From positions 248,001-312,000 of the forward strand of contig NZ_WPZO01000005.1 in assembly GCF_013031355.1 (NCBI RefSeq): DNA of 64,000 nt, written 5' to 3'. This DNA is from Ruegeria arenilitoris (lineage in GTDB: Bacteria; Pseudomonadota; Alphaproteobacteria; Rhodobacterales; Rhodobacteraceae). Below the pieces are notes generated by a model. It saw only the letters and a program-made list of their open reading frames with translations. It ran no database searches and was not told where the DNA came from. Positions 1 through 64,000 of the stretch are shown here, in pieces (the first letter of the stretch is position 1; each line of letters starts with the position of its first letter). Both the position numbers and the translations under genes were made by a program.

Positions 1-1
1 T

Positions 2-676
2 CGCACCGACCTGTGGCTGCCGGAAGGCGACGCGCCGTCTTATGGCGATGTCTGGTCCGAAGAAAACGCCGGCAAGACCATGGGCCGCGCGCATTCGATG
101 ATGCTGGGCGCAGGCCTTTACATGGAACGCGCCGGTGAGATGGAGCCGGGCTCGGTCTGGGCCGCGTATGGCGACGAGGAAACCATGCGCAAGGTCTGGG
201 GTCAGATCACCGACTGGTGTATCGCGCGTAAGAACCGGATCAAGCTGATCTGGAACGATGCCGACACCCAAAAGAACGGTCTGCTGAACGAAGGCGTTGT
301 GGTCGGTCAAACCTGGGATGGTCCGCCGCTGGCGCTGAAATCGGCGGGTGAGCCGGTGCATTATCAAGCCCCGATCGAAGGTGCGATGGCCTGGGTTGAC
401 GGTATGGCGATGCCGACAGGCGCGGCCAATATCGACCAAGTTTATGCCTTCATCGACTTCGCCTTCCAGGCGAAACCGGCCGGTGTTGCGATTGACAGCC
501 ACGGCTACAACTCGCCGGTTCTGGGCGCCGACCAGTATTCGGGCGACACCTACAAGAAGAACTTTGCCGAGGCCTATCCGGGTGACTCGCTGGCGAACCT
601 CAACCCATGGCCGGCCGAAGCGCCGTGGTATGCGGAAACCCGCACCGAGTTTGTCAACAAGTTCAAAAGCGCCTGA
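2..676 (+). CDS. Polyamine-type ABC transporter substrate-binding protein (3' part, truncated by window edge)
   Basis: Periplasmic binding protein of the spermidine/putrescine (PotD/PotF) type; only the C-terminal ~224 residues are inside the window and the frame is open to the first base. The visible part has the family's C-terminal pattern: a segment reading PIEGAMAWVDGMAMP followed by ANIDQVYAFIDF, the region that closes the second lobe. Any signal peptide lies outside the window. It is followed by an ATPase and two PotB/PotC-like permeases on the same strand, so it should be the receptor of that importer. The substrate (polyamine or another cationic or small organic solute) is inferred from family only. 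Confidence 0.85.
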   Translation, partial: RTDLWLPEGDAPSYGDVWSEENAGKTMGRAHSMMLGAGLYMERAGEMEPGSVWAAYGDEETMRKVWGQITDWCIARKNRIKLIWNDADTQKNGLLNEGVVVGQTWDGPPLALKSAGEPVHYQAPIEGAMAWVDGMAMPTGAANIDQVYAFIDFAFQAKPAGVAIDSHGYNSPVLGADQYSGDTYKKNFAEAYPGDSLANLNPWPAEAPWYAETRTEFVNKFKSA

Positions 677-756
677 TTGCTTTGAAACGCTGCCCTCCGC
701 CATTGCGCGGGGGGCTATCCATTCGCGCGCCGTTTCGGCGTGACGGACCCTATTTT

Positions 757-777
757 GGTGCGGTCAGCAACCGCACC
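757..777 (+). other. mRNA hairpin between binding-protein and ATPase genes
   Basis: Perfect 8-bp inverted repeat (GGTGCGGT, 5-nt loop, ACCGCACC) located 17 bases before the ATPase start. There is no U-tract, so it is more likely a processing or stability element that keeps the binding-protein message more abundant than the downstream genes than a terminator. That role is inference from its position. Confidence 0.4.
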
Positions 778-794
778 TGACGGAGATACCAAAA

Positions 795-1907
795 ATGAGT
801 GCAGGGGTCGGTGTAGATCTTGAAAATCTGTGGATCCGTTTCGGTGACTTTGTCGCCGTGCGGGACGCCAATGTGAATATCAACGGAGGCGATTTCTTTT
901 CGTTCCTTGGCCCCTCGGGCTGCGGCAAGACAACGATCCTGCGTGCGGTCTCGGGCTTTCTAGACCCAAGCGAGGGCCGGGTTCTGATCGGCGGCAACGA
1001 CATGCAAGGCATCGGCCCGAACAAGCGTCCGACGGCTTTGATCTTTCAGAACCTGGCGTTGTTCCCGCTGATGAAAGTGTGGGAGAACATCACGTTCTCG
1101 TTGGAGATCAAAGGTGCCAGCGCCAAGGAACGCCGCAAGCGCGCCGACGAATTGCTGGACATGATCGCGCTGCCGGGACAGGGCGATAAGCTGCCCAGTG
1201 AGCTTTCGGGTGGTCAACGTCAGCGTGTAGCCATTGCGCGTGCTTTGTGCGCCGAGCCGGATGTGCTGTTGCTGGACGAGCCGCTGTCGGCACTCGACCT
1301 CAAGCTGCGTCAACACATGCGGACGGAACTGCGGGAAATTCAGCAGCGGGTCGGCATCACCTTCATCTACATCACCCACGATCAGGGCGAGGCCCTGACC
1401 ATGTCGGACAACATCGCCGTCATGCGGGCCGGGGTGATTGATCAGATCGCGGATGGCAAGACGATTTATAACGACCCCAACACCGCCTTTGCGGCCTCAT
1501 TTGTAGGCGAAAACAACGTGTTCCGTGGAAAGATCAAGCAGGTCATGGGCAGTGAGGCGCTGATCGAGACCAACCGCTCGGGGGATCTGGTCGCGCGGAT
1601 TTCGACGGCCAATCAGGGCACGATGAAAGTGGGCGACGACGCCATGATGTTCATCCGCCCCGAAGCCCTGGCTATCGCACCCGACGGCGCCACCGGTGAT
1701 CACTTCGTCACCGCGCGGGTGAACCATGAAGAATTCGAAGGAAATGTCTTCAACATCTTCACCGAAGGTGAGGGCGGCAAAGAGATCAAGGTGTCGATCC
1801 CGAACCACGGTCAGTCCTTTAAGGATCACACCGGACAGAACATCACGCTGGAATATGAAACCCAGAACGCGGTTCTGGTTCCGGCGGGTGAACTGGCCGC
1901 GGAATAG
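795..1907 (+). CDS. ABC transporter ATP-binding protein, PotA-like
   Basis: Cytoplasmic ATPase powering the polyamine-type importer. Walker A GPSGCGKTT is at residues 39-47, the signature LSGGQ at 137-141, Walker B/D-loop VLLLDEPLSALD at 157-168, and the switch histidine follows in the YITHD motif. The C-terminal ~100 residues form a TOBE-type region, as in PotA/FbpC proteins. The length of 370 aa is normal for the family. An ATG start with upstream GGAG fits. The permease gene follows after 12 bases, so the genes are co-transcribed. Confidence 0.93.
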   Translation: MSAGVGVDLENLWIRFGDFVAVRDANVNINGGDFFSFLGPSGCGKTTILRAVSGFLDPSEGRVLIGGNDMQGIGPNKRPTALIFQNLALFPLMKVWENITFSLEIKGASAKERRKRADELLDMIALPGQGDKLPSELSGGQRQRVAIARALCAEPDVLLLDEPLSALDLKLRQHMRTELREIQQRVGITFIYITHDQGEALTMSDNIAVMRAGVIDQIADGKTIYNDPNTAFAASFVGENNVFRGKIKQVMGSEALIETNRSGDLVARISTANQGTMKVGDDAMMFIRPEALAIAPDGATGDHFVTARVNHEEFEGNVFNIFTEGEGGKEIKVSIPNHGQSFKDHTGQNITLEYETQNAVLVPAGELAAE

Positions 1908-1919
1908 GGGGAAGACCAC

Positions 1920-2840
1920 ATGCCCCGCTTTCTGAAGGACTTCTTCAACCGCAACGGCACCGGCATGGGGCTGGCGATATTGGGTCTGGTCCTGTTCTGG
2001 ACCATCGGCCTGATCATCCTGCCGCAGCTGTCGATGCTCGATTTCTCATTCCGTCCGAACCTGCCGCCACCAGAGATCGGCGGACCAAAAGACGTTTATA
2101 CGCTGGAGAACTACAAATATCTGATCTACGGCCCCGAAGGCGGCAGTCAGAACTATAACGCAGTCGATCTGCGCGTTTTTTTCCGCACGCTTCTTGCGGC
2201 CGTGTGTGTGACGATCTTCAACCTGATCATCTGCTATCCAATTGCCTATTATCTGGGTCAGTCCAAGGGCAACCATATTCGCATCTTCGCGATCATGCTG
2301 ATCATCCCCTACTGGATCAACGAAATCCTGCGGGCCTTTGCGTTGCGGATCATCTTCGGCGAGACCGGCGTGCTGAACACCCTGTTCATGGGTTTGGGCA
2401 TCTGGGACACACCGTTTGACTTCATTCGCAATGACATCGCGCTCTATGCCGGTCTGGGGTACGCCTACATCCTGTTGATGATCTTCCCGATGTACAATGT
2501 GATTGAAAGTCTGGACGGAAACCAGATCGAAGCTGCACGGGATTTGGGTGCGCCATGGTGGCGTATTCACTGGCGGGTAGTAATCCCCTACGCCAAACCC
2601 GGCATCAGCTCGGGCTGTACCATGGTCTTCATGCTGTCTGCAGGTGCGCTGGCTGCACCGCAGATTCTGGGTGGGCCGTCCAGCTTGTGGTTCACGCAGC
2701 TGATCTATCAGCAATTCAACGACAATAATGACTGGCCGCAGGGGGCCGCCTACGCCATCGTGCTGCTGGTGACCTGTATCCTGTTCGTGCTGGCAATGAT
2801 GCGCCTGTTCAAGGTGAACATGGGGGATATCGGGAAATGA
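1920..2840 (+). CDS. ABC transporter permease, PotB-like
   Basis: Inner-membrane permease (306 aa) of the binding-protein-dependent importer family. It has an N-terminal membrane segment around residues 15-38, a periplasmic loop, then a five-helix core. The EAA-type cytoplasmic loop reads EAARDLGAPWWRIHWRVVIP and should contact the ATPase. Its stop overlaps the start of the next permease (ATGA), the usual arrangement for translational coupling of a heterodimeric permease pair. Confidence 0.92.
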   Translation: MPRFLKDFFNRNGTGMGLAILGLVLFWTIGLIILPQLSMLDFSFRPNLPPPEIGGPKDVYTLENYKYLIYGPEGGSQNYNAVDLRVFFRTLLAAVCVTIFNLIICYPIAYYLGQSKGNHIRIFAIMLIIPYWINEILRAFALRIIFGETGVLNTLFMGLGIWDTPFDFIRNDIALYAGLGYAYILLMIFPMYNVIESLDGNQIEAARDLGAPWWRIHWRVVIPYAKPGISSGCTMVFMLSAGALAAPQILGGPSSLWFTQLIYQQFNDNNDWPQGAAYAIVLLVTCILFVLAMMRLFKVNMGDIGK

Positions 2841-4144
2841 ACAATTCCTTCCTCCGTATAAGCATCTGGGTCTATCTGGCGATTTTCTTCCTGTACCTGC
2901 TGGGCCCGCTGGTGATCATGTCGGTCACGGCGTTCAACTCTTCGGCTTTCCCGAGAATGACGCCGTGGGAATGCCTGACCTTCCAGTGGTTCGGCGAACT
3001 GTTCCAGGATCAGCGTATCCTGAACGGTATCAAGAACTCGTTGATCATCGGGGCCGGGACGGTTGTTCTGTCAGTGGCGATGGGTCTGGCGGGCGCTCTG
3101 ATGCTGACGCAGATCTGGCCCAAGCTGCGGGCGACCTACTACACGGTCATCATCGCGCCGATCCTGATCCCGGGCGTGGTTCTGGGTATCTCGACGCTGG
3201 TGTTCTGGGACCGGATCAACCGGATGCTGGGACTGGGTGCGGACAGTTTTCTGTCCAACGGCATCTTCCTGACGGTGATCGGCCAATCCACCTTTATCGC
3301 CAGCTATTGCATGCTGGTGTTGGTGGCGCGGCTGCAGCGCTATGACGTGGCGCTGACCGAGGCCGCACTGGACCTCGGCGCGACCCACGCGCAGGCGTTT
3401 CGTAAAATCCTGCTGCCCTTCATGCGTCCGGCGATTGCCTCGGCGGCGGTGCTGGCGTTCCTCGCTTCGTTCGAGAACTACAACACCACCACCTTCACCT
3501 TTGGTGAATACCCGACGCTGACCATCGAACTGGCGCAAAAGGTGCGCTACGGCATCACGCCGTCGATTTCCGCTCTGGCCTTCATCATCGTGGCGTTGAC
3601 CGTGTTCTTTGCCTTGCTGAACGAGGCCAAGCTGAAACGGCAGGAGCTGGTTGCCGCCGCGCGCAAGAATGCCACGGTCGAGGAGTTGGCGGGCAAGATC
3701 AAACTGCCCAGCTTCTTCTCCGGCAATATGGCAGCGGTTCTTGTGGTTGTATTCGCAGTGGCCACCATCACCGTGATCGGCACCGCGACGGCTTACAACC
3801 CGGCGCAATGTATCGCCGACGTGCGTGAGCAAAAGCAACTGGAAGCCCAGCAGCGTATCGAGGAGTTGCGTAAGCAGCGCGAAGAACAGCGCAGACTGCG
3901 TGAAGAGGAACGCAAACAGCGCTTCGAAGGCGTGTTTGAGCCCGGTGATCTACAACCCGGATCAACCGAGGAGGAAGCAGAGCCAGACACCGGCACCAAT
4001 AACTCTGGTTTTGGCAACGTGTTTGCACCGAATACCTTGGGCGGTGACAGCGATGAGGGCGAAGCGGAACCCGAAACGCCGCCTGCCAGCAATGGCGGCT
4101 TCGGTGGGGCTTTTGATCCCAACAGCCTGCAAAGCGATGACTAG
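2837..4144 (+). CDS. ABC transporter permease, PotC-like, with unusual C-terminal extension
   Basis: The first ~265 residues are an ordinary PotC-type permease with the EAA loop (EAALDLGATHAQAFRKILLP). Typical PotC proteins end near here; this one runs to 435 aa. The extra tail holds an additional hydrophobic helix (about residues 293-316), a highly charged Glu/Arg/Gln stretch with coiled-coil character (about 325-360), and an acidic tail carrying three copies of a short motif of the form F-x-x-x-F-x-P-x-x-L (FEGVFEPGDL, FGNVFAPNTL, FGGAFDPNSL). Seen directly: the tail is in frame with no stop. Its role is unknown; it could tether or regulate the transporter. A sequencing fusion is unlikely because codon use is continuous. 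Confidence 0.9.
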   Translation: MNNSFLRISIWVYLAIFFLYLLGPLVIMSVTAFNSSAFPRMTPWECLTFQWFGELFQDQRILNGIKNSLIIGAGTVVLSVAMGLAGALMLTQIWPKLRATYYTVIIAPILIPGVVLGISTLVFWDRINRMLGLGADSFLSNGIFLTVIGQSTFIASYCMLVLVARLQRYDVALTEAALDLGATHAQAFRKILLPFMRPAIASAAVLAFLASFENYNTTTFTFGEYPTLTIELAQKVRYGITPSISALAFIIVALTVFFALLNEAKLKRQELVAAARKNATVEELAGKIKLPSFFSGNMAAVLVVVFAVATITVIGTATAYNPAQCIADVREQKQLEAQQRIEELRKQREEQRRLREEERKQRFEGVFEPGDLQPGSTEEEAEPDTGTNNSGFGNVFAPNTLGGDSDEGEAEPETPPASNGGFGGAFDPNSLQSDD

Positions 4145-4166
4145 GTGTCACGCCTGACAGAAACCC

Positions 4167-4208
4167 ACGCGCCCGGAGAGTTACCCCTCTTCGGGCGCGT
4201 CCTTTTTT
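4167..4208 (+). terminator. Rho-independent terminator of the polyamine-type operon, overlapping the beta-galactosidase 3' end
   Basis: A 9-bp perfect stem (ACGCGCCCG / CGGGCGCGT) with an internal loop is followed on the plus strand by CCTTTTTT. The stop codon of the convergent beta-galactosidase gene (4181-4183) lies in the loop. The minus-strand side has only a weak T-run. Confidence 0.75.
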
Positions 4209-6088
4209 AGGATCAGCACGTCGCAGGCATCAATCTCAAGCCCGTTCCATGACACGGGGGCAGAGGTGTAGTTGATCAGAAAAACGTGCTGTTCGGTCTC
4301 GCGCCGGCGCAATCCTGCGGGCAGGAGATGCTGGGTCAGTCCGACCTCTTGCGCTGCCATAGAGATCACCCGATCCCAAAGGACCTCATCCGGGAAGCCG
4401 GACAGATACCAGGCCCCGTTTTCCCCCTTCAGGGCAGAAGTCCCGTCGGTGTAGGTCAGCAGGTCCTGGGCGCTGCCAGACAGGCGATCGATCCAGTGCT
4501 GAGCCGCGCCGCCGCCAACGACCTCGCGGCGCACGTTCGGGGGCAGAGTTTCGACGAGGTCAACCTCGCTATCCAGTTCTGACAGGCCGGGGCGCGCTTC
4601 TGGGATCTGAAAATCATGCGTGATGGCTCCGCTGCGGGGGCCATAGAGTGTCAGGTCACCCAAGCGCTGTTGTGACTTTTCGCCAATAGTGGCCAGCCCG
4701 GGGGCGAGGATCAGTTTGTACCCAGCCTTGGGCGTTTCGGACGCCGAGAGGATATCCACCGATAACCCGGCCCGCCGCAAGGCCCGATAAGCCGAGAAGA
4801 CCAGCCGGAAATAGTTGAACCCGGCCCCTTGCGGCTGTGTGGTCCACGCCCAGTCCGAGGCGTAGTCGAACAGGATGGCCGCGTCTGCCTGTGTCTGGGT
4901 GACTGCGCCCAGCTTTGCCAGATCATCGGCTGTCTGGCGGGCCTCGGCTAAGGCCGGGGCGGGGGCATTGTTCGGGGTCAGTAGCCCTGCGTGCATTTGT
5001 TCCTGCGCAAACGGGGCCTGGCGCCAGCGGAAATAATTGACCACCTCGGCCCCATGTGCCACGGCCTCAAGCGACCACAGGCGCACCATGCCGGGCAGGG
5101 GGGCGGGATTATAAGGCGCCCAGTTCACTGGGCCGGGCTGTTGCTCCATCACCCACCAGCGGCCACGTCCAACAGCGCGGTAGAGGTCGTGGTGAAAGGC
5201 CTGCATGTCCGGGTCGCCCTGCTGCAGGAACGCGGTTTTGTGCGCCTCGTCAGCCTCAAGCCGATCGGACAGGAAGCCGATCGGGTAACTGTCCCATGTG
5301 GCGATATCCAGATCCTCACCGACCTTGAAATGGTCGAAATCCAGAATCCGCCCCATATAGTTGTGCAGCAGCGGCGCATCGGTCAGCGGCCGCAACACAT
5401 CGACCTGAGCCTTGTTGAACACCGCCACCTGATCCGAGCTAAAGCGGCGAAAGGCCAGAACGTGGGCGGGGTTCGGCTCGGTCACGGTCAGGTTGGGCAG
5501 GTCGATCTGATCAAAGCTGTCGTATTCCATCGCCCAGAACACATTGCCCCATGCCGCGTTCAGCGCCTCAACCGAGCCATACTGATCCGCCAGCCACCGC
5601 CGAAACGCCTGCAAGGCCGGTTGGCTGTAGCTGACCGTGGTCTCGTGGCAGCCGTATTCGTTGTCGATCTGCCACGCGGCGATATGTGGGTTGCGTCCGT
5701 AGCGTTCCCCCATGATCCGCGTGATGCGGGTGCACTCCTCGATAAAGCCCTGATGGCTAAAGCAATAATGCCTGCGCGAGCCGAATTTGCGCGGTTGCCC
5801 CTGAGCATCCGCGGCCAGCATGTCAGGGTGTTTGTCCAACATCCAACGCGGGGGCGTCGCCGTGGGCGTACCCAGCACTACCTTGAGCCCCGCAGCCCCC
5901 AGCACACCAATCGCGCGATCCAGCCAGTCGAATTGCAAATCGCCGGGACTTGGTTCCATCCGGCTCCAGGCAAATTCGCCGATCCGCACCCATGTCAGGC
6001 CGGTTTCCACCATGCGGGCGGCGTCCTCGGCCCACATCTCTTCGGGCCAGTGTTCGGGATAGTAGCAAACGCCAAGTTCGGGCTTCAT
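4181..6088 (-). CDS. Beta-galactosidase, glycoside hydrolase family 42
   Basis: Hydrolyses terminal beta-galactosides to galactose. The N-terminus (GVCYYPEHWPEE) and the (beta/alpha)8 barrel are typical of GH42. The acid/base glutamate is in the NEYG motif (about E144) and the nucleophile in WWVMEQQPGP (about E315). A trimerisation-like domain and a small C-terminal domain follow, for 635 aa in total. No signal peptide is evident, so it should act in the cytoplasm on imported substrate. It is the last gene of the minus-strand galactoside operon; its ATG overlaps the stop of the lactonase gene by 4 bases. Confidence 0.92.
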   Translation of the reverse strand: MKPELGVCYYPEHWPEEMWAEDAARMVETGLTWVRIGEFAWSRMEPSPGDLQFDWLDRAIGVLGAAGLKVVLGTPTATPPRWMLDKHPDMLAADAQGQPRKFGSRRHYCFSHQGFIEECTRITRIMGERYGRNPHIAAWQIDNEYGCHETTVSYSQPALQAFRRWLADQYGSVEALNAAWGNVFWAMEYDSFDQIDLPNLTVTEPNPAHVLAFRRFSSDQVAVFNKAQVDVLRPLTDAPLLHNYMGRILDFDHFKVGEDLDIATWDSYPIGFLSDRLEADEAHKTAFLQQGDPDMQAFHHDLYRAVGRGRWWVMEQQPGPVNWAPYNPAPLPGMVRLWSLEAVAHGAEVVNYFRWRQAPFAQEQMHAGLLTPNNAPAPALAEARQTADDLAKLGAVTQTQADAAILFDYASDWAWTTQPQGAGFNYFRLVFSAYRALRRAGLSVDILSASETPKAGYKLILAPGLATIGEKSQQRLGDLTLYGPRSGAITHDFQIPEARPGLSELDSEVDLVETLPPNVRREVVGGGAAQHWIDRLSGSAQDLLTYTDGTSALKGENGAWYLSGFPDEVLWDRVISMAAQEVGLTQHLLPAGLRRRETEQHVFLINYTSAPVSWNGLEIDACDVLILKKDAPEEG

Positions 6089-6945
6089 AGAAGGACTCTG
6101 TGCTCGGCTTGTCCCTTGCCAGCGCCGGAGGCGGCAAAGGTCATGCCATTGGTTGGGTGGTTGGCCAATGTCTCTGCATCCAGCCCTTCGCGTGCGGTGG
6201 TGCAGAACAGCGTGGTCAGATCATCTCCGCCAAAGGCGGGGCATGAGGTATGCGCCGCCTCAAAGGCGACCGCTGTCAGGAACTGGCCCGCAGGGGTATA
6301 AGCGGCCACGCGGCTTGCGCCCCATTGGGCGATCCAGATGTTACCGTCGACGTCGACCACCGCGCCGTCGGGGTTAATTCCATCGACGCGCAGATCGAGG
6401 AAGACCGTGCTTTCGCCCTCGGGCCAGCCGGTTTCAGGGTTCAAAGGCTGGAGCATAACCTGTTTCGTGACCGTATCTGCGTAATAGGCGCAGGACCGGT
6501 CCGGAGCGAAACAGATCGCATTCGAGATCGTGACGTTTGGCACCAATTGCCGCAACTCGCCCTGCCAGTACCGATAAATCGCACCTGCGCCGGGTTCGGC
6601 ATTTTTTCCCATCGTGCCGATCCAGAACCCGCCCCACGGGTCCGCGCGCCCGTCATTCGAGCGGGTGACCGGGGTGCCTGCCTCGAGCGGGGAGATCAGT
6701 TCTTTCTGCCCGGTCTTCAGGCTGAATCGCCAAAGCCCCGTTTCAGAGGCGATCAATAGCCTGTCCCGGTCGACCCAGCCCGCAGCCGAGACATGTTCGC
6801 CGAACTGCCAACTATGCTGTTCGCCGTTTTCCCGCGTCATCAGGCGTTTGCCGATGATATCGAACCAGAAAAGCTGTTGCCGCTCGGGGTGCCAAAGCGG
6901 CCCCTCACCCAGTTCGCAAGGGCGGTCGTCGTAGACGATGCTCAT
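6085..6945 (-). CDS. SMP-30/gluconolactonase family sugar lactonase (probable galactonolactonase)
   Basis: Six-bladed beta-propeller lactonase of the SMP-30/regucalcin family (286 aa). The opening ELGEGPLWHPE contains the metal-binding glutamate; RSNDGRADPWGGFWIGTM and the later GINPDGAVVDVDGNIW motif supply the remaining metal-site Asn/Asp. In this operon it would open the galactonolactone made by the galactose dehydrogenase. The substrate is inferred from the neighbouring dehydratase, kinase and aldolase. It overlaps both neighbours by 4 bases (ATGA). Confidence 0.88.
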   Translation of the reverse strand: MSIVYDDRPCELGEGPLWHPERQQLFWFDIIGKRLMTRENGEQHSWQFGEHVSAAGWVDRDRLLIASETGLWRFSLKTGQKELISPLEAGTPVTRSNDGRADPWGGFWIGTMGKNAEPGAGAIYRYWQGELRQLVPNVTISNAICFAPDRSCAYYADTVTKQVMLQPLNPETGWPEGESTVFLDLRVDGINPDGAVVDVDGNIWIAQWGASRVAAYTPAGQFLTAVAFEAAHTSCPAFGGDDLTTLFCTTAREGLDAETLANHPTNGMTFAASGAGKGQAEHRVLL

Positions 6946-7547
6946 CCGGCGGCCTCGTCATAGGCGGCCACGATCCGCGCGGCGAGGTCTGCGATCTCAG
7001 AGATGGCCATGCCGGGCTTGAACAGTGCCGATCCTATGCCGAACCCGTCGGCGCTGGCCTTGATCCACTGGTCGAAGTTCTCGGGCCCCGCGCCGCCGAC
7101 GGCATAGATCAGCGTACCTTTGGGCAACACTGCGCGCAGGGCGGACAGCCCCGCCGGACCGGCCAGAGCGCCGGGAAAGAGTTTCAGGCCAGAGGCCCCG
7201 GCCTTGAGGGCCGCAAATGCCTCGGTCGGGGTGAAAATGCCGGGCCAGCTTTCCAGACCCAGTTGATGGGTGTGCGAGATAACCTGCGCGTCGCAGTTCG
7301 GCGACACGATCAGCCTGCCGCCGACCTTGGCCACCGCGTCCACCTGATCCGTCGTCAGAACGGTGCCTGCTCCGATCAGGGCGCGGTCGCCGAATTCCGC
7401 GGCCATAATACTGATCGACTCCAGCGGATCGGGTGAGTTCAATGGCACTTCGATCTTGTCGATCCCGGCTTCGATCAGGGCCTGCCCAGTGGCGGCGGCA
7501 TCAGACGGGCGCAGACCGCGCAGAATGGCGATAATGGGACGGCTCAT
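6942..7547 (-). CDS. dgoA: 2-dehydro-3-deoxy-6-phosphogalactonate aldolase
   Basis: Class I KDPG/KDPGal aldolase (201 aa) that cleaves 2-keto-3-deoxy-6-phosphogalactonate to pyruvate and glyceraldehyde-3-phosphate. The start at MSRPIIAILRGLRP is chosen because it overlaps the kinase stop by 4 bases (ATGA) and matches the family N-terminus; the open frame upstream is an extension without family character. The catalytic glutamate is in KIEVPLNSP and the Schiff-base lysine in GLKLFPG. It is the final step of the De Ley-Doudoroff galactose route encoded here. Confidence 0.92.
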   Translation of the reverse strand: MSRPIIAILRGLRPSDAAATGQALIEAGIDKIEVPLNSPDPLESISIMAAEFGDRALIGAGTVLTTDQVDAVAKVGGRLIVSPNCDAQVISHTHQLGLESWPGIFTPTEAFAALKAGASGLKLFPGALAGPAGLSALRAVLPKGTLIYAVGGAGPENFDQWIKASADGFGIGSALFKPGMAISEIADLAARIVAAYDEAAG

Positions 7548-8437
7548 GCGGTTTGCCTCGTCAGGTTTCGGGCCTGCAGCAAGCCGGCCAGTGTGCATTG
7601 CGTGCTGTTGGCGGTTTCGACAAACGCGCCCTGTTGTTGCAGGGCTTTGGTGTAAATGTCTGAGAGTCCCTCGGCCCCGATGATCGCCAGTTGCTGCCCC
7701 AGCCAATAGGGGCGGGTCGCGGCCAGTTCCGCACCGATCAAAAAGCCGGAAAGCTGAGCGCGGGTAACGCTGCTATCCTGACCCTGCAACAGATCGGCGG
7801 CGCGCAGGCCGAACAGTCGCGCGGCCAGTTGTTCGGGTTTGGACAGGGTATCTGCCGCAGCCTCGGCAAAGGCGGCATCGTCCCACCCATGACCGACCGA
7901 GTGTTTTAGCACCGATTGCCCGGCCAGCAGATCGAACATCTCTCCGGTCATGAAGGTGCGAAAGCTAACGACCTCTCCGGCGCTGACCTGCACCCATTTG
8001 GTGTGGGTGCCGGGCAGACATATCACACCGTCCCAGTTCTGATGCGAGGCCAGAAACCCCGCGATCTGGGTTTCTTCGCCGCGCATGACATCGGGTGGCG
8101 CAACTTGTTTCAGACCGGGCACGACGAAGGCGCGAATGCGGGGGTCAGTGCCGGGTACACGAAACGGGGCAACTGGCGTCGGCTCACAGGGAACGGCGGA
8201 ATAGGGGGCTTCGACCCAGCCCTGCCGCGCGCCGACCATTCCACAGGCGATCACGTCCAGTGGGGCATCGTTTAGCCAGCCTTCGATCAGTTCAAACAGC
8301 GCGGGTTCGAAACCGCCTTTGTCCACCCGCGCCATGCCTTTGTCCGACTGCGCCTGGTCCAGCACCGCAGCGCCCTGCATCGCCCAGGCCCGCAGATGCG
8401 AGGTTCCCCAATCGACAGCAATCCACTCTGTATTCAT
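7544..8437 (-). CDS. dgoK: 2-dehydro-3-deoxygalactonokinase
   Basis: Phosphorylates 2-keto-3-deoxygalactonate with ATP. It is a 297-aa ASKHA-fold kinase with the N-terminal phosphate-binding segment AVDWGTSHLRAW and the glycine-rich segment CLPGTHTKWV typical of DgoK. Length and the C-terminal segment (LAGLLQARNL) fit the family. It overlaps dgoA by 4 bases and sits 4 bases after the SDR gene, so it is tightly coupled in the operon. Confidence 0.92.
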   Translation of the reverse strand: MNTEWIAVDWGTSHLRAWAMQGAAVLDQAQSDKGMARVDKGGFEPALFELIEGWLNDAPLDVIACGMVGARQGWVEAPYSAVPCEPTPVAPFRVPGTDPRIRAFVVPGLKQVAPPDVMRGEETQIAGFLASHQNWDGVICLPGTHTKWVQVSAGEVVSFRTFMTGEMFDLLAGQSVLKHSVGHGWDDAAFAEAAADTLSKPEQLAARLFGLRAADLLQGQDSSVTRAQLSGFLIGAELAATRPYWLGQQLAIIGAEGLSDIYTKALQQQGAFVETANSTQCTLAGLLQARNLTRQTA

Positions 8438-8441
8438 GGCT

Positions 8442-9206
8442 TTACCCCGTTACGACAACGCCGCCATCGACGGCCATACATTGCCCGGTCATCGCGCGGC
8501 TGGCGTCTGAGGCCAGGAATAAGGTCGGCGCAATCATGTCTTCAGGCGTCAGGTGTTCTTTCAGGCATTGGCGGTCCATATGCGCGGCCAGATCCTCGGG
8601 CGTGGCCCACATATCCAATTGTTTCTGCGTCAGAACCCAGCCCGGAGCCAGCGCATTAACCCGGATGTTCTGCGGCCCCAACTCGCGCGCCAAGGACCGC
8701 GTCATGCCCGTGATCCCGGCATTTGAGGTGGTGTAGATCGGATAGCCCGCATTGCCCATCATGTAGCTGATCGAGCTAAAATTGATGATCGCGCCCCCGT
8801 TTGTCATCTGCCGGGCGGCCTCCTGACAGGCGAAGTAATAGGCCTTGAGGTTCACCTCGATCATCCAATCCCAGAACTCGGTGGTGGTTTCTTCCAGCGA
8901 GTGGCGTTTGTCGTTGGCCGCGTTGTTGACCAGCACATTCAGCGGCCCATGCGCCTCGGCGGCTTCTTGCATGGTGGCGTGCAACAACTGGGTATCGGTC
9001 ATGTCGCCCTGCATGAACAGGGGCGCACGCCCGTGTTTGTCGCGCATTTCTTCGACGAAACCGCTGGCCTCAGAACGGCCAATGAACGCGACATTGGCCC
9101 CTTGCGCCATGAAACCATCCGTCAAGGCAGCGCCTACACCGGACCCACCGCCGGTGATATAGACCGAGGCTCCGTTGAGATCGTGGAAAGTGGCTGGTTG
9201 ATCCAT
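8442..9206 (-). CDS. SDR-family oxidoreductase, probable galactose 1-dehydrogenase, with altered catalytic lysine
   Basis: Classical short-chain dehydrogenase (254 aa). The cofactor motif is TGGGSGVG near residues 18-25 and the NNAA motif follows strand 4. The serine of the active site is present (INFSSIS) and the tyrosine sits 13 residues later, but the YxxxK motif reads YTTSN: the lysine is replaced by asparagine (codon at 8721-8723). Context between the dehydratase and dgoK suggests oxidation of D-galactose to the lactone. Whether the Asn form is active is an open question, so the substrate call is inference. It overlaps the dehydratase stop by 1 base. Confidence 0.85.
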   Translation of the reverse strand: MDQPATFHDLNGASVYITGGGSGVGAALTDGFMAQGANVAFIGRSEASGFVEEMRDKHGRAPLFMQGDMTDTQLLHATMQEAAEAHGPLNVLVNNAANDKRHSLEETTTEFWDWMIEVNLKAYYFACQEAARQMTNGGAIINFSSISYMMGNAGYPIYTTSNAGITGMTRSLARELGPQNIRVNALAPGWVLTQKQLDMWATPEDLAAHMDRQCLKEHLTPEDMIAPTLFLASDASRAMTGQCMAVDGGVVVTG

Positions 9207-10915
9207 CAGTGGCTCTCTCTGGTCACTAGGCGAGTGTCTTTGCCGACGAGGAAATCAAGGTCCGCGCCCTGATCGGCCTGCAGCACGTGGTCGATATAGA
9301 GTTTCGCGTAACCGCGGGTATAGTGCGGGTCATCCGGTTGCCACGCGGCGCGGCGGGCGTCCAGTTCCTTTTCATCCACCAACAACTCCAGCTCGCCCTT
9401 GCTGGCCGACACGCGGATGCGGTCGCCGGTTTTGACCAGCGCCAGCGTGCCGCCCGCTTGTGCTTCGGGGCTGACATGCAGGATGACAGTGCCATAGGCG
9501 GTGCCGGACATGCGCGCGTCCGAGATGCGGATCATGTCGCGGACACCTTCTTTCACCAGCTTGGCCGGGATCGGCATGTTGCCGACCTCGGGCATCCCAG
9601 GATAGCCCTTGGGGCCGCAGCCCTTGAGCACAAGAATGGTCTCGGGCGTGACCGGCAGGTCGTCGCGGTCGATATTGGCTTTCAGGTCTTCGATGTTTTC
9701 GAAAACGTAAACCTCGGCCTCGGTTTCCAACAATTCATCCGTTGCCGCCGAGGGTTTAACGATGGCGCCGTTCGGGGCCAGATTGCCTTTCAGAACCCGC
9801 AGGCCCGCAGCAGGTTTTACCGGATCGTTGAAGGGGCGGATGACGTCGGTGTTGAAACACTCGGCCCCTTCGTAATGGGCCGAGATATCTTTGTTCAGTA
9901 CAGTTTTGGCTGGGCGCAGGAAGGGTTTGAGTTCGTTCAGAACGACCGGCACGCCGCCTGCATAACAGAAATCTTCCATCAGGTACTTGCCCGAAGGCAT
10001 ACAGTTCACCAGCAACGGAACTTCCGAGCCGATCTCGAAATCCTTCAGCGTCAGGTCCACGCCCACACGACCCGCCAGCGCCAGCAGATGAACCACCGCA
10101 TTGGTCGATCCACCCACGGCGGCGTTGGTCAGAATGGCATTTTCGAACGCTTCCTTGGTCAGGATGTCCGAGGGTTTCAGGTCTTCGTCCACCATCTCGA
10201 CAATCCGCTTGCCGGTCAGATGCGCCAGCGCCATGCGGCGGGCGTCGACAGCAGGCAGCGCGGCGTTGGTGGGCAAGGACATGCCCATCGCTTCGACCAG
10301 CGAAGCCATGGTCGAGGCTGTGCCCATCGTCATGCAGACACCTGCGCTGCGGGACATGCCGGATTCGGCGTTCATGAAGTCCTGCAGGGTCATCTCCCCG
10401 GCGCGGACGGCCTCTGAGAATTTCCACACATCCGTGCCCGAACCGATATCCTGCCCGCGATATTTCCCATTCAGCATCGGGCCGGAGCTGACGACGATGG
10501 ACGGCAGATCGACCGAGGCTGCGCCCATCAACTGACCCGGCGTGGTCTTGTCACACCCACCCAGCAGAACGACGCCATCGATGCCATAGGCGCGGATCGA
10601 CTCTTCGACATCCATGGCCAGCAGGTTGCGGAACAGCATGGCGGTGGGTTTCATCTGAGTCTCGCCCAGTGACATGACCGGGAACTCGACGGGGAAGCCT
10701 CCGGCCTCCCACACCCCGCGTTTCACGCCCTCGGCCAGATCGCGCAGACCCGAATTGCAGGGGGTGAGTTCCGACCAAGTGTTGCAGATGCCAATAATGG
10801 GGCGTCCGTCAAAGGCGTGATCGGGAAAACCCTGGTTCTTCATCCACGAGCGGTGAATAAACCCGTCCTTGTCGAGCTTTCCATACCAATGCTGTGAACG
10901 GCGTTTCTTGGTCAT
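9206..10915 (-). CDS. IlvD/Edd family dehydratase (probable galactonate dehydratase)
   Basis: Iron-sulfur sugar-acid dehydratase (569 aa) of the IlvD/Edd family, in the L-arabonate/xylonate dehydratase branch. Probable cluster cysteines are in GICNTWSE, LLGGCDKTTPG and SAGVCMTMGTAST. The conserved GGSTNAVVHLLA and DARMSGTAYGTV segments are present. In this operon it should convert galactonate to 2-keto-3-deoxygalactonate, replacing the enolase-superfamily DgoD of enterics. The specificity is inferred from dgoK/dgoA downstream; arabonate or fuconate are alternatives. Confidence 0.88.
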   Translation of the reverse strand: MTKKRRSQHWYGKLDKDGFIHRSWMKNQGFPDHAFDGRPIIGICNTWSELTPCNSGLRDLAEGVKRGVWEAGGFPVEFPVMSLGETQMKPTAMLFRNLLAMDVEESIRAYGIDGVVLLGGCDKTTPGQLMGAASVDLPSIVVSSGPMLNGKYRGQDIGSGTDVWKFSEAVRAGEMTLQDFMNAESGMSRSAGVCMTMGTASTMASLVEAMGMSLPTNAALPAVDARRMALAHLTGKRIVEMVDEDLKPSDILTKEAFENAILTNAAVGGSTNAVVHLLALAGRVGVDLTLKDFEIGSEVPLLVNCMPSGKYLMEDFCYAGGVPVVLNELKPFLRPAKTVLNKDISAHYEGAECFNTDVIRPFNDPVKPAAGLRVLKGNLAPNGAIVKPSAATDELLETEAEVYVFENIEDLKANIDRDDLPVTPETILVLKGCGPKGYPGMPEVGNMPIPAKLVKEGVRDMIRISDARMSGTAYGTVILHVSPEAQAGGTLALVKTGDRIRVSASKGELELLVDEKELDARRAAWQPDDPHYTRGYAKLYIDHVLQADQGADLDFLVGKDTRLVTRESH

Positions 10916-10928
10916 TCGCGGAGCCCTT

Positions 10929-12269
10929 TCAAGCGGCTTTGGCGGGCTGGCACCAGTCAGGCAGCCAGTCTGAATGTGCGGTAAGAAGGTCTGTCACCAG
11001 ATTACGGATCTGGCGCAGGTCCAACTCGGCGGCGGTGTGCGGGTCCATCATGGCGGCGTGATAGATGTATTCCGGGTTTTGGTCGACCAGCGCGCGCACG
11101 GTCAATTCCTGCACGTTGATCTGTGTCCGCATCAGGGCAATCAGCTGCGGTGGGATATCGGTGACGACTGAGGGTTGCACGCCATTGCTGTCCACCAGGC
11201 ACGGCGTTTCCACCGCCGCACCCAAGGGCAGCTGCGGGATTTGTCCAGTGTTCGGCAGGTTACCATAGGCCACATAGGGCGTGTCGGTGACGATGGCGTT
11301 CATCAGGTCGGCAGCAAACTCGTGGCTGCGGATCACCTCGATATCGCGCCCGTCGGTCAGGGTTTTGGCCTGTTCCTTCCAGTTGGCGACCTGTTCGATG
11401 CAACGAGTGGGGTATTCGTCCAGCGGGATCGAGAAATGTTCTATCAGATCCTGCCGTCCGTCCTTGATGAACCACGGGACGTATTCGGCCAGATGCTCGG
11501 AGCTTTCGGTGCAGAAATAGCCGAGATGGTCCATCACCTCGTATCGCACCTTGTTGGGGCAGCGCGGCATCAGCAGCGGGGCCTTTGGGATCTGGCCGCC
11601 GGCATAACCTTGCCGCAGCGCAGGGTAGAGGTCGCGCCCCTGATGTTCCAGTTTCAGAAAAAAGGCGACGTGATTGACGCCAGCGACCTTGTAACGGAAC
11701 TCATCCTTGGGAAGGTCAAGGTCATGCGCCAATTCCTCGACCGTGTTCTGGACCGAGTGGCAAAGGCCAACATGTTTCAGCGAAGGGAACTGCTCGGCCA
11801 GGGCCCAGGTGTTGATCGCCATCGGGTTGACGTATTGCAGCAGCGTCGCATTCGGGCACAATTGCATCATGTCGCGCGCCACGTCCCACAGAACCGGAAC
11901 CGTGCGCAGACCGCGCATGATGCCTCCGACACCCAACGTATCAGCGATGGTCTGGCGCAGGCCGTATTGTTTGGGGATTTCGAAATCGGTGATCGTGCAA
12001 GGATCGTACCCGCCGACCTGAAAGGCGGTGATCACGAAATCGGCGCCGTCCAGTGCTGCGCGGCGGTCGGTGTGGGTGGTGACGGTTGCTCCGGTTCCAA
12101 CCGAACGGATCATGGCGCGGGCCACAGCTTCGCTTTCGGCCAGACGCTCGGGGTCGATATCCATCAAGGCGAAATGGCTGTCGGCCAGAGCGGGGGTCAG
12201 CAGAGCGTCGCCCACGATGTTCTGCATGAAGATCGTGGAGCCCGCTCCGATAAAGGTGATCTTTGTCAT
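10929..12269 (-). CDS. Alpha-galactosidase, glycoside hydrolase family 4
   Basis: NAD- and Mn-dependent glycosidase (446 aa) of the MelA type. The dinucleotide motif GAGST is at residues 8-12, VNPM at 147-150, and the metal-ligand cysteine in GLCHSVQ at about C170, followed by GVNHVAFF with the metal-ligand histidine. The family uses a redox-elimination mechanism in the cytoplasm. With the GH42 enzyme at the operon's end, the cluster can release galactose from both alpha- and beta-galactosides. It lies 13 bases upstream of the dehydratase gene. Confidence 0.92.
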   Translation of the reverse strand: MTKITFIGAGSTIFMQNIVGDALLTPALADSHFALMDIDPERLAESEAVARAMIRSVGTGATVTTHTDRRAALDGADFVITAFQVGGYDPCTITDFEIPKQYGLRQTIADTLGVGGIMRGLRTVPVLWDVARDMMQLCPNATLLQYVNPMAINTWALAEQFPSLKHVGLCHSVQNTVEELAHDLDLPKDEFRYKVAGVNHVAFFLKLEHQGRDLYPALRQGYAGGQIPKAPLLMPRCPNKVRYEVMDHLGYFCTESSEHLAEYVPWFIKDGRQDLIEHFSIPLDEYPTRCIEQVANWKEQAKTLTDGRDIEVIRSHEFAADLMNAIVTDTPYVAYGNLPNTGQIPQLPLGAAVETPCLVDSNGVQPSVVTDIPPQLIALMRTQINVQELTVRALVDQNPEYIYHAAMMDPHTAAELDLRQIRNLVTDLLTAHSDWLPDWCQPAKAA

Positions 12270-12292
12270 TGAGGCAAACCTCTGGTTTGACG

Positions 12293-13141
12293 TTATTTTA
12301 CGGCACCGAGGGTCAGGCCCGCGATGAAGTGCTTCTGCATGAGGAAGAACATGGCCACCGGCGGCAAGGCCGCGACGATAGAGCCGGCGCTCATCAACTG
12401 ATAGGCGGCGCGGAACTGGGCGTTGAAGCTGGTGATCCCTGCGGTGACAGGTTGGCTTTCAGCGCCTTGGGTCAGGACCACGGCCCAAAAATAGTCGTTC
12501 CAGATGAAGGTGAAGATTAGAACGCTGAGCGCCGCAATCGCCGGTTTCATCAGCGGCAGGACCACGTACCAGAAGATGCGCCATTCGCTGATGCCTTCGA
12601 CGCGGGCGGCCTCGATCAGTTCAAAGGGCAGCGCGCGGATGAAGTTACGCATGAACAGCGTGCAGAACCCGGTCTGGAAGGCGATGTGGAACAGAACCAG
12701 GCCGGTTTTGGTGTTGTAGAGGCCCAGTTGCAGGGTCAGATCGCGCACCGGAACCATCAGGATCTGGAAGGGCACGAAATTACCTGCCACGAACATGAAG
12801 AAGATCCAGAGGTTCGATTTGAATTTATAGATGCCGAGTGCGAAACCGGTCATGCAGCTGAGCGCCACTGCTCCGATTACTGTCGGTATGGTGATCAGGA
12901 ACGAGTTCAACAAATACCGTGGCATGTCCGAGTTGAAGAATACCTGCCCATAGTTGAACGCACCCTCAAAGCTGGACGGCATACCCCAGTAGTTTGCATT
13001 GGTGAAATCCGCCGCCGGTTTGACCGAGAACAGGGCGACCGCCAGGAGGGGTCCGAGCCAGAGCAGCAAGGCCAGCGGCAACATGGCCTGATAGCTGATT
13101 TGCGCCGCGCGGGATTGTTTTTCGATGGGCTTGGGAAACAT
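12293..13141 (-). CDS. Carbohydrate ABC transporter permease, MalG-like
   Basis: Inner-membrane permease (282 aa) of the CUT1 sugar-importer family, with about six membrane segments. The EAA-loop reads EAARVEGISEWRIFWYVVLP. The C-terminus (HFIAGLTLGAVK) matches the canonical MalG/UgpE ending. It pairs with the permease gene one base upstream, and the ATPase is probably the msmK/ugpC-like gene on the other side of the regulator. Confidence 0.93.
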   Translation of the reverse strand: MFPKPIEKQSRAAQISYQAMLPLALLLWLGPLLAVALFSVKPAADFTNANYWGMPSSFEGAFNYGQVFFNSDMPRYLLNSFLITIPTVIGAVALSCMTGFALGIYKFKSNLWIFFMFVAGNFVPFQILMVPVRDLTLQLGLYNTKTGLVLFHIAFQTGFCTLFMRNFIRALPFELIEAARVEGISEWRIFWYVVLPLMKPAIAALSVLIFTFIWNDYFWAVVLTQGAESQPVTAGITSFNAQFRAAYQLMSAGSIVAALPPVAMFFLMQKHFIAGLTLGAVK

Positions 13142-13142
13142 C

Positions 13143-14066
13143 TCAGTGCCCCCTTTCTTCGCGGTACATCGACCACAGGAAATAGGCGATGAAGCAGAGC
13201 ATGATCAGGAACAGGACCACCGCGATGGCGGCACCGTATCCCATGCGGAAGCCGTATTCGGACAGGGCGACCTCGAACATGTAATAGGCCAGCACGCGGG
13301 ATGAGCCGAACGGCCCGCCCTGGGTCATGATCGAGATCAGGTCGAAGCTGCGCAACGCGCCGATGATGGTCACAACAAAGGCGATGAAGGTCGCGGGGCG
13401 CAGTTGTGGCAGGATGATGTGCCACAGCATCCGCAGGCCCTTGGCGCCGTCCAGGCGTCCAGCCTCGATCTGTTCGGGGTCCACGGCGTTCAGGCCGGTC
13501 AGGTACAGGATCATGCAATAGGCTGTCTGCGGCCAGAGACCGGCGAAGATGATGCCGTAGGTGACAAAGCGTTCGTCGCCCAAGACATTCAGCGGGCCCA
13601 TGCCGAAGAGGCTGAGGAATTCGTTTAGCAGGCCAAAGGTCGGATCATAGAACCAGGTGAACACGAGGCCGACGACGACCTGTGAGATCACGAAGGGAAA
13701 GAAAAACAGCGACTTATACAGGCGGATGCCCCAGACCGTCTGGTTTAGGAACAACGCAATGAACAAGCCCGCCGGGATCGCTGCCAGATACAGGATCAGC
13801 CAGATCAGGTTGTTTTTGAGCGAGGTGTAAAACGCATCTCGGTCCACCCATTCCCAATAGAGGTCTTCGTAGTTTCTGAACCCGACATATTCGGCAGCCC
13901 CTAGCCCGTCCCATTCGTACAGAGACAGATTGAAGGATTGGAATACCGGGATGATCACATAGACCATGAAGAACAGCAGGCCGGGGGCCAGAAACAGCCA
14001 GGGCGCGATGCGCTGTTGATTTCTGTGGAACCAGCTTTCCTGTTCGGGGGCTTCAACGGCTGACAT
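13143..14066 (-). CDS. Carbohydrate ABC transporter permease, MalF/UgpA-like
   Basis: Partner permease (307 aa) of the CUT1 importer. It has an N-terminal segment with WLFLAPGLLFFMVYVIIP, a periplasmic loop and the EAA-type loop EAGRLDGAKGLRMLWHIILP. It is separated from the binding-protein gene by a 98-base spacer holding two hairpins, and is followed by the MalG-like permease after one base. Confidence 0.93.
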   Translation of the reverse strand: MSAVEAPEQESWFHRNQQRIAPWLFLAPGLLFFMVYVIIPVFQSFNLSLYEWDGLGAAEYVGFRNYEDLYWEWVDRDAFYTSLKNNLIWLILYLAAIPAGLFIALFLNQTVWGIRLYKSLFFFPFVISQVVVGLVFTWFYDPTFGLLNEFLSLFGMGPLNVLGDERFVTYGIIFAGLWPQTAYCMILYLTGLNAVDPEQIEAGRLDGAKGLRMLWHIILPQLRPATFIAFVVTIIGALRSFDLISIMTQGGPFGSSRVLAYYMFEVALSEYGFRMGYGAAIAVVLFLIMLCFIAYFLWSMYREERGH

Positions 14067-14097
14067 GCGGATACTCGAGGGTTTTGGTCAAAGGAGT

Positions 14098-14158
14098 AAG
14101 ACGGGTTAGCACCCGCCTTACGCAGGTTTGGGTGCAGGCCGGGCTTGAGCCCGGCCTG
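14098..14158 (-). other. Two tandem mRNA hairpins between sugar-binding protein and permease genes
   Basis: Two inverted repeats lie in the 98-base spacer. One is a 10-bp perfect stem with TTGA loop (CAGGCCGGGC / GCCCGGCCTG, 14135-14158); the other is a 9-bp stem with one G.U pair (14098-14119). Neither has a T-run on the minus strand. In importer operons such elements commonly protect the binding-protein mRNA end, giving receptor excess; applied here this is inference. Confidence 0.5.
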
Positions 14159-14164
14159 ACCGGT

Positions 14165-15424
14165 TTAGTTGTCGTAGATACGCTGACGGGCGCGTTCCAG
14201 TTTGGACAGGATGCGGTCGGCGTTGTCCGGCTTGACCATGAACTCCTGGAAGCCTTCCATCGACACTTTGGCCATTTCCGCAGGCGCATCGCGGTCCCAG
14301 AATTGAGCGACGCCACCGGGGCTGTTAGAAGACAGCATGGTGAAGCCCTGTTGCAGGAACTTGTCGTCATCCACTGCAGATTGTGCGTTCACAGGCAGCT
14401 GGCCGAGGTTTGCGCCATTGTTGATCTCGGTCTGTTCATCCGGTGAAACGGCAAAGCGCAGGAACTCTCGTGCGGCTTCTTTGTTCGAGGCGTTGGCCGG
14501 GATGTGGAACGTATCGGTCGGGGCATCTTCGGCCAGTTCGACATCGGGGTTGATGGCGACGAACTGGTAGAAATCCAGTTGATCGTCGGTCAGGCCAGCT
14601 TCGCGCAAGGGTGCAACAGCAAAGTTGCCCATCAGATAGGCCGCGGCTTCACCGTTGACCATGAAGGGCAGGGCTTCTTGCCAGCTATAGGTCTGGTGGT
14701 TGTCGATGAACGCACCCATGTCGATCAGCTGTTTCCAGTTGGCGAAGGTCTGCTTGACCCGGTCGTCTTCCCAGCTGATTTCGCCATTGGCGAGCTGGTT
14801 GTGGAAGTCGAACCCGTTGGTGCGCATGTTCAGGTAGTCGAACCAGCCACCGGCGGTCCACAGGAACTTGGTGCCGATGGTATAGCAGGCACGGCCCGAA
14901 TCGACGATCTTCTGGCAGTTGGCTAGTTCTTCTTCCCATGTGGTCGGCTCGGTTAGGCCCAGCTCATCAAAGATGTCTTTGCGGTAGTAAACACCCCACT
15001 GGTAGTAGGTATAGGGCACGCCCCACTGCTTGCCGTCGATGGTCATCGCGCCTTTGGTCGAAGCCAGGTTGTCGGCAATCTCAGGTTCGGCCCATAGGTC
15101 CGAGACGTCTTCGAAGAGTCCAGCTTCGACATAGGGCTTCATCCGGTTGGCTGCATACCATGTCGCAACATCCGGCGTGTCGGCTGTCAGGAAGTTGCGG
15201 ATTTGCGTCTTGTAGGCCTCGCGGTCGATCACGGTGGTTTCGATCTCCAGCCCCGGGTGCTTGGCCGCGAACCGCTCGATCATCGCTTCCATCGTCGCGC
15301 GCGGCGCCGGGTTCGATGTGTCGAGAAAGATTCTCAGCTCGCCGGTCAGCTCGGCCGCAACAGGTGCGGCAAGTGCCACACTGGCCACCAGCGCCGCTGC
15401 TGTGCGCTTGAACATGGAATGCAT
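14165..15424 (-). CDS. Sugar ABC transporter substrate-binding protein (galactoside importer)
   Basis: Periplasmic receptor (419 aa) of the CUT1 family. The signal peptide is about residues 1-24 (FKRTAAALVASVALAAPVAA, cleavage near AAPVAAE). The mature part begins LTGELRIFLDTSN, and the long two-lobe fold carries a tryptophan/tyrosine-rich middle region (WGVPYTYYQWGVYYR) expected to stack on sugar rings. It is the first gene of the minus-strand operon, divergent from an IclR regulator. Substrate inferred: alpha/beta-galactosides, from the glycosidases in the operon. Confidence 0.93.
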   Translation of the reverse strand: MHSMFKRTAAALVASVALAAPVAAELTGELRIFLDTSNPAPRATMEAMIERFAAKHPGLEIETTVIDREAYKTQIRNFLTADTPDVATWYAANRMKPYVEAGLFEDVSDLWAEPEIADNLASTKGAMTIDGKQWGVPYTYYQWGVYYRKDIFDELGLTEPTTWEEELANCQKIVDSGRACYTIGTKFLWTAGGWFDYLNMRTNGFDFHNQLANGEISWEDDRVKQTFANWKQLIDMGAFIDNHQTYSWQEALPFMVNGEAAAYLMGNFAVAPLREAGLTDDQLDFYQFVAINPDVELAEDAPTDTFHIPANASNKEAAREFLRFAVSPDEQTEINNGANLGQLPVNAQSAVDDDKFLQQGFTMLSSNSPGGVAQFWDRDAPAEMAKVSMEGFQEFMVKPDNADRILSKLERARQRIYDN

Positions 15425-15459
15425 GGTTTCCTCCCTTAGCTTCCATTTTTACTTTTTAA

Positions 15460-15476
15460 GTTCCAAATAATGAAAC
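15460..15476. promoter_or_regulatory. Candidate IclR operator in the divergent galactoside promoter region
   Basis: A 17-base imperfect inverted repeat, GTTCC-N7-GAAAC (four of five positions symmetric), lies in the AT-rich 149-base region between the binding-protein gene and the IclR gene. Position and symmetry fit an IclR-type operator; assignment to this regulator is inference. Confidence 0.3.
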
Positions 15477-15573
15477 CGTGTTTTACATATTGAAAACTAC
15501 ACATCGACTCGGTTAGTCTTGTCAAGACCCTCGTTGCAATGGCGATGGGTTAAAGGGAGGAGAACAGGCGCCC

Positions 15574-16380
15574 GTGGCTGGTGACGGAACAATAGGAAAA
15601 GCATGTGATGTGCTGGATCAGGTGGCGGCTTTTGCCCGCCCGGTCCGATTCGCCGAATTGCTGGAAAGCAGCGATTTTCCCAAAGCGACGCTGTATCGGT
15701 TTCTGCAGACGCTGACCAATCAGGGGATGCTGTCATATGACCCCGATCGGCAGACATACGCACCGGGATTGCGATTGGTGCGGCTGGCCCATGCGGCGTG
15801 GACGCAAAGCTCGCTGGCTCCGATTGCGCGTCCGTTTCTGGACGCGCTCAGCCGGGAAACCGGGGAAACGGTGCATCTGGCGCAGCTCGATTCCAGCCAG
15901 GTGCTGTATGTCGATAAGCGCAACGCCGCCCAGCCAATCGAGATGTATTCGCAGGCCGGAAAGGTTGGCCCGGCCTATTGCACCGGCGTCGGCAAGGCGA
16001 TGATGGCGTTTCTGGATGAGGCCGCGCTGGACCGCGCCGTGTCGCAGCAAAGCTATCACCGGTTTACCGACAAGACCCTGACATCTGAGGCGGCGTTGCG
16101 GGCCGACCTCGAACTGATCCGCAGCCGGGGTTACGCCATCGACGATGAAGAGCACGAACCCGGCATCATCTGCATTGCCTGTCCGATCCTGACCTCGGGC
16201 GGGCGGATGCTGGGGGCGATTTCCGTGACCGGATCGACCGAGCGGATGAATTTCGAACAATTGGAAACCTGGGTTCCCCGAGTTCGCCGCGTGGCCGAAC
16301 AGATCGGAGCCGAAGCACAGGCCTGGCGGTTCCCTGAGACCCGCCCAAGCGCCGAAACAGACAGGATGCAAGCGACATGA
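15574..16380 (+). CDS. IclR family transcriptional regulator of the galactoside cluster
   Basis: The N-terminal winged helix-turn-helix (about residues 5-65, with KATLYRFLQTLTNQGML as the recognition part) is followed by a C-terminal ligand-binding IclR domain; 268 aa. A GTG start is used, preceded by AGGGAGGAG. It is divergent from the sugar-binding protein operon and overlaps the ATPase start by 4 bases (ATGA), so it is co-transcribed with the transporter ATPase. Likely controls both directions, with galactonate or a pathway intermediate as effector (inferred). Confidence 0.9.
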   Translation: MAGDGTIGKACDVLDQVAAFARPVRFAELLESSDFPKATLYRFLQTLTNQGMLSYDPDRQTYAPGLRLVRLAHAAWTQSSLAPIARPFLDALSRETGETVHLAQLDSSQVLYVDKRNAAQPIEMYSQAGKVGPAYCTGVGKAMMAFLDEAALDRAVSQQSYHRFTDKTLTSEAALRADLELIRSRGYAIDDEEHEPGIICIACPILTSGGRMLGAISVTGSTERMNFEQLETWVPRVRRVAEQIGAEAQAWRFPETRPSAETDRMQAT

Positions 16381-17435
16381 CGGGTGTGACTTTGAACCAG
16401 GCGATCAAGCGGTATGGCGAGACGCAGGTAATTCACGGCATTGATCTGGAAATCGAGGATGGAGAGTTCTGCGTCTTCGTCGGCCCCTCGGGCTGCGGCA
16501 AGTCTACCTTGCTGCGGATGATCGCGGGGCTTGAAGAGACCACCGAAGGGCAAATTCATATCGGCGCGCGTGACGTGACTCATATGGACCCGGCCAAGCG
16601 TGGCGTGGCGATGGTTTTTCAGACCTATGCGCTGTACCCGCATATGAGCGTGGCTGAAAACATGGGCTTTGGTCTGCGCATGAACGGAGTTGCTAAATCC
16701 GAGATCGACCAGAAGGTGCAGCAGGCGTCGAATATCCTGAAGCTGGATCAGTATCTCAAGCGCAAACCCAAAGCGCTGTCTGGTGGTCAACGTCAGCGTG
16801 TGGCTATCGGACGGGCGATTGTCAGGGGGCCTGAGGTGTTTCTGTTCGACGAACCTCTGTCCAATCTCGACGCAGAACTGCGTGTCGAGATGCGGGTTGA
16901 GATCGCGCGTCTGCACAATGAGATCGGCGCCACGATGATCTATGTGACCCATGATCAGGTCGAGGCGATGACGATGGCTGACAAGATCGTGGTGCTGCGC
17001 GATGGTCGAATCGAACAGGTCGGCGCGCCGATGGATCTGTATCGCGATCCGGACAACCGGTTCGTGGCGGGGTTCATCGGCTCTCCGGCGATGAATTTCC
17101 TTGAATGCGACTATGCGGACGGCAAGGTTTCGCATCCGGCGCTTGGCGCACCATTGGAAGTGGCGGCCAACGTGCCGGCAGGGCAGAGCAAAGTCACGCT
17201 GGGTATCCGCCCGGAGCACATCGAGATCGACCGCGCGGGCGACACCTGCACCGTTGATCTGACCGAGGCGCTAGGCGGGGTGAGCTATTCATACCTGCTG
17301 ACGCCGAATGGCGACAAGCTGATCGTTGAAGAGCGAGATGACCAGCGCAGCAAACAAGGCGATCGAATCGGCCTTGTCGTTCGCTCGGAGCGGGCAATGT
17401 TGTTCGATCCGGAGACCGGCCAGCGGTTCCGGTAA
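16377..17435 (+). CDS. Sugar ABC transporter ATP-binding protein, UgpC/MsmK-like
   Basis: ATPase subunit (352 aa) with Walker A GPSGCGKST at 36-44, LSGGQ at 134-138, the LFDEPLSNLD Walker B/D-loop and the YVTHDQ switch. A C-terminal TOBE/MalK-like regulatory region follows (GIRPEHIEI). The minus-strand galactoside operon has two permeases and a receptor but no ATPase, so this protein completes that importer. It is co-transcribed with the IclR gene. Confidence 0.93.
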   Translation: MTGVTLNQAIKRYGETQVIHGIDLEIEDGEFCVFVGPSGCGKSTLLRMIAGLEETTEGQIHIGARDVTHMDPAKRGVAMVFQTYALYPHMSVAENMGFGLRMNGVAKSEIDQKVQQASNILKLDQYLKRKPKALSGGQRQRVAIGRAIVRGPEVFLFDEPLSNLDAELRVEMRVEIARLHNEIGATMIYVTHDQVEAMTMADKIVVLRDGRIEQVGAPMDLYRDPDNRFVAGFIGSPAMNFLECDYADGKVSHPALGAPLEVAANVPAGQSKVTLGIRPEHIEIDRAGDTCTVDLTEALGGVSYSYLLTPNGDKLIVEERDDQRSKQGDRIGLVVRSERAMLFDPETGQRFR

Positions 17436-17460
17436 CCATCACACAGCGCCCCAATTCAAA

Positions 17461-17492
17461 CGCGCCGATCCCGCGATCCGGCGCGTTTTTTC
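17461..17492 (+). terminator. Rho-independent terminator after the ATPase gene
   Basis: An 8-bp stem (ACGCGCCG / CGGCGCGT) is followed by six T residues, 25 bases after the ATPase stop. Confidence 0.85.
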
Positions 17493-17594
17493 TTGGCTTC
17501 AATTTTTCTGGATTTTGTATCCAATATCCGTTATGGCAATTTGAAAGGGCCCATTCCGCCCGTCCTGACCCTGCATTTTCAAAGGATAGATCCG

Positions 17595-18544
<950 letters not shown>

Positions 18545-18554
<10 letters not shown>

Positions 18555-19477
18555 TCGACAGCCATACCGGGGGTGAGCCAACGCGGGTCATCCTCGACGG
18601 CGCACCGGATCTGGGCTCTGGCCCTTTGGCCGAGCGCGCCCGCAGGCTGGCGACCGAGCATGAAGGGTTTTACCGGTCGATCATGCTGGAACCGCGCGGT
18701 CAGCCCGCCATGGTCGGCGCGCTGCTGGTCGAACCGGTTGACCCGTCCTGCGTGACAGGTGTGATCTATTTCGACGTGGACGCCGTGTTGGGCATGTGCG
18801 GCCACGGTACCATTGGTCTGACGGTCACACTCGCGCATCTGGGGCGGATCGGTACCGGGAGGCACAAGATTGAAACGCCCGCCGGGGTCGTGACGGTTGA
18901 GCTGCACGATGCCAATACCGTCACCGTCACGAATATCGAAAGCCGCCGGGTCCTCAATGACGTGACACTGGATGTGCCGGGCTATGGCGCGGTGACCGGG
19001 GATGTCGCTTATGGCGGCAACTGGTTCTTCATCGTCGATCCTAGCCCGATTCCGGTTGTGGCCGGCAATATCGGTCAGTTGACCGATATGACGGTCGCGA
19101 TCCGTAAAGCCTCGATCGCGCAGGGGATTGGCGGCGAGCAGGGCGAGCCAATCGATCACGTGATCTTTCAGGATGCCTCCCCCGATCCAGACGTCCACAG
19201 CCGCAACTTTGTCCTGTGCCCGGACGATAACTACGACCGTTCGCCCTGTGGCACCGGCAGTTCAGCACGGTTGGCCTGTCTAGCCGCAGATGGTGCGCTG
19301 GCCCCCGGCAAGGAAATCATCCAGCACAGCGTCATCGGCAGCGCCTATCGGCTGTCCTATCAACCGGGGCCGAACGGAGGGGTCATCCCCTCGATCACCG
19401 GGCAGGCGCATATCATGGCCGAGACAACTCTGATATTTGACACGACCGATCCATTCAAAGAGGGCATAGAGTTATGA
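18545..19477 (+). CDS. 4-hydroxyproline 2-epimerase (proline racemase superfamily)
   Basis: Interconverts trans-4-hydroxy-L-proline and cis-4-hydroxy-D-proline. It has 310 aa with the paired active-site cysteines of the racemase/epimerase type: C85 in MCGHGTIG and C235 in SPCGTGSSA. The first residues (IDSHTGGEPTRV) match the hydroxyproline epimerase branch. Overlaps the preceding gene by 10 bases and the oxidase gene by 4, so translation is coupled. The pathway would finish with a 2-oxoglutarate semialdehyde dehydrogenase, which is not in this window. Confidence 0.9.
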
Positions 19478-20712
19478 CCAAGCAGGTCGTTGTGATTGGC
19501 GCCGGTATCATCGGCATCACAACGGCGCTGGAATTGCAGCGCCGGGGTCATTCCGTTCTGGTGCTGGATCGCGAAGGCGTCGCCGCGCAGGCTTCGGCCG
19601 GAAATGCGGGTGCCTTTGCCTTTCCCGAGGTTGAACCACTGGCAACCCCCGGCATCATGAAAAAAGCGCCGAAATGGCTGCTGGATCCGCTGGGGCCGCT
19701 GTCCATTAAGCCCGCCTATGCGTTGAAGATCGCGCCGTGGATGTATCGGTTCTGGCGCGCCAGCCGTCCGGGACGTTACACGGAACTCCTGCACGCCCAA
19801 GCCAGCCTGATGGACTTGTCCAGTGCAGCTCTGACCCGGCTGATCACATCGGTGGATGGCGAGGCGATGATGCAGCGCGACGGGCAGATGCAGCTATATG
19901 AAAGCGAGGCCGAGTTCCGCGCCAGCCTGCCCACGTGGGAGCTGCGCCGCCAGCACGGAATAGACTTCGAATTGCTGGAAAGTCGTGAGGCGATCGCCGA
20001 ACGTCAACCCGGCCTCAGCCCCCGGTTCACCCATGCCGGATTTACGCCGAACTGGATCAACACTGTCGACCCAAAGAAGTGGGTCGAACATTTGGCGCAG
20101 GTTTTCCGGGACCGTGGTGGCCGGATCGAACATCAGGAGATACGTGCGCTGACCCCCACCGACATCGGCGTAAGGATCACCTTGGCAGAAAGCGAGCTCG
20201 AGGCGGACAAGGTCGTGCTGTGCGCCGGGGCGTGGTCGCATCACCTTGCGCGGACACTGGGCGATCACATCCCGTTGGAAACCGAGCGCGGCTATAACAC
20301 GACCCTCCCCGAGGGCGCGTTTGACCTGCGGATGCATTTGACGTTCTCGGGCCACGGTTTTGTGGCCAGCCGGATCAATGGTGGGGTGCGGATCGGTGGC
20401 GCGGTTGAACTTGGCGGTCTGGATCTCCCCCCGAATTTCAAACGGGCCGATACATTGCTGCAAAAGGCGACGCAGTTTCTGCCCGGTCTGAACACAGAGG
20501 GCGGCACGCAATGGATGGGGTTCCGCCCGTCGCTGCCCGACAGCCTGCCGGTGATTGGGGCTTCGTCGCACGCAAGGGACGTAATCTACGCGTTCGGCCA
20601 CGGCCATCTGGGCCTTACCCAATCGGCAGGAACAGCCGAACTGGTTGGCGCTTTGATTGACGAGCAGTCTGCCCAGATTTCACTGACGCCATTTTCGGCC
20701 TCCCGTTTTTAA
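19474..20712 (+). CDS. FAD-dependent D-amino-acid oxidase/dehydrogenase (probable cis-4-hydroxy-D-proline oxidase)
   Basis: DAO-fold flavoprotein (412 aa) related to DadA. The FAD-binding motif VVVIGAGIIGIT is at the N-terminus, followed by an acidic residue in VLVLDREG; the C-terminal GHGHLGLTQSAGTAELV segment contacts flavin in this family. In this cluster it should oxidise cis-4-hydroxy-D-proline to the hydroxypyrroline carboxylate used by the deaminase two genes upstream. Single-polypeptide form, no partner subunits seen. Confidence 0.9.
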   Translation: MTKQVVVIGAGIIGITTALELQRRGHSVLVLDREGVAAQASAGNAGAFAFPEVEPLATPGIMKKAPKWLLDPLGPLSIKPAYALKIAPWMYRFWRASRPGRYTELLHAQASLMDLSSAALTRLITSVDGEAMMQRDGQMQLYESEAEFRASLPTWELRRQHGIDFELLESREAIAERQPGLSPRFTHAGFTPNWINTVDPKKWVEHLAQVFRDRGGRIEHQEIRALTPTDIGVRITLAESELEADKVVLCAGAWSHHLARTLGDHIPLETERGYNTTLPEGAFDLRMHLTFSGHGFVASRINGGVRIGGAVELGGLDLPPNFKRADTLLQKATQFLPGLNTEGGTQWMGFRPSLPDSLPVIGASSHARDVIYAFGHGHLGLTQSAGTAELVGALIDEQSAQISLTPFSASRF

Positions 20713-20721
20713 GGACAGATC

Positions 20722-21747
20722 ATGCGCAGCAGTAAAACAATTCATGTGATCTCGGCTCATGCCGAAGGGGAAGTGGGTGATGTGATCGTTGGTGGTGTTC
20801 AGCCGCCACACGGCGCGACAATCTGGGAACAGCGTGCCTTCATTGCGCAGGATCAGACCCTGCGGAACTTTGTGCTGAACGAACCTCGCGGCGGTGTCTT
20901 CCGGCACGTCAACCTGCTGGTGCCGCCGAAACACCCCGAGGCGGACGCCGCCTTTATCATCATGGAGCCGGAAGATACGCCGCCCATGTCCGGTTCGAAC
21001 TCGATCTGTGTGTCTACGGTTCTGCTGGATGGCGGGATCATTCCGATGCAGGAGCCCGAGACGCTGATGACGCTTGAGGCCCCGGGCGGGTTGGTGAAGG
21101 TCCGGGCCGAATGCCGAAACGGCAAAGCCGAGCGCATCTTTGTGCAAAACCTGCCCAGTTTTGTCGACAAGATATCCATTCCGCTGGAGGTCCCGGGCCT
21201 CGGCACCCTGACCGTGGATACGGCCTATGGCGGGGACAGCTTCGTTGTGGTCGATGCTGCGGCGCTGGGGTTTGAAATCGTCGAAAACGAAGCCCGCGAC
21301 ATCGCGCGTATGGGCGTGGCCATCACCAATGCGGCCAATGAACAGCTTGGGTTTACCCACCCCGAGAACCCGGATTGGGATCACATCTCCTTCTGCGCCT
21401 TTTGCGGGCCGGTGGACAAAACCGAAACCGGCCTGACCGGCAAATCCGCGGTCGCCATTCAGCCGGGAAAGGTTGACCGATCCCCCACCGGCACGGCAGT
21501 CTCGGCCCGGATGGCCCTGATGGCCGCAAAGGGTCAAATGACGGTCGGTCAAACGTTCGAGGCGGTCTCGATCATCGGATCGCGCTTTACCGGACGGATC
21601 GTCGAACACGCGCAAGTCGGCGACCGACCGGCCATCATCCCCGAAATCAGCGGCCGAGGCTGGATCACCGGCACGCACCAACACATGCTGGACCCGGATG
21701 ACCCCTGGCCCGGCGGGTATCGGTTGAGCGACACGTGGGGCGTCTGA
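20722..21747 (+). CDS. Proline racemase superfamily protein with Ser/Thr active-site pair
   Basis: A 341-aa member of the proline racemase superfamily. The two catalytic positions are S90 (PMSGSNSI, where the epimerase next door has MCGHG) and T256 (SPTGTAVS, where the epimerase has SPCGTG). Known in the family: Cys/Cys enzymes racemise or epimerise, and a Thr at the second position marks trans-3-hydroxy-L-proline dehydratases. A protein with neither cysteine cannot be assigned by that rule; a dehydratase of a hydroxyproline isomer or an unknown reaction is likeliest. It follows the oxidase after 9 bases. Confidence 0.85.
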
Positions 21748-21846
21748 ACCACAGTTCAGATTTAGAGCAACTGCTTGACCAAACTCGCTTTTGTGCCCAC
21801 CTCTGTATTGCTACTGTAAGTTGAATATGAAGGGCTTTGGGGTTCA

Positions 21847-22977
21847 GTGAGATTTCGTTTTACCGTAGCGGTCGTGGCAGTGGCTTCTTTGGGCTTCGCG
21901 CTTAGCGCAGGGGCCGAAGAGTCAACCAAAGTGCAAGCGCTTATGGATGATTGTCAGACAGTCAACGAGGCTCCTTCGGAAGCTTACGAAGCTTGTTCGC
22001 AGCTGCTGAAAATGGATGGTCTTTCAGAGGACGACCGGTTTGATGCTTTGTTCTTTCGAGGAGCGGCGAGCTTCGTTGTCGAGCAGTATACAGCGGCAAC
22101 TCAGGATCTTACCGAAGCTCTTGAGATCCAGCCGGACTCTGTTCCAGCCCTCGCGGGTAGGGCTCTTGCTTTCATTAAAATGGGTGATTTGGAGCGCGCT
22201 GAACAAGACAATGCCAAAGCACTGTCACTTGACTTCGAAAACAAAGTCAGTCTGCTTAACGTAGCCAGAATTGAAAACAGCCGTGGCGACATTCAAGCTG
22301 CCATCAGGGCGAGTGAAAAAGTTCTGGATGTCGACCCCAATGATTCAGACGCTTACATGTATTTGATGGAGCGACACTATGAAACTGGCGGACTAACACA
22401 GGTAACTGCATTTCTTGACCGTGCCAGTCATCGATGGCCTGACGCAGACTGGGTTTTTGATATTCAGCTGTTTACGGCCCTTAACTATACCGGTGATGTC
22501 GAAGCCGCAGTTTCGGCGGTGTCTCAACGAGCCAGACGCAAACTCGATCCCGCCAATGAAGCTTTTACGCTTGCATTGATTCACCTTAAAATCGGGGATG
22601 AAGCCAAAGGCATTGAATATGTCAGGAAATTTACGGAACTATATTTTTTCCGGCAGCCAATAGTCGAGCAATTGTATCAGTCTGCGCTGAGTTGGGGAGT
22701 TTTTGGACGGAGCGATCGATGGGTTATTCGTATGACGACCTATGCTGTGATTGGCCGAAGGGATCTGGCCAAAGCTGAGATAGATGATTTTCTGCGAGAC
22801 ACCGGGGAAAACGGTCGCACGGTTTTTTTGGGACTGGTCCAAAAGGCAGGTGTTCCGGTTCCAGAGGAAGCTCAGGCAGGTTCACGCGCGCACCTTGAAG
22901 ACACCATACTGCGTTATCTGGACCATGTTGAGGATACGGGTGGATTCAGTGTTTTCGGCTTGGCGAACAAAGACTGA
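21847..22977 (+). CDS. Secreted TPR-repeat protein of unknown function
   Basis: 376 aa, GTG start. A signal peptide (about residues 1-22, VAVASLGFALSAGA) precedes tandem tetratricopeptide-like helices (for example FFRGAASFVVEQYTAATQDL, and VPALAGRALAFIKMGDLERA). Such repeats usually mediate protein contacts; the location would be periplasmic. The gene's base composition is clearly lower in GC than the flanking hydroxyproline genes and icd, with AT-rich third positions, suggesting transfer or relaxed selection. It stands alone between two unrelated transcription units; no partner gene is visible. Confidence 0.8.
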   Translation: MRFRFTVAVVAVASLGFALSAGAEESTKVQALMDDCQTVNEAPSEAYEACSQLLKMDGLSEDDRFDALFFRGAASFVVEQYTAATQDLTEALEIQPDSVPALAGRALAFIKMGDLERAEQDNAKALSLDFENKVSLLNVARIENSRGDIQAAIRASEKVLDVDPNDSDAYMYLMERHYETGGLTQVTAFLDRASHRWPDADWVFDIQLFTALNYTGDVEAAVSAVSQRARRKLDPANEAFTLALIHLKIGDEAKGIEYVRKFTELYFFRQPIVEQLYQSALSWGVFGRSDRWVIRMTTYAVIGRRDLAKAEIDDFLRDTGENGRTVFLGLVQKAGVPVPEEAQAGSRAHLEDTILRYLDHVEDTGGFSVFGLANKD

Positions 22978-23120
22978 CCGTCATGCTGGGGCTGCCGCGC
23001 CCAAATTCTTGGAAAACAGATATTACCTGTTACCCCGTGTCAATTTGCGCCCCCACTAGAGGATTGATCCGAAACGCAACCTGTTTTATGGGAGGCCCTG
23101 TCAAATCAGAGTCACCATTG

Positions 23121-23166
23121 GGGCGGTAGGATTCTCGCGCCCCATCCGTAGCCACGCAAACGTGGC
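23121..23166 (+). other. Structured leader upstream of icd
   Basis: Two inverted repeats lie in the 237-base gap before icd: GGGGCG...CGCCCC (about 23121-23143) and GCCACG-CAAA-CGTGGC (23151-23166), the latter ending about 48 bases before the start codon. Neither has a T-run. They could shape the icd 5' untranslated region; the rest of the gap shows nothing I recognise. Confidence 0.35.
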
Positions 23167-23214
23167 GCACTCTTGGATCGCACGCCCCGAAAGGCTTAAA
23201 AAAGGTAAAAGAAT

Positions 23215-25428
23215 ATGGCAGAAAAATCGAACTTCGATATATTGTATACCATTGTAGACGAAGCGCCCGAGCTGGCCAGCGCGTCGTTCCTGCCCATCAT
23301 TCGCAAGTTCGCCGGAGCCGCGGGTGTCAGCGTTGGAACCAAGGATATTTCGCTGGCGGGCCGTATTCTGGCGACCTTTCCGGAAAACCTGACCGATGCA
23401 CAGCGCATCACCGACGATCTGGCCGCGCTGGGTGAGCTGGTGAAAACGCCCGAGGCCAACGTGATCAAGCTGCCGAACATCTCGGCGTCGGTCCCACAGC
23501 TGGTTGCTGCGATCGAAGAGCTGCAGGCGCAAGGCTACGATATCCCGAACTACCCCGAAGAGCCCGCGAACGACGCAGAAAAGGCGATCCGCGCGCGTTA
23601 CGATGCCATCAAAGGCTCGGCCGTGAACCCGGTTCTGCGCGAAGGCAACAGTGACCGCCGTGCGGCAAAGGCCGTTAAAAACTACGCTCAGAACAACCCG
23701 CATTCGATGGGCGAGTGGTCCGCAGACAGCAAAACCAAAGTGTCGTCGATGTCGGATAACGATTTCTACGCAAACGAAAAATCGACCACCATCACTGCAG
23801 CGCAGGCCGGTGATGCAAAGATCGAGTTTGTCGGCAAAGACGGCAGCGTGACCGTTCTGAAAGACGGTTGGACGCTGGACGAAGGCACCGTGGCGGACGC
23901 GACTTTCATGTCTGTCAAAGCTCTGTCTGCGTTCCTGGCGGACGCCATCGAAGACACGAAGAAAGACGGCACCATGTTCTCGCTTCACATGAAAGCGACC
24001 ATGATGAAAGTGTCCGACCCGATCATCTTTGGCTATGCGGTCAAAGCCTGGCTGGCCCCGGTGTTCGAGAAATTCGGTGCCGAACTGGACGCGCTGGGTG
24101 TGAACCCGAACTCGGGCCTGGGTGACCTGCTGGATCGCGTCAAGGACAATGCCGAGATCGTGGCCGCCATCGACGCGCTGAAAGGCGACCGTCCGTCGAT
24201 GTACATGGTCGACAGCGACAAGGGCATCACCAACCTGCACGTGCCGTCGGACGTGATCATCGACGCCTCGATGCCTGCCGTGATCCGCGCAGGTGGCAAG
24301 GGCTGGGATGAAACCGGTGCCAAGGGCGACACCAACTGTGTGATCCCCGATCGCTGCTATGCGCCGGTCTATGACGAAGCGATCAACTTCTTCAAAGCCA
24401 ATGGCGCTCTGAACCCGGCCACTGCCGGTGCCGTGGCCAACGTTGGCCTGATGGCGCAGAAGGCCGAGGAATACGGCTCGCACCCGACCACATTCCAGGC
24501 CCCTGCAGATGGCACCATCCGCATCGTTCTGGCCAATGGCGAAACGCTGCATGAGCACGCGGTCGAAAAGGGCGACATCTGGCGGTCCTGCACTGTCAAG
24601 AAAGCGCCGATCGAGAACTGGATTCAACTGGCGATGGACCGTCAGCGCCTGACCGGGTCCGAGGCGATCTTCTGGCTGGACGCAAACCGCGCCCACGATG
24701 CTGAGCTGATCAAATACGTCAAACCGGCGCTCGAGGCCGCTGGCGTGGCCGACAAGTTCCAGATCATGGCGCCGCGTGAAGCAACCCGTCAATCGCTGGA
24801 AACCATCACGGCAGGCAATGACTCGATCGCGATCACCGGCAACGTACTGCGGGATTATCTGACCGACCTTTTCCCGATCCTGGAACTGGGCACCTCTGCC
24901 AAGATGCTGTCCATCGTCAAGCTGATGAATGGCGGCGGTCTGTTTGAAACCGGTGCCGGCGGCTCGGCGCCGAAGCACGTGCAGCAGCTTGTCGAAGAAA
25001 ACCACCTGCGTTGGGACTCGATGGGTGAGTTCTGTGCACTGGGTGAATCGCTGAACTTCCTTGCCGACAGCAAGGGCAATGCAAAAGCGGGCGTTCTGGG
25101 TGCCGCGGCCGAGGCAGCGACGCAGGGCATTCTGGACAACAACAAGTCGCCCAGCCGTAAAGTCGGCCAGCCCGACAACCGCGACAGCCACTACTGGTTT
25201 GCACGCTACTGGGCGGAGGCTTTGGCCGCGCAATCCGACGATGCGGAACTGGCGGCTGAGTTCGCGCCCATCGTCAAGGAACTGGCCGACAAGGAAGAAC
25301 AGATCCTGGGTGAACTGGCGGCCGCACAAGGCGCGCCTGCCGATCTGGGCGGGTACTATCACACCGATCCCGCCAAGACCGCTGCAGTGATGCGCCCCAG
25401 TGCGACTCTGAACGCGATCATCGGATGA
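23215..25428 (+). CDS. icd: NADP-dependent isocitrate dehydrogenase, monomeric type
   Basis: TCA-cycle enzyme converting isocitrate to 2-oxoglutarate with NADPH production. At 737 aa it is the monomeric (IDH-II) form, unrelated in length to the ~420-aa dimeric enzyme. Family segments include the N-terminal [28 protein letters not shown] (substrate-binding Ser/Asn region), [15 protein letters not shown], and [20 protein letters not shown] near the C-terminus. It stands as its own transcription unit with a terminator directly after the stop. Confidence 0.96.
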
Positions 25429-25437
25429 TCATGTAGG

Positions 25438-25461
25438 GCCACGCCTTTGGGCGTGGCTTTT
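25438..25461 (+). terminator. Rho-independent terminator of icd
   Basis: An 8-bp stem (GCCACGCC / GGCGTGGC) with a 4-base loop is followed by TTTT, starting 10 bases after the icd stop. Confidence 0.85.
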
Positions 25462-25484
25462 ACTTTTCAAATCAGAGCGTTGAA

Positions 25485-25519
25485 AAAAAGGGGCTGACCC
25501 CCAAAGTCAGCCCCTTTTT
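25485..25519. terminator. Bidirectional terminator
   Basis: A 14-bp perfect inverted repeat (AAAAAGGGGCTGAC / GTCAGCCCCTTTTT) with a 7-base loop; A-rich on one side and T-rich on the other, so it can end transcription from both strands. The bases from here to 25647 hold no gene I can see. Confidence 0.8.
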
Positions 25520-25647
25520 GAGTGAGTGGAGAGGCATAGCCTCACCGGTTAGTTGTCTGCAGAATATCACTTCCAGCGCGGCTGGGTATTGGGGGTTTCC
25601 CGTAGGCGCCTTGGCCAGGGCGTTGAACCGGAAGGCCCCGGACAAAA

Positions 25648-25675
25648 AAGGGGCCGGTCCTGAGACCAGCCCCTT
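25648..25675 (-). terminator. Terminator of the 17-kb minus-strand gene block
   Basis: Stem AAGGGGC-C-GGTC / GACC-A-GCCCCTT with one mismatch and CTGA loop. On the minus strand it is followed by a run of six T. It lies 22 bases after the stop of the last LysM gene. Confidence 0.8.
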
Positions 25676-25697
25676 GGTAGTTAGTTGAACCGTGGGA

Positions 25698-26807
25698 TCA
25701 GTTCGACGCTGCCATCAGTTTTTCATTGTGCTCACGCAGCGTGTCCGAAACGATGGCGTACCATTCGCCGGATTCACGCATCTCGTTCAGGCCTTTGTTC
25801 AGCATCGCCAGATATTGTTTTCCGAACGGATTGCTGCGGTGGCTGATGAAACGCAGTGAGGACAGCGAAGTCACGAACGGGTTTTCCACCAGATCGTTCG
25901 AGGTGAGGCCCATTTCCACCATGGTGTCCGAGAACAGCTGAACCTCGAAGGTTGCAACGTCAGCGGTGCCGGTCAGAACAGCGTCAAGGCACTCACGTGC
26001 AGTGATCGGCTGCATCAGGGTCATGGTTTCGCCGTTGTGCAGACCTTCTTGTTCAAGGTCGTGGATGAACCATCCATCCATACGGCAGATTGTTGCGCCT
26101 TCCAATTGAGTGAACGTGGTGGCGTTTGCGTAGTCGCTTTCTGGCAGGGTGTAGAAACCGACAACGATATCATAGACGGGTACGGATGCGTCGAATTGGG
26201 TGCAACGCACTTCTGTTTCCCAAGACCACTCATAGGTGCGGTTGGTGCAGTCCGGCATATTCCACGCCATCGACACGTCAAACGCGCCCAAAGGCAGTAG
26301 TGTTTCCAGGTGCGAGTTCCAGTCGTCCACGAAGCTGATCGAATAGTCGCGCGCGTTGCCGCCACGCTGTAGCGCCGTGGTCCCCAGACGGGTGATCGCG
26401 CCGCCGCCATTCAGCGATTCATCGGCAAACGGCGCCCAGCCATTGCCGGTCACCAGTTTAATCGGCGGCTCGTAAACGCTCGACCGCTTGACGCTGGCTG
26501 CTCGTGCTTCCTCGGCCGCGATAATTTCCTGCGCGGACTGACCATTCGGGAGGCTACCATCTTCACAAGGCAGGGCCAGTACAAGGCCGGGCGCCAGATC
26601 GTTTGGGTTGGTGATGACGTTGCGGTTCGCGTTGAAGATCGGCTGATAGTTCGACGTGCCATAAGCCGCGATCGCGATGGTGGCCATCGTGTCGCCATCT
26701 TCGACAGTATAGTTTGTACAGGCTTCCTGCGCTGCGGCTGCGCCTGCGGTGAGTGTGAGGACGGCCGTGGCCGTCATCACCTTGATATTTAGTTTTTCCT
26801 TCAGCAT
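25698..26807 (-). CDS. LysM-domain periplasmic protein with solute-binding-like domain (copy 1)
   Basis: 369 aa. A signal peptide (about residues 1-26, ending GAAAAQ) is followed by a LysM domain (about 33-80: YTVEDGDTMATIAIAAYG, then YQPIFNANRN and the closing GLVLALPC), which binds peptidoglycan glycans in other proteins. From about residue 115 the chain resembles family-3 extracellular solute-binding proteins (KLVTGNGWAPFADESL; ATICRMDGW; GTADVATFEVQLF). No transporter permease is nearby, so a sensory or wall-bound role is more likely than import. It is nearly collinear with the next gene upstream, which has exactly the same length. Confidence 0.85.
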   Translation of the reverse strand: MLKEKLNIKVMTATAVLTLTAGAAAAQEACTNYTVEDGDTMATIAIAAYGTSNYQPIFNANRNVITNPNDLAPGLVLALPCEDGSLPNGQSAQEIIAAEEARAASVKRSSVYEPPIKLVTGNGWAPFADESLNGGGAITRLGTTALQRGGNARDYSISFVDDWNSHLETLLPLGAFDVSMAWNMPDCTNRTYEWSWETEVRCTQFDASVPVYDIVVGFYTLPESDYANATTFTQLEGATICRMDGWFIHDLEQEGLHNGETMTLMQPITARECLDAVLTGTADVATFEVQLFSDTMVEMGLTSNDLVENPFVTSLSSLRFISHRSNPFGKQYLAMLNKGLNEMRESGEWYAIVSDTLREHNEKLMAASN

Positions 26808-26848
26808 TTATTCTTCCTCCCGTCGGTTGGAATGTTGAAAATGAGACC

Positions 26849-27958
26849 CTAGTTGATCGCTTCTAGCAGTCTTTCGTTGTGCTCATTCAGGGTGTCCGAG
26901 ATGATGGCGTACCACTCCCCGGTTTCACGCATTTCGTTTAGGCCCTTGTTCATCAGGGCAAGGTATTTCTTCCCCTGAGGATTGGACCGGTGAGTAATGA
27001 ACCGAAGTGCGGACAGCGTTGAGACATAGGGGTTCTCGACGATGTCGTTTGTGTCCAAGCCCATTTGGCTCATGGCGTCCGCGAACAGCTGCACTTCGAA
27101 CGTGGCAAGGTCGGCCGTACCGGTAATGACCGCGTCGAGGCACTCCCGCGCAGTGGCGGGTTGCAATACGGTCATTGTCTCGCCGCGCAGCAGGCCTTCT
27201 TGTTCAAGATCGTGCAGGGGCCAGCCTTCCATACGGCAGATTGTGGCACCGTGCAGATCGTCGAAGCTGGTTGCGCTTGCATATGTGCTTTCGGGAAGGC
27301 TGTAGAACCCGAAAACGATGTCATAGACCGGTGCCGATGCGTGGAACTGGGTGCAGCGGACCTCGGTTTCCCAAGACCATTCATAGCTTCTGTTGGTGCA
27401 GTCCGGGATGTTCCAGGCCATCGAAATGTCGAACGCGCCCAAGGGCAGTAGTGTTTCGATGTGCGAGTTCCAGTCGTCCACGAAACTGATCGAGTATTCC
27501 TCGTTGTTCCCGGCCCGTTGTAGGGTTGTTGTCCCCAAACGGGTGATGAAGCCGCCCCCATTCAGAGTTTCGTCCGCGAAGGGGGCCCATCCGTTGCCGG
27601 TCACCAGCTTGATCGGCTGCTTGAACGCACTGTTCGCCGACGTGTTTGCATACCGTGCTTGCTGTGCTGCGATGATATCGCGCGCACTCTGGCCGTTTGG
27701 CAGGCTTCCGTCCAAACAGGGAAGCACAAGAGAAAGCCCGGGTGTCAGCGCGTTCGGATTGGAGATATTCTCCCGGTTCGCGTTGAAAATAGGCTGGTAG
27801 TTCGATGTGCCGTAGGCAGCAATGGCGATGGTGGCCATGGTGTCACCATCTTGCACGGTATAGTTCGCACATGCTTGCTGGGCGGCAGCGGCTCCGGCGC
27901 TTAGCGCGATGACTGCAGCAGAGGTCATCGCAACGTTATGGAGCGGTAGTTGGGGCAT
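26849..27958 (-). CDS. LysM-domain periplasmic protein with solute-binding-like domain (copy 2)
   Basis: 369 aa from the ATG at 27958; the open frame extends further upstream but the signal peptide (VIALSAGAAAAQ) and the alignment with copy 1 support this start. LysM at about residues 33-80 (YTVQDGDTMATIAIAAYG) and a solute-binding-like domain from about 115. Most of the sequence is shared with copy 1, including LVTGNGWAPFADE and FVDDWNSHLETLLPLG-type segments and conserved cysteines (DCTNR, RCTQF, ICRM, ECLD), so the pair is a tandem duplication. The cysteines could form disulfides in the periplasm. Confidence 0.85.
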   Translation of the reverse strand: MPQLPLHNVAMTSAAVIALSAGAAAAQQACANYTVQDGDTMATIAIAAYGTSNYQPIFNANRENISNPNALTPGLSLVLPCLDGSLPNGQSARDIIAAQQARYANTSANSAFKQPIKLVTGNGWAPFADETLNGGGFITRLGTTTLQRAGNNEEYSISFVDDWNSHIETLLPLGAFDISMAWNIPDCTNRSYEWSWETEVRCTQFHASAPVYDIVFGFYSLPESTYASATSFDDLHGATICRMEGWPLHDLEQEGLLRGETMTVLQPATARECLDAVITGTADLATFEVQLFADAMSQMGLDTNDIVENPYVSTLSALRFITHRSNPQGKKYLALMNKGLNEMRETGEWYAIISDTLNEHNERLLEAIN

Positions 27959-28002
27959 TCGGTAGTTTCTCCAGATCGTATTTGAGAGGGCTATTTGTTG
28001 TT

Positions 28003-29265
28003 TCAGCCGTTTTCCATTTGGTGGCGTAGTGCGGTCGAGACGATGTCCCGCCATTCTCCGGATTGCTGCATGATCGCCAGACCTTGGTTCAGCGTCTCAA
28101 GGATCGCTTCACCATCCGGATTATCTTTGTGGGTCATGACGTTAAGCGATTTGATCGCCGCGAGGTTGGGGTTTTCGATGATGCGGTGTTCGTATCCCAG
28201 CCGCCCGATTGCCTCGACGGCCAGATGGGCTTCGATTGCTACGATATCGGCCGTGCCTTCCATGACCGCGTGAAAGCAGTCATCCGGCGAGACGGGGCGC
28301 ATCAGAGTGATCGCGGGCTCGTAAAGGCCCACCGCGTCCATATGCGACAGCGACCAGCCCTCGGGGCGGCAGATCGTGGTGCCTGCGAAATCGGCATAGG
28401 TCAGGGTCTGTTCATAGCCCGAGCCTTCACGGGCAAAGAATGTATCCACAACCTCGTAGAACGGGTTCGAGAAGTTATAGGTTTCACACCGCGCGCGGTC
28501 CTTGTCGGACAGTGTTGCGGCCTCTTCGCAATTCGGGCGCGACCAGGGGAATGTGGCGTCAAAGGCCAGAGTCGGCATCAACAGGTCCAGATGCGAGGAC
28601 CAATCGTTGACGAACTGGATTTTGTAGCTTTGCTCGGGCGCGGCACGCAGCATCGCGGTTTCCACCAGATTGGTGTAAAGGCCACGATTGGGCAGGGCCT
28701 CGTCGGTGAAAGGTGCATAGTCGCCACCGGTGATCAGCAGCAGTTGGCGGTCCCGAATTTCCGGACGCTCACCCTCATCCGCGTTGCGGATCAGCGCGGC
28801 ACCCTCGGCACGGGCGGCTTCGATCTCTTTTTTGGCCTCGGCTTTGGCCGCGATCACGGCTTCTTCGCTGGCCTTTTTGGCTTCGGCTTCGGCCTCGGCA
28901 ACACGGGCTTCGGCATCGGCGATTGCCTTGGCGGCCCGCTTTTCGGCGGCCTTTACCAGTTCCGCCGCCATTTCAGCGGCCATCGCTTCGGCTTCGGTCT
29001 GCGGTGCAGTCGGGGCCCGCCCGATATCCTCAAGACAGGGCAGGGTCAGGACGTCGCCCACGCGGATGATGTTCGGGTTATTGCCGATCACGTCGCGGTT
29101 GGCGTCAAAGATGATACGGAAATCCTCGGTCGAATACACTTCGATCGTCAATTCGCGCAGGCTGTCGCCGCGTTGGATTTCGTAGGTCGAGCACGCCTCT
29201 TGCGCCGAGGCGGTACCGGCCGCGGCAGCTAGTGCCAGGCTGGAGATGAACAGATGAGGTTTCAT
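28003..29265 (-). CDS. LysM-domain periplasmic protein with coiled coil and solute-binding-like domain (copy 3)
   Basis: 420 aa. Signal peptide (about 1-21, ending GTASAQ), LysM (about 27-76: YEIQRGDSLRELTIEVYS), then an Ala/Glu/Lys-rich stretch (about 88-162) with heptad character that is absent from copies 1 and 2, and a solute-binding-like domain (LLITGGDYAPFTDEAL; TTICRPEGWSLSH; GTADIVAIEAHLAVEA). The coiled coil may oligomerise or span the periplasm. It is the first of the three LysM genes in transcription order and follows the PP2C gene by 22 bases, linking these periplasmic proteins to the phospho-signalling genes. Confidence 0.85.
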   Translation of the reverse strand: MKPHLFISSLALAAAAGTASAQEACSTYEIQRGDSLRELTIEVYSTEDFRIIFDANRDVIGNNPNIIRVGDVLTLPCLEDIGRAPTAPQTEAEAMAAEMAAELVKAAEKRAAKAIADAEARVAEAEAEAKKASEEAVIAAKAEAKKEIEAARAEGAALIRNADEGERPEIRDRQLLLITGGDYAPFTDEALPNRGLYTNLVETAMLRAAPEQSYKIQFVNDWSSHLDLLMPTLAFDATFPWSRPNCEEAATLSDKDRARCETYNFSNPFYEVVDTFFAREGSGYEQTLTYADFAGTTICRPEGWSLSHMDAVGLYEPAITLMRPVSPDDCFHAVMEGTADIVAIEAHLAVEAIGRLGYEHRIIENPNLAAIKSLNVMTHKDNPDGEAILETLNQGLAIMQQSGEWRDIVSTALRHQMENG

Positions 29266-29287
29266 GGGTCCTGTAGCTTTGCCTTGG

Positions 29288-30073
29288 TTAGTTTTTTGTA
29301 AGTTTCACAACGCCGATCGAGGCATTGTCCTGATCCGGATCGCCTTTGGCCCGAAGGGCCTGCCACAGCGCGTCGGCGATATCCTGTGCCCAGGCGTTCG
29401 AATTGCTTTGGACAATGGACTGAATTTCGGCGTCACTGAGGTATTGCAGCCCGTCACTGCCCAAGATCAGAACGTCCGATGCGGTCAGTTCCAGCGGCGT
29501 TTCGGGGCAATCGACCTTGGGGATTGCAGCCCCCATGATGACTGAAGTCAGCTGGTTTCGGTCGGGATGCGCCTGTGCTTCGGCCTCGGTCAGTTTGCCT
29601 TCGGTCACCTGCGCGTCGATTACCGGCGCCATCGAGTGATCTTCGTTGATCTGGTGCAGAACTCCGTCGCGGAACAGGTATAAGGGGCTGTCACCGATCG
29701 AGATCCAGGATGCGCGGTGACCAACCAACAGAAGTCCCAGCAGGGTCGACCCCATGTTGAACTTGTCGCCTTTGTCCTCGCAATGGGCCGCGATCAAGGC
29801 GTTGGCTTGCATGGCTGCCAGTGGCAGCGCGTCGGCCACTGCCGCTTCTGATAGCGGGGTATTCCCAAGCTCGGCGTCTAGGGACTCGCGCCAGGCTGCA
29901 ACAACGAGTTCCGAGGCAACCTCGCCCGCGGCGTGACCACCCATACCGTCCGCAATTACGACATAGCCTGCATCCGCTGCATCGAATGTGCGCGCGGCAA
30001 TCGCGTCTTCCTGCGTCTCGCGCTGACCCTGATCAAGGATCAGCGCAATATCATATGCCGGTTGCGCCAGCAT
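29288..30073 (-). CDS. PP2C-family Ser/Thr protein phosphatase
   Basis: Cytoplasmic metal-dependent phosphatase (261 aa). The metal-binding motifs are present: RETQEDA (about 18-24), ADGMGGHAAGE (about 41-51), SIGDSPLYL, LGSDGLQYL and the final QDNASIGVV. It is expected to reverse phosphorylation by the kinase two genes upstream. It is separated from the FHA gene by only 3 bases. Kinase, FHA and PP2C sets accompany type VI secretion in some bacteria, but no secretion genes are here. Confidence 0.92.
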   Translation of the reverse strand: MLAQPAYDIALILDQGQRETQEDAIAARTFDAADAGYVVIADGMGGHAAGEVASELVVAAWRESLDAELGNTPLSEAAVADALPLAAMQANALIAAHCEDKGDKFNMGSTLLGLLLVGHRASWISIGDSPLYLFRDGVLHQINEDHSMAPVIDAQVTEGKLTEAEAQAHPDRNQLTSVIMGAAIPKVDCPETPLELTASDVLILGSDGLQYLSDAEIQSIVQSNSNAWAQDIADALWQALRAKGDPDQDNASIGVVKLTKN

Positions 30074-30076
30074 CTA

Positions 30077-31099
30077 TCAGGCATCCCGCCAGTCAAAGCC
30101 GTCATCGCAGAAGGCGGCAAAGCGGATCGAGGTTTCGCTGATGCGGATCAGGTCGCCGCTGGACAGTGCGACGGTGCTGAGAACCGGCTTGCCGTTCAGG
30201 CGGACCAGATTGGCCTTGCCGCCATGACCCAGATAGCATTTGCGATCTTCGGGGTCATAGGCAATCACCGCATGGTTGCTGCGCGAGATACCGGTGTCGC
30301 CAAAGTCCAGCTGAATGGCCTGATCATCGTTGCGGCCAATCTGCATCAGGCCTTCTGTCAGCGTAATGCATGAACCCCGACCCGGGCCAGAGGTGACAAC
30401 CAGCCAGCCAACCGGGAAGGTCTCTTGCGCGGCTTCGGTCTTGGCAACCGGTTCCGAGGTTTCCATTAGGTCCTGAACATGGGTGTCTGCACGTTCGAAA
30501 CCTAGGAAGGTGGTCTTGACGCGGCCACGACGGTCATCCGCCGCAGGCGCTGCGATCGGCTGTTGCGGTTCCGGCTGAGCTTCTGGCGCGGGCTCGGCCT
30601 GCGCCACAGGTTCGGGTTGTGCCGCAGGTTCGGGCTGAGTCAGCTCAACGGTTTCGACGACCACTTCGGCAACCGACTCCTCCTGAGCGGGCTGTTCCGC
30701 GGCAACGTCTTCCTCGGTGGCGATGTGCAGGGTTACAACCGGCTCTTCCGCTTCGGATAGCTCTTCGGGTGCTTCGGGTGCTTCGGGCGCCTCGAAAATA
30801 TTGTCCTGGGTTTCCGCGACGACCGCGGCCACGATGACCTCGTCTTCAGCGTCGTCGGTCGCTTCTTCCGAAAACTCGGGCATCTCTTCTTCGGGGATCA
30901 GGTCATCGCTGTCCTCGTAGCTTTCCGAGGACATGTTGCCACCGCCCAATGCAGCGCGAAGCGCATTGAAATCTGCAATCGGCTGAGGCGCTTCAGCCTC
31001 TGGCGTGGCGGTCTCTTCCACCTCGGTTTCGGCTTCGGGTTCCTTGGCTTTTCCGGCACCTTCAAGCAGCCGGCTAAGAGGGCTTTTGTATTTGAACAT
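30077..31099 (-). CDS. FHA-domain protein with long acidic, proline-rich linker
   Basis: 340 aa starting at MFKYKSPLSRLL; AAAGG lies 9 bases upstream, and the longer upstream frame lacks such a site. After a short basic N-terminus comes about 190 residues of Glu/Ala/Pro-rich low complexity (including PEAPEAPEE and repeated QPEPVAQ-type units). The C-terminal ~100 residues form a forkhead-associated domain: MQIGRNDDQ, the phosphothreonine-binding SRSNHAVI and a final LSSGDLIRISET. The FHA domain should read threonine phosphorylation by the kinase upstream; PP2C follows. No membrane segment. Confidence 0.9.
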   Translation of the reverse strand: MFKYKSPLSRLLEGAGKAKEPEAETEVEETATPEAEAPQPIADFNALRAALGGGNMSSESYEDSDDLIPEEEMPEFSEEATDDAEDEVIVAAVVAETQDNIFEAPEAPEAPEELSEAEEPVVTLHIATEEDVAAEQPAQEESVAEVVVETVELTQPEPAAQPEPVAQAEPAPEAQPEPQQPIAAPAADDRRGRVKTTFLGFERADTHVQDLMETSEPVAKTEAAQETFPVGWLVVTSGPGRGSCITLTEGLMQIGRNDDQAIQLDFGDTGISRSNHAVIAYDPEDRKCYLGHGGKANLVRLNGKPVLSTVALSSGDLIRISETSIRFAAFCDDGFDWRDA

Positions 31100-31237
31100 G
31101 ATGTCGATACCTTTGCTTTCTTTCACAGAACCTGCGTCCTGCGGGCTGCTACTCGCCTCTGCGCGCATCGGCACAACGGCACTTTTGATCCGGAAACCAA
31201 ACCAAATTTTCTCTGCCGCGACGGGCCGGTCCCCGTC

Positions 31238-31265
31238 AGGGTGGCGGATTTCCGGGCGCCACCCT
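31238..31265 (-). other. Hairpin downstream of the kinase gene
   Basis: A 9-bp perfect inverted repeat (AGGGTGGCG / CGCCACCCT) in the 206-base gap between the kinase stop and the FHA start. A second short repeat (GACGGG / CCCGTC, about 31221-31237) follows on the minus strand. There is no T-run, so either a weak terminator/attenuator or an mRNA-end stabiliser. Confidence 0.4.
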
Positions 31266-31305
31266 CAGCTTTCACAACGCGGCAGATCACTTGCGACCGG
31301 TCAGA

Positions 31306-33432
31306 TTACTCCTGCGCCAACTGCATCACGGCGTCCGTCTGGGCACCATCGCGCAACACGGTCAGTCGGGCCTGCGACTGTTTTTCTGCAACCAACCCGT
31401 CCAGCATGGCATCCAGGCTTACCTGCCCGTCGATGGCCAACCCGGTCTGCGCTTCCGAGACCAGAACATCGCCCCGTTGCAAATCACCGGCAGCATCCGC
31501 AGGCACAGTGGTGACAACAGTTGTCCAGTTCTGACCATCCTCGTTGCGAACGGTAAAGCCGTAGCCGTTTTCCAGCCCGATGGCGCGGAAGGCAGGCAAG
31601 GCCAGCAACCCGTTCACAGCAAGGGTTTTGCCCAGCGGACGGTAACGGGCCGTCACGCGGATATAGCCATCGGGATCAATTGACAGATCGTCCAGAACCT
31701 GCGCGGCAAAGCTTGTGTTTTCACGGATGGGGTTCCCGTTCAGGGTATAAATCGCGTCACCACGTTTGACCCAGTCACCGATCACCGACATGTCCCGCGA
31801 AGGATCAACACCGGTCACGGCGATGATGCTGCCGGTCGATGCGCGACGTCTGGACGTCTGGAACGGAATTTCGACATCCCAATGCGAGAAGGCAACCTGT
31901 GTTTCTGCCGGGGATGCTGAAACGGCCGGGGCAGGTTCAGTTGTAACGGTCTCTGCCGGCTGGGCCTCTTCTGGTTCAGCCGATTGTGCCTGTGTCTGCT
32001 CGACAGGTGCCTGTGTTGGTTCTGCCGCAACCGGGGCCGGCTCAACCTGTTCCGACGCGGTTTCTGTGGTGGCGACCTGCTCGACAGGTTCTTGCGTTAC
32101 TGCCACCTGTTCTTCTGTTTCCTGAGCCGCAGGAGCTGATGCAACCGCGACGTCCTTTGCCGGTTCGGATTTGTCACCGGACATCAGGAAATACCCGCCC
32201 GCTGCCAGACCAACCGCGACGACAGCTGCACCGGCAATCAGTTTGCCACTGCCGCCCGATCCGCTTTTGACAACGGTATCAACCGCGACGGCGGCTTCTT
32301 CTTTGGGTGTGAACTTGGCGAGTTCATTTTCGTCTTTGTCTTCATTGCCCAGGGCAAGATCGGCATTTCCGGCCAGCAGGGCAGTGACCACAGCTTCGGC
32401 ATTTTCGCTTTCGGCTTTGATCCGGGCCTTTTCGGCCTCTTCATCCTTGCGGTCCATGCCCACGATGACCGAGACCGGGCGGTAGTCGAACGTATCGAAC
32501 ATGACGTCCGGGCCGCGGAACATGCGCAGCCAGTCCAGCGCGGTTTGCAAACGGTCGGTGACGTGCACCTCCATCGCCTTGTCGATCGCCTCAAGGAACC
32601 CTTCGGGATAGCCTTTGAACCGTCCGGCCAGCGGGGTGTAGGGGTCTTCCTGACTGTTGTTGAAGGCGTTCAGACGGGTCTGGCCGTCAATCGGGCGCTC
32701 GCCGCTGATGGCGTGATACAACGTGGCGGCCAGCACATAGAGGTCGCTGCTGGGGCCTTGATCGGCTCCGCGCACATAGAATTCATGGGGCGAGTAACCG
32801 TCCTTGATCACCCGCAGGGTCAACAACGCAGCGGATTGGTTCGCGGCCTGTTCGCGCGCGGCGCCAAAGTCGATCAGAACCGGCTCACCGTTTTCATTGA
32901 TCAGGATGTTGTCGGGTGAGATGTCCCGGTGCAACATGCCACTCTGGTGGATGAACGACACCGCCGACAGCATCTTCTCGGTGACCTGAACGATGAAATC
33001 CGAGCCGGTTTTGTTGTCGGCATTCTCGACATAATCCAGAAGATCGCAGCCCTTGATGAAGTCCATCGCGATATAGGCTGTGTCGTTGTCTTCGAACACC
33101 TGATGGACGTCGACGATATTGGGATGGACCAGACGCGCGTGGTTGCGCGCCTCTTGAATGAACAAGTCGATGATCGCGCGCAGATCGTTCTTGTGGTCTG
33201 GATCGGTTGCTTCAACCAAGTCACCGTTACGGTGGCATAGCGCACCCGGGAAGCACTCTTTGATTACTACCTCGCGGTCCAGACTGTTGCGGGCCAGATA
33301 GGTGATCCCGAAGCCGCCATTGCTGAGGTAACGCAGGATTTCATACTGCCCGTGCAACAGCTTTGCGCCGGGTTGAAGTCCTTCGATTTTCGGTTCGTCG
33401 TGCGATGCACCGACCGCCTGGTTGTGGCTCAT
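31306..33432 (-). CDS. Transmembrane Ser/Thr protein kinase with periplasmic PDZ-like region
   Basis: 708 aa. The N-terminal Hanks-type kinase domain (about 30-300) has the glycine-rich loop LSNGGFGITYLA, probable ATP-binding lysine K58 (VVIKE), catalytic HRD at 168-170 followed by SPDN, and DFG at 188-190. The activation region has GYSPHEFY. A single membrane helix is near 398-416 (GAAVVAVGLAAGGYFLM), followed by a Glu/Pro/Thr-rich stalk (420-525) and a C-terminal region of about 180 residues with PDZ-like elements (GDAIYTLNGNPI; LQRGDVLVSE). It should sense something outside the membrane and phosphorylate cytoplasmic partners, possibly the GTPases or FHA protein (inferred). Confidence 0.9.
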   Translation of the reverse strand: MSHNQAVGASHDEPKIEGLQPGAKLLHGQYEILRYLSNGGFGITYLARNSLDREVVIKECFPGALCHRNGDLVEATDPDHKNDLRAIIDLFIQEARNHARLVHPNIVDVHQVFEDNDTAYIAMDFIKGCDLLDYVENADNKTGSDFIVQVTEKMLSAVSFIHQSGMLHRDISPDNILINENGEPVLIDFGAAREQAANQSAALLTLRVIKDGYSPHEFYVRGADQGPSSDLYVLAATLYHAISGERPIDGQTRLNAFNNSQEDPYTPLAGRFKGYPEGFLEAIDKAMEVHVTDRLQTALDWLRMFRGPDVMFDTFDYRPVSVIVGMDRKDEEAEKARIKAESENAEAVVTALLAGNADLALGNEDKDENELAKFTPKEEAAVAVDTVVKSGSGGSGKLIAGAAVVAVGLAAGGYFLMSGDKSEPAKDVAVASAPAAQETEEQVAVTQEPVEQVATTETASEQVEPAPVAAEPTQAPVEQTQAQSAEPEEAQPAETVTTEPAPAVSASPAETQVAFSHWDVEIPFQTSRRRASTGSIIAVTGVDPSRDMSVIGDWVKRGDAIYTLNGNPIRENTSFAAQVLDDLSIDPDGYIRVTARYRPLGKTLAVNGLLALPAFRAIGLENGYGFTVRNEDGQNWTTVVTTVPADAAGDLQRGDVLVSEAQTGLAIDGQVSLDAMLDGLVAEKQSQARLTVLRDGAQTDAVMQLAQE

Positions 33433-33772
33433 TTCATTCCGCCCGTTACTAATCGTTTTGCGGTTTTCTTAACTGGGCTAAATCGCCCGCGAACTCACAA
33501 CCAAACACAACCGCAGGACACTTGAGACGGTTAGACGTTTCAAATTTGACTTTATTGGGGCCGCCTCATGGCTTCACTATGGATCGTTTTTTGGGAAACA
33601 CTACATATTGTAACTGATGGCATTTCGGCATCTAAATATTGAAAACTGTCTTGCACAAAATACAGACGGACCGACTCTTTGTCTCCGCTTGGTCAACGGA
33701 GTCGATGCGCTCGAGACCCGATTCCACGGGTCTCGAATCGCTGCGCCATGGCGCAATCTTAACGAGAAATTG
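33433..33772. other. Intergenic region with clustered inverted repeats between kinase and GTPase genes
   Basis: 340 bases with no convincing gene. The half nearest the kinase is AT-rich and probably holds the kinase promoter on the minus strand. The other half has three inverted repeats: CTCCG/CGGAG (about 33682-33702), a 10-bp perfect stem TCGAGACCCG / CGGGTCTCGA (33711-33736), and a 14-base perfect palindrome TGCGCCATGGCGCA (33742-33755). The stem has no T-run on the minus strand. Confidence 0.6.
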
Positions 33773-35059
33773 TCAGGTTCCGGTTTTCGGCTGTACCGAA
33801 TCCACTCGGCTGCCCGCCCAAGCCAGGTTGTCACTGAGCTGCGCGAGGATGCTGATCGCATCCTTCAGAGGGGCGTCACCGCTTTCGAATTGCAGCAACA
33901 ACAACAGGTCCGTGGCCTTTTCGAACTCGCCCGGTATCCAATCAGCCTTGGGGTCGATTTCTCCGCCTTGCTCAAGGCGCTCGGCGAAATCCTCGACGAT
34001 TTCCTGACACGAGTGCAAGAAGGCGGAAGGCTCGATATTGGACGATTCGCGCAGATCCGCGTAGATACTGGCAATTGCGGCCAACCAGTCCTCGAGGATC
34101 GGATTTTCCAGAGGGGGCAGGGCAGATTCCAATGCGGCATGTACGGACACGGCATCAGGTTGCTGCGTCTCGGTCTCGGGGCCGGTCAGTGTCTCCAGAA
34201 AGGGCAGAAAGTCCTGTTTCAGATCGGCGCGCGCGGACTCGAGATCGGCCAGACGACGGTCGGATGCGATCTGTAGTACCTGTTCAGCCAGATTCTGACC
34301 GCCGCAGTTTTCCCAGAGGGCGAAATCAGGTTCGGGCTCTTGCGCCATAGCGCGCACGGCCACCGGAGTACCGATCGGCACGACCGAGCGGAACAGATCG
34401 CCCTTTTCCTTGTTGAGCCGGGACACAACCCGGTCCAGCGCATCGCGGACCGGCGGCAGATCGGCATGGGTGACCGCCAACAGGCTGTTGGCGCGCAGCT
34501 CCTGCGGGACTTGTGACCAGAGATGTCGTTCAGTTTCGCGCCATGCGTTGGTGCCATTGGTGCACCAGATGGCGCAATCCACGAACTTCAGCAGATCGAG
34601 TGTTTCTTTATACGTATCGTCCAACGCGCCGGTTCCGGGCAGGTCAAACAGCGAGATTTCTTGCAAGGCAGGGGTGTTTAGCCCGACTGAGATGAAATCG
34701 GGCGCGTCCTCGGCTGCTTTTTCCAATGCGATGCCGGAATAGGTTTTGGGCTCTTTGTCCCACCAGCCGACGGTGGTTTCCGGTGTGTCGGAATAGGCGA
34801 CGATCACCAGTGGCAGTTTCAGGTGCTGCGGTCCGGTGGGCAGAATGTCTGCCCCTGCCAGCATGTTGGCGAGGCTGGATTTGCCAGCCCCGAATTCCCC
34901 GGCGAAACCGATATTGACCGCGTTCGACAGCCGCCCGGCATGGGCAAGTGCGCGTTCGCGCATCTCGTCCAGCGCCGTGTCGGTCGGCAGGTTTTCGGTC
35001 GCGGTCAGAAAGCGTTCAAGTTGTTTTACTTCCTGTTCGGTTCCGGGAAATTCGATCAT
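33773..35059 (-). CDS. Dynamin-like GTPase, small subunit-type (pair 1)
   Basis: 428 aa P-loop GTPase. G1 is GEFGAGKSS (about 54-62), G3 DLPG (139-142), and the G4-like THAD (197-200) replaces the usual N/TKxD. The segment IWCTNGTNAWRETERHLW is shared with the GTPase encoded at 38490-40223, so these two are paralogues. The C-terminal ~180 residues are helical and acidic with no membrane span visible. The start overlaps the larger GTPase gene by 4 bases (ATGA), so the two are translationally coupled and may form a complex. Role unknown; dynamin-like proteins remodel or tether membranes. Confidence 0.85.
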   Translation of the reverse strand: MIEFPGTEQEVKQLERFLTATENLPTDTALDEMRERALAHAGRLSNAVNIGFAGEFGAGKSSLANMLAGADILPTGPQHLKLPLVIVAYSDTPETTVGWWDKEPKTYSGIALEKAAEDAPDFISVGLNTPALQEISLFDLPGTGALDDTYKETLDLLKFVDCAIWCTNGTNAWRETERHLWSQVPQELRANSLLAVTHADLPPVRDALDRVVSRLNKEKGDLFRSVVPIGTPVAVRAMAQEPEPDFALWENCGGQNLAEQVLQIASDRRLADLESARADLKQDFLPFLETLTGPETETQQPDAVSVHAALESALPPLENPILEDWLAAIASIYADLRESSNIEPSAFLHSCQEIVEDFAERLEQGGEIDPKADWIPGEFEKATDLLLLLQFESGDAPLKDAISILAQLSDNLAWAGSRVDSVQPKTGT

Positions 35060-37098
35060 TCCGCAGCCTCTGCTAATCTCTTGTCGATGTCATCCGCGCC
35101 AAAGACGGCGCCCAGTTCTTCGGCGATATGCTGGGCGTGGTCAAAGGCTGCTTGCGCCTGGGCCCGCTCATTGGTTTCGCCGCTTCCGGCGCGATGTTCT
35201 AGATGCCCGGCCAGCAAGGCCAGATAGTGATCCAGAACCGTGTTCAGACGTTCCAGCAAATCGCTGCGCGCGGTGTCCACCAGATCATCGCCGATCATCT
35301 CGAATTCCTGCACAATCATGCGTTCGGCCCGGGCCACAACACTCTTGCGCGAAATCAGACGCGACAGCCAATTGACCCGCAGCTCGACCGTAATGCCACG
35401 GGTCAGCGCGGTGGTGTCGGGGCGGAACCACCGAACGGCACTGGTGTTCATCCGGTTGTCCGTCGGGTCCTGCCAGCCGGGCAGGGCGCGCAGAGCTGCA
35501 TTGCTTTGCATGTCGATCGTATACAACTCGCTCAGCATCCGTTGGCGCACGACCTGCGTGGCCCCCTGCACAAGTTCACGCATCCGATCCCGCAAGGGGG
35601 TGAAGTTCAGCTCGGTGTCACCGCCCTTGGCCAGCAACGGAGAATCCCCGTTCGGACCCCGCACCACGACCGATACCGCCTCGGCTACGGTGTCGTCCAT
35701 GACGCCGCGCAGATTGGCCAGAACGTCATCCATGTCATGGATGATCCCGGCCGTCTTTTCAGCGACGAGTGTACGCAATTCCGCCAGAGTCTTGTCGTTT
35801 TCACCCCCGTTTTCGGCGGTGGGAGTCGTTTCGTCTTCAATGGCGCGCAGATGTGCCCTGCTGCGCTCGACCTCGCCTTGCGCGAAGGTGTTGAGGTGTT
35901 GCCATGCCATCCGTAGCTGTTCGTTGCGCGGACCCTCGGTCAGGGCACCGGTGACATGGCGGCGCAGGTCTGGCAGACCTGAGGCGATCATCGCGGCAAA
36001 ACGCAGAACGCCTTCGCGGCTGATCGGGCCGGGCCCCTGTTTGATCTCTTCCACACCGTCCAGATATTGTTTCATCTGTGCCGGATGCGCCCGCAACCAG
36101 GCCAGAACCTCGTCATGGTTGATGCCGGTCTCATCACCGGTCAGGGCGTAATGCGCCCATTGTGCGCTGCCCATCAGCACGTCGATGTCCGAATTCCCAA
36201 GGGCCTTTTCCAAGCCTTCCATGACATCGGTCCGGACCTTGGCGGCATCTTCGGGGCCGCCGCCCAACTCATCGACGCGGTTGATGAAGACCACAATTTG
36301 GCCCAGCTCCAGTGCTTGCATCAGGCGGAACAGTTTCAGATCGGCCCGAGACAGGGCCTGATGCGCCGACAGAACCACCACAAAGAAATCGGATTCCTTG
36401 AGGTACTGGCGCGAGATTTCTTCACGGATCAAAAGCGGGTCGTTTACGCCGGGCGTGTCCGTCACCGTCAGCGGGAACGGGAAATGGCCGATGTCGAAAT
36501 AGACCTCGGCCTTACGGGTGATGTCGCTGTAGAGACCACGATCCGAGCCCGGATCGTGTTCCCCTGCTTCGGTGGGATCATCCCCGGCACATACATAGCG
36601 CGCCAGATCGTCCGAAGTCAGTTCGTCAAGGTCGTGATGCTGGCCCAGCAGGTGCTTGTAGCTTTCGCCCAGCCGCAGCTTGGCGCGGGTCTTCATAGCC
36701 TCGACCTGCTCTTCGATCATCTCGCGCTTATAGCTGTCCTCGTCATCAGGGAACATGTTGCGCAACTCTTCGCCTTCGGCGATCAGAGCCTGCCACTGGC
36801 GGTTGTCGAAGAAATGGAACTCGGCACCGGCGGTCCGCCCCGAAGGGTGGCCGAAATGCATGTCGGTGATCACCGTCGTCCAGGGATTCACGTCCGACGG
36901 CAGGTATTCGGCCTGACCGGTGAAGCCGTTGATCAAACGAGATTTGCCTGCCTTGATCTGCCCAACAAAGGCGATCGAAGGCTTCAGGTTTGCTAGATCG
37001 CTGACAATGCGAGAGATGAACTGGCGGGTCTCATCATTCGAGGTGCCGTTCATGTCTTCGGCAATACGGATTAACTCGCGACGATTATTTTCACTCAT
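35056..37098 (-). CDS. Dynamin-like GTPase, large subunit-type (pair 1)
   Basis: 680 aa. G1 GQIKAGKSR (46-54), G3 DTPGVND (214-220), G4 NRVDE (273-277). The switch-1 area LPSDVNPWTTVIT is nearly identical to that of the GTPase at 40232-42241, and RYVCAGDD is also shared, marking them as paralogues. A long helical region (about 390-480) follows the G domain. A basic/hydrophobic patch near the C-terminus (VNWLSRLISRKSVVARAE) could contact membrane. Coupled to the small GTPase gene downstream by an ATGA overlap. Confidence 0.88.
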   Translation of the reverse strand: MSENNRRELIRIAEDMNGTSNDETRQFISRIVSDLANLKPSIAFVGQIKAGKSRLINGFTGQAEYLPSDVNPWTTVITDMHFGHPSGRTAGAEFHFFDNRQWQALIAEGEELRNMFPDDEDSYKREMIEEQVEAMKTRAKLRLGESYKHLLGQHHDLDELTSDDLARYVCAGDDPTEAGEHDPGSDRGLYSDITRKAEVYFDIGHFPFPLTVTDTPGVNDPLLIREEISRQYLKESDFFVVVLSAHQALSRADLKLFRLMQALELGQIVVFINRVDELGGGPEDAAKVRTDVMEGLEKALGNSDIDVLMGSAQWAHYALTGDETGINHDEVLAWLRAHPAQMKQYLDGVEEIKQGPGPISREGVLRFAAMIASGLPDLRRHVTGALTEGPRNEQLRMAWQHLNTFAQGEVERSRAHLRAIEDETTPTAENGGENDKTLAELRTLVAEKTAGIIHDMDDVLANLRGVMDDTVAEAVSVVVRGPNGDSPLLAKGGDTELNFTPLRDRMRELVQGATQVVRQRMLSELYTIDMQSNAALRALPGWQDPTDNRMNTSAVRWFRPDTTALTRGITVELRVNWLSRLISRKSVVARAERMIVQEFEMIGDDLVDTARSDLLERLNTVLDHYLALLAGHLEHRAGSGETNERAQAQAAFDHAQHIAEELGAVFGADDIDKRLAEAAE

Positions 37099-37165
37099 AA
37101 ACCTTACCCTGGTAACTTGTAATCACGGATCGAATTCATCGAAAAATTGAACGAAAGGGGCGCAA

Positions 37166-38041
37166 TCATCCGGCCGGCCTTTTCAGACTGGCCCACAGAT
37201 TGATAACAGCACCCAGTTTGCGTGCCTCGTGGACAGAGATTGCAAAACGCTCACCATCATTCATGATGGCTAGCCCGGCCCCTTTGCCGCCCGAGGGGCG
37301 CATGACAATCAGCTGCGGGTGATCCATCGCTGAGGCCGTGTCGCCATCCCAACCGGCAAGATCGCGGGCGAAACGGGCTAGCAGATCGGAATCGGGGTGC
37401 AGAGCCGCCCCTTCGTCACATGCCCCGTCCATACGCAATGTCACCCCGTCATCGCCTTGGGCCAGAACACGGCCTTGGGCAAATCGTTCCGAACCCTCAT
37501 AGAACCGTTGGGCCAAAGAGCCGGTGGTGTCTTCTGTTGCTGCTTCCACAGTGGGTGCAGTGTCTTCAGGCTCGGGCTCATCCGGGACGATGGCAATCAC
37601 AGGCTCGGCAGGCAGTTCGATTTTCTCGCAGGCGCTTTCGATCTCGCTGAAGGTGATGCCCACATCGTCGGCCTCAAGCGCGGTGTCAGGCTGCAGCGAA
37701 ATCAGTTCCAACGGAGCGGGGGCCGCCGCAATGTCGGTCACCAGTTGCGCCAGCTTATTGGCCAGGTCCTCACGGGATTCGGTTTCGAAATCCGGGGCGA
37801 TGCCGGATTGGACCCGGAACACATCCGTGATCCGGGAACTGTTGACCTCGATTGCAAGGCAATCGCCATTGGCGGCAGTGAATTCCAGCCGGCGCGGCAG
37901 AATGGTGCCGCGAATGGTCCGCAGCACCTTTTCGCGCCGAATCCGGGCCGTTTCCCCCGGAACAGTGACCGCCGGGTTCAGGCGTGCCACAGACGAGCGC
38001 CCAATGTCGTCGAGCATCTCGAGAATGTCCGTATCCATCAT
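37166..38041 (-). CDS. Protein of unknown function in the GTPase cluster
   Basis: 291 aa, not recognised. The N-terminal ~115 residues are mixed alpha/beta (LRTIRGTILPRRLEFTAANG, LAIEVNSSRITDVFRV), followed by an acidic linker rich in Glu, Pro and Thr (about 150-180) and a C-terminal ~100 residues with beta character (HPQLIVMRPSGGKGAGLAIM). No signal peptide or membrane span. Situated between the Roadblock-like gene and a large GTPase with short spacers, so it is probably co-expressed with them and cytoplasmic. Confidence 0.75.
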   Translation of the reverse strand: MMDTDILEMLDDIGRSSVARLNPAVTVPGETARIRREKVLRTIRGTILPRRLEFTAANGDCLAIEVNSSRITDVFRVQSGIAPDFETESREDLANKLAQLVTDIAAAPAPLELISLQPDTALEADDVGITFSEIESACEKIELPAEPVIAIVPDEPEPEDTAPTVEAATEDTTGSLAQRFYEGSERFAQGRVLAQGDDGVTLRMDGACDEGAALHPDSDLLARFARDLAGWDGDTASAMDHPQLIVMRPSGGKGAGLAIMNDGERFAISVHEARKLGAVINLWASLKRPAG

Positions 38042-38065
38042 GCCGTGACCCCCCTTTGGTCCGGT

Positions 38066-38467
38066 CTAGACTGCGGCCGCAACGGGCCCCAGGCTGAGAT
38101 GCGATTTTGTCAACGCCAACCCGACATTGGCGCTGCCGCGACAGATGTAGCAGACCACATGATCGGGATATTCCCGGGTCCGCAGAAAAATATTTAGCCG
38201 ATCATTCGAAAACACCGCGATTTCCCCGAACCCCGGGTTGTCGGCTTCTTCAGCCCCAGCCGCACGCAGCAAGTCCTCAAAGGCATTGACCCCGCGCCCC
38301 TGAAACAGGTTAGCCACGGCAAGGGCAAGAGTGTCCAGGACGTCCGCGCTGTCTGAATCCAGGGTGTTGGTCCCAAGCAACATCCCGGTTTCCATATCGA
38401 CATACCCGGCTGCAATACAGTCGGGTATGGTTTCCATTGCGGTGTTCAGTGCGGCTTCGATCGTCAT
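38066..38467 (-). CDS. Small Roadblock/LC7-like protein
   Basis: 133 aa. The pattern CIAAGYVDMETGMLLGTNTL, then a long helix (ADVLDTLALAVANLFQ), then strands (FGEIAVFSNDRLNIFLRT; HVVCYICRG) resembles the Roadblock/LC7 fold of MglB-type regulators, which bind and regulate small GTPases in bacteria. The similarity is by eye and weak. Lying inside a GTPase cluster supports the idea of a GTPase regulator or dimer scaffold, but this is inference. Confidence 0.75.
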   Translation of the reverse strand: MTIEAALNTAMETIPDCIAAGYVDMETGMLLGTNTLDSDSADVLDTLALAVANLFQGRGVNAFEDLLRAAGAEEADNPGFGEIAVFSNDRLNIFLRTREYPDHVVCYICRGSANVGLALTKSHLSLGPVAAAV

Positions 38468-38489
38468 CGCTTGCTACCTGAGATTCTGG

Positions 38490-40223
38490 TTATAAAACAC
38501 GGAACTCTGCCCCGCCGTTTTCTGTTGCGTTCGGAACAGGGCGAACCGCGCCCTTTGCGTGGCGCGCGAAATGCTCGGCCGCGATCTGGTCGAACTCCTC
38601 GAGAAACGCCCCGAACACCTTTTTCATGCCTTCAACATCGTTCGGCAAATCCTCATCCGCGGTAACGTCGCGCCACATGGATGCCGCGCTCAGGGGTGCG
38701 CTTTCCGAAACAGTCAGCAAGCCTTCTTCTTCATCCTTGTCGTCCGACGGGGCGGACTCCTCGGTAGCGGCACCATTTGACAGGGACACGACCTGCATGT
38801 TCACAAGGCCGCTGGATTCGGGCTCCGGTTCGTATTCTTCTTCGGCGCCATTCGACTGTTCGGCCAGCAAGGCAGCGATTGACGACACAGAAATTTCAGC
38901 GCCTTCTTCCTTGGGGTCTTCGACCGATACCTGATCCTGTTCGGGCGTGTCCGCCAGCTTGCCTTCCAGCGTTTCCAGGAATGGATCCGATGAGTCACGA
39001 GCGGGCTCGTCTGGTGTTTCCACCTGTTCGCCAGCTGCCAGGATGTTGTCATCCTCTTCGTCCAGCTCACTTTCATCCAGCAGATCGAACTGGTCGTCAT
39101 CTGCCAGTAATTCCGTGTATTCCGCCAGATTCAGGCTGTTGCTTTCCGTTTCCCGGAAAAAGGCACGCAGATCGTCGCCTTCGGTTTCCGTTTGTGGCTC
39201 GGACACCGGTGTTTCGGTTCCCATCTCGGCGCGCAGACGCTCGGCCTCAGCCGCGTCAATACGTTCTTCGCGGCCGGTATCCTCGGTGCGGCGCTCTACA
39301 CGGGCCGGGCGGACGGGGAAGCTGGTGACAACTTCATCTTCCTTGGTGGCCGCGGGAACGGGGTTCACCAGCTTCAACGGGGCGGGTTCTTCGGCCTTTT
39401 CCACCATCCGCTTCGGACGGATCGGTTGTATGGGTGCGTCCCCGGCCAAGCTGTTGTCAATCTGATAGCGCGTCAGCATGTCGGCGCGGTCGTCCATGAT
39501 CTGTTCAGTGATCTGCAGGAAGCTATCGACCATCTTGCCGCCGCCACTGCGTGCCCACTGTTCGGCATCGCCACTTTTGTCCCGGGCAATGATCGCGTCA
39601 CGGGCCGAGAACAGGATCGAGCGATTGAACAGGTGACCCGCTTCGCGGTTGACCCGGCGCAGAACCTTTTGGCGGTCTTTCGGGCCCAGCACATCGGCAC
39701 GGGTTACCAGCAGCAGAGAGTTATGCTGAAGCCGTTCCGGCAGAGACACCCAAGTGGCCCGTTCGGTTTCGCGCCATGCCTGTGTTGCATGGGTGCACCA
39801 CAAGACCCCATTGGCCTGCCCAACCGCACGGCGCCACACGTCGTTTGAAATCTTCGGGTCAGAGATGCCGGGTGTGTCGATCAGGTCCACAGCTTCCAGA
39901 ATATCGGCCTCAAGGAAGATGCGCACAAACTGGACGTCGTTGACACCGACAGATTCCAGCTGATCCAGAGTGATGTTCTCGCGGGTTCCATCGTGACGTT
40001 GCACATAGGCCGACTTCTTGCCCCAGCTGAACCAGACCGGCGGCAGCTGGGTGGCAGTGACCTGTGTCGGCAGCGCTTGCGAGCGCAACAGGAAGTTCAT
40101 CAGTGTCGATTTCCCGGCGCTGAATTCTCCCATCAGCGCAAAGATTGGTTTGCGCCGGGACCACTGCTCGATGCGTTCCCAAGCCTTAGGAGAGACGAAG
40201 CGGGTTTGTGTATCTTTTGCCAT
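38490..40223 (-). CDS. Dynamin-like GTPase, small subunit-type with acidic tail (pair 2)
   Basis: 577 aa. The G domain occupies about the first 260 residues: G1 GEFSAGKST (32-40), G3 DTPGISD (116-122), G4-like TRAD (174-177). LWCTHATQAWRETERATW matches the small GTPase of pair 1. Unlike that paralogue, the G domain is followed by about 300 residues of acidic low-complexity sequence rich in Glu, Asp and Ser (for example LLDESELDEEDDNILAAGEQ), probably disordered, ending in a short helix (GMKKVFGAFLEEFDQIAAEH). The acidic tail could be a kinase target or docking platform (inferred). It follows the large GTPase gene by 8 bases. Confidence 0.86.
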   Translation of the reverse strand: MAKDTQTRFVSPKAWERIEQWSRRKPIFALMGEFSAGKSTLMNFLLRSQALPTQVTATQLPPVWFSWGKKSAYVQRHDGTRENITLDQLESVGVNDVQFVRIFLEADILEAVDLIDTPGISDPKISNDVWRRAVGQANGVLWCTHATQAWRETERATWVSLPERLQHNSLLLVTRADVLGPKDRQKVLRRVNREAGHLFNRSILFSARDAIIARDKSGDAEQWARSGGGKMVDSFLQITEQIMDDRADMLTRYQIDNSLAGDAPIQPIRPKRMVEKAEEPAPLKLVNPVPAATKEDEVVTSFPVRPARVERRTEDTGREERIDAAEAERLRAEMGTETPVSEPQTETEGDDLRAFFRETESNSLNLAEYTELLADDDQFDLLDESELDEEDDNILAAGEQVETPDEPARDSSDPFLETLEGKLADTPEQDQVSVEDPKEEGAEISVSSIAALLAEQSNGAEEEYEPEPESSGLVNMQVVSLSNGAATEESAPSDDKDEEEGLLTVSESAPLSAASMWRDVTADEDLPNDVEGMKKVFGAFLEEFDQIAAEHFARHAKGAVRPVPNATENGGAEFRVL

Positions 40224-40231
40224 GTCGCTAC

Positions 40232-42241
40232 TTATGCTGCCTCGTTACTAAGATCTTTCAGGATGTCACCCAGGATATCGTCGCGCGATTTCTTGGGGGT
40301 CATGCCCGCCATCAGGGCCGCCTGGTTCGGATCCTGCTCGGCCGAGGCCGAAATGTTCAGCAGGGTCTCTTTCTGCTCGCGCAGGAAGTCGGACAAGCCG
40401 GCCCGCACATTTTCCAGAACGGCCGCGATCTGGTTTTCCTCAAGGTCTTTGGTGATCGAGTTCGCCTCGGACGCGATCAGGCGCGTGTAGTCAGCGGCGT
40501 AGGCTTCGAACCCTTTGCGGCGTTGCCACCAGCGGCGCCACCATGTGCTTTGCAAATCCAGCGCGATCGTACGGCCAATACCCAATGGCGGCGGCACGCG
40601 GGGCACGATGGGCGCCTCGATGCTGAACTCACCCAGATGGTTGCCCAGCAGCTTTTGATACAGCGCCTCGACATCCGCCGCTGCGGCACTGTAAAGCGCC
40701 CCGGCGTCTTTGCGCATGGCGCGGGAAAAGCTGAAATAGGCGGCCTTTTGCAGGGTGCGTAGACCAGCCGGGTCATATTGCCAAGTGCCTTGCTCGCCAT
40801 TCTGTTCCAGATGCGAAATCAAGGAATCCGTGGCGCGTTTGACAAAGTTCTCTTCAGCCGACTTCAGGCGCTCGAGCACCTTGTCGCGCAATGAGGTCGT
40901 CAGTTCGGCGGCCTTTTTCTCGTATTCTGCAGCAACTTTGGCGATGGCTTCCTCGGGTGCTACGCCGTCCAGATCGCGAACGACCCCTTGCCCTTCGGAC
41001 AGGTTTTTTGCCACGGCGGTAGCGCGAATTTGACTGGCGATGTTGCGCGCCCGGTGGCGCACACGATCCAACAGACGGTTGCCCGCACCTTCGGCGATGC
41101 GCTCGTTCATGGCCAGCAAAAGGTCCGGCAGGCCGGACAGCGCCCAGATTTTATCAAGCGAGGGGGCCTGATCTCCAAATCCTGCAGCCAGGTAGAAGGT
41201 GTTGAGAGCTTCGCGCGATTCTTCCGACAGGATATCCGGGTTGCCGGTCAGGGCAGCCTCGGCCCAGATCGCGCTGCCGAACACAACGCTGGTGTTGGTG
41301 TCGATACTGTTCTGCTTCAGCGTTTCCTGAATCCGGTCGCGGATCTCGGGGACCTGATTGACCGGGTCGGACAGTTCGTCGATCCGGTTCACGAACAGGA
41401 TAATCTGGCGGTTTTCGAACTGCGCGATGATCCGCATCAGCGCCATGTCCATCGTGGTCAGGGCCTGGCTGGCGGCCAGCACCACAACACAAACCTCGGA
41501 TCCACGCAGGCTGCGCAGGGTGATCTGCTCGCGCACCATGAAGGTATCGTTCACGCCGGGCGTGTCGCACAGCTTCAGCGAGATCGGATATTGCGGAATG
41601 TCCATGTACAATTCCGCCGACTTGGTGACATCGGCAAAACGCCCGGTCTTCGGGTTGATATCCGGGTCGTCTTCGTCACCCAGGCAGACATAGCGCTGGA
41701 TCAGTTCGTCGTCGAAATAGTCATACTGGTGGCTTTGCCCCAGAATCAGGTCGAAATGCTGGCCCAGACGCGCTTCGGACTTAGCCTTCATCTCGCCGAT
41801 CTGGCGGCGGATATCTTCCATCTCGTCATCGGCGCCGGCCCGGTTGGCCAGTTCGCCCAAGCGGCCGCCTCCGACCATCAGGTTGTCCCACTCTTCTTGC
41901 TCAAAGAAGGTGAATTTGGCCTTCTTGTCGCCTTCGGTGCGGGTGTTGATATTCAGCGTGGTCACCACCGAGGTCCACGGGTTCACATCCGAGGGCAACA
42001 GGGCAGGGCGCCCGGCCAGAATGTTTACGATCGAGGATTTGCCAGCCTTGACCTGCCCGACCAACGTCACACTGGCCGTGAAATTCTCCATCCGAGTCTT
42101 GAGCGTCGCAAGCCGCGCCGAAGATCGCGCGTCCGCCACCTCTGTCAGCTGGTCGATCTGCGTCGTCAGCGCCGTCATCGCCGAGGTCATCGGCGTCAGC
42201 GCTTCGTTTCCCACGGACAGAAGGTGATCGTTACGGGCCAT
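40232..42241 (-). CDS. Dynamin-like GTPase, large subunit-type (pair 2)
   Basis: 669 aa. G1 GQVKAGKSS (62-70), switch region LPSDVNPWTSVVT, G3 DTPGVND (226-232), G4 NRIDE (285-289). Helical stalk-like sequence fills about 390-500. Near residues 567-575 is a strikingly Trp/Arg-rich patch (WWRRWWQRR), a candidate membrane-insertion element of the kind dynamin-family proteins use, followed by long amphipathic helices. Paralogue of the GTPase at 35056-37098. It is 2 bases downstream of the small unknown gene and 8 bases upstream of its small partner. Confidence 0.88.
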   Translation of the reverse strand: MARNDHLLSVGNEALTPMTSAMTALTTQIDQLTEVADARSSARLATLKTRMENFTASVTLVGQVKAGKSSIVNILAGRPALLPSDVNPWTSVVTTLNINTRTEGDKKAKFTFFEQEEWDNLMVGGGRLGELANRAGADDEMEDIRRQIGEMKAKSEARLGQHFDLILGQSHQYDYFDDELIQRYVCLGDEDDPDINPKTGRFADVTKSAELYMDIPQYPISLKLCDTPGVNDTFMVREQITLRSLRGSEVCVVVLAASQALTTMDMALMRIIAQFENRQIILFVNRIDELSDPVNQVPEIRDRIQETLKQNSIDTNTSVVFGSAIWAEAALTGNPDILSEESREALNTFYLAAGFGDQAPSLDKIWALSGLPDLLLAMNERIAEGAGNRLLDRVRHRARNIASQIRATAVAKNLSEGQGVVRDLDGVAPEEAIAKVAAEYEKKAAELTTSLRDKVLERLKSAEENFVKRATDSLISHLEQNGEQGTWQYDPAGLRTLQKAAYFSFSRAMRKDAGALYSAAAADVEALYQKLLGNHLGEFSIEAPIVPRVPPPLGIGRTIALDLQSTWWRRWWQRRKGFEAYAADYTRLIASEANSITKDLEENQIAAVLENVRAGLSDFLREQKETLLNISASAEQDPNQAALMAGMTPKKSRDDILGDILKDLSNEAA

Positions 42242-42243
42242 TG

Positions 42244-42660
42244 TTAGCCTCCGGTTCCTGTGGCGGCAATGCGGGGTTGATCCTGACCTTCAGGAGAGCT
42301 GGTCAGGATGTCGATCCGGGCGATCAGGTTCAGAGCGTTGCCCAGAATCGCGGCTTCGTCTCCCGGTGTGATTTCTTCGTAGGCGCTGGAATCGGCAAGC
42401 ACTTCGATCGCGCTGAACTGTTCACTGTTTTCCAGCAGGGCCAGACGGCGCCCGGTTGGAAAACCCTGGGATTTGGTCTTGGGCAGCGGCATACGAGAAT
42501 TGGCAAGCAGGTAGTGCCCCCCCGAATGCGTGCGCAACGAAACGCCAAAGCCTGTATTCGGGTGGTCCCGATTCAAGGACTTCAGTTCACCAAGGAAGCT
42601 TTCACGTGCAAGACCAACGGCGTCTTGCTCAGCAGCGGCAGAGTTCATCATGTTGGTCAC
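42244..42660 (-). CDS. Small protein of unknown function, first gene of the GTPase cluster
   Basis: 138 aa from a GTG at 42660, chosen because AAGGG lies 8 bases upstream; a TTG at 42690 is the alternative. No signal peptide or membrane span. The middle shows strands (GFGVSLRTHSGGHYLLANSR) and a late helix (DEAAILGNALNLIARIDILT). Not recognised. It is followed by the large GTPase of pair 2 after 2 bases, so it is almost certainly part of the same transcription unit, whose promoter should lie just upstream. Confidence 0.75.
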   Translation of the reverse strand: MTNMMNSAAAEQDAVGLARESFLGELKSLNRDHPNTGFGVSLRTHSGGHYLLANSRMPLPKTKSQGFPTGRRLALLENSEQFSAIEVLADSSAYEEITPGDEAAILGNALNLIARIDILTSSPEGQDQPRIAATGTGG

Positions 42661-43370
42661 GGCTAAGACCCTTGTGTTCGAGTTGAGCAAAAAACTCTTA
42701 CGGCGCCCGAAGGCAGAAAAGACTCATTAATTCCCGCTCTCCATCAATTACTGGCAAGGCGGTGTTATTTTGACGCGAATAAGATTTTTTGGCGGTTGAA
42801 ATGTGGCGCAAATATGGTCGTGACCCTGCGCATGGTTTCAACCCATAGGCGTACAGTCGGATTCTAAGATCACTGTAGCTTTGGGCGCATGCCTTCAGGA
42901 CGCCCTGCTTTGTTCAACTTCTTGGCTGTAGAGGCCTGTATTTTCATGATTTTAATTGATGGCCGCTGAGAGTGTTCTGATTCTAATGAGCCAACCGGCC
43001 TATGTGCTGATCGCCAGGTCATTGGGTGATTCTATTGAAGTCTCACCTTACTCAACGTAAGCGCGTTAAACATGTGCCTGACTATTTCGTTAATGTGTGT
43101 GCTTAAAAGCAGTGGATTTGCCTGTGATCTAAATTAAATTGCGCCATACTAATTGGCGCCAAAGGGCAGAGAGGTGTCGGTCTGAAAAAAGGGCACCGAC
43201 CCCGGCCGCTGTGCGGGCGCCTGACGCGACACCGTGGTTGCTGCAAAATTGCCAGCTTCGATCGCTGCCGGTTCGTGATCAATAATATTGCGAACAGGTG
43301 AATTTCCCTCTCGCACTCGACCACAGGCTTTGTTATTGAACACGTCAATCCGGCACTCAGGGCCGGTACT
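42661..43370. other. AT-rich intergenic region upstream of the GTPase cluster
   Basis: About 700 bases without a supportable gene and with visibly lower GC than the coding DNA. It should contain the promoter of the minus-strand GTPase operon and of the tRNA gene. I see no repeat array or recognisable RNA. The only longer open frame near its end is an antisense artefact of the tRNA. Confidence 0.6.
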
Positions 43371-43455
43371 GCGGGTGTGGCGAAATTGGTAGACGCACCA
43401 GATTTAGGTTCTGGCGCCGCAAGGCGTGGGGGTTCAAGTCCCTCCACCCGCACCA
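43371..43455 (+). tRNA. tRNA-Leu (anticodon UAG)
   Basis: 85-base class II tRNA with encoded CCA. Acceptor stem GCGGGTG / CACCCGC, anticodon stem CCAGA / TCTGG around loop TTTAGGT with TAG at 43405-43407, a long variable arm (GCGCCGCAAGGCGT region) and T arm GGGGGTTCAAGTCCCTC. Decodes CUA/CUG-type leucine codons. Confidence 0.96.
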
Positions 43456-43619
43456 TTCACTCATTGAAGAATCGATTGGATTTTCTTGTGGCCTTTTTTG
43501 GCCCACCGCTTGTCACGCGCTTGGTTTCTGTGTTTGCCGGTAAGTGACGCGCAGTTAAACAATGCTCGAAAAACGAAAAAATCGGCTATACTCCAAGCAT
43601 CAGTAGACAGGAGATTGCC

Positions 43620-43817
43620 ATGCTTTATCCACTTGCAACGCTTGAGGCCGACAAACTCAACGCAGTTCGGGCGCTTGAACAGGAAATTGGACGTCCAGTT
43701 GTCGCGCTTGCCGCTGTTGACGCAGATACGGCCAACCTGCCGCAAGATGATCTGAAAAAGTTGCAGGCTCTTGAGGATGAGCTTGACGTCGTTCTTGTCG
43801 CGGTGCGGCCAAGTTAA
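43620..43817 (+). CDS. Small conserved-looking protein of unknown function
   Basis: 65 aa, preceded by AGGAGATTGCC, a strong ribosome-binding site. Sequence is Leu/Ala/Asp-rich, predicted helix (ATLEADKLNAVRALEQEIG), short strand (PVVALAAV), helix (DDLKKLQALEDEL) and strand (DVVLVAVRP); no membrane span. Codon use and the ribosome site support a real gene. Single-gene unit convergent with the TetR gene. Confidence 0.75.
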   Translation: MLYPLATLEADKLNAVRALEQEIGRPVVALAAVDADTANLPQDDLKKLQALEDELDVVLVAVRPS

Positions 43818-43824
43818 GCGTTCT

Positions 43825-43867
43825 GAAAACCCAGATTCTTCGTCTCGGGCGCCCCGACAGGGTTTTC
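43825..43867. terminator. Bidirectional terminator between the small gene and the TetR gene
   Basis: GAAAACCC / GGGTTTTC 8-bp inverted repeat enclosing an inner TCGGG/CCCGA stem, located in the 51 bases between convergent genes. T-runs are only four bases. Confidence 0.5.
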
Positions 43868-43868
43868 C

Positions 43869-44522
43869 TCATATTTTGAACAGGATCCCGCTGACCTGCG
43901 CGATCTTTTCACGCGCGCTCTGTAGGTCTGTTCTGTCGACAGCCGTATCGTGGAACAACTGGCTTAGGGCAAATTCCATATGAGAAAGGGCTTCGGTCGA
44001 GGACATCGGCTGTGCCTGCAAGGCCGCCCGCATCCAGATCCCGTCGATCAGTGCTGTCAGGTTGAAAGCGATCTGTTCGGCCAAGGCCGGTTCAACCATA
44101 TGGCGCAGGGCGCTCATCAGGTTGCTGCGCATTCGGGAATGGATGACATTTTGTATGCGTAAATACCGGGCGTTTTGCGGCACCTCTGCGCACAGGCAAA
44201 CCCAGGCGTTGCAGATTTCGTGCTGAAAAAGCGTCGGGGCGAAATTGCCGTAAATAATCGCGTAAAGCCGTTCAGCCGGTGTGGCACTATGCGCGAACAA
44301 CGCGGTCACACAGCGGCGGGCCTCGGCATTGGATTCGCGCAAAACGGCCTCGAACAAAGCCTCTTTGCCGGGGAAATAGTGTTGAACGACACCTTTGGAC
44401 AATCCCGCCTCTTTGGCGACCTTGTCAAAGGTCGTCCCCGCAATTCCATGAGTTTTGAGAATTTCAAACGCCGCCTCGGTCAATTGCTTGCGACGCATGT
44501 TCTTGATGGTCTGCTTTCTCAT
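43869..44522 (-). CDS. TetR/BetI-family transcriptional regulator
   Basis: 217 aa from the ATG at 44522 (an ATG at 44555 would add 11 residues; neither has a strong ribosome site). The N-terminal helix-turn-helix reads ILKTHGIAGTTFDKVAKEAG then LSKGVVQHYFPGKEALFEAV, close to BetI, the choline-responsive repressor of betaine genes. The C-terminal domain (NAWVCLCAEVP; ALIDGIWMRAAL) also fits BetI. It is divergent from a betaine-type ABC importer, which it probably represses. The effector is unknown. Confidence 0.88.
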   Translation of the reverse strand: MRKQTIKNMRRKQLTEAAFEILKTHGIAGTTFDKVAKEAGLSKGVVQHYFPGKEALFEAVLRESNAEARRCVTALFAHSATPAERLYAIIYGNFAPTLFQHEICNAWVCLCAEVPQNARYLRIQNVIHSRMRSNLMSALRHMVEPALAEQIAFNLTALIDGIWMRAALQAQPMSSTEALSHMEFALSQLFHDTAVDRTDLQSAREKIAQVSGILFKI

Positions 44523-44593
44523 GTTAGGATCGCTTTCATGCTCAGCGTAATGCATGCGAAAGTATCATTCGGGAAGGCAAAAAACAAACACTG

Positions 44594-44622
44594 TTGACAA
44601 AAAACGGTCCGATGCACCAAAT
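44594..44622 (+). promoter_or_regulatory. Candidate promoter of the betaine-type importer
   Basis: A perfect -35 hexamer TTGACA (44594-44599) is followed after 17 bases by a weak -10 (CCAAAT, 44617-44622), in the divergent region with the TetR gene and about 76 bases before the binding-protein start. Confidence 0.35.
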
Positions 44623-44697
44623 TACCTGCAATCGTACTATTTTTTTGAAACGGACACTAAAGGTCGAAAACGGCCAACGCACCAACGGAGGTTAACC

Positions 44698-45633
44698 ATG
44701 AATTTCTCACGTAAACTGAGGCCCGCTTTGCTGGCCTCTGCCACGCTTATGTTAACAACAGGCGCGGCATTGGCCGAACCGATCAAGATTGCCGTCAACG
44801 AATGGACCGGCCAGCACATATCGGCCCATTTCGCCGGCGCGCTGTTCGAAGAGCTGGGCCACGAGGTCGAATATGTCACCGCCGGTGCCGTGCCGCAGCT
44901 GGCTGCGATTGCCGAAGGCAGCCTGCATTATCAGCCCGAGCTGTGGACCAACAACGTGGGCGATATCTATCCCAAGGCCGTTGAAGCCGGGGACATCATC
45001 GTTGTCGGCGGACTGGGTCTCGAGCCGCAGGAAGGCTGGATTTATCCGCCGTACATGGCCGATCTGTGCCCGGGTCTGCCTGCTTATGAGGCGCTGTATG
45101 ACTGCGCGCAGGCCTTTGCCGCTGCGGACACATTCCCCGATGGCCGCCTGATCACCTATCCGGCGGACTGGGGGACCCGTTCTGCCGATCTGGTTGAACT
45201 GATCGACCTGCCGTTCAAACCAGTGCCCGGTGGTTCGGAAGGCGCGATGCTGGCCGAGCTTAAAAGTGCCGTTGCCGCCCAACAGCCAATTCTGATGATG
45301 ATGTGGCAGCCGCATTGGGTGTTTGCGGATACCGAGGTTGAATGGGTCGAATGGGACACGCCACACGGCACCTGTGATGAGACCAGCCAGAAACGCGGTG
45401 AGGCCTGTGGCTTCCAGCAGGCGACCGTCGACAAGATCGTCGCTAAGGATTTCGCCTCGACCTATCCGGACGCGATGAAAATGGTCGAGCTGATGAGCCT
45501 GACCAATGACGTGCAGAACGCCCTGATTCTGGAAGTCGACCAGAACGGGCGCGAAGTGAAAGAGGTTGTGGCCGAGTGGATGGGTGCAAACCAGGACGTC
45601 TGGCAGCCTTGGGTTGAAGCCGCAAAGCAATAA
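44698..45633 (+). CDS. proX: Glycine betaine/proline-type ABC transporter substrate-binding protein
   Basis: Periplasmic receptor of the OpuAC/ProX family, 311 aa from the ATG at 44698 (CGGAGG 6 bases upstream; the longer upstream frame is not translated by this criterion). Signal peptide about residues 1-25 (LLASATLMLTTGAALA). The mature start IKIAVNEWTGQHISAHF and the WQPHWVFAD segment match the quaternary-amine receptor family, whose aromatic cage binds the trimethylammonium group. Exact ligand (betaine, carnitine, choline or related) not decidable here. Confidence 0.9.
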   Translation: MNFSRKLRPALLASATLMLTTGAALAEPIKIAVNEWTGQHISAHFAGALFEELGHEVEYVTAGAVPQLAAIAEGSLHYQPELWTNNVGDIYPKAVEAGDIIVVGGLGLEPQEGWIYPPYMADLCPGLPAYEALYDCAQAFAAADTFPDGRLITYPADWGTRSADLVELIDLPFKPVPGGSEGAMLAELKSAVAAQQPILMMMWQPHWVFADTEVEWVEWDTPHGTCDETSQKRGEACGFQQATVDKIVAKDFASTYPDAMKMVELMSLTNDVQNALILEVDQNGREVKEVVAEWMGANQDVWQPWVEAAKQ

Positions 45634-45647
45634 ACACCACTGACTCC

Positions 45648-45680
45648 GGTGGAGCATGTTTTCGCGTGCTCCACCTTTTT
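45648..45680 (+). terminator. Intra-operon attenuating terminator between proX and proV
   Basis: An 11-bp stem (GGTGGAGCATG / CGTGCTCCACC, one G.U pair) with 6-base loop is followed by TTTTT, in the 60-base gap between the receptor and ATPase genes. Partial read-through would give excess receptor over transporter. Confidence 0.75.
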
Positions 45681-45693
45681 CAAGGCTGCCGAA

Positions 45694-46773
45694 ATGACCA
45701 CATCTTCCCCGACCACCACCCCGAAACTGTCCTGCAAACATGTCTGGAAGCTCTACGGCAAAGGGGCGGATCAGCATCTGAGCAACGTCGACGTCGCCGG
45801 GCAGGGGCCCGACGAGGCCAAAGTGCTTGCGCAACGCATTCGGGACGGCGGCGGTATCGTTGCCTCGACCGATGTCAGTTTTGACGTCATGCCGGGCGAG
45901 ATTTTCGTGATTATGGGCCTGTCGGGCTCGGGCAAATCCACCATCGTGCGCTGCCTGTCCCGTCTGGTCGAACCCACCGCCGGAGAGATCCTGCTGGATG
46001 GTGAGGACCTTCTGAAAGTGTCCTCGAAAGAGCTGATCGACATTCGCCGTCACAAGATGGGGATGGTGTTCCAGAGCTTTGGCCTGATGCCGCATCTGAA
46101 TGTTCTGGAGAACGTGGCGTTTCCGCTGAAACTGCAGGGACTGGACGACAGGGAACGTCTGGAGCGGGCCGAGCGGGTGATATCGCTGGTGGGTCTGGAA
46201 GGGCGGGAAAGTAGTTTCCCCAGCCAATTGTCCGGTGGACAGCAACAACGTGTCGGTATCGCCCGGTCGCTGGCGGTGGAGCCCGAGGTCTGGTTCCTCG
46301 ATGAACCCTTCAGCGCGCTGGACCCGCTGATCCGTCGCCAAATGCAGGATGAATTCCTGCGGCTGCAGCAAGAACTGCACAAATCCATCGTCTTTATCAC
46401 TCATGATTTCCTTGAGGCACTGCGCATCGCCGACCGGATGGCGATCATGAAGGATGGCGCGGTTGTCCAGATCGGCCGTCCGGTGGATCTAATCCTGAAC
46501 CCGGTTGATGACTACGTCCGCGAGTTCACTAATGACGTCCCGTGGGAGTTGATCCTGACCGCAGGCGATGTGGCCTCGGACAACTCGCCGCCCGCCGGGA
46601 TCAAAGAGGTTCCCGCCTCGACCAATGTGGCCGATCTACTGCCCTATCTTGCCTCACACGACAGCGGTGTCGCCGTGCGTCGTGACGACAACGCGCTGGT
46701 GCACATGACCAGCCAGAACGTGATTGCCGCATTGGCCAGCGGTGTCTCGGACGCCTCTGCGGTCAAGGACTGA
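45694..46773 (+). CDS. proV: Glycine betaine/proline-type ABC transporter ATP-binding protein
   Basis: 359 aa from the ATG at 45694; an earlier GTG falls inside the terminator stem and is rejected. OpuAA/ProV features: the family-specific N-terminal insertion before Walker A (ending RDGGGIVASTDVSFDV), Walker A GLSGSGKST (75-83), signature LSGGQQQRVGIARSLA, and WFLDEPFSALDPLIRR. The C-terminal ~55 residues correspond to a shortened CBS-like region, so the ionic-strength sensing module of classic ProV/OpuA may be reduced. Confidence 0.92.
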   Translation: MTTSSPTTTPKLSCKHVWKLYGKGADQHLSNVDVAGQGPDEAKVLAQRIRDGGGIVASTDVSFDVMPGEIFVIMGLSGSGKSTIVRCLSRLVEPTAGEILLDGEDLLKVSSKELIDIRRHKMGMVFQSFGLMPHLNVLENVAFPLKLQGLDDRERLERAERVISLVGLEGRESSFPSQLSGGQQQRVGIARSLAVEPEVWFLDEPFSALDPLIRRQMQDEFLRLQQELHKSIVFITHDFLEALRIADRMAIMKDGAVVQIGRPVDLILNPVDDYVREFTNDVPWELILTAGDVASDNSPPAGIKEVPASTNVADLLPYLASHDSGVAVRRDDNALVHMTSQNVIAALASGVSDASAVKD

Positions 46774-46777
46774 CGCG

Positions 46778-48841
46778 ATGGATGCAGCTTCGAACAGATC
46801 GCTTGTGGTCTGGCTTGCGGTCACGGTGTTGGTGGCGATTTGTGTGGTTTTCGCCAAAAGCCTCGGGCCGCTGGTGACCTATCCCGATGCGCTGGTTTTG
46901 CCGGTGACCGATCCGATGAACACCGCGATGCGGTGGTTCGTTGTGACGTTCGGCTGGTTCTTCAAGGCCATTTCCTGGCTGCTGGACTGGCCAATCCTGT
47001 TGGCAAAGACGGTTCTGCACGCGGTGCCATGGGCGGCCTGGTTTGTCCTGTGGGTCTTTCTGGCCTTGCGCGCCGGGGGCAAAGGGTTGGCGATCTTTAC
47101 CGCGATCAGCCTGCTTTACATGGTCACATTCGGGTTCTGGACACAGTCGATGAACTCATTTGCTCTGGTGTGTGTGTCGATCCCGATGGCGGTTGCCTTG
47201 GGCTTTGCGCTGGGAACATGGGGCTTCATGTCCGAGCGGGCCTATCGGATCATCATGCCGGTCCTCGACCTGATGCAAACGGTGCCCGCCTTTGCTTATC
47301 TTCTGCCCATCCTGCTGCTGTTCGGCTTTGGTACGACTGTGGGTCTAGTCGCCTCAATCCTGTTTGCCTTCCCGCCAATGGTGCGTAACACCATCGTCGG
47401 TTTGCGCGGTGTCCCGGATGAGGTGATCGAGTCCGGCCTGATGAGTGGCGCCACGCCGTCGCAACTGTTCTGGCGCGTGCGGGTGCCAACGGCGCAGCGG
47501 CAAGTCCTGCTGGGGGTGAACCAAACAACGATGGCGTCCCTGTCGATGGTCATCATTGCCTCGATCATCGGAGGCACCAACGATATCGGTTGGGAAGTGC
47601 TGTCGACCATGCGCAAGGCTCAGTTCGGAGAAAGCCTGCTGGCCGGGATCGTGATCGCGCTGATGGCGATGGTCCTGGACCGGATCACATGGGGATTTGC
47701 TGTACAGTCTAATTCGACGCAACGCAAAGCGACAGGCTGGATAACCTGCGCCGTTCTGTTTGGCGCGGCTTGGCTGCTGGCTCTGGTATTTTCGCCGCTC
47801 AAGGACTGGCCCGAGGCATGGGTTCTGAACCCGGCCCCGGCCATGAACGCAGGTCTGGAATGGGTCTTCGTCGAGTTCCGAACCGTGCTTGAAGCAATCA
47901 AGCGGGCGGCGCTGTTCTACCTAATGCTGCCGATCAAGATTGGTTTGGTGAAGGCCGTCAGCCCGTTCACCTGGGGCTTCGCCATGACCCCGGCTGTGAC
48001 TGTTGGATACGCACTGATCGTTGCGGCGGTAGCGGGCTATTTGGCCTTCAAAGGACGGGTACTGCCAGCACTCTGGGTGATCCTGTTTGCTCTGGTCCTG
48101 TATTCGGGCCTAACCGGTCTGGCGTGGGTCGCGCTGTGCGCAATCATCATCGCACTGGCCTGGCAGGCCGGTGGCGCGAACCTCGCCCTTTGGGCGCTGG
48201 CCGGGGTCGCCTTCCTTTTGCTGACCGGGATATGGGAACCTTCGGTCATCTCGCTTTACCTTTGTGGGGTCGGGGTGCTGCTGTCCTTCCTGTTTGGCAG
48301 CGCCATCGGCATCTGGGCATCCGAGAATGATACCGTATCGCGCATTGTGCGGCCGGTGATCGACACGCTGCAAACAATGCCGCTGTTCGTGATCCTCATC
48401 CCCTTTGTTATGGTGTTCAAAATCGGAGAATTTACCGCGCTGCTGGCCATCATCGTCTATGCCATCGTTCCCGCGATCCGCTACACCGAGCACGGTTTGC
48501 GCAACCTGCCCCATGACGTGATCGAGGCAGCGACGGCCATCGGTACAACGCCTCGTCAGTTGCTGTGGCAAGTAAAGCTGCCGCTGGCGGTACCGTCGAT
48601 CATGCTGGGGCTGAACCAGACGATCATGTTCGGCATTTCGATGCTGGTGATTACCGCGCTGGTGGGCACGGATGATCTGGGACAGCAGATCTATATCGGC
48701 CTGGGCGACGGTGATTTCGGGGTTGGCATGACCGCAGGGATCGGCATGGCCATCATCGCCATGATTGCCGACCGCATCACACAAGGGTTCAGCCAGCAGA
48801 TCCAGGCGCGCCTTGGCGTGAAACTGGACAACGCAGTCTGA
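46778..48841 (+). CDS. proW: Glycine betaine/proline-type ABC transporter permease, tandem-fused
   Basis: 687 aa from the ATG at 46778, 4 bases after proV. Most ProW/OpuAB permeases are 280-350 aa; this one contains two permease cores in one chain: the first about residues 140-310 (EAA loop PDEVIESGLMSGATPSQLFW) and the second about 470-670 (EAATAIGTTPRQLLWQVKLP). About a dozen or more membrane segments in all. A single polypeptide could therefore supply both halves of the channel. Confidence 0.9.
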   Translation: MDAASNRSLVVWLAVTVLVAICVVFAKSLGPLVTYPDALVLPVTDPMNTAMRWFVVTFGWFFKAISWLLDWPILLAKTVLHAVPWAAWFVLWVFLALRAGGKGLAIFTAISLLYMVTFGFWTQSMNSFALVCVSIPMAVALGFALGTWGFMSERAYRIIMPVLDLMQTVPAFAYLLPILLLFGFGTTVGLVASILFAFPPMVRNTIVGLRGVPDEVIESGLMSGATPSQLFWRVRVPTAQRQVLLGVNQTTMASLSMVIIASIIGGTNDIGWEVLSTMRKAQFGESLLAGIVIALMAMVLDRITWGFAVQSNSTQRKATGWITCAVLFGAAWLLALVFSPLKDWPEAWVLNPAPAMNAGLEWVFVEFRTVLEAIKRAALFYLMLPIKIGLVKAVSPFTWGFAMTPAVTVGYALIVAAVAGYLAFKGRVLPALWVILFALVLYSGLTGLAWVALCAIIIALAWQAGGANLALWALAGVAFLLLTGIWEPSVISLYLCGVGVLLSFLFGSAIGIWASENDTVSRIVRPVIDTLQTMPLFVILIPFVMVFKIGEFTALLAIIVYAIVPAIRYTEHGLRNLPHDVIEAATAIGTTPRQLLWQVKLPLAVPSIMLGLNQTIMFGISMLVITALVGTDDLGQQIYIGLGDGDFGVGMTAGIGMAIIAMIADRITQGFSQQIQARLGVKLDNAV

Positions 48842-48857
48842 CAACAAGGTAAGCCGC

Positions 48858-50315
48858 ATGGAAACCGCAGCGCCCGAACCAACCGCCGACCTCGACCTGT
48901 GCTACATGTCAGCGACCGAAGCGCTTGCGGCGTTTCGCATGGGCCGACTGAAACCCAGCACCCTGCTGCAGGCATTGATCGAACGGATCGAGCAGGTCAA
49001 TCCGGTGATCAACGCTCTGGCCGACACCTATTTCGACGAGGCGCGGCAACAGGCTCTCGCAGCCGACGCGGCTTATGAGGATGGCTCGGCCAAAGGCGCG
49101 TTGTTGGGCGTTCCGGTACTGGTGAAAGATGCACAACGGGTAAAAGGCAAGCGCACGACGCACGGATCACTGCTGCACATGGATGCTGCACCGGACGAGA
49201 TGTCGGACCCGATGATCGAACGCCTGCAGGATGCTGGTGCGATCATTCTGGCCCGCACAACGGTGCCAGAGTTTTGCATCTCGGGCGTCTGCCGCAGCCT
49301 CGCGTGGGGCGATACGGTCAACCCGTTCAACCCCGACTATGGCACTGGCGGATCGTCGGGCGGGTCCGGGGCAGGGCTGGCGGCAGGTTTTGCGCCGATC
49401 GCAACCGGCACCGATATCGGCGGGTCTATCCGCATTCCGGCCAGCTGTTGCGGGGTGGTGGGGTTCAAGCCGCCCCACGGGCGAAACCCGGACGGTCCGC
49501 CTGCCAATTTTGACCGCTACAATCATTGTGGTCCGCTGGCCCGCTCGATTGCAGATCTGGCTCTGGTGCAGGACGTGGTGTCGGGCGCGCATCCGCGCGA
49601 CCATGACAGCCTGCGGGAAACCGTTGTCCTATCGCGTGAGCCTGGCAGGCTGGACGGTGTCAAAATCGCCTTTTCGATGGATCTTGGTTACTGTCCCGTC
49701 GATCCGGAGGTGCGCCGCAATACTCTTACCGCGTTGGAGCACTTTCGCGCTTTGGGTGCCGAAATCACTGACGTCGATGTCCCCTGGACCCGGACCTGCG
49801 ACGCGGCCGCCACCCATTGGTACAACACGATGCATTATCTCAGGCAGGCGTCCTGGGCGGCAAAGACTCACGCCGATCAACTGAACGATTACACTCTGGC
49901 CGCCGCAAAAGGCGTCGAGGCCACCACGTTGGACGATGTGTCCCGATCCTGGGAAACCCAGCACGACATGTATCAGTTCTTTGGCGCGTTGATGGAGCGG
50001 TTCGATCTGTTCCTCTGTCCGACCACAACGATACCCGCGGTCACGGCAGACCACGACGCAACCGCGAGAGATTTCGAAATCGACGGTGTTCAGGTCGATC
50101 CGGAATACGGGTGGATTCTGACGCATCATTTCAACATGCTGCACCATTGCCCGGTCCTTGCCGTCCCCAGCGGCTTTGCAACGACCGGGGTTCCGACCGG
50201 TCTTCAGATTGTTGGCCGAACCTTCGATGACCCGACTGTTTTCCGCGCCGCGCTGGCTTACGAGGCGCAGGTCGGAGGGTGGTTCGGAACCCCCAAAACG
50301 CGCCCTATGAGTTAG
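48858..50315 (+). CDS. Amidase-signature family hydrolase
   Basis: 485 aa cytoplasmic amidase. The Ser-cisSer-Lys triad is visible: K90 in [11 protein letters not shown], the cis serine in [12 protein letters not shown] (about 166-167) and nucleophile S190 in [13 protein letters not shown]. It follows the permease after 16 bases with AAGG upstream, so it is co-transcribed with the betaine-type importer. A plausible job is hydrolysing an imported amide of a quaternary amine or related osmolyte; the substrate is not determinable. It lacks GatB/GatC neighbours, so it is not part of the tRNA amidotransferase. Confidence 0.9.
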
Positions 50316-50529
50316 CGCCAGGCTCGGCGCCCCAAAAGCGCGTTACGGTATTGCTGATGACATCGTTCACGATGTTACTTCGGGGCGTTTGAACCGTCGA
50401 TGGACGCCCATCTTCGACGCAATCCCCGTATAGTCTACCTTTATTTCGATCCCGGACGCAGCTTGGAATCGGCCAGAAAAGGCAGATTTGAAGGAGTGGT
50501 CACCCTTCACCAACAATGTCCGCGATGTT
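50316..50529. other. Non-coding or degenerate stretch
   Basis: About 210 bases after the amidase with no supportable gene. One short plus-strand frame (around 50440-50625) reads protein-like (IPDAAWNRPEKADLKEW) but has no start or recognised match. Confidence 0.4.
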
Positions 50530-50652
50530 TCATTCAATCCAATCAACCAAACCGACCGCTTGCTGGGCGAACTGCCTGCCGTTTTCGGTACGAGAATATT
50601 CCACAACGGGCGGAACGACGCCGTGTGAGTGGCGCGTGATCAGCTTGTAAGC
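50530..50652 (-). pseudogene. Remnant of an HxlR-family regulator (C-terminal fragment)
   Basis: The minus-strand frame ends LITRHSHGVVPPVVEYSRT then ENGRQFAQQAVGLVDWIE and a stop. VPPxVEYSxTxxG with a final DWxE is the hallmark of the wing and last helix of HxlR-type helix-turn-helix regulators. The DNA-binding N-terminal half is missing, and the upstream sequence belongs to an unrelated fragment, so this is a broken gene. Confidence 0.55.
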
Positions 50653-50884
50653 CACCAATTTGAACTGGACGATTGTCAGGCCAGTTACTTTGACCTCTGC
50701 AGAAAAGATTGGGTCGATCAAATTAGCAGATCGTTATGGGCTGTCGCATACCATTTCGCGATCAAGCGTTGCCAGTTTCCTTTTGGATAGCGCAGAGTCG
50801 TCCAAATTAATGCAAGAGCTTCCGACAATCCAGAACACGAGCGCCCTGTGTCAGAGGCTGGGAAGTTTAGCTTTTCAGGAGTGA
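50651..50884 (+). pseudogene. Remnant of an NAD(P)-binding SDR (NmrA-like) gene, C-terminal fragment
   Basis: The plus-strand frame reads NLNWTIVRPVTLTSAEKIG then HTISRSSVASFLLDSAESS and a stop. DWTIVRPxxLT followed by ISRxxVAxFxL is typical of the C-terminal part of atypical SDR/NmrA-like proteins. A TAA in the same frame sits at 50648-50650 and no Rossmann N-terminus precedes it. HxlR and NmrA-like genes are often neighbours, so a former gene pair was probably deleted internally here. Confidence 0.55.
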
Positions 50885-51403
50885 TTAAGCTGTTGTAGTC
50901 GCATCCAACTATTTTGTTGGCCTTTGAATTTCTGCCTTCACCGTCAAGATAGTTTGCCTCTCCTACGACGCGAGACAGCTACCCGACCTCGAAAGCAAGT
51001 AGCTATCAAATTTCGCTGGGGTCTGCCGCCTGAAGGCAGCCGTTTACCTTGCCAAAGTGACTTCGCTGAAAACTTGTGACTACGCCATTGGTTTTTTGAC
51101 AAGAGTTTCAGAAGAAGAAGCCGATGGCTGAATTCAATATCCCTCGGACGCAGAGCTCTCCGTGTTGGCTCGCGATGCACTTGCTCAATCGATAAGGCGG
51201 GCGACAGAGGCAACTTGGCGCAAGGTACTGCTGCCGATGTTTCCGGAAGCAGTATTCACCTTGGCGGCAATGGTCCTTACTTGGTTGTTCGTAGATTTCG
51301 GCTTGCTTTGATAGCGTCGACTAAACAAATGGTCGAGACAGGGTCGATATGGCCGCCTGTTGTTGGGCACCTCACTAATCTTGTTCATTCTCCCGATAGC
51401 GAT
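50885..51403. other. Degenerate intergenic region
   Basis: About 520 bases with no intact gene. One plus-strand stretch (about 51130-51311) encodes a protein-like tail with a hydrophobic helix (VFTLAAMVLTWLFVDFGLL) before a stop, but a TGA lies just upstream and no start is present; it may be the end of a decayed membrane-protein gene. Confidence 0.4.
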
Positions 51404-51748
51404 TCAGTCACAGGCTGCCGTCACAATCATTTCTACTTTCAATACACTACGGGCAAGCTTGGACTCTCCGCAGGCACGGGCTGGAGCGTGGCCTTCGGTC
51501 ACCCAGGCATCCCAAACGGCATTCATCTCGGCAAAGTCTGCCATGTCAGCCAGCCAGATTTCGCATTTCAGAATACGGGTCTTGTCGCTGCCGGCTTTGG
51601 TCAAGAGGTCTTCGACCTTAGCCAGGATGTCGCGTGTTTGTTCAGCTACTGTTGGTGCATCCGATGTCTGGCCGCATAGGTAGGCAACGCCGTTATGTTT
51701 GACGATCCGGCTCATGCGCTGGCCGGTTTCGATCCGAGTGATGGTCAT
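51404..51748 (-). CDS. RidA/YER057c-family protein
   Basis: 114 aa, the usual length of RidA-like enamine/imine deaminases. Family features are the GVAYLCGQTSD strand, the EIWLADMADFAEMNAVWD helix and the arginine in HAPARACGES that binds the substrate carboxylate. RidA proteins clear reactive enamines released by PLP enzymes or amino-acid oxidases; both kinds are encoded next door (a PLP lyase and a DAO-type flavoprotein), which fits. Last gene of the minus-strand cluster. Confidence 0.9.
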   Translation of the reverse strand: MTITRIETGQRMSRIVKHNGVAYLCGQTSDAPTVAEQTRDILAKVEDLLTKAGSDKTRILKCEIWLADMADFAEMNAVWDAWVTEGHAPARACGESKLARSVLKVEMIVTAACD

Positions 51749-51796
51749 GTTTCGAGTCTTTTCTGTTAGTGGATTTTACGGTGGTTTTAGGTGGTT

Positions 51797-52813
51797 TCAG
51801 GGTAGATCGTTTACCAGCTCGTTTTGGTATCCGAAGAGTGCAGGCAACCCACCCGTATGCAGCATGACAACTTTCTGCCCGGGTTGAATTTCTCCTGTGT
51901 TCACCAAGTGCAACAACCCTGCGAAGGTTTTCGCTGAATAGACAGGATCAAGGAAAATTCCTTCGGTGCGCGCCATTTTCTCTAAGGCCGTACGGGTCAT
52001 GCCACTTAGTTTCCCGTAGCCCGGAGGCAGTGCTTCATCCAGTACGTTGATCCCGTCTTGCAAAGGTGCTGCATCGATTTCCAGCAAATCCGCCAGTTTC
52101 TGCAGAACGGTATTCATCCGGGCCTTTTGCTTGTTGCGATCCCTGCGCACGCAGACTCCAAAGACTGTCGAGGCATTTTCTTCCAAGACTACTCCGGCCA
52201 ACAGACCTCCATGTGTCGCTCCACTTCCCGAAGGAACAACGACCGCGTCGAAATCCGGCATCTGATGACACAGTTCTTGTCCCGCAACGACATAGCCCAA
52301 GGCGCCCAGGGGTGGATGGTTCAATCCCAGATGAATGACATATGGCTTGCGTCCCTGAGACTTCAATTCGTCGGCGCGCGCGTGCAACGCTGCATCTGCT
52401 CCGGCTTCATCCTCGCCTTCGGGATAGCTCATGTGTTCGGCGCCCGAGATCTTTGCCAGCAGCACATTCCCGGAGCTGTAATACTCTTCGCCCATATCCG
52501 GCACACGCTCTTCCAGTTGTAGCACGGATTGCATACCCAATTTGGCAGCAGCGGCTGCAGCAGATCGAACAAAATTGGACTGAACTGCACCAGTGATCAG
52601 AATGGTATCGGCACCTTGCTTAAGGGCATCCCCTAAGTAGAACTCAAGCTGCCGCGTTTTATTCCCACCGAACCCAAGCCCTGTCAGATCATCGCGCTTC
52701 AGCCAGAGATCTATGCCCAACTCCGAAGACAATCTATCCAACCGCTCCAAGGGGGTTGGGCCCGTCATGAGTTGGGCTCTTGGAAAACTGTCCAGACTGC
52801 TTTTTTGTGTCAT
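51797..52813 (-). CDS. D-cysteine desulfhydrase / L-cysteate sulfo-lyase family PLP enzyme
   Basis: 338 aa, fold type II PLP enzyme of the ACC-deaminase group. Start at 52813 chosen because AAGGG lies close upstream and the fold begins there. The PLP lysine is K52 in GFGGNKTRQLEF, preceded by WLKRDDLTG; the phosphate loop is SGSGATHGGLLAG. Known: D-cysteine desulfhydrase and the L-cysteate sulfo-lyase CuyA of marine roseobacters belong to this same family. A TauE-type exporter gene directly upstream (17 bases) favours a sulfite-releasing sulfo-lyase role, but sequence alone does not separate the two activities. Confidence 0.88.
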   Translation of the reverse strand: MTQKSSLDSFPRAQLMTGPTPLERLDRLSSELGIDLWLKRDDLTGLGFGGNKTRQLEFYLGDALKQGADTILITGAVQSNFVRSAAAAAAKLGMQSVLQLEERVPDMGEEYYSSGNVLLAKISGAEHMSYPEGEDEAGADAALHARADELKSQGRKPYVIHLGLNHPPLGALGYVVAGQELCHQMPDFDAVVVPSGSGATHGGLLAGVVLEENASTVFGVCVRRDRNKQKARMNTVLQKLADLLEIDAAPLQDGINVLDEALPPGYGKLSGMTRTALEKMARTEGIFLDPVYSAKTFAGLLHLVNTGEIQPGQKVVMLHTGGLPALFGYQNELVNDLP

Positions 52814-52829
52814 CGTCGGCCCTTCGGTT

Positions 52830-53558
52830 TTACGCGATCGTAAATGCGCGATGAAAGAGAACACCGCAGGCTATCAAAGAAACCACGCGGATAGCTGTTG
52901 TGACGAGCGATTGTGGCAAGTACGGGCCTACGGCGCGACCGAGGAAGCTGCCGATCAGGGTAAGCGCGACGAAGCCCCACAATTGCGGCCCATAAGTGAA
53001 CGCTTGCGTCTCGGACAGGCTATGCAACAGGAACGCGATGCCGTACGCCACTAGCGCAATGGGTTGAACTAACTTTGCGATCTCTTTCGCTGAGCGTCCC
53101 TTTGCAATCAATCCAAATACCATAAGTGGGCCCGGCGTCGCCGCCCAAACGGTCGCCAGCCCAGACGATCCTGAGACAATGGAAAAACCTGCTGTTCCAA
53201 TTGAGTGGCGCAAAGGTAGCAAGGTCGTAAGAAACCCGATCAGCAACAGGCTGGCCGTCAGGGCCAGGACAAACACCTCGCTCAGCCAGGGGTAAACGGC
53301 GAGACCTGCAACCACTCCGGCGAGGCAACTGATGATTGCCGTGCGAATTGTCTGACGGTCGGTCTTGAGCACATGTCGATCTGTCGCGACTGCCGAAACG
53401 ACGGTATTCAACAGCAGCAGCACGGGAACTGCTGTCGACGTACCAAGCAGGATCATCATTGGCGGGCCCGCAATAATGCTAAACCCGATACCAACGCCGA
53501 CTTGCAACATTGCGCCAAGGCCTATGGCGACCATCAGTATGGCAAGGTCAACGGACAC
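52830..53558 (-). CDS. TauE/SafE-family membrane permease, candidate sulfite exporter
   Basis: 242 aa from a GTG at 53558 (GGGAG about 7 bases upstream; the longer frame upstream lacks membrane-protein character). About eight membrane segments. The duplicated TauE core is visible in VGIGFSIIAGPPMMILLG near the start and SGLATVWAATPGPLMVFGL in the middle. Members export sulfite, sulfoacetate or related anions. Next to a cysteate sulfo-lyase homologue, sulfite export is the most economical reading (inferred). Confidence 0.85.
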   Translation of the reverse strand: MSVDLAILMVAIGLGAMLQVGVGIGFSIIAGPPMMILLGTSTAVPVLLLLNTVVSAVATDRHVLKTDRQTIRTAIISCLAGVVAGLAVYPWLSEVFVLALTASLLLIGFLTTLLPLRHSIGTAGFSIVSGSSGLATVWAATPGPLMVFGLIAKGRSAKEIAKLVQPIALVAYGIAFLLHSLSETQAFTYGPQLWGFVALTLIGSFLGRAVGPYLPQSLVTTAIRVVSLIACGVLFHRAFTIA

Positions 53559-53595
53559 TTGGTTCTCCCATGTCCCGCGTAATACGGCTGAAACC

Positions 53596-54336
53596 TTATG
53601 TCCAAGGCATGATGCCGGCATAGGTTTCGCGCGTCGCAACGGTATGCGCCATCTGCGCCAGTGTCGTCAAATCGAAGACCGGTAGTTGCAGTTCTTGCTG
53701 AAGTCGCGCGGCATATGGCGGCAAGTCGGTACATTCCAATACCAACGACCGTATTTCCGGTGATTGATGTTTCAGGCGCCGTGCGGCCTCAAGCACTTCG
53801 GCCTCGATCAGATCGGTATCCATGCGGGTCCGCGTATTCCGCAAGATCACTTCAGCGAATTCGCTGGTGTCCTCCAACCCTTGCACCGCGACGGGAATAT
53901 CAGCCGCTCCGACACCTTCGAAATGCCTCGGTGTCAGTGCTGACGCATCGGCTGTCAGTACACCCACCGGCGCGCTTGCCCCGGTCATGTGAAATGCCAA
54001 AGGCACTTGGATCAGACTGGACGCAAAGACAGGCACGGAAACGGCTGCGGCCAGTTCCTTTTGAAACAAGGCCAGAAAACCACAACTTCCTGTTATGGCC
54101 CGAACGCCCTCAGCCTCAAGCCGTTGGGCGCCCTCAATAAACGGAGCGAGCAACTCAGGCGTCGGGTTGTTCAGCAGAGTCGGGACGGTGATGCCGTCGA
54201 TCATTTCGTACAGAATCGGAAATGGCAGGCTGGACGGATTCTTGATATGCCCCGGCGGTTTTGGGAAATAGCTTTCAAGGCACAAAACCCCAATTGAGGC
54301 CCCGCAGATGTTCTGACCGCCTTCATAAATTGGCAT
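53596..54336 (-). CDS. Aspartate/glutamate racemase family protein
   Basis: 246 aa from the ATG at 54336 (AAGGA 10 bases upstream). The two catalytic cysteines of the family are present: ITGSCGFLALF and LVLECTDLPPY. N-terminal ASIGVLCLESYFP is typical. Could racemise an acidic amino acid or analogue; cysteate, a sulfonate analogue of aspartate, is an attractive candidate given the neighbours, but hydantoin racemase- or maleate isomerase-like chemistry is possible. Confidence 0.85.
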   Translation of the reverse strand: MPIYEGGQNICGASIGVLCLESYFPKPPGHIKNPSSLPFPILYEMIDGITVPTLLNNPTPELLAPFIEGAQRLEAEGVRAITGSCGFLALFQKELAAAVSVPVFASSLIQVPLAFHMTGASAPVGVLTADASALTPRHFEGVGAADIPVAVQGLEDTSEFAEVILRNTRTRMDTDLIEAEVLEAARRLKHQSPEIRSLVLECTDLPPYAARLQQELQLPVFDLTTLAQMAHTVATRETYAGIMPWT

Positions 54337-54364
54337 GGTGCTTAGGTCCTTTCGAATTGGAGAT

Positions 54365-55603
54365 TTAGAAGCGGGCCAGCGAGAATGGATCCAGGTTGAT
54401 ATTTGGGCTGCGACCAGACACGAGGTCCGCCACAAGTTCCCCTGTCTTCGGCGCCATCATCAGGCCGTAGTGGGAATGCCCAAACGCAGTGTAGAGCCCG
54501 TCTTTGCCAGTAAGCCGCCCAATCGCGGGCAAGCTGTCAGGGAAAGAAGGACGTCGGCCCATCCAAAACTGCGCTTCGCCTGTGTTCAGATCCGGCACCA
54601 AGGATTTGGCCTGATCGGTCAGAATCTGTTCTTTTCGTGGGTCGGCAGGGGCATCGACGCTGCCGAATTCAGCCGTGCCAGCAACCCGCAGGCCGCCCTG
54701 CATCGAACTTGCGACGACCTTTGCATCCACATCCATGACCGAATTGTTCAGCACAGCTGAAGGGTTTGGGAACTCAACATGGTAACCCCGCTCGGCCACA
54801 AGGGGCACGGGTAGTCCCAGTGGTTTCAGCAGGTCGGCAGACCACACTCCGGCCGCAAGGACGACATGGTGCGCATTCAACGGGTCTTGCGATGTGGAAA
54901 TTTGCCAGGCGCCATCCTCAGCACGGATCAGATTGCTGACTTCGGCACGCACAAATTCGGCCCCTTGCGCACGCGCTTTTTCGGCCAGAACAGCACCCAA
55001 ACGTCCCGGAGAAGTTGCGCGCGCTTGGCCTTTGATCACGATCGCCGCTTTGAACTCCTCTGACAATGCAGGTTCCAAGCGCCGCAGTTCAGCACCATCG
55101 ACACGTTCCAACTCGCCACCTTTTTCCCGGCGGATTTGATAACCAAGCTCGTCCATGTTGGCTTGGCCAGGGTTGCGGAACGCGTGGATGTAGTAGCTGT
55201 CGGCGATCAGCTGTTCGTGCCCAGTGCCTTGGAGATGTCGACGGTACAGATCAATGGACGGGCGACACAAAATTTCCATCGCATCCGAAACCTCGCGCAC
55301 AGACTTTTCGCCGGACTTACCCAGAAAGCGCAACCCCCACGGGATCATCTTCGGCCAGAATGACGCCCTGACCGAAAGTGCACTTTTCGGGTCCAGCAGC
55401 ATTTGGGGGAGTTTCTTCCAAATGCCCGGGACCGCCTGCGGAATGATCGACCAGGGTGACACCACGCCCGCATTGCCGAACGAGGTTTCCTGCCCCGGGT
55501 CACCCCGGTCTACAAGGCGGACCGGTATGCCCCGCTCTTGTAGAGACAGCGCGCAACAGATGCCGACGATCCCTGCGCCGATGATGGTGACTTGCTCTGT
55601 CAT
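54365..55603 (-). CDS. FAD-dependent D-amino-acid oxidase/dehydrogenase (DadA-like)
   Basis: 412 aa flavoprotein. FAD motif VTIIGAGIVGICC at the N-terminus with acid in RLVDRGDPG; the C-terminal YTAFGHSHYGLMMAPKTGEL motif closes the flavin site. Similar in design to the oxidase of the hydroxyproline cluster at 19474-20712 but clearly a different paralogue. It lies 4 bases downstream from the TRAP permease start region in the same operon and upstream of the racemase; likely oxidises a D-amino acid brought in by the TRAP system. Confidence 0.9.
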   Translation of the reverse strand: MTEQVTIIGAGIVGICCALSLQERGIPVRLVDRGDPGQETSFGNAGVVSPWSIIPQAVPGIWKKLPQMLLDPKSALSVRASFWPKMIPWGLRFLGKSGEKSVREVSDAMEILCRPSIDLYRRHLQGTGHEQLIADSYYIHAFRNPGQANMDELGYQIRREKGGELERVDGAELRRLEPALSEEFKAAIVIKGQARATSPGRLGAVLAEKARAQGAEFVRAEVSNLIRAEDGAWQISTSQDPLNAHHVVLAAGVWSADLLKPLGLPVPLVAERGYHVEFPNPSAVLNNSVMDVDAKVVASSMQGGLRVAGTAEFGSVDAPADPRKEQILTDQAKSLVPDLNTGEAQFWMGRRPSFPDSLPAIGRLTGKDGLYTAFGHSHYGLMMAPKTGELVADLVSGRSPNINLDPFSLARF

Positions 55604-55607
55604 CGTA

Positions 55608-57821
55608 TCAGGCCGGCGACTGGCTGCGATTGCGCGCGATCAACTGGGTGACGATAACTGGCGATGCCACGGCCAGCGCGATCAGGTCAGCGGTCAGGCT
55701 TGGCGCGACGAAGATTACGCCCGCGATTGCCATCAGAATACGCGATAGCAGGTTCAGCGGTTTCAGCCAGTAACCGACTACAGCTGCGGACAGGGCGATG
55801 ACCCCGGCGATACAACTGGTCGCGGTGTAGGTGAACTCCCACAGATTGAACCCGGTTGAGGACACGAACAGCAGAACCGGGGCGTAGACAAAGGCCATCG
55901 GTGCGATCACCTTGCCCAGCCCTAGCGTAAAGGCGGACAGACCGGTTCGGAACGGGTTCGAGTTCGCAATGGCTGCTGCCGCATAAGCCGAGGTGCAGAC
56001 TGGAGGTGTGATCTCGGACACCACGCCGTAATACAGCACGAACAGATGGCTTGCGATCGGCGGAACGCCCAACTGCGCCAGCGCGGGCTGCGCCACAGAA
56101 ACCAACATGATGTAAAGCGCCGTGGTCGGGATGCCTGCGCCCATCAGAATGCAGACGACGGCAATGAAGACCAGCGAGATGAACAACTGCAGGTCTTCCA
56201 TAGCAAACAGCTGGAAGCTGCCGAACGAAATCATGTTATAAAGGTCTGAGGCCAGATTGCCTGCGCCCTGAGTGACCATGAACCCGATACGGAAGCCAAT
56301 GCCGGTTGTGTTGATCACACCGACCACGATGCCAACCGCAGCGGCGGCGGCGCCCACTGCCAGAGAGTATTTCACACCCAGTTCGACCGCCTGCAGCATC
56401 TCAGGCACTTCGATGCGTTTCTGCGGGTTGAGTGTCGCGATTACTGACAGAGCGCAAAGGATGGCGGTCATTGTCAGGTCGAACCCGCCATCCGAGAACT
56501 TCCACAACACAAAGGCCAAGAAGGCCGCAGCATAGATCAGCGTCGGCGGTTGTTTGATGCGCGACATACCGGCGATCACCGCAAGCGAGATGCCGCAGAA
56601 GGCGGACATGAACGGCGTGTAACCAGTGAACAGCACGACAAGCAGGCCTATCAACGGCACGATGTTGGCCCAGCCTTCGGCCCATACGGCCTTGAGTTGC
56701 GGCAGTTGTTCTTTCGCCAGACCCTGCAGGTTCAGCTTGCGCGCCATCAGGTGCACGACCGCGAAGACACCCACATAGTGCAGGATCGCCGGGAAGATCG
56801 CCGCGATCACGATGGTCGTGTAGGGCACCTCGAGGAACTCTGCCATGATAAAGGCCGCAGCCCCCATGATCGGCGGTGTGATCTGGCCACCGGCTGACGA
56901 CGCGGCCTCAACCCCGCCTGCAAAATGGCCGGGGTATCCAAGGCGCTTCATGTTGGGAATTGTCAGCGCGCCGGTCGAAACGGTGTTGGCCACCGAAGAG
57001 CCCGAAATCGTGCCGAAGAAGGCCGAGGATACCACCGACACTTTTGCCGGACCGCCGGTATAGCGGCCCGCCAAAATCGTTGCGTTGTCGATGAAAAGCT
57101 GTCCCAACCCCGTGCGTTGCGCTATCACGCCAAACAACACGAAATGGAACACGATGGTCGAAACAACCCAAAGAGTGACGCCATAGATGCCCTCCTGCGG
57201 GAAGTACATCGACGATACGAAGGTTTTGAAATTCACACCGGGATGCTGAAGCAGACCGGGGAAATAAGGCCCAAGCAGAGCGTATGAGATGAAGACACAG
57301 ATGATCAGTGGCAGCACCCATCCCAAAGTGCGGCGCGCGATGTCCAGCACCAACAGGATGATGATCACGCCCAAAACCACGTCATAGGTGTTGGGGTTGC
57401 CCATTCGAAAGGTCTGTTCTTCGATCCCCAGAAACGGAATGCCACGCCAGGCGAGGCCGACATACAGCGCCGCGATGATCCCCAGGGCCATGAAGACCAG
57501 ATCATAAAGCGGGATGTTGCCAATACGGAACCGGCTGACCTTTAGCGCATAGAGGCTTTTGGCCCCGATGATCGGGATTGTTGCATAGACCAGGATGAAC
57601 AGCAGAGCCAGATAGATGCCCATGTGCCAGTGGTCAGCAGGCAGACCAAACCCGGCCGTGAAAAATTCGTAAAACGCAAAGATCAGGGCGACGACGCGCA
57701 ATACCTTTCCCGCGGTGGGCGTAACTTGCCGTACAGCGGCGCCTTCGTCGAATTGTTCCTCAATGGCGGCCAGTTCTTCGGCCGTCAGTTCGTGGTCATC
57801 AAGTTGCTGGGTCTCGGACAT
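55608..57821 (-). CDS. TRAP transporter permease, fused 4TM/12TM (TAXI type)
   Basis: 737 aa from the ATG at 57821 (GGGAGG upstream). TAXI-type TRAP systems carry the small and large membrane subunits fused, as here. The cytoplasmic N-terminus is acidic (about 1-35), followed by four helices (small-subunit part), then the large-subunit core with the signature region GTISGSSVANTVSTGALTIP and GGQITPPIMGAAAFIMAEF. The family uses a sodium gradient rather than ATP. Its receptor gene is immediately upstream, separated by a strong hairpin. Confidence 0.93.
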   Translation of the reverse strand: MSETQQLDDHELTAEELAAIEEQFDEGAAVRQVTPTAGKVLRVVALIFAFYEFFTAGFGLPADHWHMGIYLALLFILVYATIPIIGAKSLYALKVSRFRIGNIPLYDLVFMALGIIAALYVGLAWRGIPFLGIEEQTFRMGNPNTYDVVLGVIIILLVLDIARRTLGWVLPLIICVFISYALLGPYFPGLLQHPGVNFKTFVSSMYFPQEGIYGVTLWVVSTIVFHFVLFGVIAQRTGLGQLFIDNATILAGRYTGGPAKVSVVSSAFFGTISGSSVANTVSTGALTIPNMKRLGYPGHFAGGVEAASSAGGQITPPIMGAAAFIMAEFLEVPYTTIVIAAIFPAILHYVGVFAVVHLMARKLNLQGLAKEQLPQLKAVWAEGWANIVPLIGLLVVLFTGYTPFMSAFCGISLAVIAGMSRIKQPPTLIYAAAFLAFVLWKFSDGGFDLTMTAILCALSVIATLNPQKRIEVPEMLQAVELGVKYSLAVGAAAAAVGIVVGVINTTGIGFRIGFMVTQGAGNLASDLYNMISFGSFQLFAMEDLQLFISLVFIAVVCILMGAGIPTTALYIMLVSVAQPALAQLGVPPIASHLFVLYYGVVSEITPPVCTSAYAAAAIANSNPFRTGLSAFTLGLGKVIAPMAFVYAPVLLFVSSTGFNLWEFTYTATSCIAGVIALSAAVVGYWLKPLNLLSRILMAIAGVIFVAPSLTADLIALAVASPVIVTQLIARNRSQSPA

Positions 57822-57855
57822 GATGGCCTCCCTGTTTCTTTGGTGCACTTTGAGA

Positions 57856-57883
57856 ATGTGATGCCCCTTTTGGGGCATCACAT
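57856..57883 (-). other. Strong hairpin between TAXI receptor and TRAP permease genes
   Basis: A 12-bp perfect inverted repeat (core GTGATGCCCC-TTTT-GGGGCATCAC) in the 89-base spacer. No T-run follows on the minus strand, so it probably protects the receptor mRNA 3' end after processing. Confidence 0.55.
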
Positions 57884-57910
57884 CTGCAGGTCAGTTCAGT
57901 GAGTGGTGGA

Positions 57911-58915
57911 TTAGAGAAGACCTGCTTCTTTGTAGAACTTCTCTGCCCCAGGGTGCAGCGGAACACCCAACGCCTCGACACCGTCCAGAGCCGTGTCAGG
58001 CGTGATCTGCTTGCCCTTGGCATGGCCGTTATCCAGCAGCTTGCGGGTGTTGTCGTTCCACAGGGCTTTGGTCAGCTCATATACCAGATCGTCCGACAGG
58101 TCCGAGGACACAACCAGCATCGCACTGACCGCAGGGGTCTTGGTTTCGGCGTCGATCCCTTCATAGACACCACCCGGAATGACCGAGGGGATATAGGCCG
58201 GGATGATCTCGTTGATCTTCGCCAGATCTTCGTCCGAGAAGGAATGTAGGTTCATGCCTTTGGTCGAGGACAGCTGAACCATCGCGGCAACCGGCCAACC
58301 GGCGGCATAGAAATAGGCGTCCAGCTGACCGTCGGCCAGACGCTCGGCGCTCTGGCTGTTGTTCAGTTCGGCCTCGTCCATGTTGTCACGGTTCACGCCC
58401 CAAGCATCCAGCATCTGCAGAACGGCAACCTGCGTGCCCGAACCGGCCTGCGCGATGCCAACACGCTTGCCTTCAAGATCGCTTAGATCATTGATCGTAG
58501 CACCGGCCGGCAGAACAAGGTGCAGGTCTTCGGGGAACAGATTGGCCACAATGCGCAGTTTGGGGTGCGGCTTGCCCTCGAACTTACCTTCACCCAGGTA
58601 CATCGAGCGGGTGACGTCCGCCGCAGCCAGACCAGCCTCGAGCTCACCATTTTGCACGGCAGCGTTGTTGAAAACCGACGCGGTGGTCGATTGCGCAATG
58701 GCGATCAGGCCCGGAACGCCGCACTGTCCGCCTTCTTCACACGGGCGCGAGCCCGGAGGGGCAGAGATACCGTTAGCAATGGTGCCGCCGATGGGGAAGT
58801 AGGTTCCGCCTGCACCACCGGTACCAATACGGAAAAAGGTCGGATCCTGTGCCAGCGCGGGCGCGGCCAGTGCGCCCGCCAATGCAAGACCAGCCAAGCT
58901 TTTCACAAATTTCAT
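57911..58915 (-). CDS. TAXI-family TRAP transporter solute-binding protein
   Basis: 334 aa from the ATG at 58915 (GGGAG upstream). Signal peptide about 1-22 (SLAGLALAGALAAPALA). The mature N-terminus FFRIGTGGAGGTYFPIGG is the TAXI hallmark, followed by AQSTTASVFNNAAVQNGELE. Two cysteines in PCEEGGQCG probably form a disulfide. TAXI receptors are thought to bind glutamate-like or small organic acids; here cysteate or another D/L-acidic amino acid is suggested by the enzymes downstream. First gene of the operon, divergent from a LysR regulator. Confidence 0.93.
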   Translation of the reverse strand: MKFVKSLAGLALAGALAAPALAQDPTFFRIGTGGAGGTYFPIGGTIANGISAPPGSRPCEEGGQCGVPGLIAIAQSTTASVFNNAAVQNGELEAGLAAADVTRSMYLGEGKFEGKPHPKLRIVANLFPEDLHLVLPAGATINDLSDLEGKRVGIAQAGSGTQVAVLQMLDAWGVNRDNMDEAELNNSQSAERLADGQLDAYFYAAGWPVAAMVQLSSTKGMNLHSFSDEDLAKINEIIPAYIPSVIPGGVYEGIDAETKTPAVSAMLVVSSDLSDDLVYELTKALWNDNTRKLLDNGHAKGKQITPDTALDGVEALGVPLHPGAEKFYKEAGLL

Positions 58916-58993
58916 TATCATCTCCCTTTTTGGATCGTCGGATTCGGTATGGCCGAATTTCGATCCTGTCAGCGTAATGACAAATTTCATAAA

Positions 58994-59005
58994 AACAAAT
59001 TTGTT
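58994..59005. promoter_or_regulatory. Candidate LysR operator between the TRAP operon and lysR
   Basis: A 12-base perfect palindrome AACAAATTTGTT in the AT-rich 128-base divergent region, with a second related half (GACAAATTTCAT, 58979-58990) 15 bases away. Two related sites about 1.5 helical turns apart fit LysR binding. Confidence 0.45.
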
Positions 59006-59043
59006 ATATTTCACAAAACTAAGGTTTAGCTTATATATTTATC

Positions 59044-60003
59044 ATGAACCTTACGCAGCTCACCGTTTTTCGCGAGGTGATGGAGACCGGCTCTATCTCT
59101 CAAACTGCAAAAAAGCTGAACCGGACCCAGCCCGCGATCAGCCTGGCCTTGAAGAACCTCGAAAAAAGCCTTGGCCTGACACTGTTCGAGCGAAAAGGGC
59201 GGCGATTGGTGCCTGTTCCCGAGGCGCATTACCTTTTGGCTGAAACCACAGGTATTCTGGACCGCCTTGCGACGATTTCCAGCACTATGGAGGGGCTGAT
59301 CAAGGGGCATTCCGGCAGCCTAAACGTCGCTACGATGCCGGGCCCGTCCGCCTTCTTGTTCCCTCGCTTCATAAGCCAGTCAGTCGGTGAAAACCCCGAG
59401 ATACGCATCACACTGTCAACGCGCAGTTCGCCTCAGATCATGGAGCTCGCGGGGACGCAGAACATAGATTTCGGCTTTGCGGATTTTGAACAATCGGCTG
59501 GGAAAGAGCCACAGTATTCCGCCGAACTGATCCGGGCAGATTGTTTTTGTGCCGTCGATCGTGACAGCCCGCTTAACTCTCGCAAGATCATATCCATTTC
59601 CGACCTGGACGGGGTCCCGATGGGGGGATTGCATGATGCGCATCCGTTCCAAAACAAAATTCGGCGAGAGTTTCAGGATGTATCCGCCACCTACAATCCA
59701 ACGGTGACCTGTCAGTATTTTCTACCGTTGATACCCTTTGTGAGCTCAGGTCAGTGTTATTCAATCGTGGATCCGTTAACCGTTGCGACTGAAAGAGAGC
59801 TAAACCTCTCCAACGGAAAGATCGCTTTTTTACCTTTCGAAAAACCGCTCAGATATGAATACGCGATTCTTGAACCTAACCACCGACCACCGTCTCAATT
59901 GGCTTTGAAGATCAAAGCCGGTTGGAAAGCCGAAGTGGTAAAGATGTTGGAAGGGGTGAATGCCAAACCTGATATTGTGGAGATAGATGAAGCGAGTAAC
60001 TAA
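59044..60003 (+). CDS. LysR-family transcriptional regulator
   Basis: 319 aa. N-terminal helix-turn-helix (about 1-60): MNLTQLTVFREVMETGSIS then TAKKLNRTQPAISLALKNLE. The C-terminal ~230 residues form the effector-binding two-lobe domain (LNVATMPGPSAFLFP; GVPMGGLHDAHPF). It is divergent from the TRAP-TAXI operon and probably activates it in response to the imported amino acid. The GC content is lower toward its 3' end. Confidence 0.92.
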   Translation: MNLTQLTVFREVMETGSISQTAKKLNRTQPAISLALKNLEKSLGLTLFERKGRRLVPVPEAHYLLAETTGILDRLATISSTMEGLIKGHSGSLNVATMPGPSAFLFPRFISQSVGENPEIRITLSTRSSPQIMELAGTQNIDFGFADFEQSAGKEPQYSAELIRADCFCAVDRDSPLNSRKIISISDLDGVPMGGLHDAHPFQNKIRREFQDVSATYNPTVTCQYFLPLIPFVSSGQCYSIVDPLTVATERELNLSNGKIAFLPFEKPLRYEYAILEPNHRPPSQLALKIKAGWKAEVVKMLEGVNAKPDIVEIDEASN

Positions 60004-60260
60004 CAGAACTAAATAGCTTTGGCGTTGCAAAACCATATTGATGAGAGGGAATTTCCTCTTCGGATCGATTGCGGTAGGTCAACAAATGTCAGCAATTCCG
60101 TATCAAAGCTATCTGTCGCTTGCCTGCATCAAACTCCCGAATATCCCGGGTCAGCAACCAGATTGAGAGCAGTTGATGGAAATTGCTGCATGTATTTCTT
60201 CTAAACTGCGTAACCTTGGTGGGTTTCCCTCACGGGTTACATTGCCCAAGTCCCGCCCAT
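60004..60260. other. Intergenic region between lysR and mdeB (convergent genes)
   Basis: About 257 bases with no gene seen. An imperfect inverted repeat with GTAACC/GGTTAC ends lies around 60209-60238, but no T-run follows, so I do not call a terminator. Confidence 0.4.
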
Positions 60261-62633
60261 CTATGCACGGTGCAGAGTCCTGCCATGGGTCAGGCCATTC
60301 ACTTTCTCCAGGATAGCGTCTGCATCAATGCAGTGGTGGCGATAAAGATCGCCGATTGTTCCGGTCTGACCAAAATGCTCGACGCCCATGGGGATGGTCT
60401 GATGTCCAAGCACAGCTCCCAGCCAGGAAAGAGTTGCAGGATGGCCATCAATAACGGTGACCAGCTTGCAGTGGGGTGGAAGGTCGGACATCAGGGTTTC
60501 GATGTGAGAGCGTGCCGCTTGATTGCCGCGAGAACGCGCTCGTTGAGCGGCAGTCCAACCGGCATTCAGGCGATCTGCCGATGTCACGGCCAAAACACCG
60601 ATATCGCGACGGCCCTCGCCAATCATACCAGCGGCTTTGATTGCCTCTGGTGCGACGGCGCCTTGATAGGCGATTACAACTTCGCAATTGGGTCCTGGTT
60701 TTCTTAACCAATAAGCCCCATCGATGGCACCTTGGCGGAACTCATCGTCGACACGTTTTCCAGGCTGTTCAATCGGGTTGGTGGTCAGGCGCAGATAGAC
60801 GGACCCTCCGGTTTCATCGCGCAGCCATGTGCGCTCGTCCGGCTGCCCTTCGCCATCGCGCTGCAAGTAGTCGAAGGCCCATTTCAAAATCACTGCCAGC
60901 TCGTCGGCAAAGGCGGGTTCAAAAGCGGCCAACCCGTCCTGGCTCATCCCGATGAGCGGTGTTCCAACGGATTGGTGGGCTCCACCTTCGGGGGCCAATG
61001 TAACGCCCGATGGTGTGCCGACCAGCATGAAGCGCGCGTCCTGATAGCAGGCGTAGTTTAGCGCATCGAGACCGCGGCTTACAAAGGGGTCATAGACGGT
61101 GCCAATCGGGATCAACCGCTTGCCGAACAGGGAATGGGACAGCCCTGCAGCACCCAGAAGCAACATCAGGTTCATTTCGGCGATACCAAGTTCGATATGC
61201 TGTCCTTCCGGCGTGAATTCCCATTTCGCCGTCGAAGGGATCCGGTGCTCAATGAAGGCGTCGGATTGTTCGGAACGGGCAAACAGTTTGCGCCTGTTCA
61301 CCCAGGGACCGAGGCTTGTCGTACCTGTCACATCTGGGGAGGTCGTCACTATGCGCTCGGCCAGTGGGCTGTCGCCTTTTGACAGATCATCAAGGATCTT
61401 GCCAAACGCCATCTGGGTCGAGGTCTCGCGACTGGTGTCGATCTCGATCGACGGCACATCCAGCTTGTCATCAAAATAGCGGCGCGGGCCTTTGGCAAAG
61501 AACGGGGTGCTGGCCAGAAAATCCTTGAGCGCTTTTGGGTCCTGCACTGTCGCAAGCGGCTCCCATTCTTCGCCGTTCGGCACACCCATATGTGACTGCC
61601 ACGCGGCAAATTGGTTATTGTTCATCAGCCCGCCATGATTGTCCTTGTGGCCGGCAATGGGGGTGCCCCATCCTTTAACGGTGTAGGCCAGGAAGCACGT
61701 TGGGCGATCATGATCGATGGCTGCAAATGTGTGGGCCATTGTCTCGACGCAGTTGCCGCCAAGGTTTTCCATCAGGGCCGCAAGTTCCGCGTCCGTGCGT
61801 CGTTCGATCAGAGCGGTCACATCCCCCTGATCCCCCAGATCGTCCATGAGCCGCTGTCGCCAGTTCGCACCACCCATGAACGTCAAAGCGGAGTAGTCCT
61901 GGTTGGGGCAAGCGTCGATCCAATCACGCAGGCGGTTGCCGCCGGGCTCTTCAAAGGCCGCGCGTTGCAGAACCCCATATTTAACACGCACGACATCCCA
62001 ACCGAACGCATCGAAGATTTTCTCGATCCGTTCAAACAGTCCTTCCCGGACGATACCGTCCAGTGACTGTCGGTTGTAATCGATGATCCACCACGTGTTT
62101 CGCAGGTCGTTCTTCCAGCCTTCCTGTAATGCCTCATAGACGTTGCCTTCATCCAGTTCGGCATCGCCTACCAGGGCCACCATGCGCCCCATCGGGGCGT
62201 CGGAGCCCCAGCTTTTGGCCTTGATGTAATCCTGAATGATCGAGGCAAACGAGGTGATCGCGACACCCAGACCCACCGACCCGGTCGAGAAATCAACGTC
62301 GTCGATATCCTTGGTCCGGCTGGGATAACTTTGCACACCCCCGAATCCGCGGAAATTCTCCATCTTCTCGCGCGTTTGATTGCCCATGAGATACTGCATC
62401 GCGTGAAAAATCGGCGAAGCATGAGGTTTGACTGCAACCCGGTCTTCGGGGCGCAAGGCCGAGAAATAGAGCGCAGTCATGATCGATACCATCGAGGCAG
62501 ACGACGCCTGATGACCGCCGATCTTGATCCCATCCACCTTTGGTCGGACATGGTTGGCATGATGGATCATCCAATGCGACAACCACAGCAGGCGCTGTTC
62601 GACGATCTTCAGTTGGGTGGGATCAATGTGCAT
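60261..62633 (-). CDS. mdeB: Thiamine-diphosphate 2-oxoacid dehydrogenase E1 (AceE/MdeB-like), probable 2-oxobutyrate dehydrogenase
   Basis: 790 aa, homodimeric-type E1 related to pyruvate dehydrogenase AceE but shorter than its usual ~890 aa. The ThDP/Mg motif is VALVGDAELDEGNVYEAL with the closing IIDYNRQS; substrate-site histidines and the C-terminal transketolase domain (GAHQSVGTPLIGMSQ) are present. Known: in Pseudomonas the gene next to methionine gamma-lyase, mdeB, encodes such an E1 acting on 2-oxobutyrate. Here it directly follows mdeA with 14 bases between, so the same role is assigned. E2/E3 subunits are not in the window. Confidence 0.9.
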   Translation of the reverse strand: MHIDPTQLKIVEQRLLWLSHWMIHHANHVRPKVDGIKIGGHQASSASMVSIMTALYFSALRPEDRVAVKPHASPIFHAMQYLMGNQTREKMENFRGFGGVQSYPSRTKDIDDVDFSTGSVGLGVAITSFASIIQDYIKAKSWGSDAPMGRMVALVGDAELDEGNVYEALQEGWKNDLRNTWWIIDYNRQSLDGIVREGLFERIEKIFDAFGWDVVRVKYGVLQRAAFEEPGGNRLRDWIDACPNQDYSALTFMGGANWRQRLMDDLGDQGDVTALIERRTDAELAALMENLGGNCVETMAHTFAAIDHDRPTCFLAYTVKGWGTPIAGHKDNHGGLMNNNQFAAWQSHMGVPNGEEWEPLATVQDPKALKDFLASTPFFAKGPRRYFDDKLDVPSIEIDTSRETSTQMAFGKILDDLSKGDSPLAERIVTTSPDVTGTTSLGPWVNRRKLFARSEQSDAFIEHRIPSTAKWEFTPEGQHIELGIAEMNLMLLLGAAGLSHSLFGKRLIPIGTVYDPFVSRGLDALNYACYQDARFMLVGTPSGVTLAPEGGAHQSVGTPLIGMSQDGLAAFEPAFADELAVILKWAFDYLQRDGEGQPDERTWLRDETGGSVYLRLTTNPIEQPGKRVDDEFRQGAIDGAYWLRKPGPNCEVVIAYQGAVAPEAIKAAGMIGEGRRDIGVLAVTSADRLNAGWTAAQRARSRGNQAARSHIETLMSDLPPHCKLVTVIDGHPATLSWLGAVLGHQTIPMGVEHFGQTGTIGDLYRHHCIDADAILEKVNGLTHGRTLHRA

Positions 62634-62647
62634 GGCGGTCTCCGGAT

Positions 62648-63847
62648 TCAGGCGGCGCTGCGGGCAGGGTAGGGCAAGGCTTGCTCCAGGTCTGCAAGGA
62701 TATCTTCGACATCCTCCAGCCCGACGGACAGACGGATCAGGCCATCGCTGATCCCATGCTCGGCCCGCTCTTCCGGGGTATACGTCGAATGGGTCATGGA
62801 TGCGGGGTGCTGGATCAGGGTTTCCGCGTCGCCCAAGGACACCGCACGCTGGATCATGTTCAAGCGGTTCATGAACTCAATCCCGCCTGACAGGCCGGAC
62901 TTGATTTCAAACGCTATCATGGCGCCGGGTTGGGACATCTGACGCTGCGCAACATCATGCTGGGCGAAACTCTCAAGACCGGGAAAATAAACTTCGCCGA
63001 CAGCGGGATGTGCTTCGAGGAAGTCTGCGACGACCTTGGCGGTCGCACAGTGGCGATCCAGACGCAGGTTCAGTGTCTTCAGACCACGCAGGATCAGCAT
63101 CGCGTTGAAAGGGGCCATTACCGCGCCGGTCATGTCCTTCATCCCAACAAAGCGGATCTCAGCAATCTGTTCGGCGGACCCGACAACCAGACCGGCAACC
63201 ACATCGCCATGCCCACCGAGATATTTGGTGGCGGAGTGCAGAACGATATCTGCCCCGTGCTCGATCGGGCGGGTCAAATACGGGCTGGCATAGGTATTGT
63301 CGACGACGACTGTTGCACCGACCGAGTGCGCAATTTCGGCGCTCGCGGCGATGTCCACTAAGCGCATGTTCGGATTGGCCGGAGTTTCGAAATAGACAAC
63401 GCGGGTTTTGTCAGAAATGGTCGCTTTCAGGTTCTCAGGGTCTGTCATGTCGACGTGCGTGATCGTGACTCCCCATTTTGCCAAACCGTGACGCATGAAG
63501 GCAAAGGTGCAGCCATAGAGTGTTTTGTCCACGATGACTTCGTCACCCGGCGATAGCAGGGTCCAAAGCACTGCCGTAATTGCCCCCATGCCGCTTGAGA
63601 GAGCTAGCCCGGCCTCAGCCCCTTCAAGCACGGCAATGCGTTGTTCAAGAAGGTCGCATGTGGGGTTTGAAATACGACTATAGATATGACCTTCACGCTC
63701 ACCGGCGAACATCTCTCCGCCAGCTTCTGCGGTTTCAAAGGTAAACGTGGACGTCAAATGTAGCGGTGGTGTCAGAGCGCCTTCATTTTCCAGAGGGTTA
63801 TATGCGTGGTGAATGGCGCGCGTGGCAAATCCGGTTGAACGAGTCAT
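62648..63847 (-). CDS. mdeA: Methionine gamma-lyase
   Basis: 399 aa PLP enzyme (the well-studied enzyme has 398) that splits methionine into methanethiol, 2-oxobutyrate and ammonia. The start at 63847 has AGGAG 6 bases upstream. PLP lysine K207 is in HSATKYLGGHGD; the phosphate-contact YSR is at 56-58. The diagnostic active-site pair is Y111 and C113 in KTLYGCTF: the cysteine distinguishes methionine gamma-lyase from most cystathionine-lyase relatives. The methanethiol link suits a marine sulfur-cycling bacterium. Confidence 0.93.
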   Translation of the reverse strand: MTRSTGFATRAIHHAYNPLENEGALTPPLHLTSTFTFETAEAGGEMFAGEREGHIYSRISNPTCDLLEQRIAVLEGAEAGLALSSGMGAITAVLWTLLSPGDEVIVDKTLYGCTFAFMRHGLAKWGVTITHVDMTDPENLKATISDKTRVVYFETPANPNMRLVDIAASAEIAHSVGATVVVDNTYASPYLTRPIEHGADIVLHSATKYLGGHGDVVAGLVVGSAEQIAEIRFVGMKDMTGAVMAPFNAMLILRGLKTLNLRLDRHCATAKVVADFLEAHPAVGEVYFPGLESFAQHDVAQRQMSQPGAMIAFEIKSGLSGGIEFMNRLNMIQRAVSLGDAETLIQHPASMTHSTYTPEERAEHGISDGLIRLSVGLEDVEDILADLEQALPYPARSAA

Positions 63848-63962
63848 TGCAAGCTCCTGATTCATGTTGAAGTCAGTTTGCGCCTTTACTTTGGGCCAAT
63901 GGTTGCGAATTATACCAACTCGAGCACTAAAATTGGCAGATTCTGCTAAGACTGAGGATGAA

Positions 63963-64000
63963 ATGGACGCTAAGGACAGGCAGATCATTCGAGCGCTGCA
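63963..64000 (+). CDS. Lrp/AsnC-family regulator, N-terminal end only (truncated by window edge)
   Basis: The first 12 residues read MDAKDRQIIRAL, the standard beginning of an Lrp/AsnC helix-turn-helix protein; GAGG lies just upstream. It is divergent from mdeA. In Pseudomonas the mde genes have an adjacent Lrp-type regulator (mdeR), so it is probably the local regulator of methionine breakdown. Only 38 bases are visible, so the family call rests on this short match and position. Confidence 0.6.
   Translation, partial: MDAKDRQIIRAL

Follow-up and report, generated by a model that had tools for sequence, protein, structure and literature searches.

A conserved gene set joining dynamin-like GTPases, a Roadblock-fold protein and a kinase–FHA–PP2C block in Ruegeria arenilitoris and its relatives

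In the window, the 64,000-nucleotide stretch of Ruegeria arenilitoris DNA analyzed here, genes for dynamin-like GTPases lie beside genes for a Ser/Thr kinase, an FHA protein, a PP2C phosphatase and secreted LysM proteins. Do these genes form one system and, if so, what might it do? A sequence-only reading of this DNA had listed 13 minus-strand genes and proposed that they act together in sensing the envelope. Our ORF check of the window confirmed all 13 ORFs on the minus strand between 25698 and 42690, and ORFs, Pfam matches and motifs together bore out the inventory, which is given below with one flanking hairpin.

42244..42690, minus strand: gene A, small protein of no assigned kind; 148 aa if begun at TTG 42690, with an ATG near 42654 as the other candidate start
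40232..42241, minus strand: D1, dynamin-like GTPase, 669 aa (Dynamin_N 1.8e-11)
38490..40223, minus strand: D2, GTPase with a long acidic tail, 577 aa (Dynamin_N 4.2e-10)
38066..38467, minus strand: RB, Roadblock/LC7-fold protein, 133 aa (AlphaFold2 and Foldseek)
37166..38041, minus strand: U, 291 aa, C-terminal part (about 168-291) Roadblock-like (AlphaFold2, Foldseek, VIA)
35056..37098, minus strand: D3, second dynamin-like GTPase, 680 aa (Dynamin_N 4.1e-13)
33773..35059, minus strand: D4, short GTPase, 428 aa (Dynamin_N 2.6e-10)
31306..33432, minus strand: Ser/Thr kinase with a TM-like stretch and a PDZ-like end (Pkinase 4.6e-29; hydropathy)
30077..31174, minus strand: FHA protein, acidic variable N-terminus and C-terminal FHA domain (FHA 7.6e-8)
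29288..30073, minus strand: PP2C phosphatase (PP2C_2 3.3e-12)
28003..29265, minus strand: L1, secreted LysM and solute-binding-like protein (NCBIfam LysM protein and SBP_bac_3, both below cut-off)
26849..28054, minus strand: L2, secreted LysM and solute-binding-like protein (LysM 6.9e-5, over cut-off)
25698..26807, minus strand: L3, secreted LysM and solute-binding-like protein (NCBIfam and LysM, below cut-offs)
25648..25675, minus strand: intrinsic-terminator-like hairpin at the locus end (12-pair stem and T tail)

With spacers of about 130 bp before the FHA gene and 340 bp between D4 and the kinase, the locus could be read as several transcripts. The locus had been described as ended by a terminator and the hairpin at 25675-25648 is indeed strong, although terminator-like matches in the region as a whole are no more frequent than in shuffled sequence (22 against a mean of 21.0); promoter-like matches likewise show no excess (2 against 5.8 in shuffles). 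Gene A gave no match in Pfam, NCBIfam or PADLOC at the limits used. Most Ruegeria loci have a homologue of it immediately ahead of D1, as do Roseovarius albus and Aliiroseovarius and, weakly, Roseovarius aestuarii.

All four GTPases score over the Dynamin_N cut-off and carry the G1, G3 and G4 motifs. The earlier count of four dynamin-like GTPases thus stands at the level of the GTPase domain, but only the 669- and 680-aa proteins are dynamin-sized, the 577- and 428-aa proteins being short-GTPase types. They form two paralogous pairs, D1/D3 (37% identity across 301 aa) and D2/D4 (31% across 218 aa). When the D1 family profile was compared with the PDB, it matched a Campylobacter DLP (5owv, 8e-12) and BDLP (2j68, 4e-9); the alignment to 5owv_A at 221-467 runs beyond the GTPase domain, and the lengths of D1 and D3 would fit a neck and trunk. 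The Campylobacter DLP binds and tethers membranes, according to PMC6104087. Near residues 555-580, D1 has a conserved Trp/Arg-rich segment, in which the first WW is present in 35 of 37 aligned sequences and the full WW..WW in 27. The P-loop pattern is found in 37/37 D1, 37/37 D2 and 6/6 D3 sequences. It is absent from 8 of 23 sequences of the core short GTPase (D4c), one of which was possibly cut by the chosen start, and nucleotide binding is thus not always kept in D4c. D2 adjoins D1 in 85 of 90 D1 genomes. As judged by lengths, which are approximate because ORF starts in relatives were chosen by script, 24 of 40 D2 relatives span 279-336 aa, leaving little room for a neck and trunk.

The small protein following D2 had been guessed to be Roadblock-like, and its fold shows this to be right, even though Pfam is silent on the window protein. 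The AlphaFold2 model of RB (pLDDT 90) presents the Roadblock alpha-beta-beta-alpha-beta-beta-beta-alpha fold, whose first helical region here contains an additional helix, and its top Foldseek matches in the PDB are Roadblock/LC7, MglB and LAMTOR (best E 2.2e-7). Among 31 RB family members, Pfam Robl_LC7 matched one (E 8.7e-4) and did not match RB of the window, while the RB profile found nothing significant among PDB sequences (best 9hef, 'Serine protease inhibitor Rv3364c', E 0.096). For U, the C-terminal topology of the AlphaFold2 model (pLDDT 82) fits Roadblock, all seven Foldseek matches below 1e-3 are Roadblock-fold entries (best 6.8e-4), and the VIA Z is 8.0, which is middling by the scale of the tool. 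The U profile found nothing significant among PDB sequences, and hhalign saw no significant likeness between the U and RB profiles (probability <1%). By fold only, U may thus end in a second Roadblock domain.

To what extent do these genes belong together? D1 was found in 99 of 394 sampled genomes of the family, which we call Rhodobacteraceae (NCBI gives Roseobacteraceae for the named plasmid records); as scoring in the survey was confined to the two or three top first-pass candidates of each genome, absences are provisional. We fetched loci from 90 D1 genomes besides the window's own, leaving out eight others of the 99, mostly low-scoring, and the same genome under two locus ids was merged by sequence. 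In 39 of 100 fetched loci the order kinase-FHA-PP2C-D4c-D1-D2-RB-U is exact, and 32 further loci, by reading of the list, keep this order with at most three parts not found or with an extra match. The recurring core is therefore the Ser/Thr kinase, FHA protein, PP2C, short GTPase, D1, D2, RB and the two-part protein U, to which the window lineage adds a second D1/D2-type pair, LysM solute-binding proteins and a TM kinase. At least two of kinase, FHA and PP2C lie beside D1 in 71 of the 90 genomes, and RB or U in 78.

Two unrelated operons that are neighbors by chance could also yield such a locus. The 340-bp gap between D4 and the kinase fits this explanation, as does the occurrence of LysM solute-binding proteins, and also of kinases followed by LysM proteins, without dynamins nearby. 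In 19 of the 90 D1 genomes no two of kinase, FHA and PP2C were found near D1 (six of these on contigs shorter than 13 kb) and eight loci consist of D1-D2 alone; the GTPase pair can thus stand alone. Conversely, G146 has kinase-FHA-PP2C with no D found. Against chance, the linkage is kept through rearrangement in many genera: in LysM-bearing loci the GTPase and kinase blocks are linked in five arrangements across six genera. The co-occurrence is also specific. Among 149 genomes, a D-type GTPase was found in 36; FHA was found in 29, 27 of them with D (Fisher 9e-20, kinship ignored), and RB in 31, all with a D-type GTPase (Fisher 4e-27, kinship ignored). We therefore consider chance neighborhood very improbable. 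The proposal that the two halves, GTPases and kinase block, form one system could have failed on these points; linkage survived rearrangement and the markers co-occur, and the coupling of the two blocks is well supported.

The trio of kinase, FHA protein and PP2C, with the kinase spanning the membrane, was borne out by Pkinase, FHA and PP2C_2/PP2C matches, by motifs and by the TM-like stretch. The kinase contains VIKE, HRD and DFG motifs and, by hydropathy, a TM-like stretch at residues 398-416 with about 290 aa beyond it, at the end of which PDZ_2 matches below cut-off (4.6e-4). PP2C contains DGMGG, GSDG and DNAS motifs. The FHA protein has a conserved R-x-K-T-x-x-L-G-F, in which all 25 aligned sequences share R, T, L, G and F, and at least 90% have K. 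That three secreted LysM/solute-binding-like proteins follow was also correct, with the Pfam LysM model over cut-off for L2, below it for L3 and absent for L1. The NCBIfam LysM scan took in L1 (2.8e-6) and L3 (5.3e-11), both below the model cut-off; SBP_bac_3 in L1 (1.7e-4) and Pfam LysM in L3 (0.018) are below cut-off as well. L3 is 75% identical to L2, and the solute-binding half of L2 was assigned by similarity to L1. As the L2 ORF overlaps L1, the true start of L2 is probably later. In the Ruegeria sp. THAF33 record, both copies are named 'transporter substrate-binding domain-containing'.

The LysM receptors had been taken as a core part of the system, and this does not hold: in the retrieved locus DNA, most relatives have no LysM genes and a kinase without TM. 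The LysM solute-binding proteins are an add-on outside the core. Leaving out 41 Ruegeria-type loci whose retrieved DNA ends before the LysM genes, 18 of 19 kinases adjoining wall-binding solute-binding neighbors, of LysM type in some loci and of OmpA type in others, or one PilJ-type neighbor, have a TM. Of 66 kinases without such neighbors, 56 lack a TM, and 7 of the remaining 10 end 24-41 aa past it (lengths by subtraction); locus L230 encodes a kinase with a long outer part with no receptor found. The raw table is strong, but on the D1 tree (114 rows above 600 bits, comprising all fetched family loci and 20 hand-picked named loci) the pattern amounts to two or three changes, with three independent contrasts of which about one differs in kinase type, so that a paired test has no power. 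It should also be noted that L081, L106, L108 and L110 were assigned to the LysM loci from their position among Ruegeria and relatives, without a LysM gene being seen, and that leaving them out lowers the number of periplasmic-kinase changes from 3 to 2. We therefore regard the association of kinase type with receptor neighbors as supportive and not as proof. The idea of outside-to-inside sensing gains some support from the TM in 18 of 19 receptor-adjacent kinases, together with mreB after U in seven loci. For most relatives, whose kinase shows no TM, the input would be cytoplasmic.

The mreB gene follows U directly, on the same strand, in the seven loci mentioned, and lies 4-7 kb on in three more; some members of a single clade have mreB and the elongasome genes immediately after the locus. 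The gaps from U to the first Met of mreB are about 150-330 bp and do not imply a single transcript. This adjacency represents two or three changes, all within one clade, and the window genome has its best mreB match on a different contig. The motB/flg genes adjoin 5 of 114 D1 loci, with three changes on the tree. Such neighborhoods, together with MglB and LAMTOR among the fold neighbors of RB, suggest a polarity or positioning switch resembling MglA/MglB, in which Roadblock proteins would steer GTPases that mark a pole, flagellar base or elongation site and the dynamin fold would serve as switch or scaffold. We find this explanation rather improbable, as D1 is a large dynamin-type GTPase and not a small Ras-like one, as FlgI is equally common in genomes with D (30/36) and without D (90/113), and as full clusters also occur in G036 and G140, where FlgI was not found. 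A general flagellar role, hinted at by the motB-flg neighbors, was rejected on the same grounds, since FlgI does not track D.

Defence was among the roles that the sequence-only reading had offered: dynamin-like GTPases would seal phage-damaged membranes, with the kinase cascade as trigger. In PADLOC, D1 resembles LeoA (7e-10) and LeoBC (2e-9) and the kinase resembles PD-T4-6 and MAD6, and Leisingera has plasmid copies. However, the similarities to these models cover portions of D1-D4 and of the kinase, with no cut-off given and no other system partner seen, and look like cross-matches that any superfamily member would give. Of 10 LysM and flanking proteins put through PADLOC, only an ABC ATPase was matched. 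Moreover, all 54 genomes examined from the window's genus carry D1 (best match 84-100% identical) and gene order is fixed. A role in defence thus seems quite unlikely. The adjacency of kinase, FHA and PP2C genes also resembles the threonine-phosphorylation pathway that controls type VI secretion (T6SS). We rejected this for the present genome as extremely improbable, as the TssB/VipA search gave no match although the genome is 99.99% complete; in the control of 14 genomes, this search matched in E. coli only.

The explanation that we prefer, to which we give slightly less than an even chance, is that of one conserved multi-gene system, enlarged in the window, in which signals on the state of the envelope control an inner-membrane dynamin complex. 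The coupling of the blocks has good support, whereas the mechanism is inferred. Wall-held periplasmic solute-binding proteins would pass a ligand from the wall or envelope to the outer kinase part, and the kinase would phosphorylate the invariant Thr of R-x-K-T-x-x-L-G-F; binding of FHA to this or another phosphothreonine might recruit or release the GTPase complex, and PP2C would reset the switch. The Roadblock protein or proteins may regulate or scaffold the GTPases by binding to them. Partnered by D2, D1 could use its Trp/Arg-rich segment to bind the inner membrane, which it would remodel, tether or protect at sites of envelope growth or damage. In its most complete form, with wall-held receptors acting through the eukaryote-type kinase/FHA/PP2C switch and a Roadblock pair, which would resemble Ragulator or MglB/MglC, on a dynamin complex at envelope-growth sites, this would be an undescribed signal-to-membrane machine, a proposal that we put forward tentatively and hold to be doubtful as a whole.

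To our knowledge, the control of bacterial dynamins is largely open, and we know of no earlier Roadblock-regulated dynamins or phosphothreonine control of a bacterial dynamin, of which these would be the first. About a quarter of the sampled family genomes (99/394) keep D1, in most cases linked with a Roadblock-fold protein and a kinase-FHA-phosphatase switch. If the link is physical, the locus offers a tractable way to study bacterial membrane remodelling under signal control, and perhaps a counterpart in bacteria to GTPase signalling on Roadblock scaffolds. Wall-binding receptors in some loci and the elongasome neighborhood in others provide a specific, testable tie to envelope growth.

The earlier reading was aware of no published system made up of these genes, and our literature search, which most subscription papers fell outside, agrees in having found no description of it. 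Parts of the set have counterparts in known systems. PpkA-Fha-PppA, the T6SS threonine-phosphorylation pathway, shares the kinase-FHA-PP2C triad but differs in that here there is no TssB match and the neighbors are GTPases. Mycobacterial GarA and corynebacterial OdhI have one FHA domain preceded by a flexible N-terminus with a Thr motif, and the FHA protein here, with its conserved N-terminal Thr motif, is built likewise; the R-x-K-T-x-x-L-G-F motif, whose phosphorylation is putative, and the GTPase partners are different. Rag/Ragulator combines a Roadblock-fold protein with GTPases, and Myxococcus MglA/MglB/MglC does so too, with U possibly supplying a second Roadblock domain here; the GTPases here are dynamin-type rather than Ras/Rag-type. 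Actinobacterial conservons are multi-gene operons with a Roadblock protein and a GTPase, the mfp conservon being one of them, whereas here the core includes a Ser/Thr kinase, FHA and PP2C and the GTPases are dynamin-type. Compared with bacterial DLP pairs, the present system differs in its short D2 relatives (just 279-336 aa in 24 of 40) and in that genes for Roadblock, U, kinase, FHA and PP2C are fixed members, a combination not found for any DLP in the literature searched. It resembles them in having GTPases encoded side by side, as are most bacterial DLP genes according to PMC6104087. The likeness to Campylobacter Cj-DLP1/2, Nostoc BDLP1 and LeoABC lies in the D1 profile, which matches the Cj-DLP and BDLP chains.

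All thirteen genes from which the sequence-only reading had built a single system are present in the window, between 25698 and 42690, as listed here.

Genes at 25698-42690, all on the minus strand, in order of transcription; each GTPase has Dynamin_N above the Pfam cut-off and motifs G1, G3 and G4
1st: A, small unknown protein
2nd: D1, large dynamin-like GTPase, 669 aa
3rd: D2, shorter GTPase, 577 aa
4th: RB, Roadblock-fold protein, 133 aa
5th: U, two-part protein, 291 aa
6th: D3, large dynamin-like GTPase, 680 aa
7th: D4, shorter GTPase, 428 aa
8th: Ser/Thr kinase, 708 aa, with a transmembrane (TM)-like stretch; kinase motifs present
9th: FHA protein, between kinase and PP2C
10th: PP2C phosphatase; phosphatase motifs present
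11th to 13th: L1, L2 and L3, secreted LysM and solute-binding-like proteins
25675-25648: strong hairpin, 3' of L1-L3

Since D1 is paralogous to D3 (37% over 301 aa) and D2 to D4 (31% over 218 aa), a pair of large and short GTPases is present twice in the locus. L2 and L3 share 75% identity. The nearest named relative of D1 among the matches listed is from R. arenilitoris HKCCD9208 (99% identity), and the majority of D2 relatives are short.

The single-system idea is supported by relatives, where kinase, FHA and PP2C genes are linked to those of the GTPases. D3 found a match in 36 of 149 genomes of the Rhodobacteraceae and D1 in 99 of 394 (98 of 393 genera); pieces of up to 20 kb were then fetched around 100 loci from 91 genomes and scored with profiles of the locus genes. 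The commonest order, kinase-FHA-PP2C-D4c-D1-D2-RB-U on one strand (D4c being the short GTPase in the place of D4), was found in 39 of the 100 loci, and a further 32, by eye, keep this core order apart from an extra match or as many as three undetected parts; only D1-D2 was seen in 8. Among the 90 genomes with D1 above 400 bits, the same piece holds D2 in 85, RB or U in 78, at least two of kinase, FHA and PP2C in 71, and all seven parts in 48. Fewer than two of these signalling genes were found in the D1 piece of the remaining 19; among them are six on contigs shorter than 13 kb as well as G003, whose FHA-PP2C-D4c and RB-U sets are located elsewhere in the genome. Across the 149 genomes, D-type GTPases accompany the FHA family in 27 of 29 genomes and the Roadblock family in 31 of 31 (Fisher 9e-20 and 4e-27, with kinship ignored).

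The P-loop pattern is absent in 8 of 23 D4c proteins, one of which may have been truncated by the start chosen for it; D4c may therefore be becoming a pseudo-GTPase subunit. L204 (genome G146) has kinase-FHA-PP2C with no D found in the genome, its contig ending about 2 kb past PP2C. Next to the operon, a histidine kinase together with a response regulator turns up repeatedly (L047, L054, L056, L066, L070, L214, L221, L231); the locus labels of the D1 tree include 10 with a histidine kinase and 9 with an OmpA- or PilJ-type sensor.

LysM solute-binding proteins accompany the system in Ruegeria (the window, L038, L201), Roseovarius aestuarii, Actibacterium, Defluviimonas, Frigidibacter and one Leisingera plasmid, and were not found in the pieces (up to 20 kb) of most other relatives. 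The kinase block of these loci may follow or precede the GTPase block in the same direction, may diverge from it or converge on it, or may have the receptors between kinase and FHA; the two blocks stay linked in all five arrangements. All groups except the Leisingera plasmid, which the D1 tree does not include, cluster there, with two short-contig loci among them whose LysM state is not visible. Elsewhere, LysM solute-binding proteins are found singly or as tandem pairs in different, partly conserved gene surroundings (L182-L199). In L180 and L181 two of them directly follow another transmembrane kinase and the piece contains no dynamin; a receptor-kinase set thus exists separately too.

The type of kinase tends to go with its neighbours. 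Of 19 kinases whose piece also encodes a PilJ-type sensor or a solute-binding protein of LysM or OmpA type, 18 have a TM segment, the exception being L213, where the LysM proteins adjoin a second PP2C on the opposite strand; the segment is absent in 56 of 66 kinases without such neighbours. Seven of the other ten end 24-41 aa past the TM segment, two (L132, L207) are on contigs shorter than 10 kb, and L230 is left over. As the OmpA-type protein combines PBP_like_2 with OmpA, two families of one plan, a ligand-binding domain fused to a probable wall-binding domain, accompany kinases with an outer part. This should be taken as support, not proof, as the pattern reflects two or three changes on the D1 tree and a paired test had no power.

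Other neighbours were observed as well. In ten D1 loci of one clade the operon is followed, in the same orientation, by mreB and, as far as the piece extends, by mreC, mreD, PBP2 and rodA. The mreB gene comes directly after U in seven (L074, L215, L216, L218, L220, L222, L224; about 150-330 bp separate the stop codon of U from the first Met codon of mreB) and 4-7 kb further on in three (L142, L155, L219). This adjacency requires two or three changes on the D1 tree, and the best MreB match in the window's genome sits on another contig. The operon adjoins motB-flgE-flgK-flgL-flgI in L129, L131, L150 and L256, and motB-flgE adjoins the kinase side divergently in L237, giving five loci and three changes. 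As FlgI is equally common with D (30 of 36 genomes) and without it (90 of 113), flagella are not required.

Outside its own family D1 is rare, in searches of limited sensitivity: 2 of 385 genomes class-wide, both of the family, and 9 of 398 phylum-wide, 8 of them of the family. Among 72,556 plasmid records 18 carry D1, namely five Ruegeria replicons (0.39-0.81 Mb), twelve Leisingera plasmids (32-180 kb) and one Rhodobacter record; both Leisingera plasmids viewed (L200, L202) hold the full set, and in one of them LysM proteins are present and the kinase block is convergent. A tRNA-Leu gene, a frequent island border, lies just upstream of the locus (43371-43455); each of the 54 Ruegeria genomes searched nonetheless carries D1. 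Defence, which had been offered as one possible role, is unlikely, given D1 in 54 of 54 Ruegeria genomes and PADLOC matches that look like cross-matches. A T6SS pathway was rejected because no TssB match was found in the window's genome.

The guess that a small protein is Roadblock-like proved right, by fold, for RB: its AlphaFold2 model (pLDDT 90) has Roadblock topology, and the top structural matches are Roadblock/LC7, MglB and LAMTOR (best 2.2e-7). No significant Pfam match was found for RB itself, and Robl_LC7 matches 1 of 31 family members. The U model (pLDDT 82) has Roadblock-like topology at about 168-291; all seven Foldseek matches below 1e-3 are Roadblock-fold entries, the best VIA Z is a middling 8.0, and the profile comparison of RB with U was not significant.

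In the FHA proteins, the otherwise variable N-terminal part ends in R-x-K-T-x-x-L-G-F (in the protein of the window, some 57 residues ahead of its Pfam FHA match), with R, T, L, G and F kept in 25 of 25 aligned proteins and K in nearly all. Its Thr is a predicted phosphorylation site by analogy with GarA/OdhI. The D1 profile matches Campylobacter DLP at 8e-12 over positions 221-467, reaching past the GTPase domain, and BDLP was also matched. A segment of D1 near residues 555-580 reads T-I-A-L-D-x-x-x-x-W-W-x-x-W-W in the window, with the first WW in 35 and both in 27 of 37 aligned proteins, usually with Arg and Lys after it; this stretch is a plausible candidate for membrane contact.

The locus thus holds a conserved, linked gene set with intact motifs, a Roadblock fold and dynamin-type GTPase domains. 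We propose that wall-held receptors, where present, would signal to the kinase, that the FHA protein would pass the phosphothreonine state on to a GTPase complex regulated or scaffolded by the Roadblock proteins, and that D1 with D2 would act at the inner membrane, most likely in envelope growth or repair. Each protein family of the set is already known; a description of the set was not found in a literature search beyond whose reach most subscription papers lay, and there is a real chance that it is a new kind of signalling-to-membrane system. The closest known class is that of bacterial dynamin-like operons.
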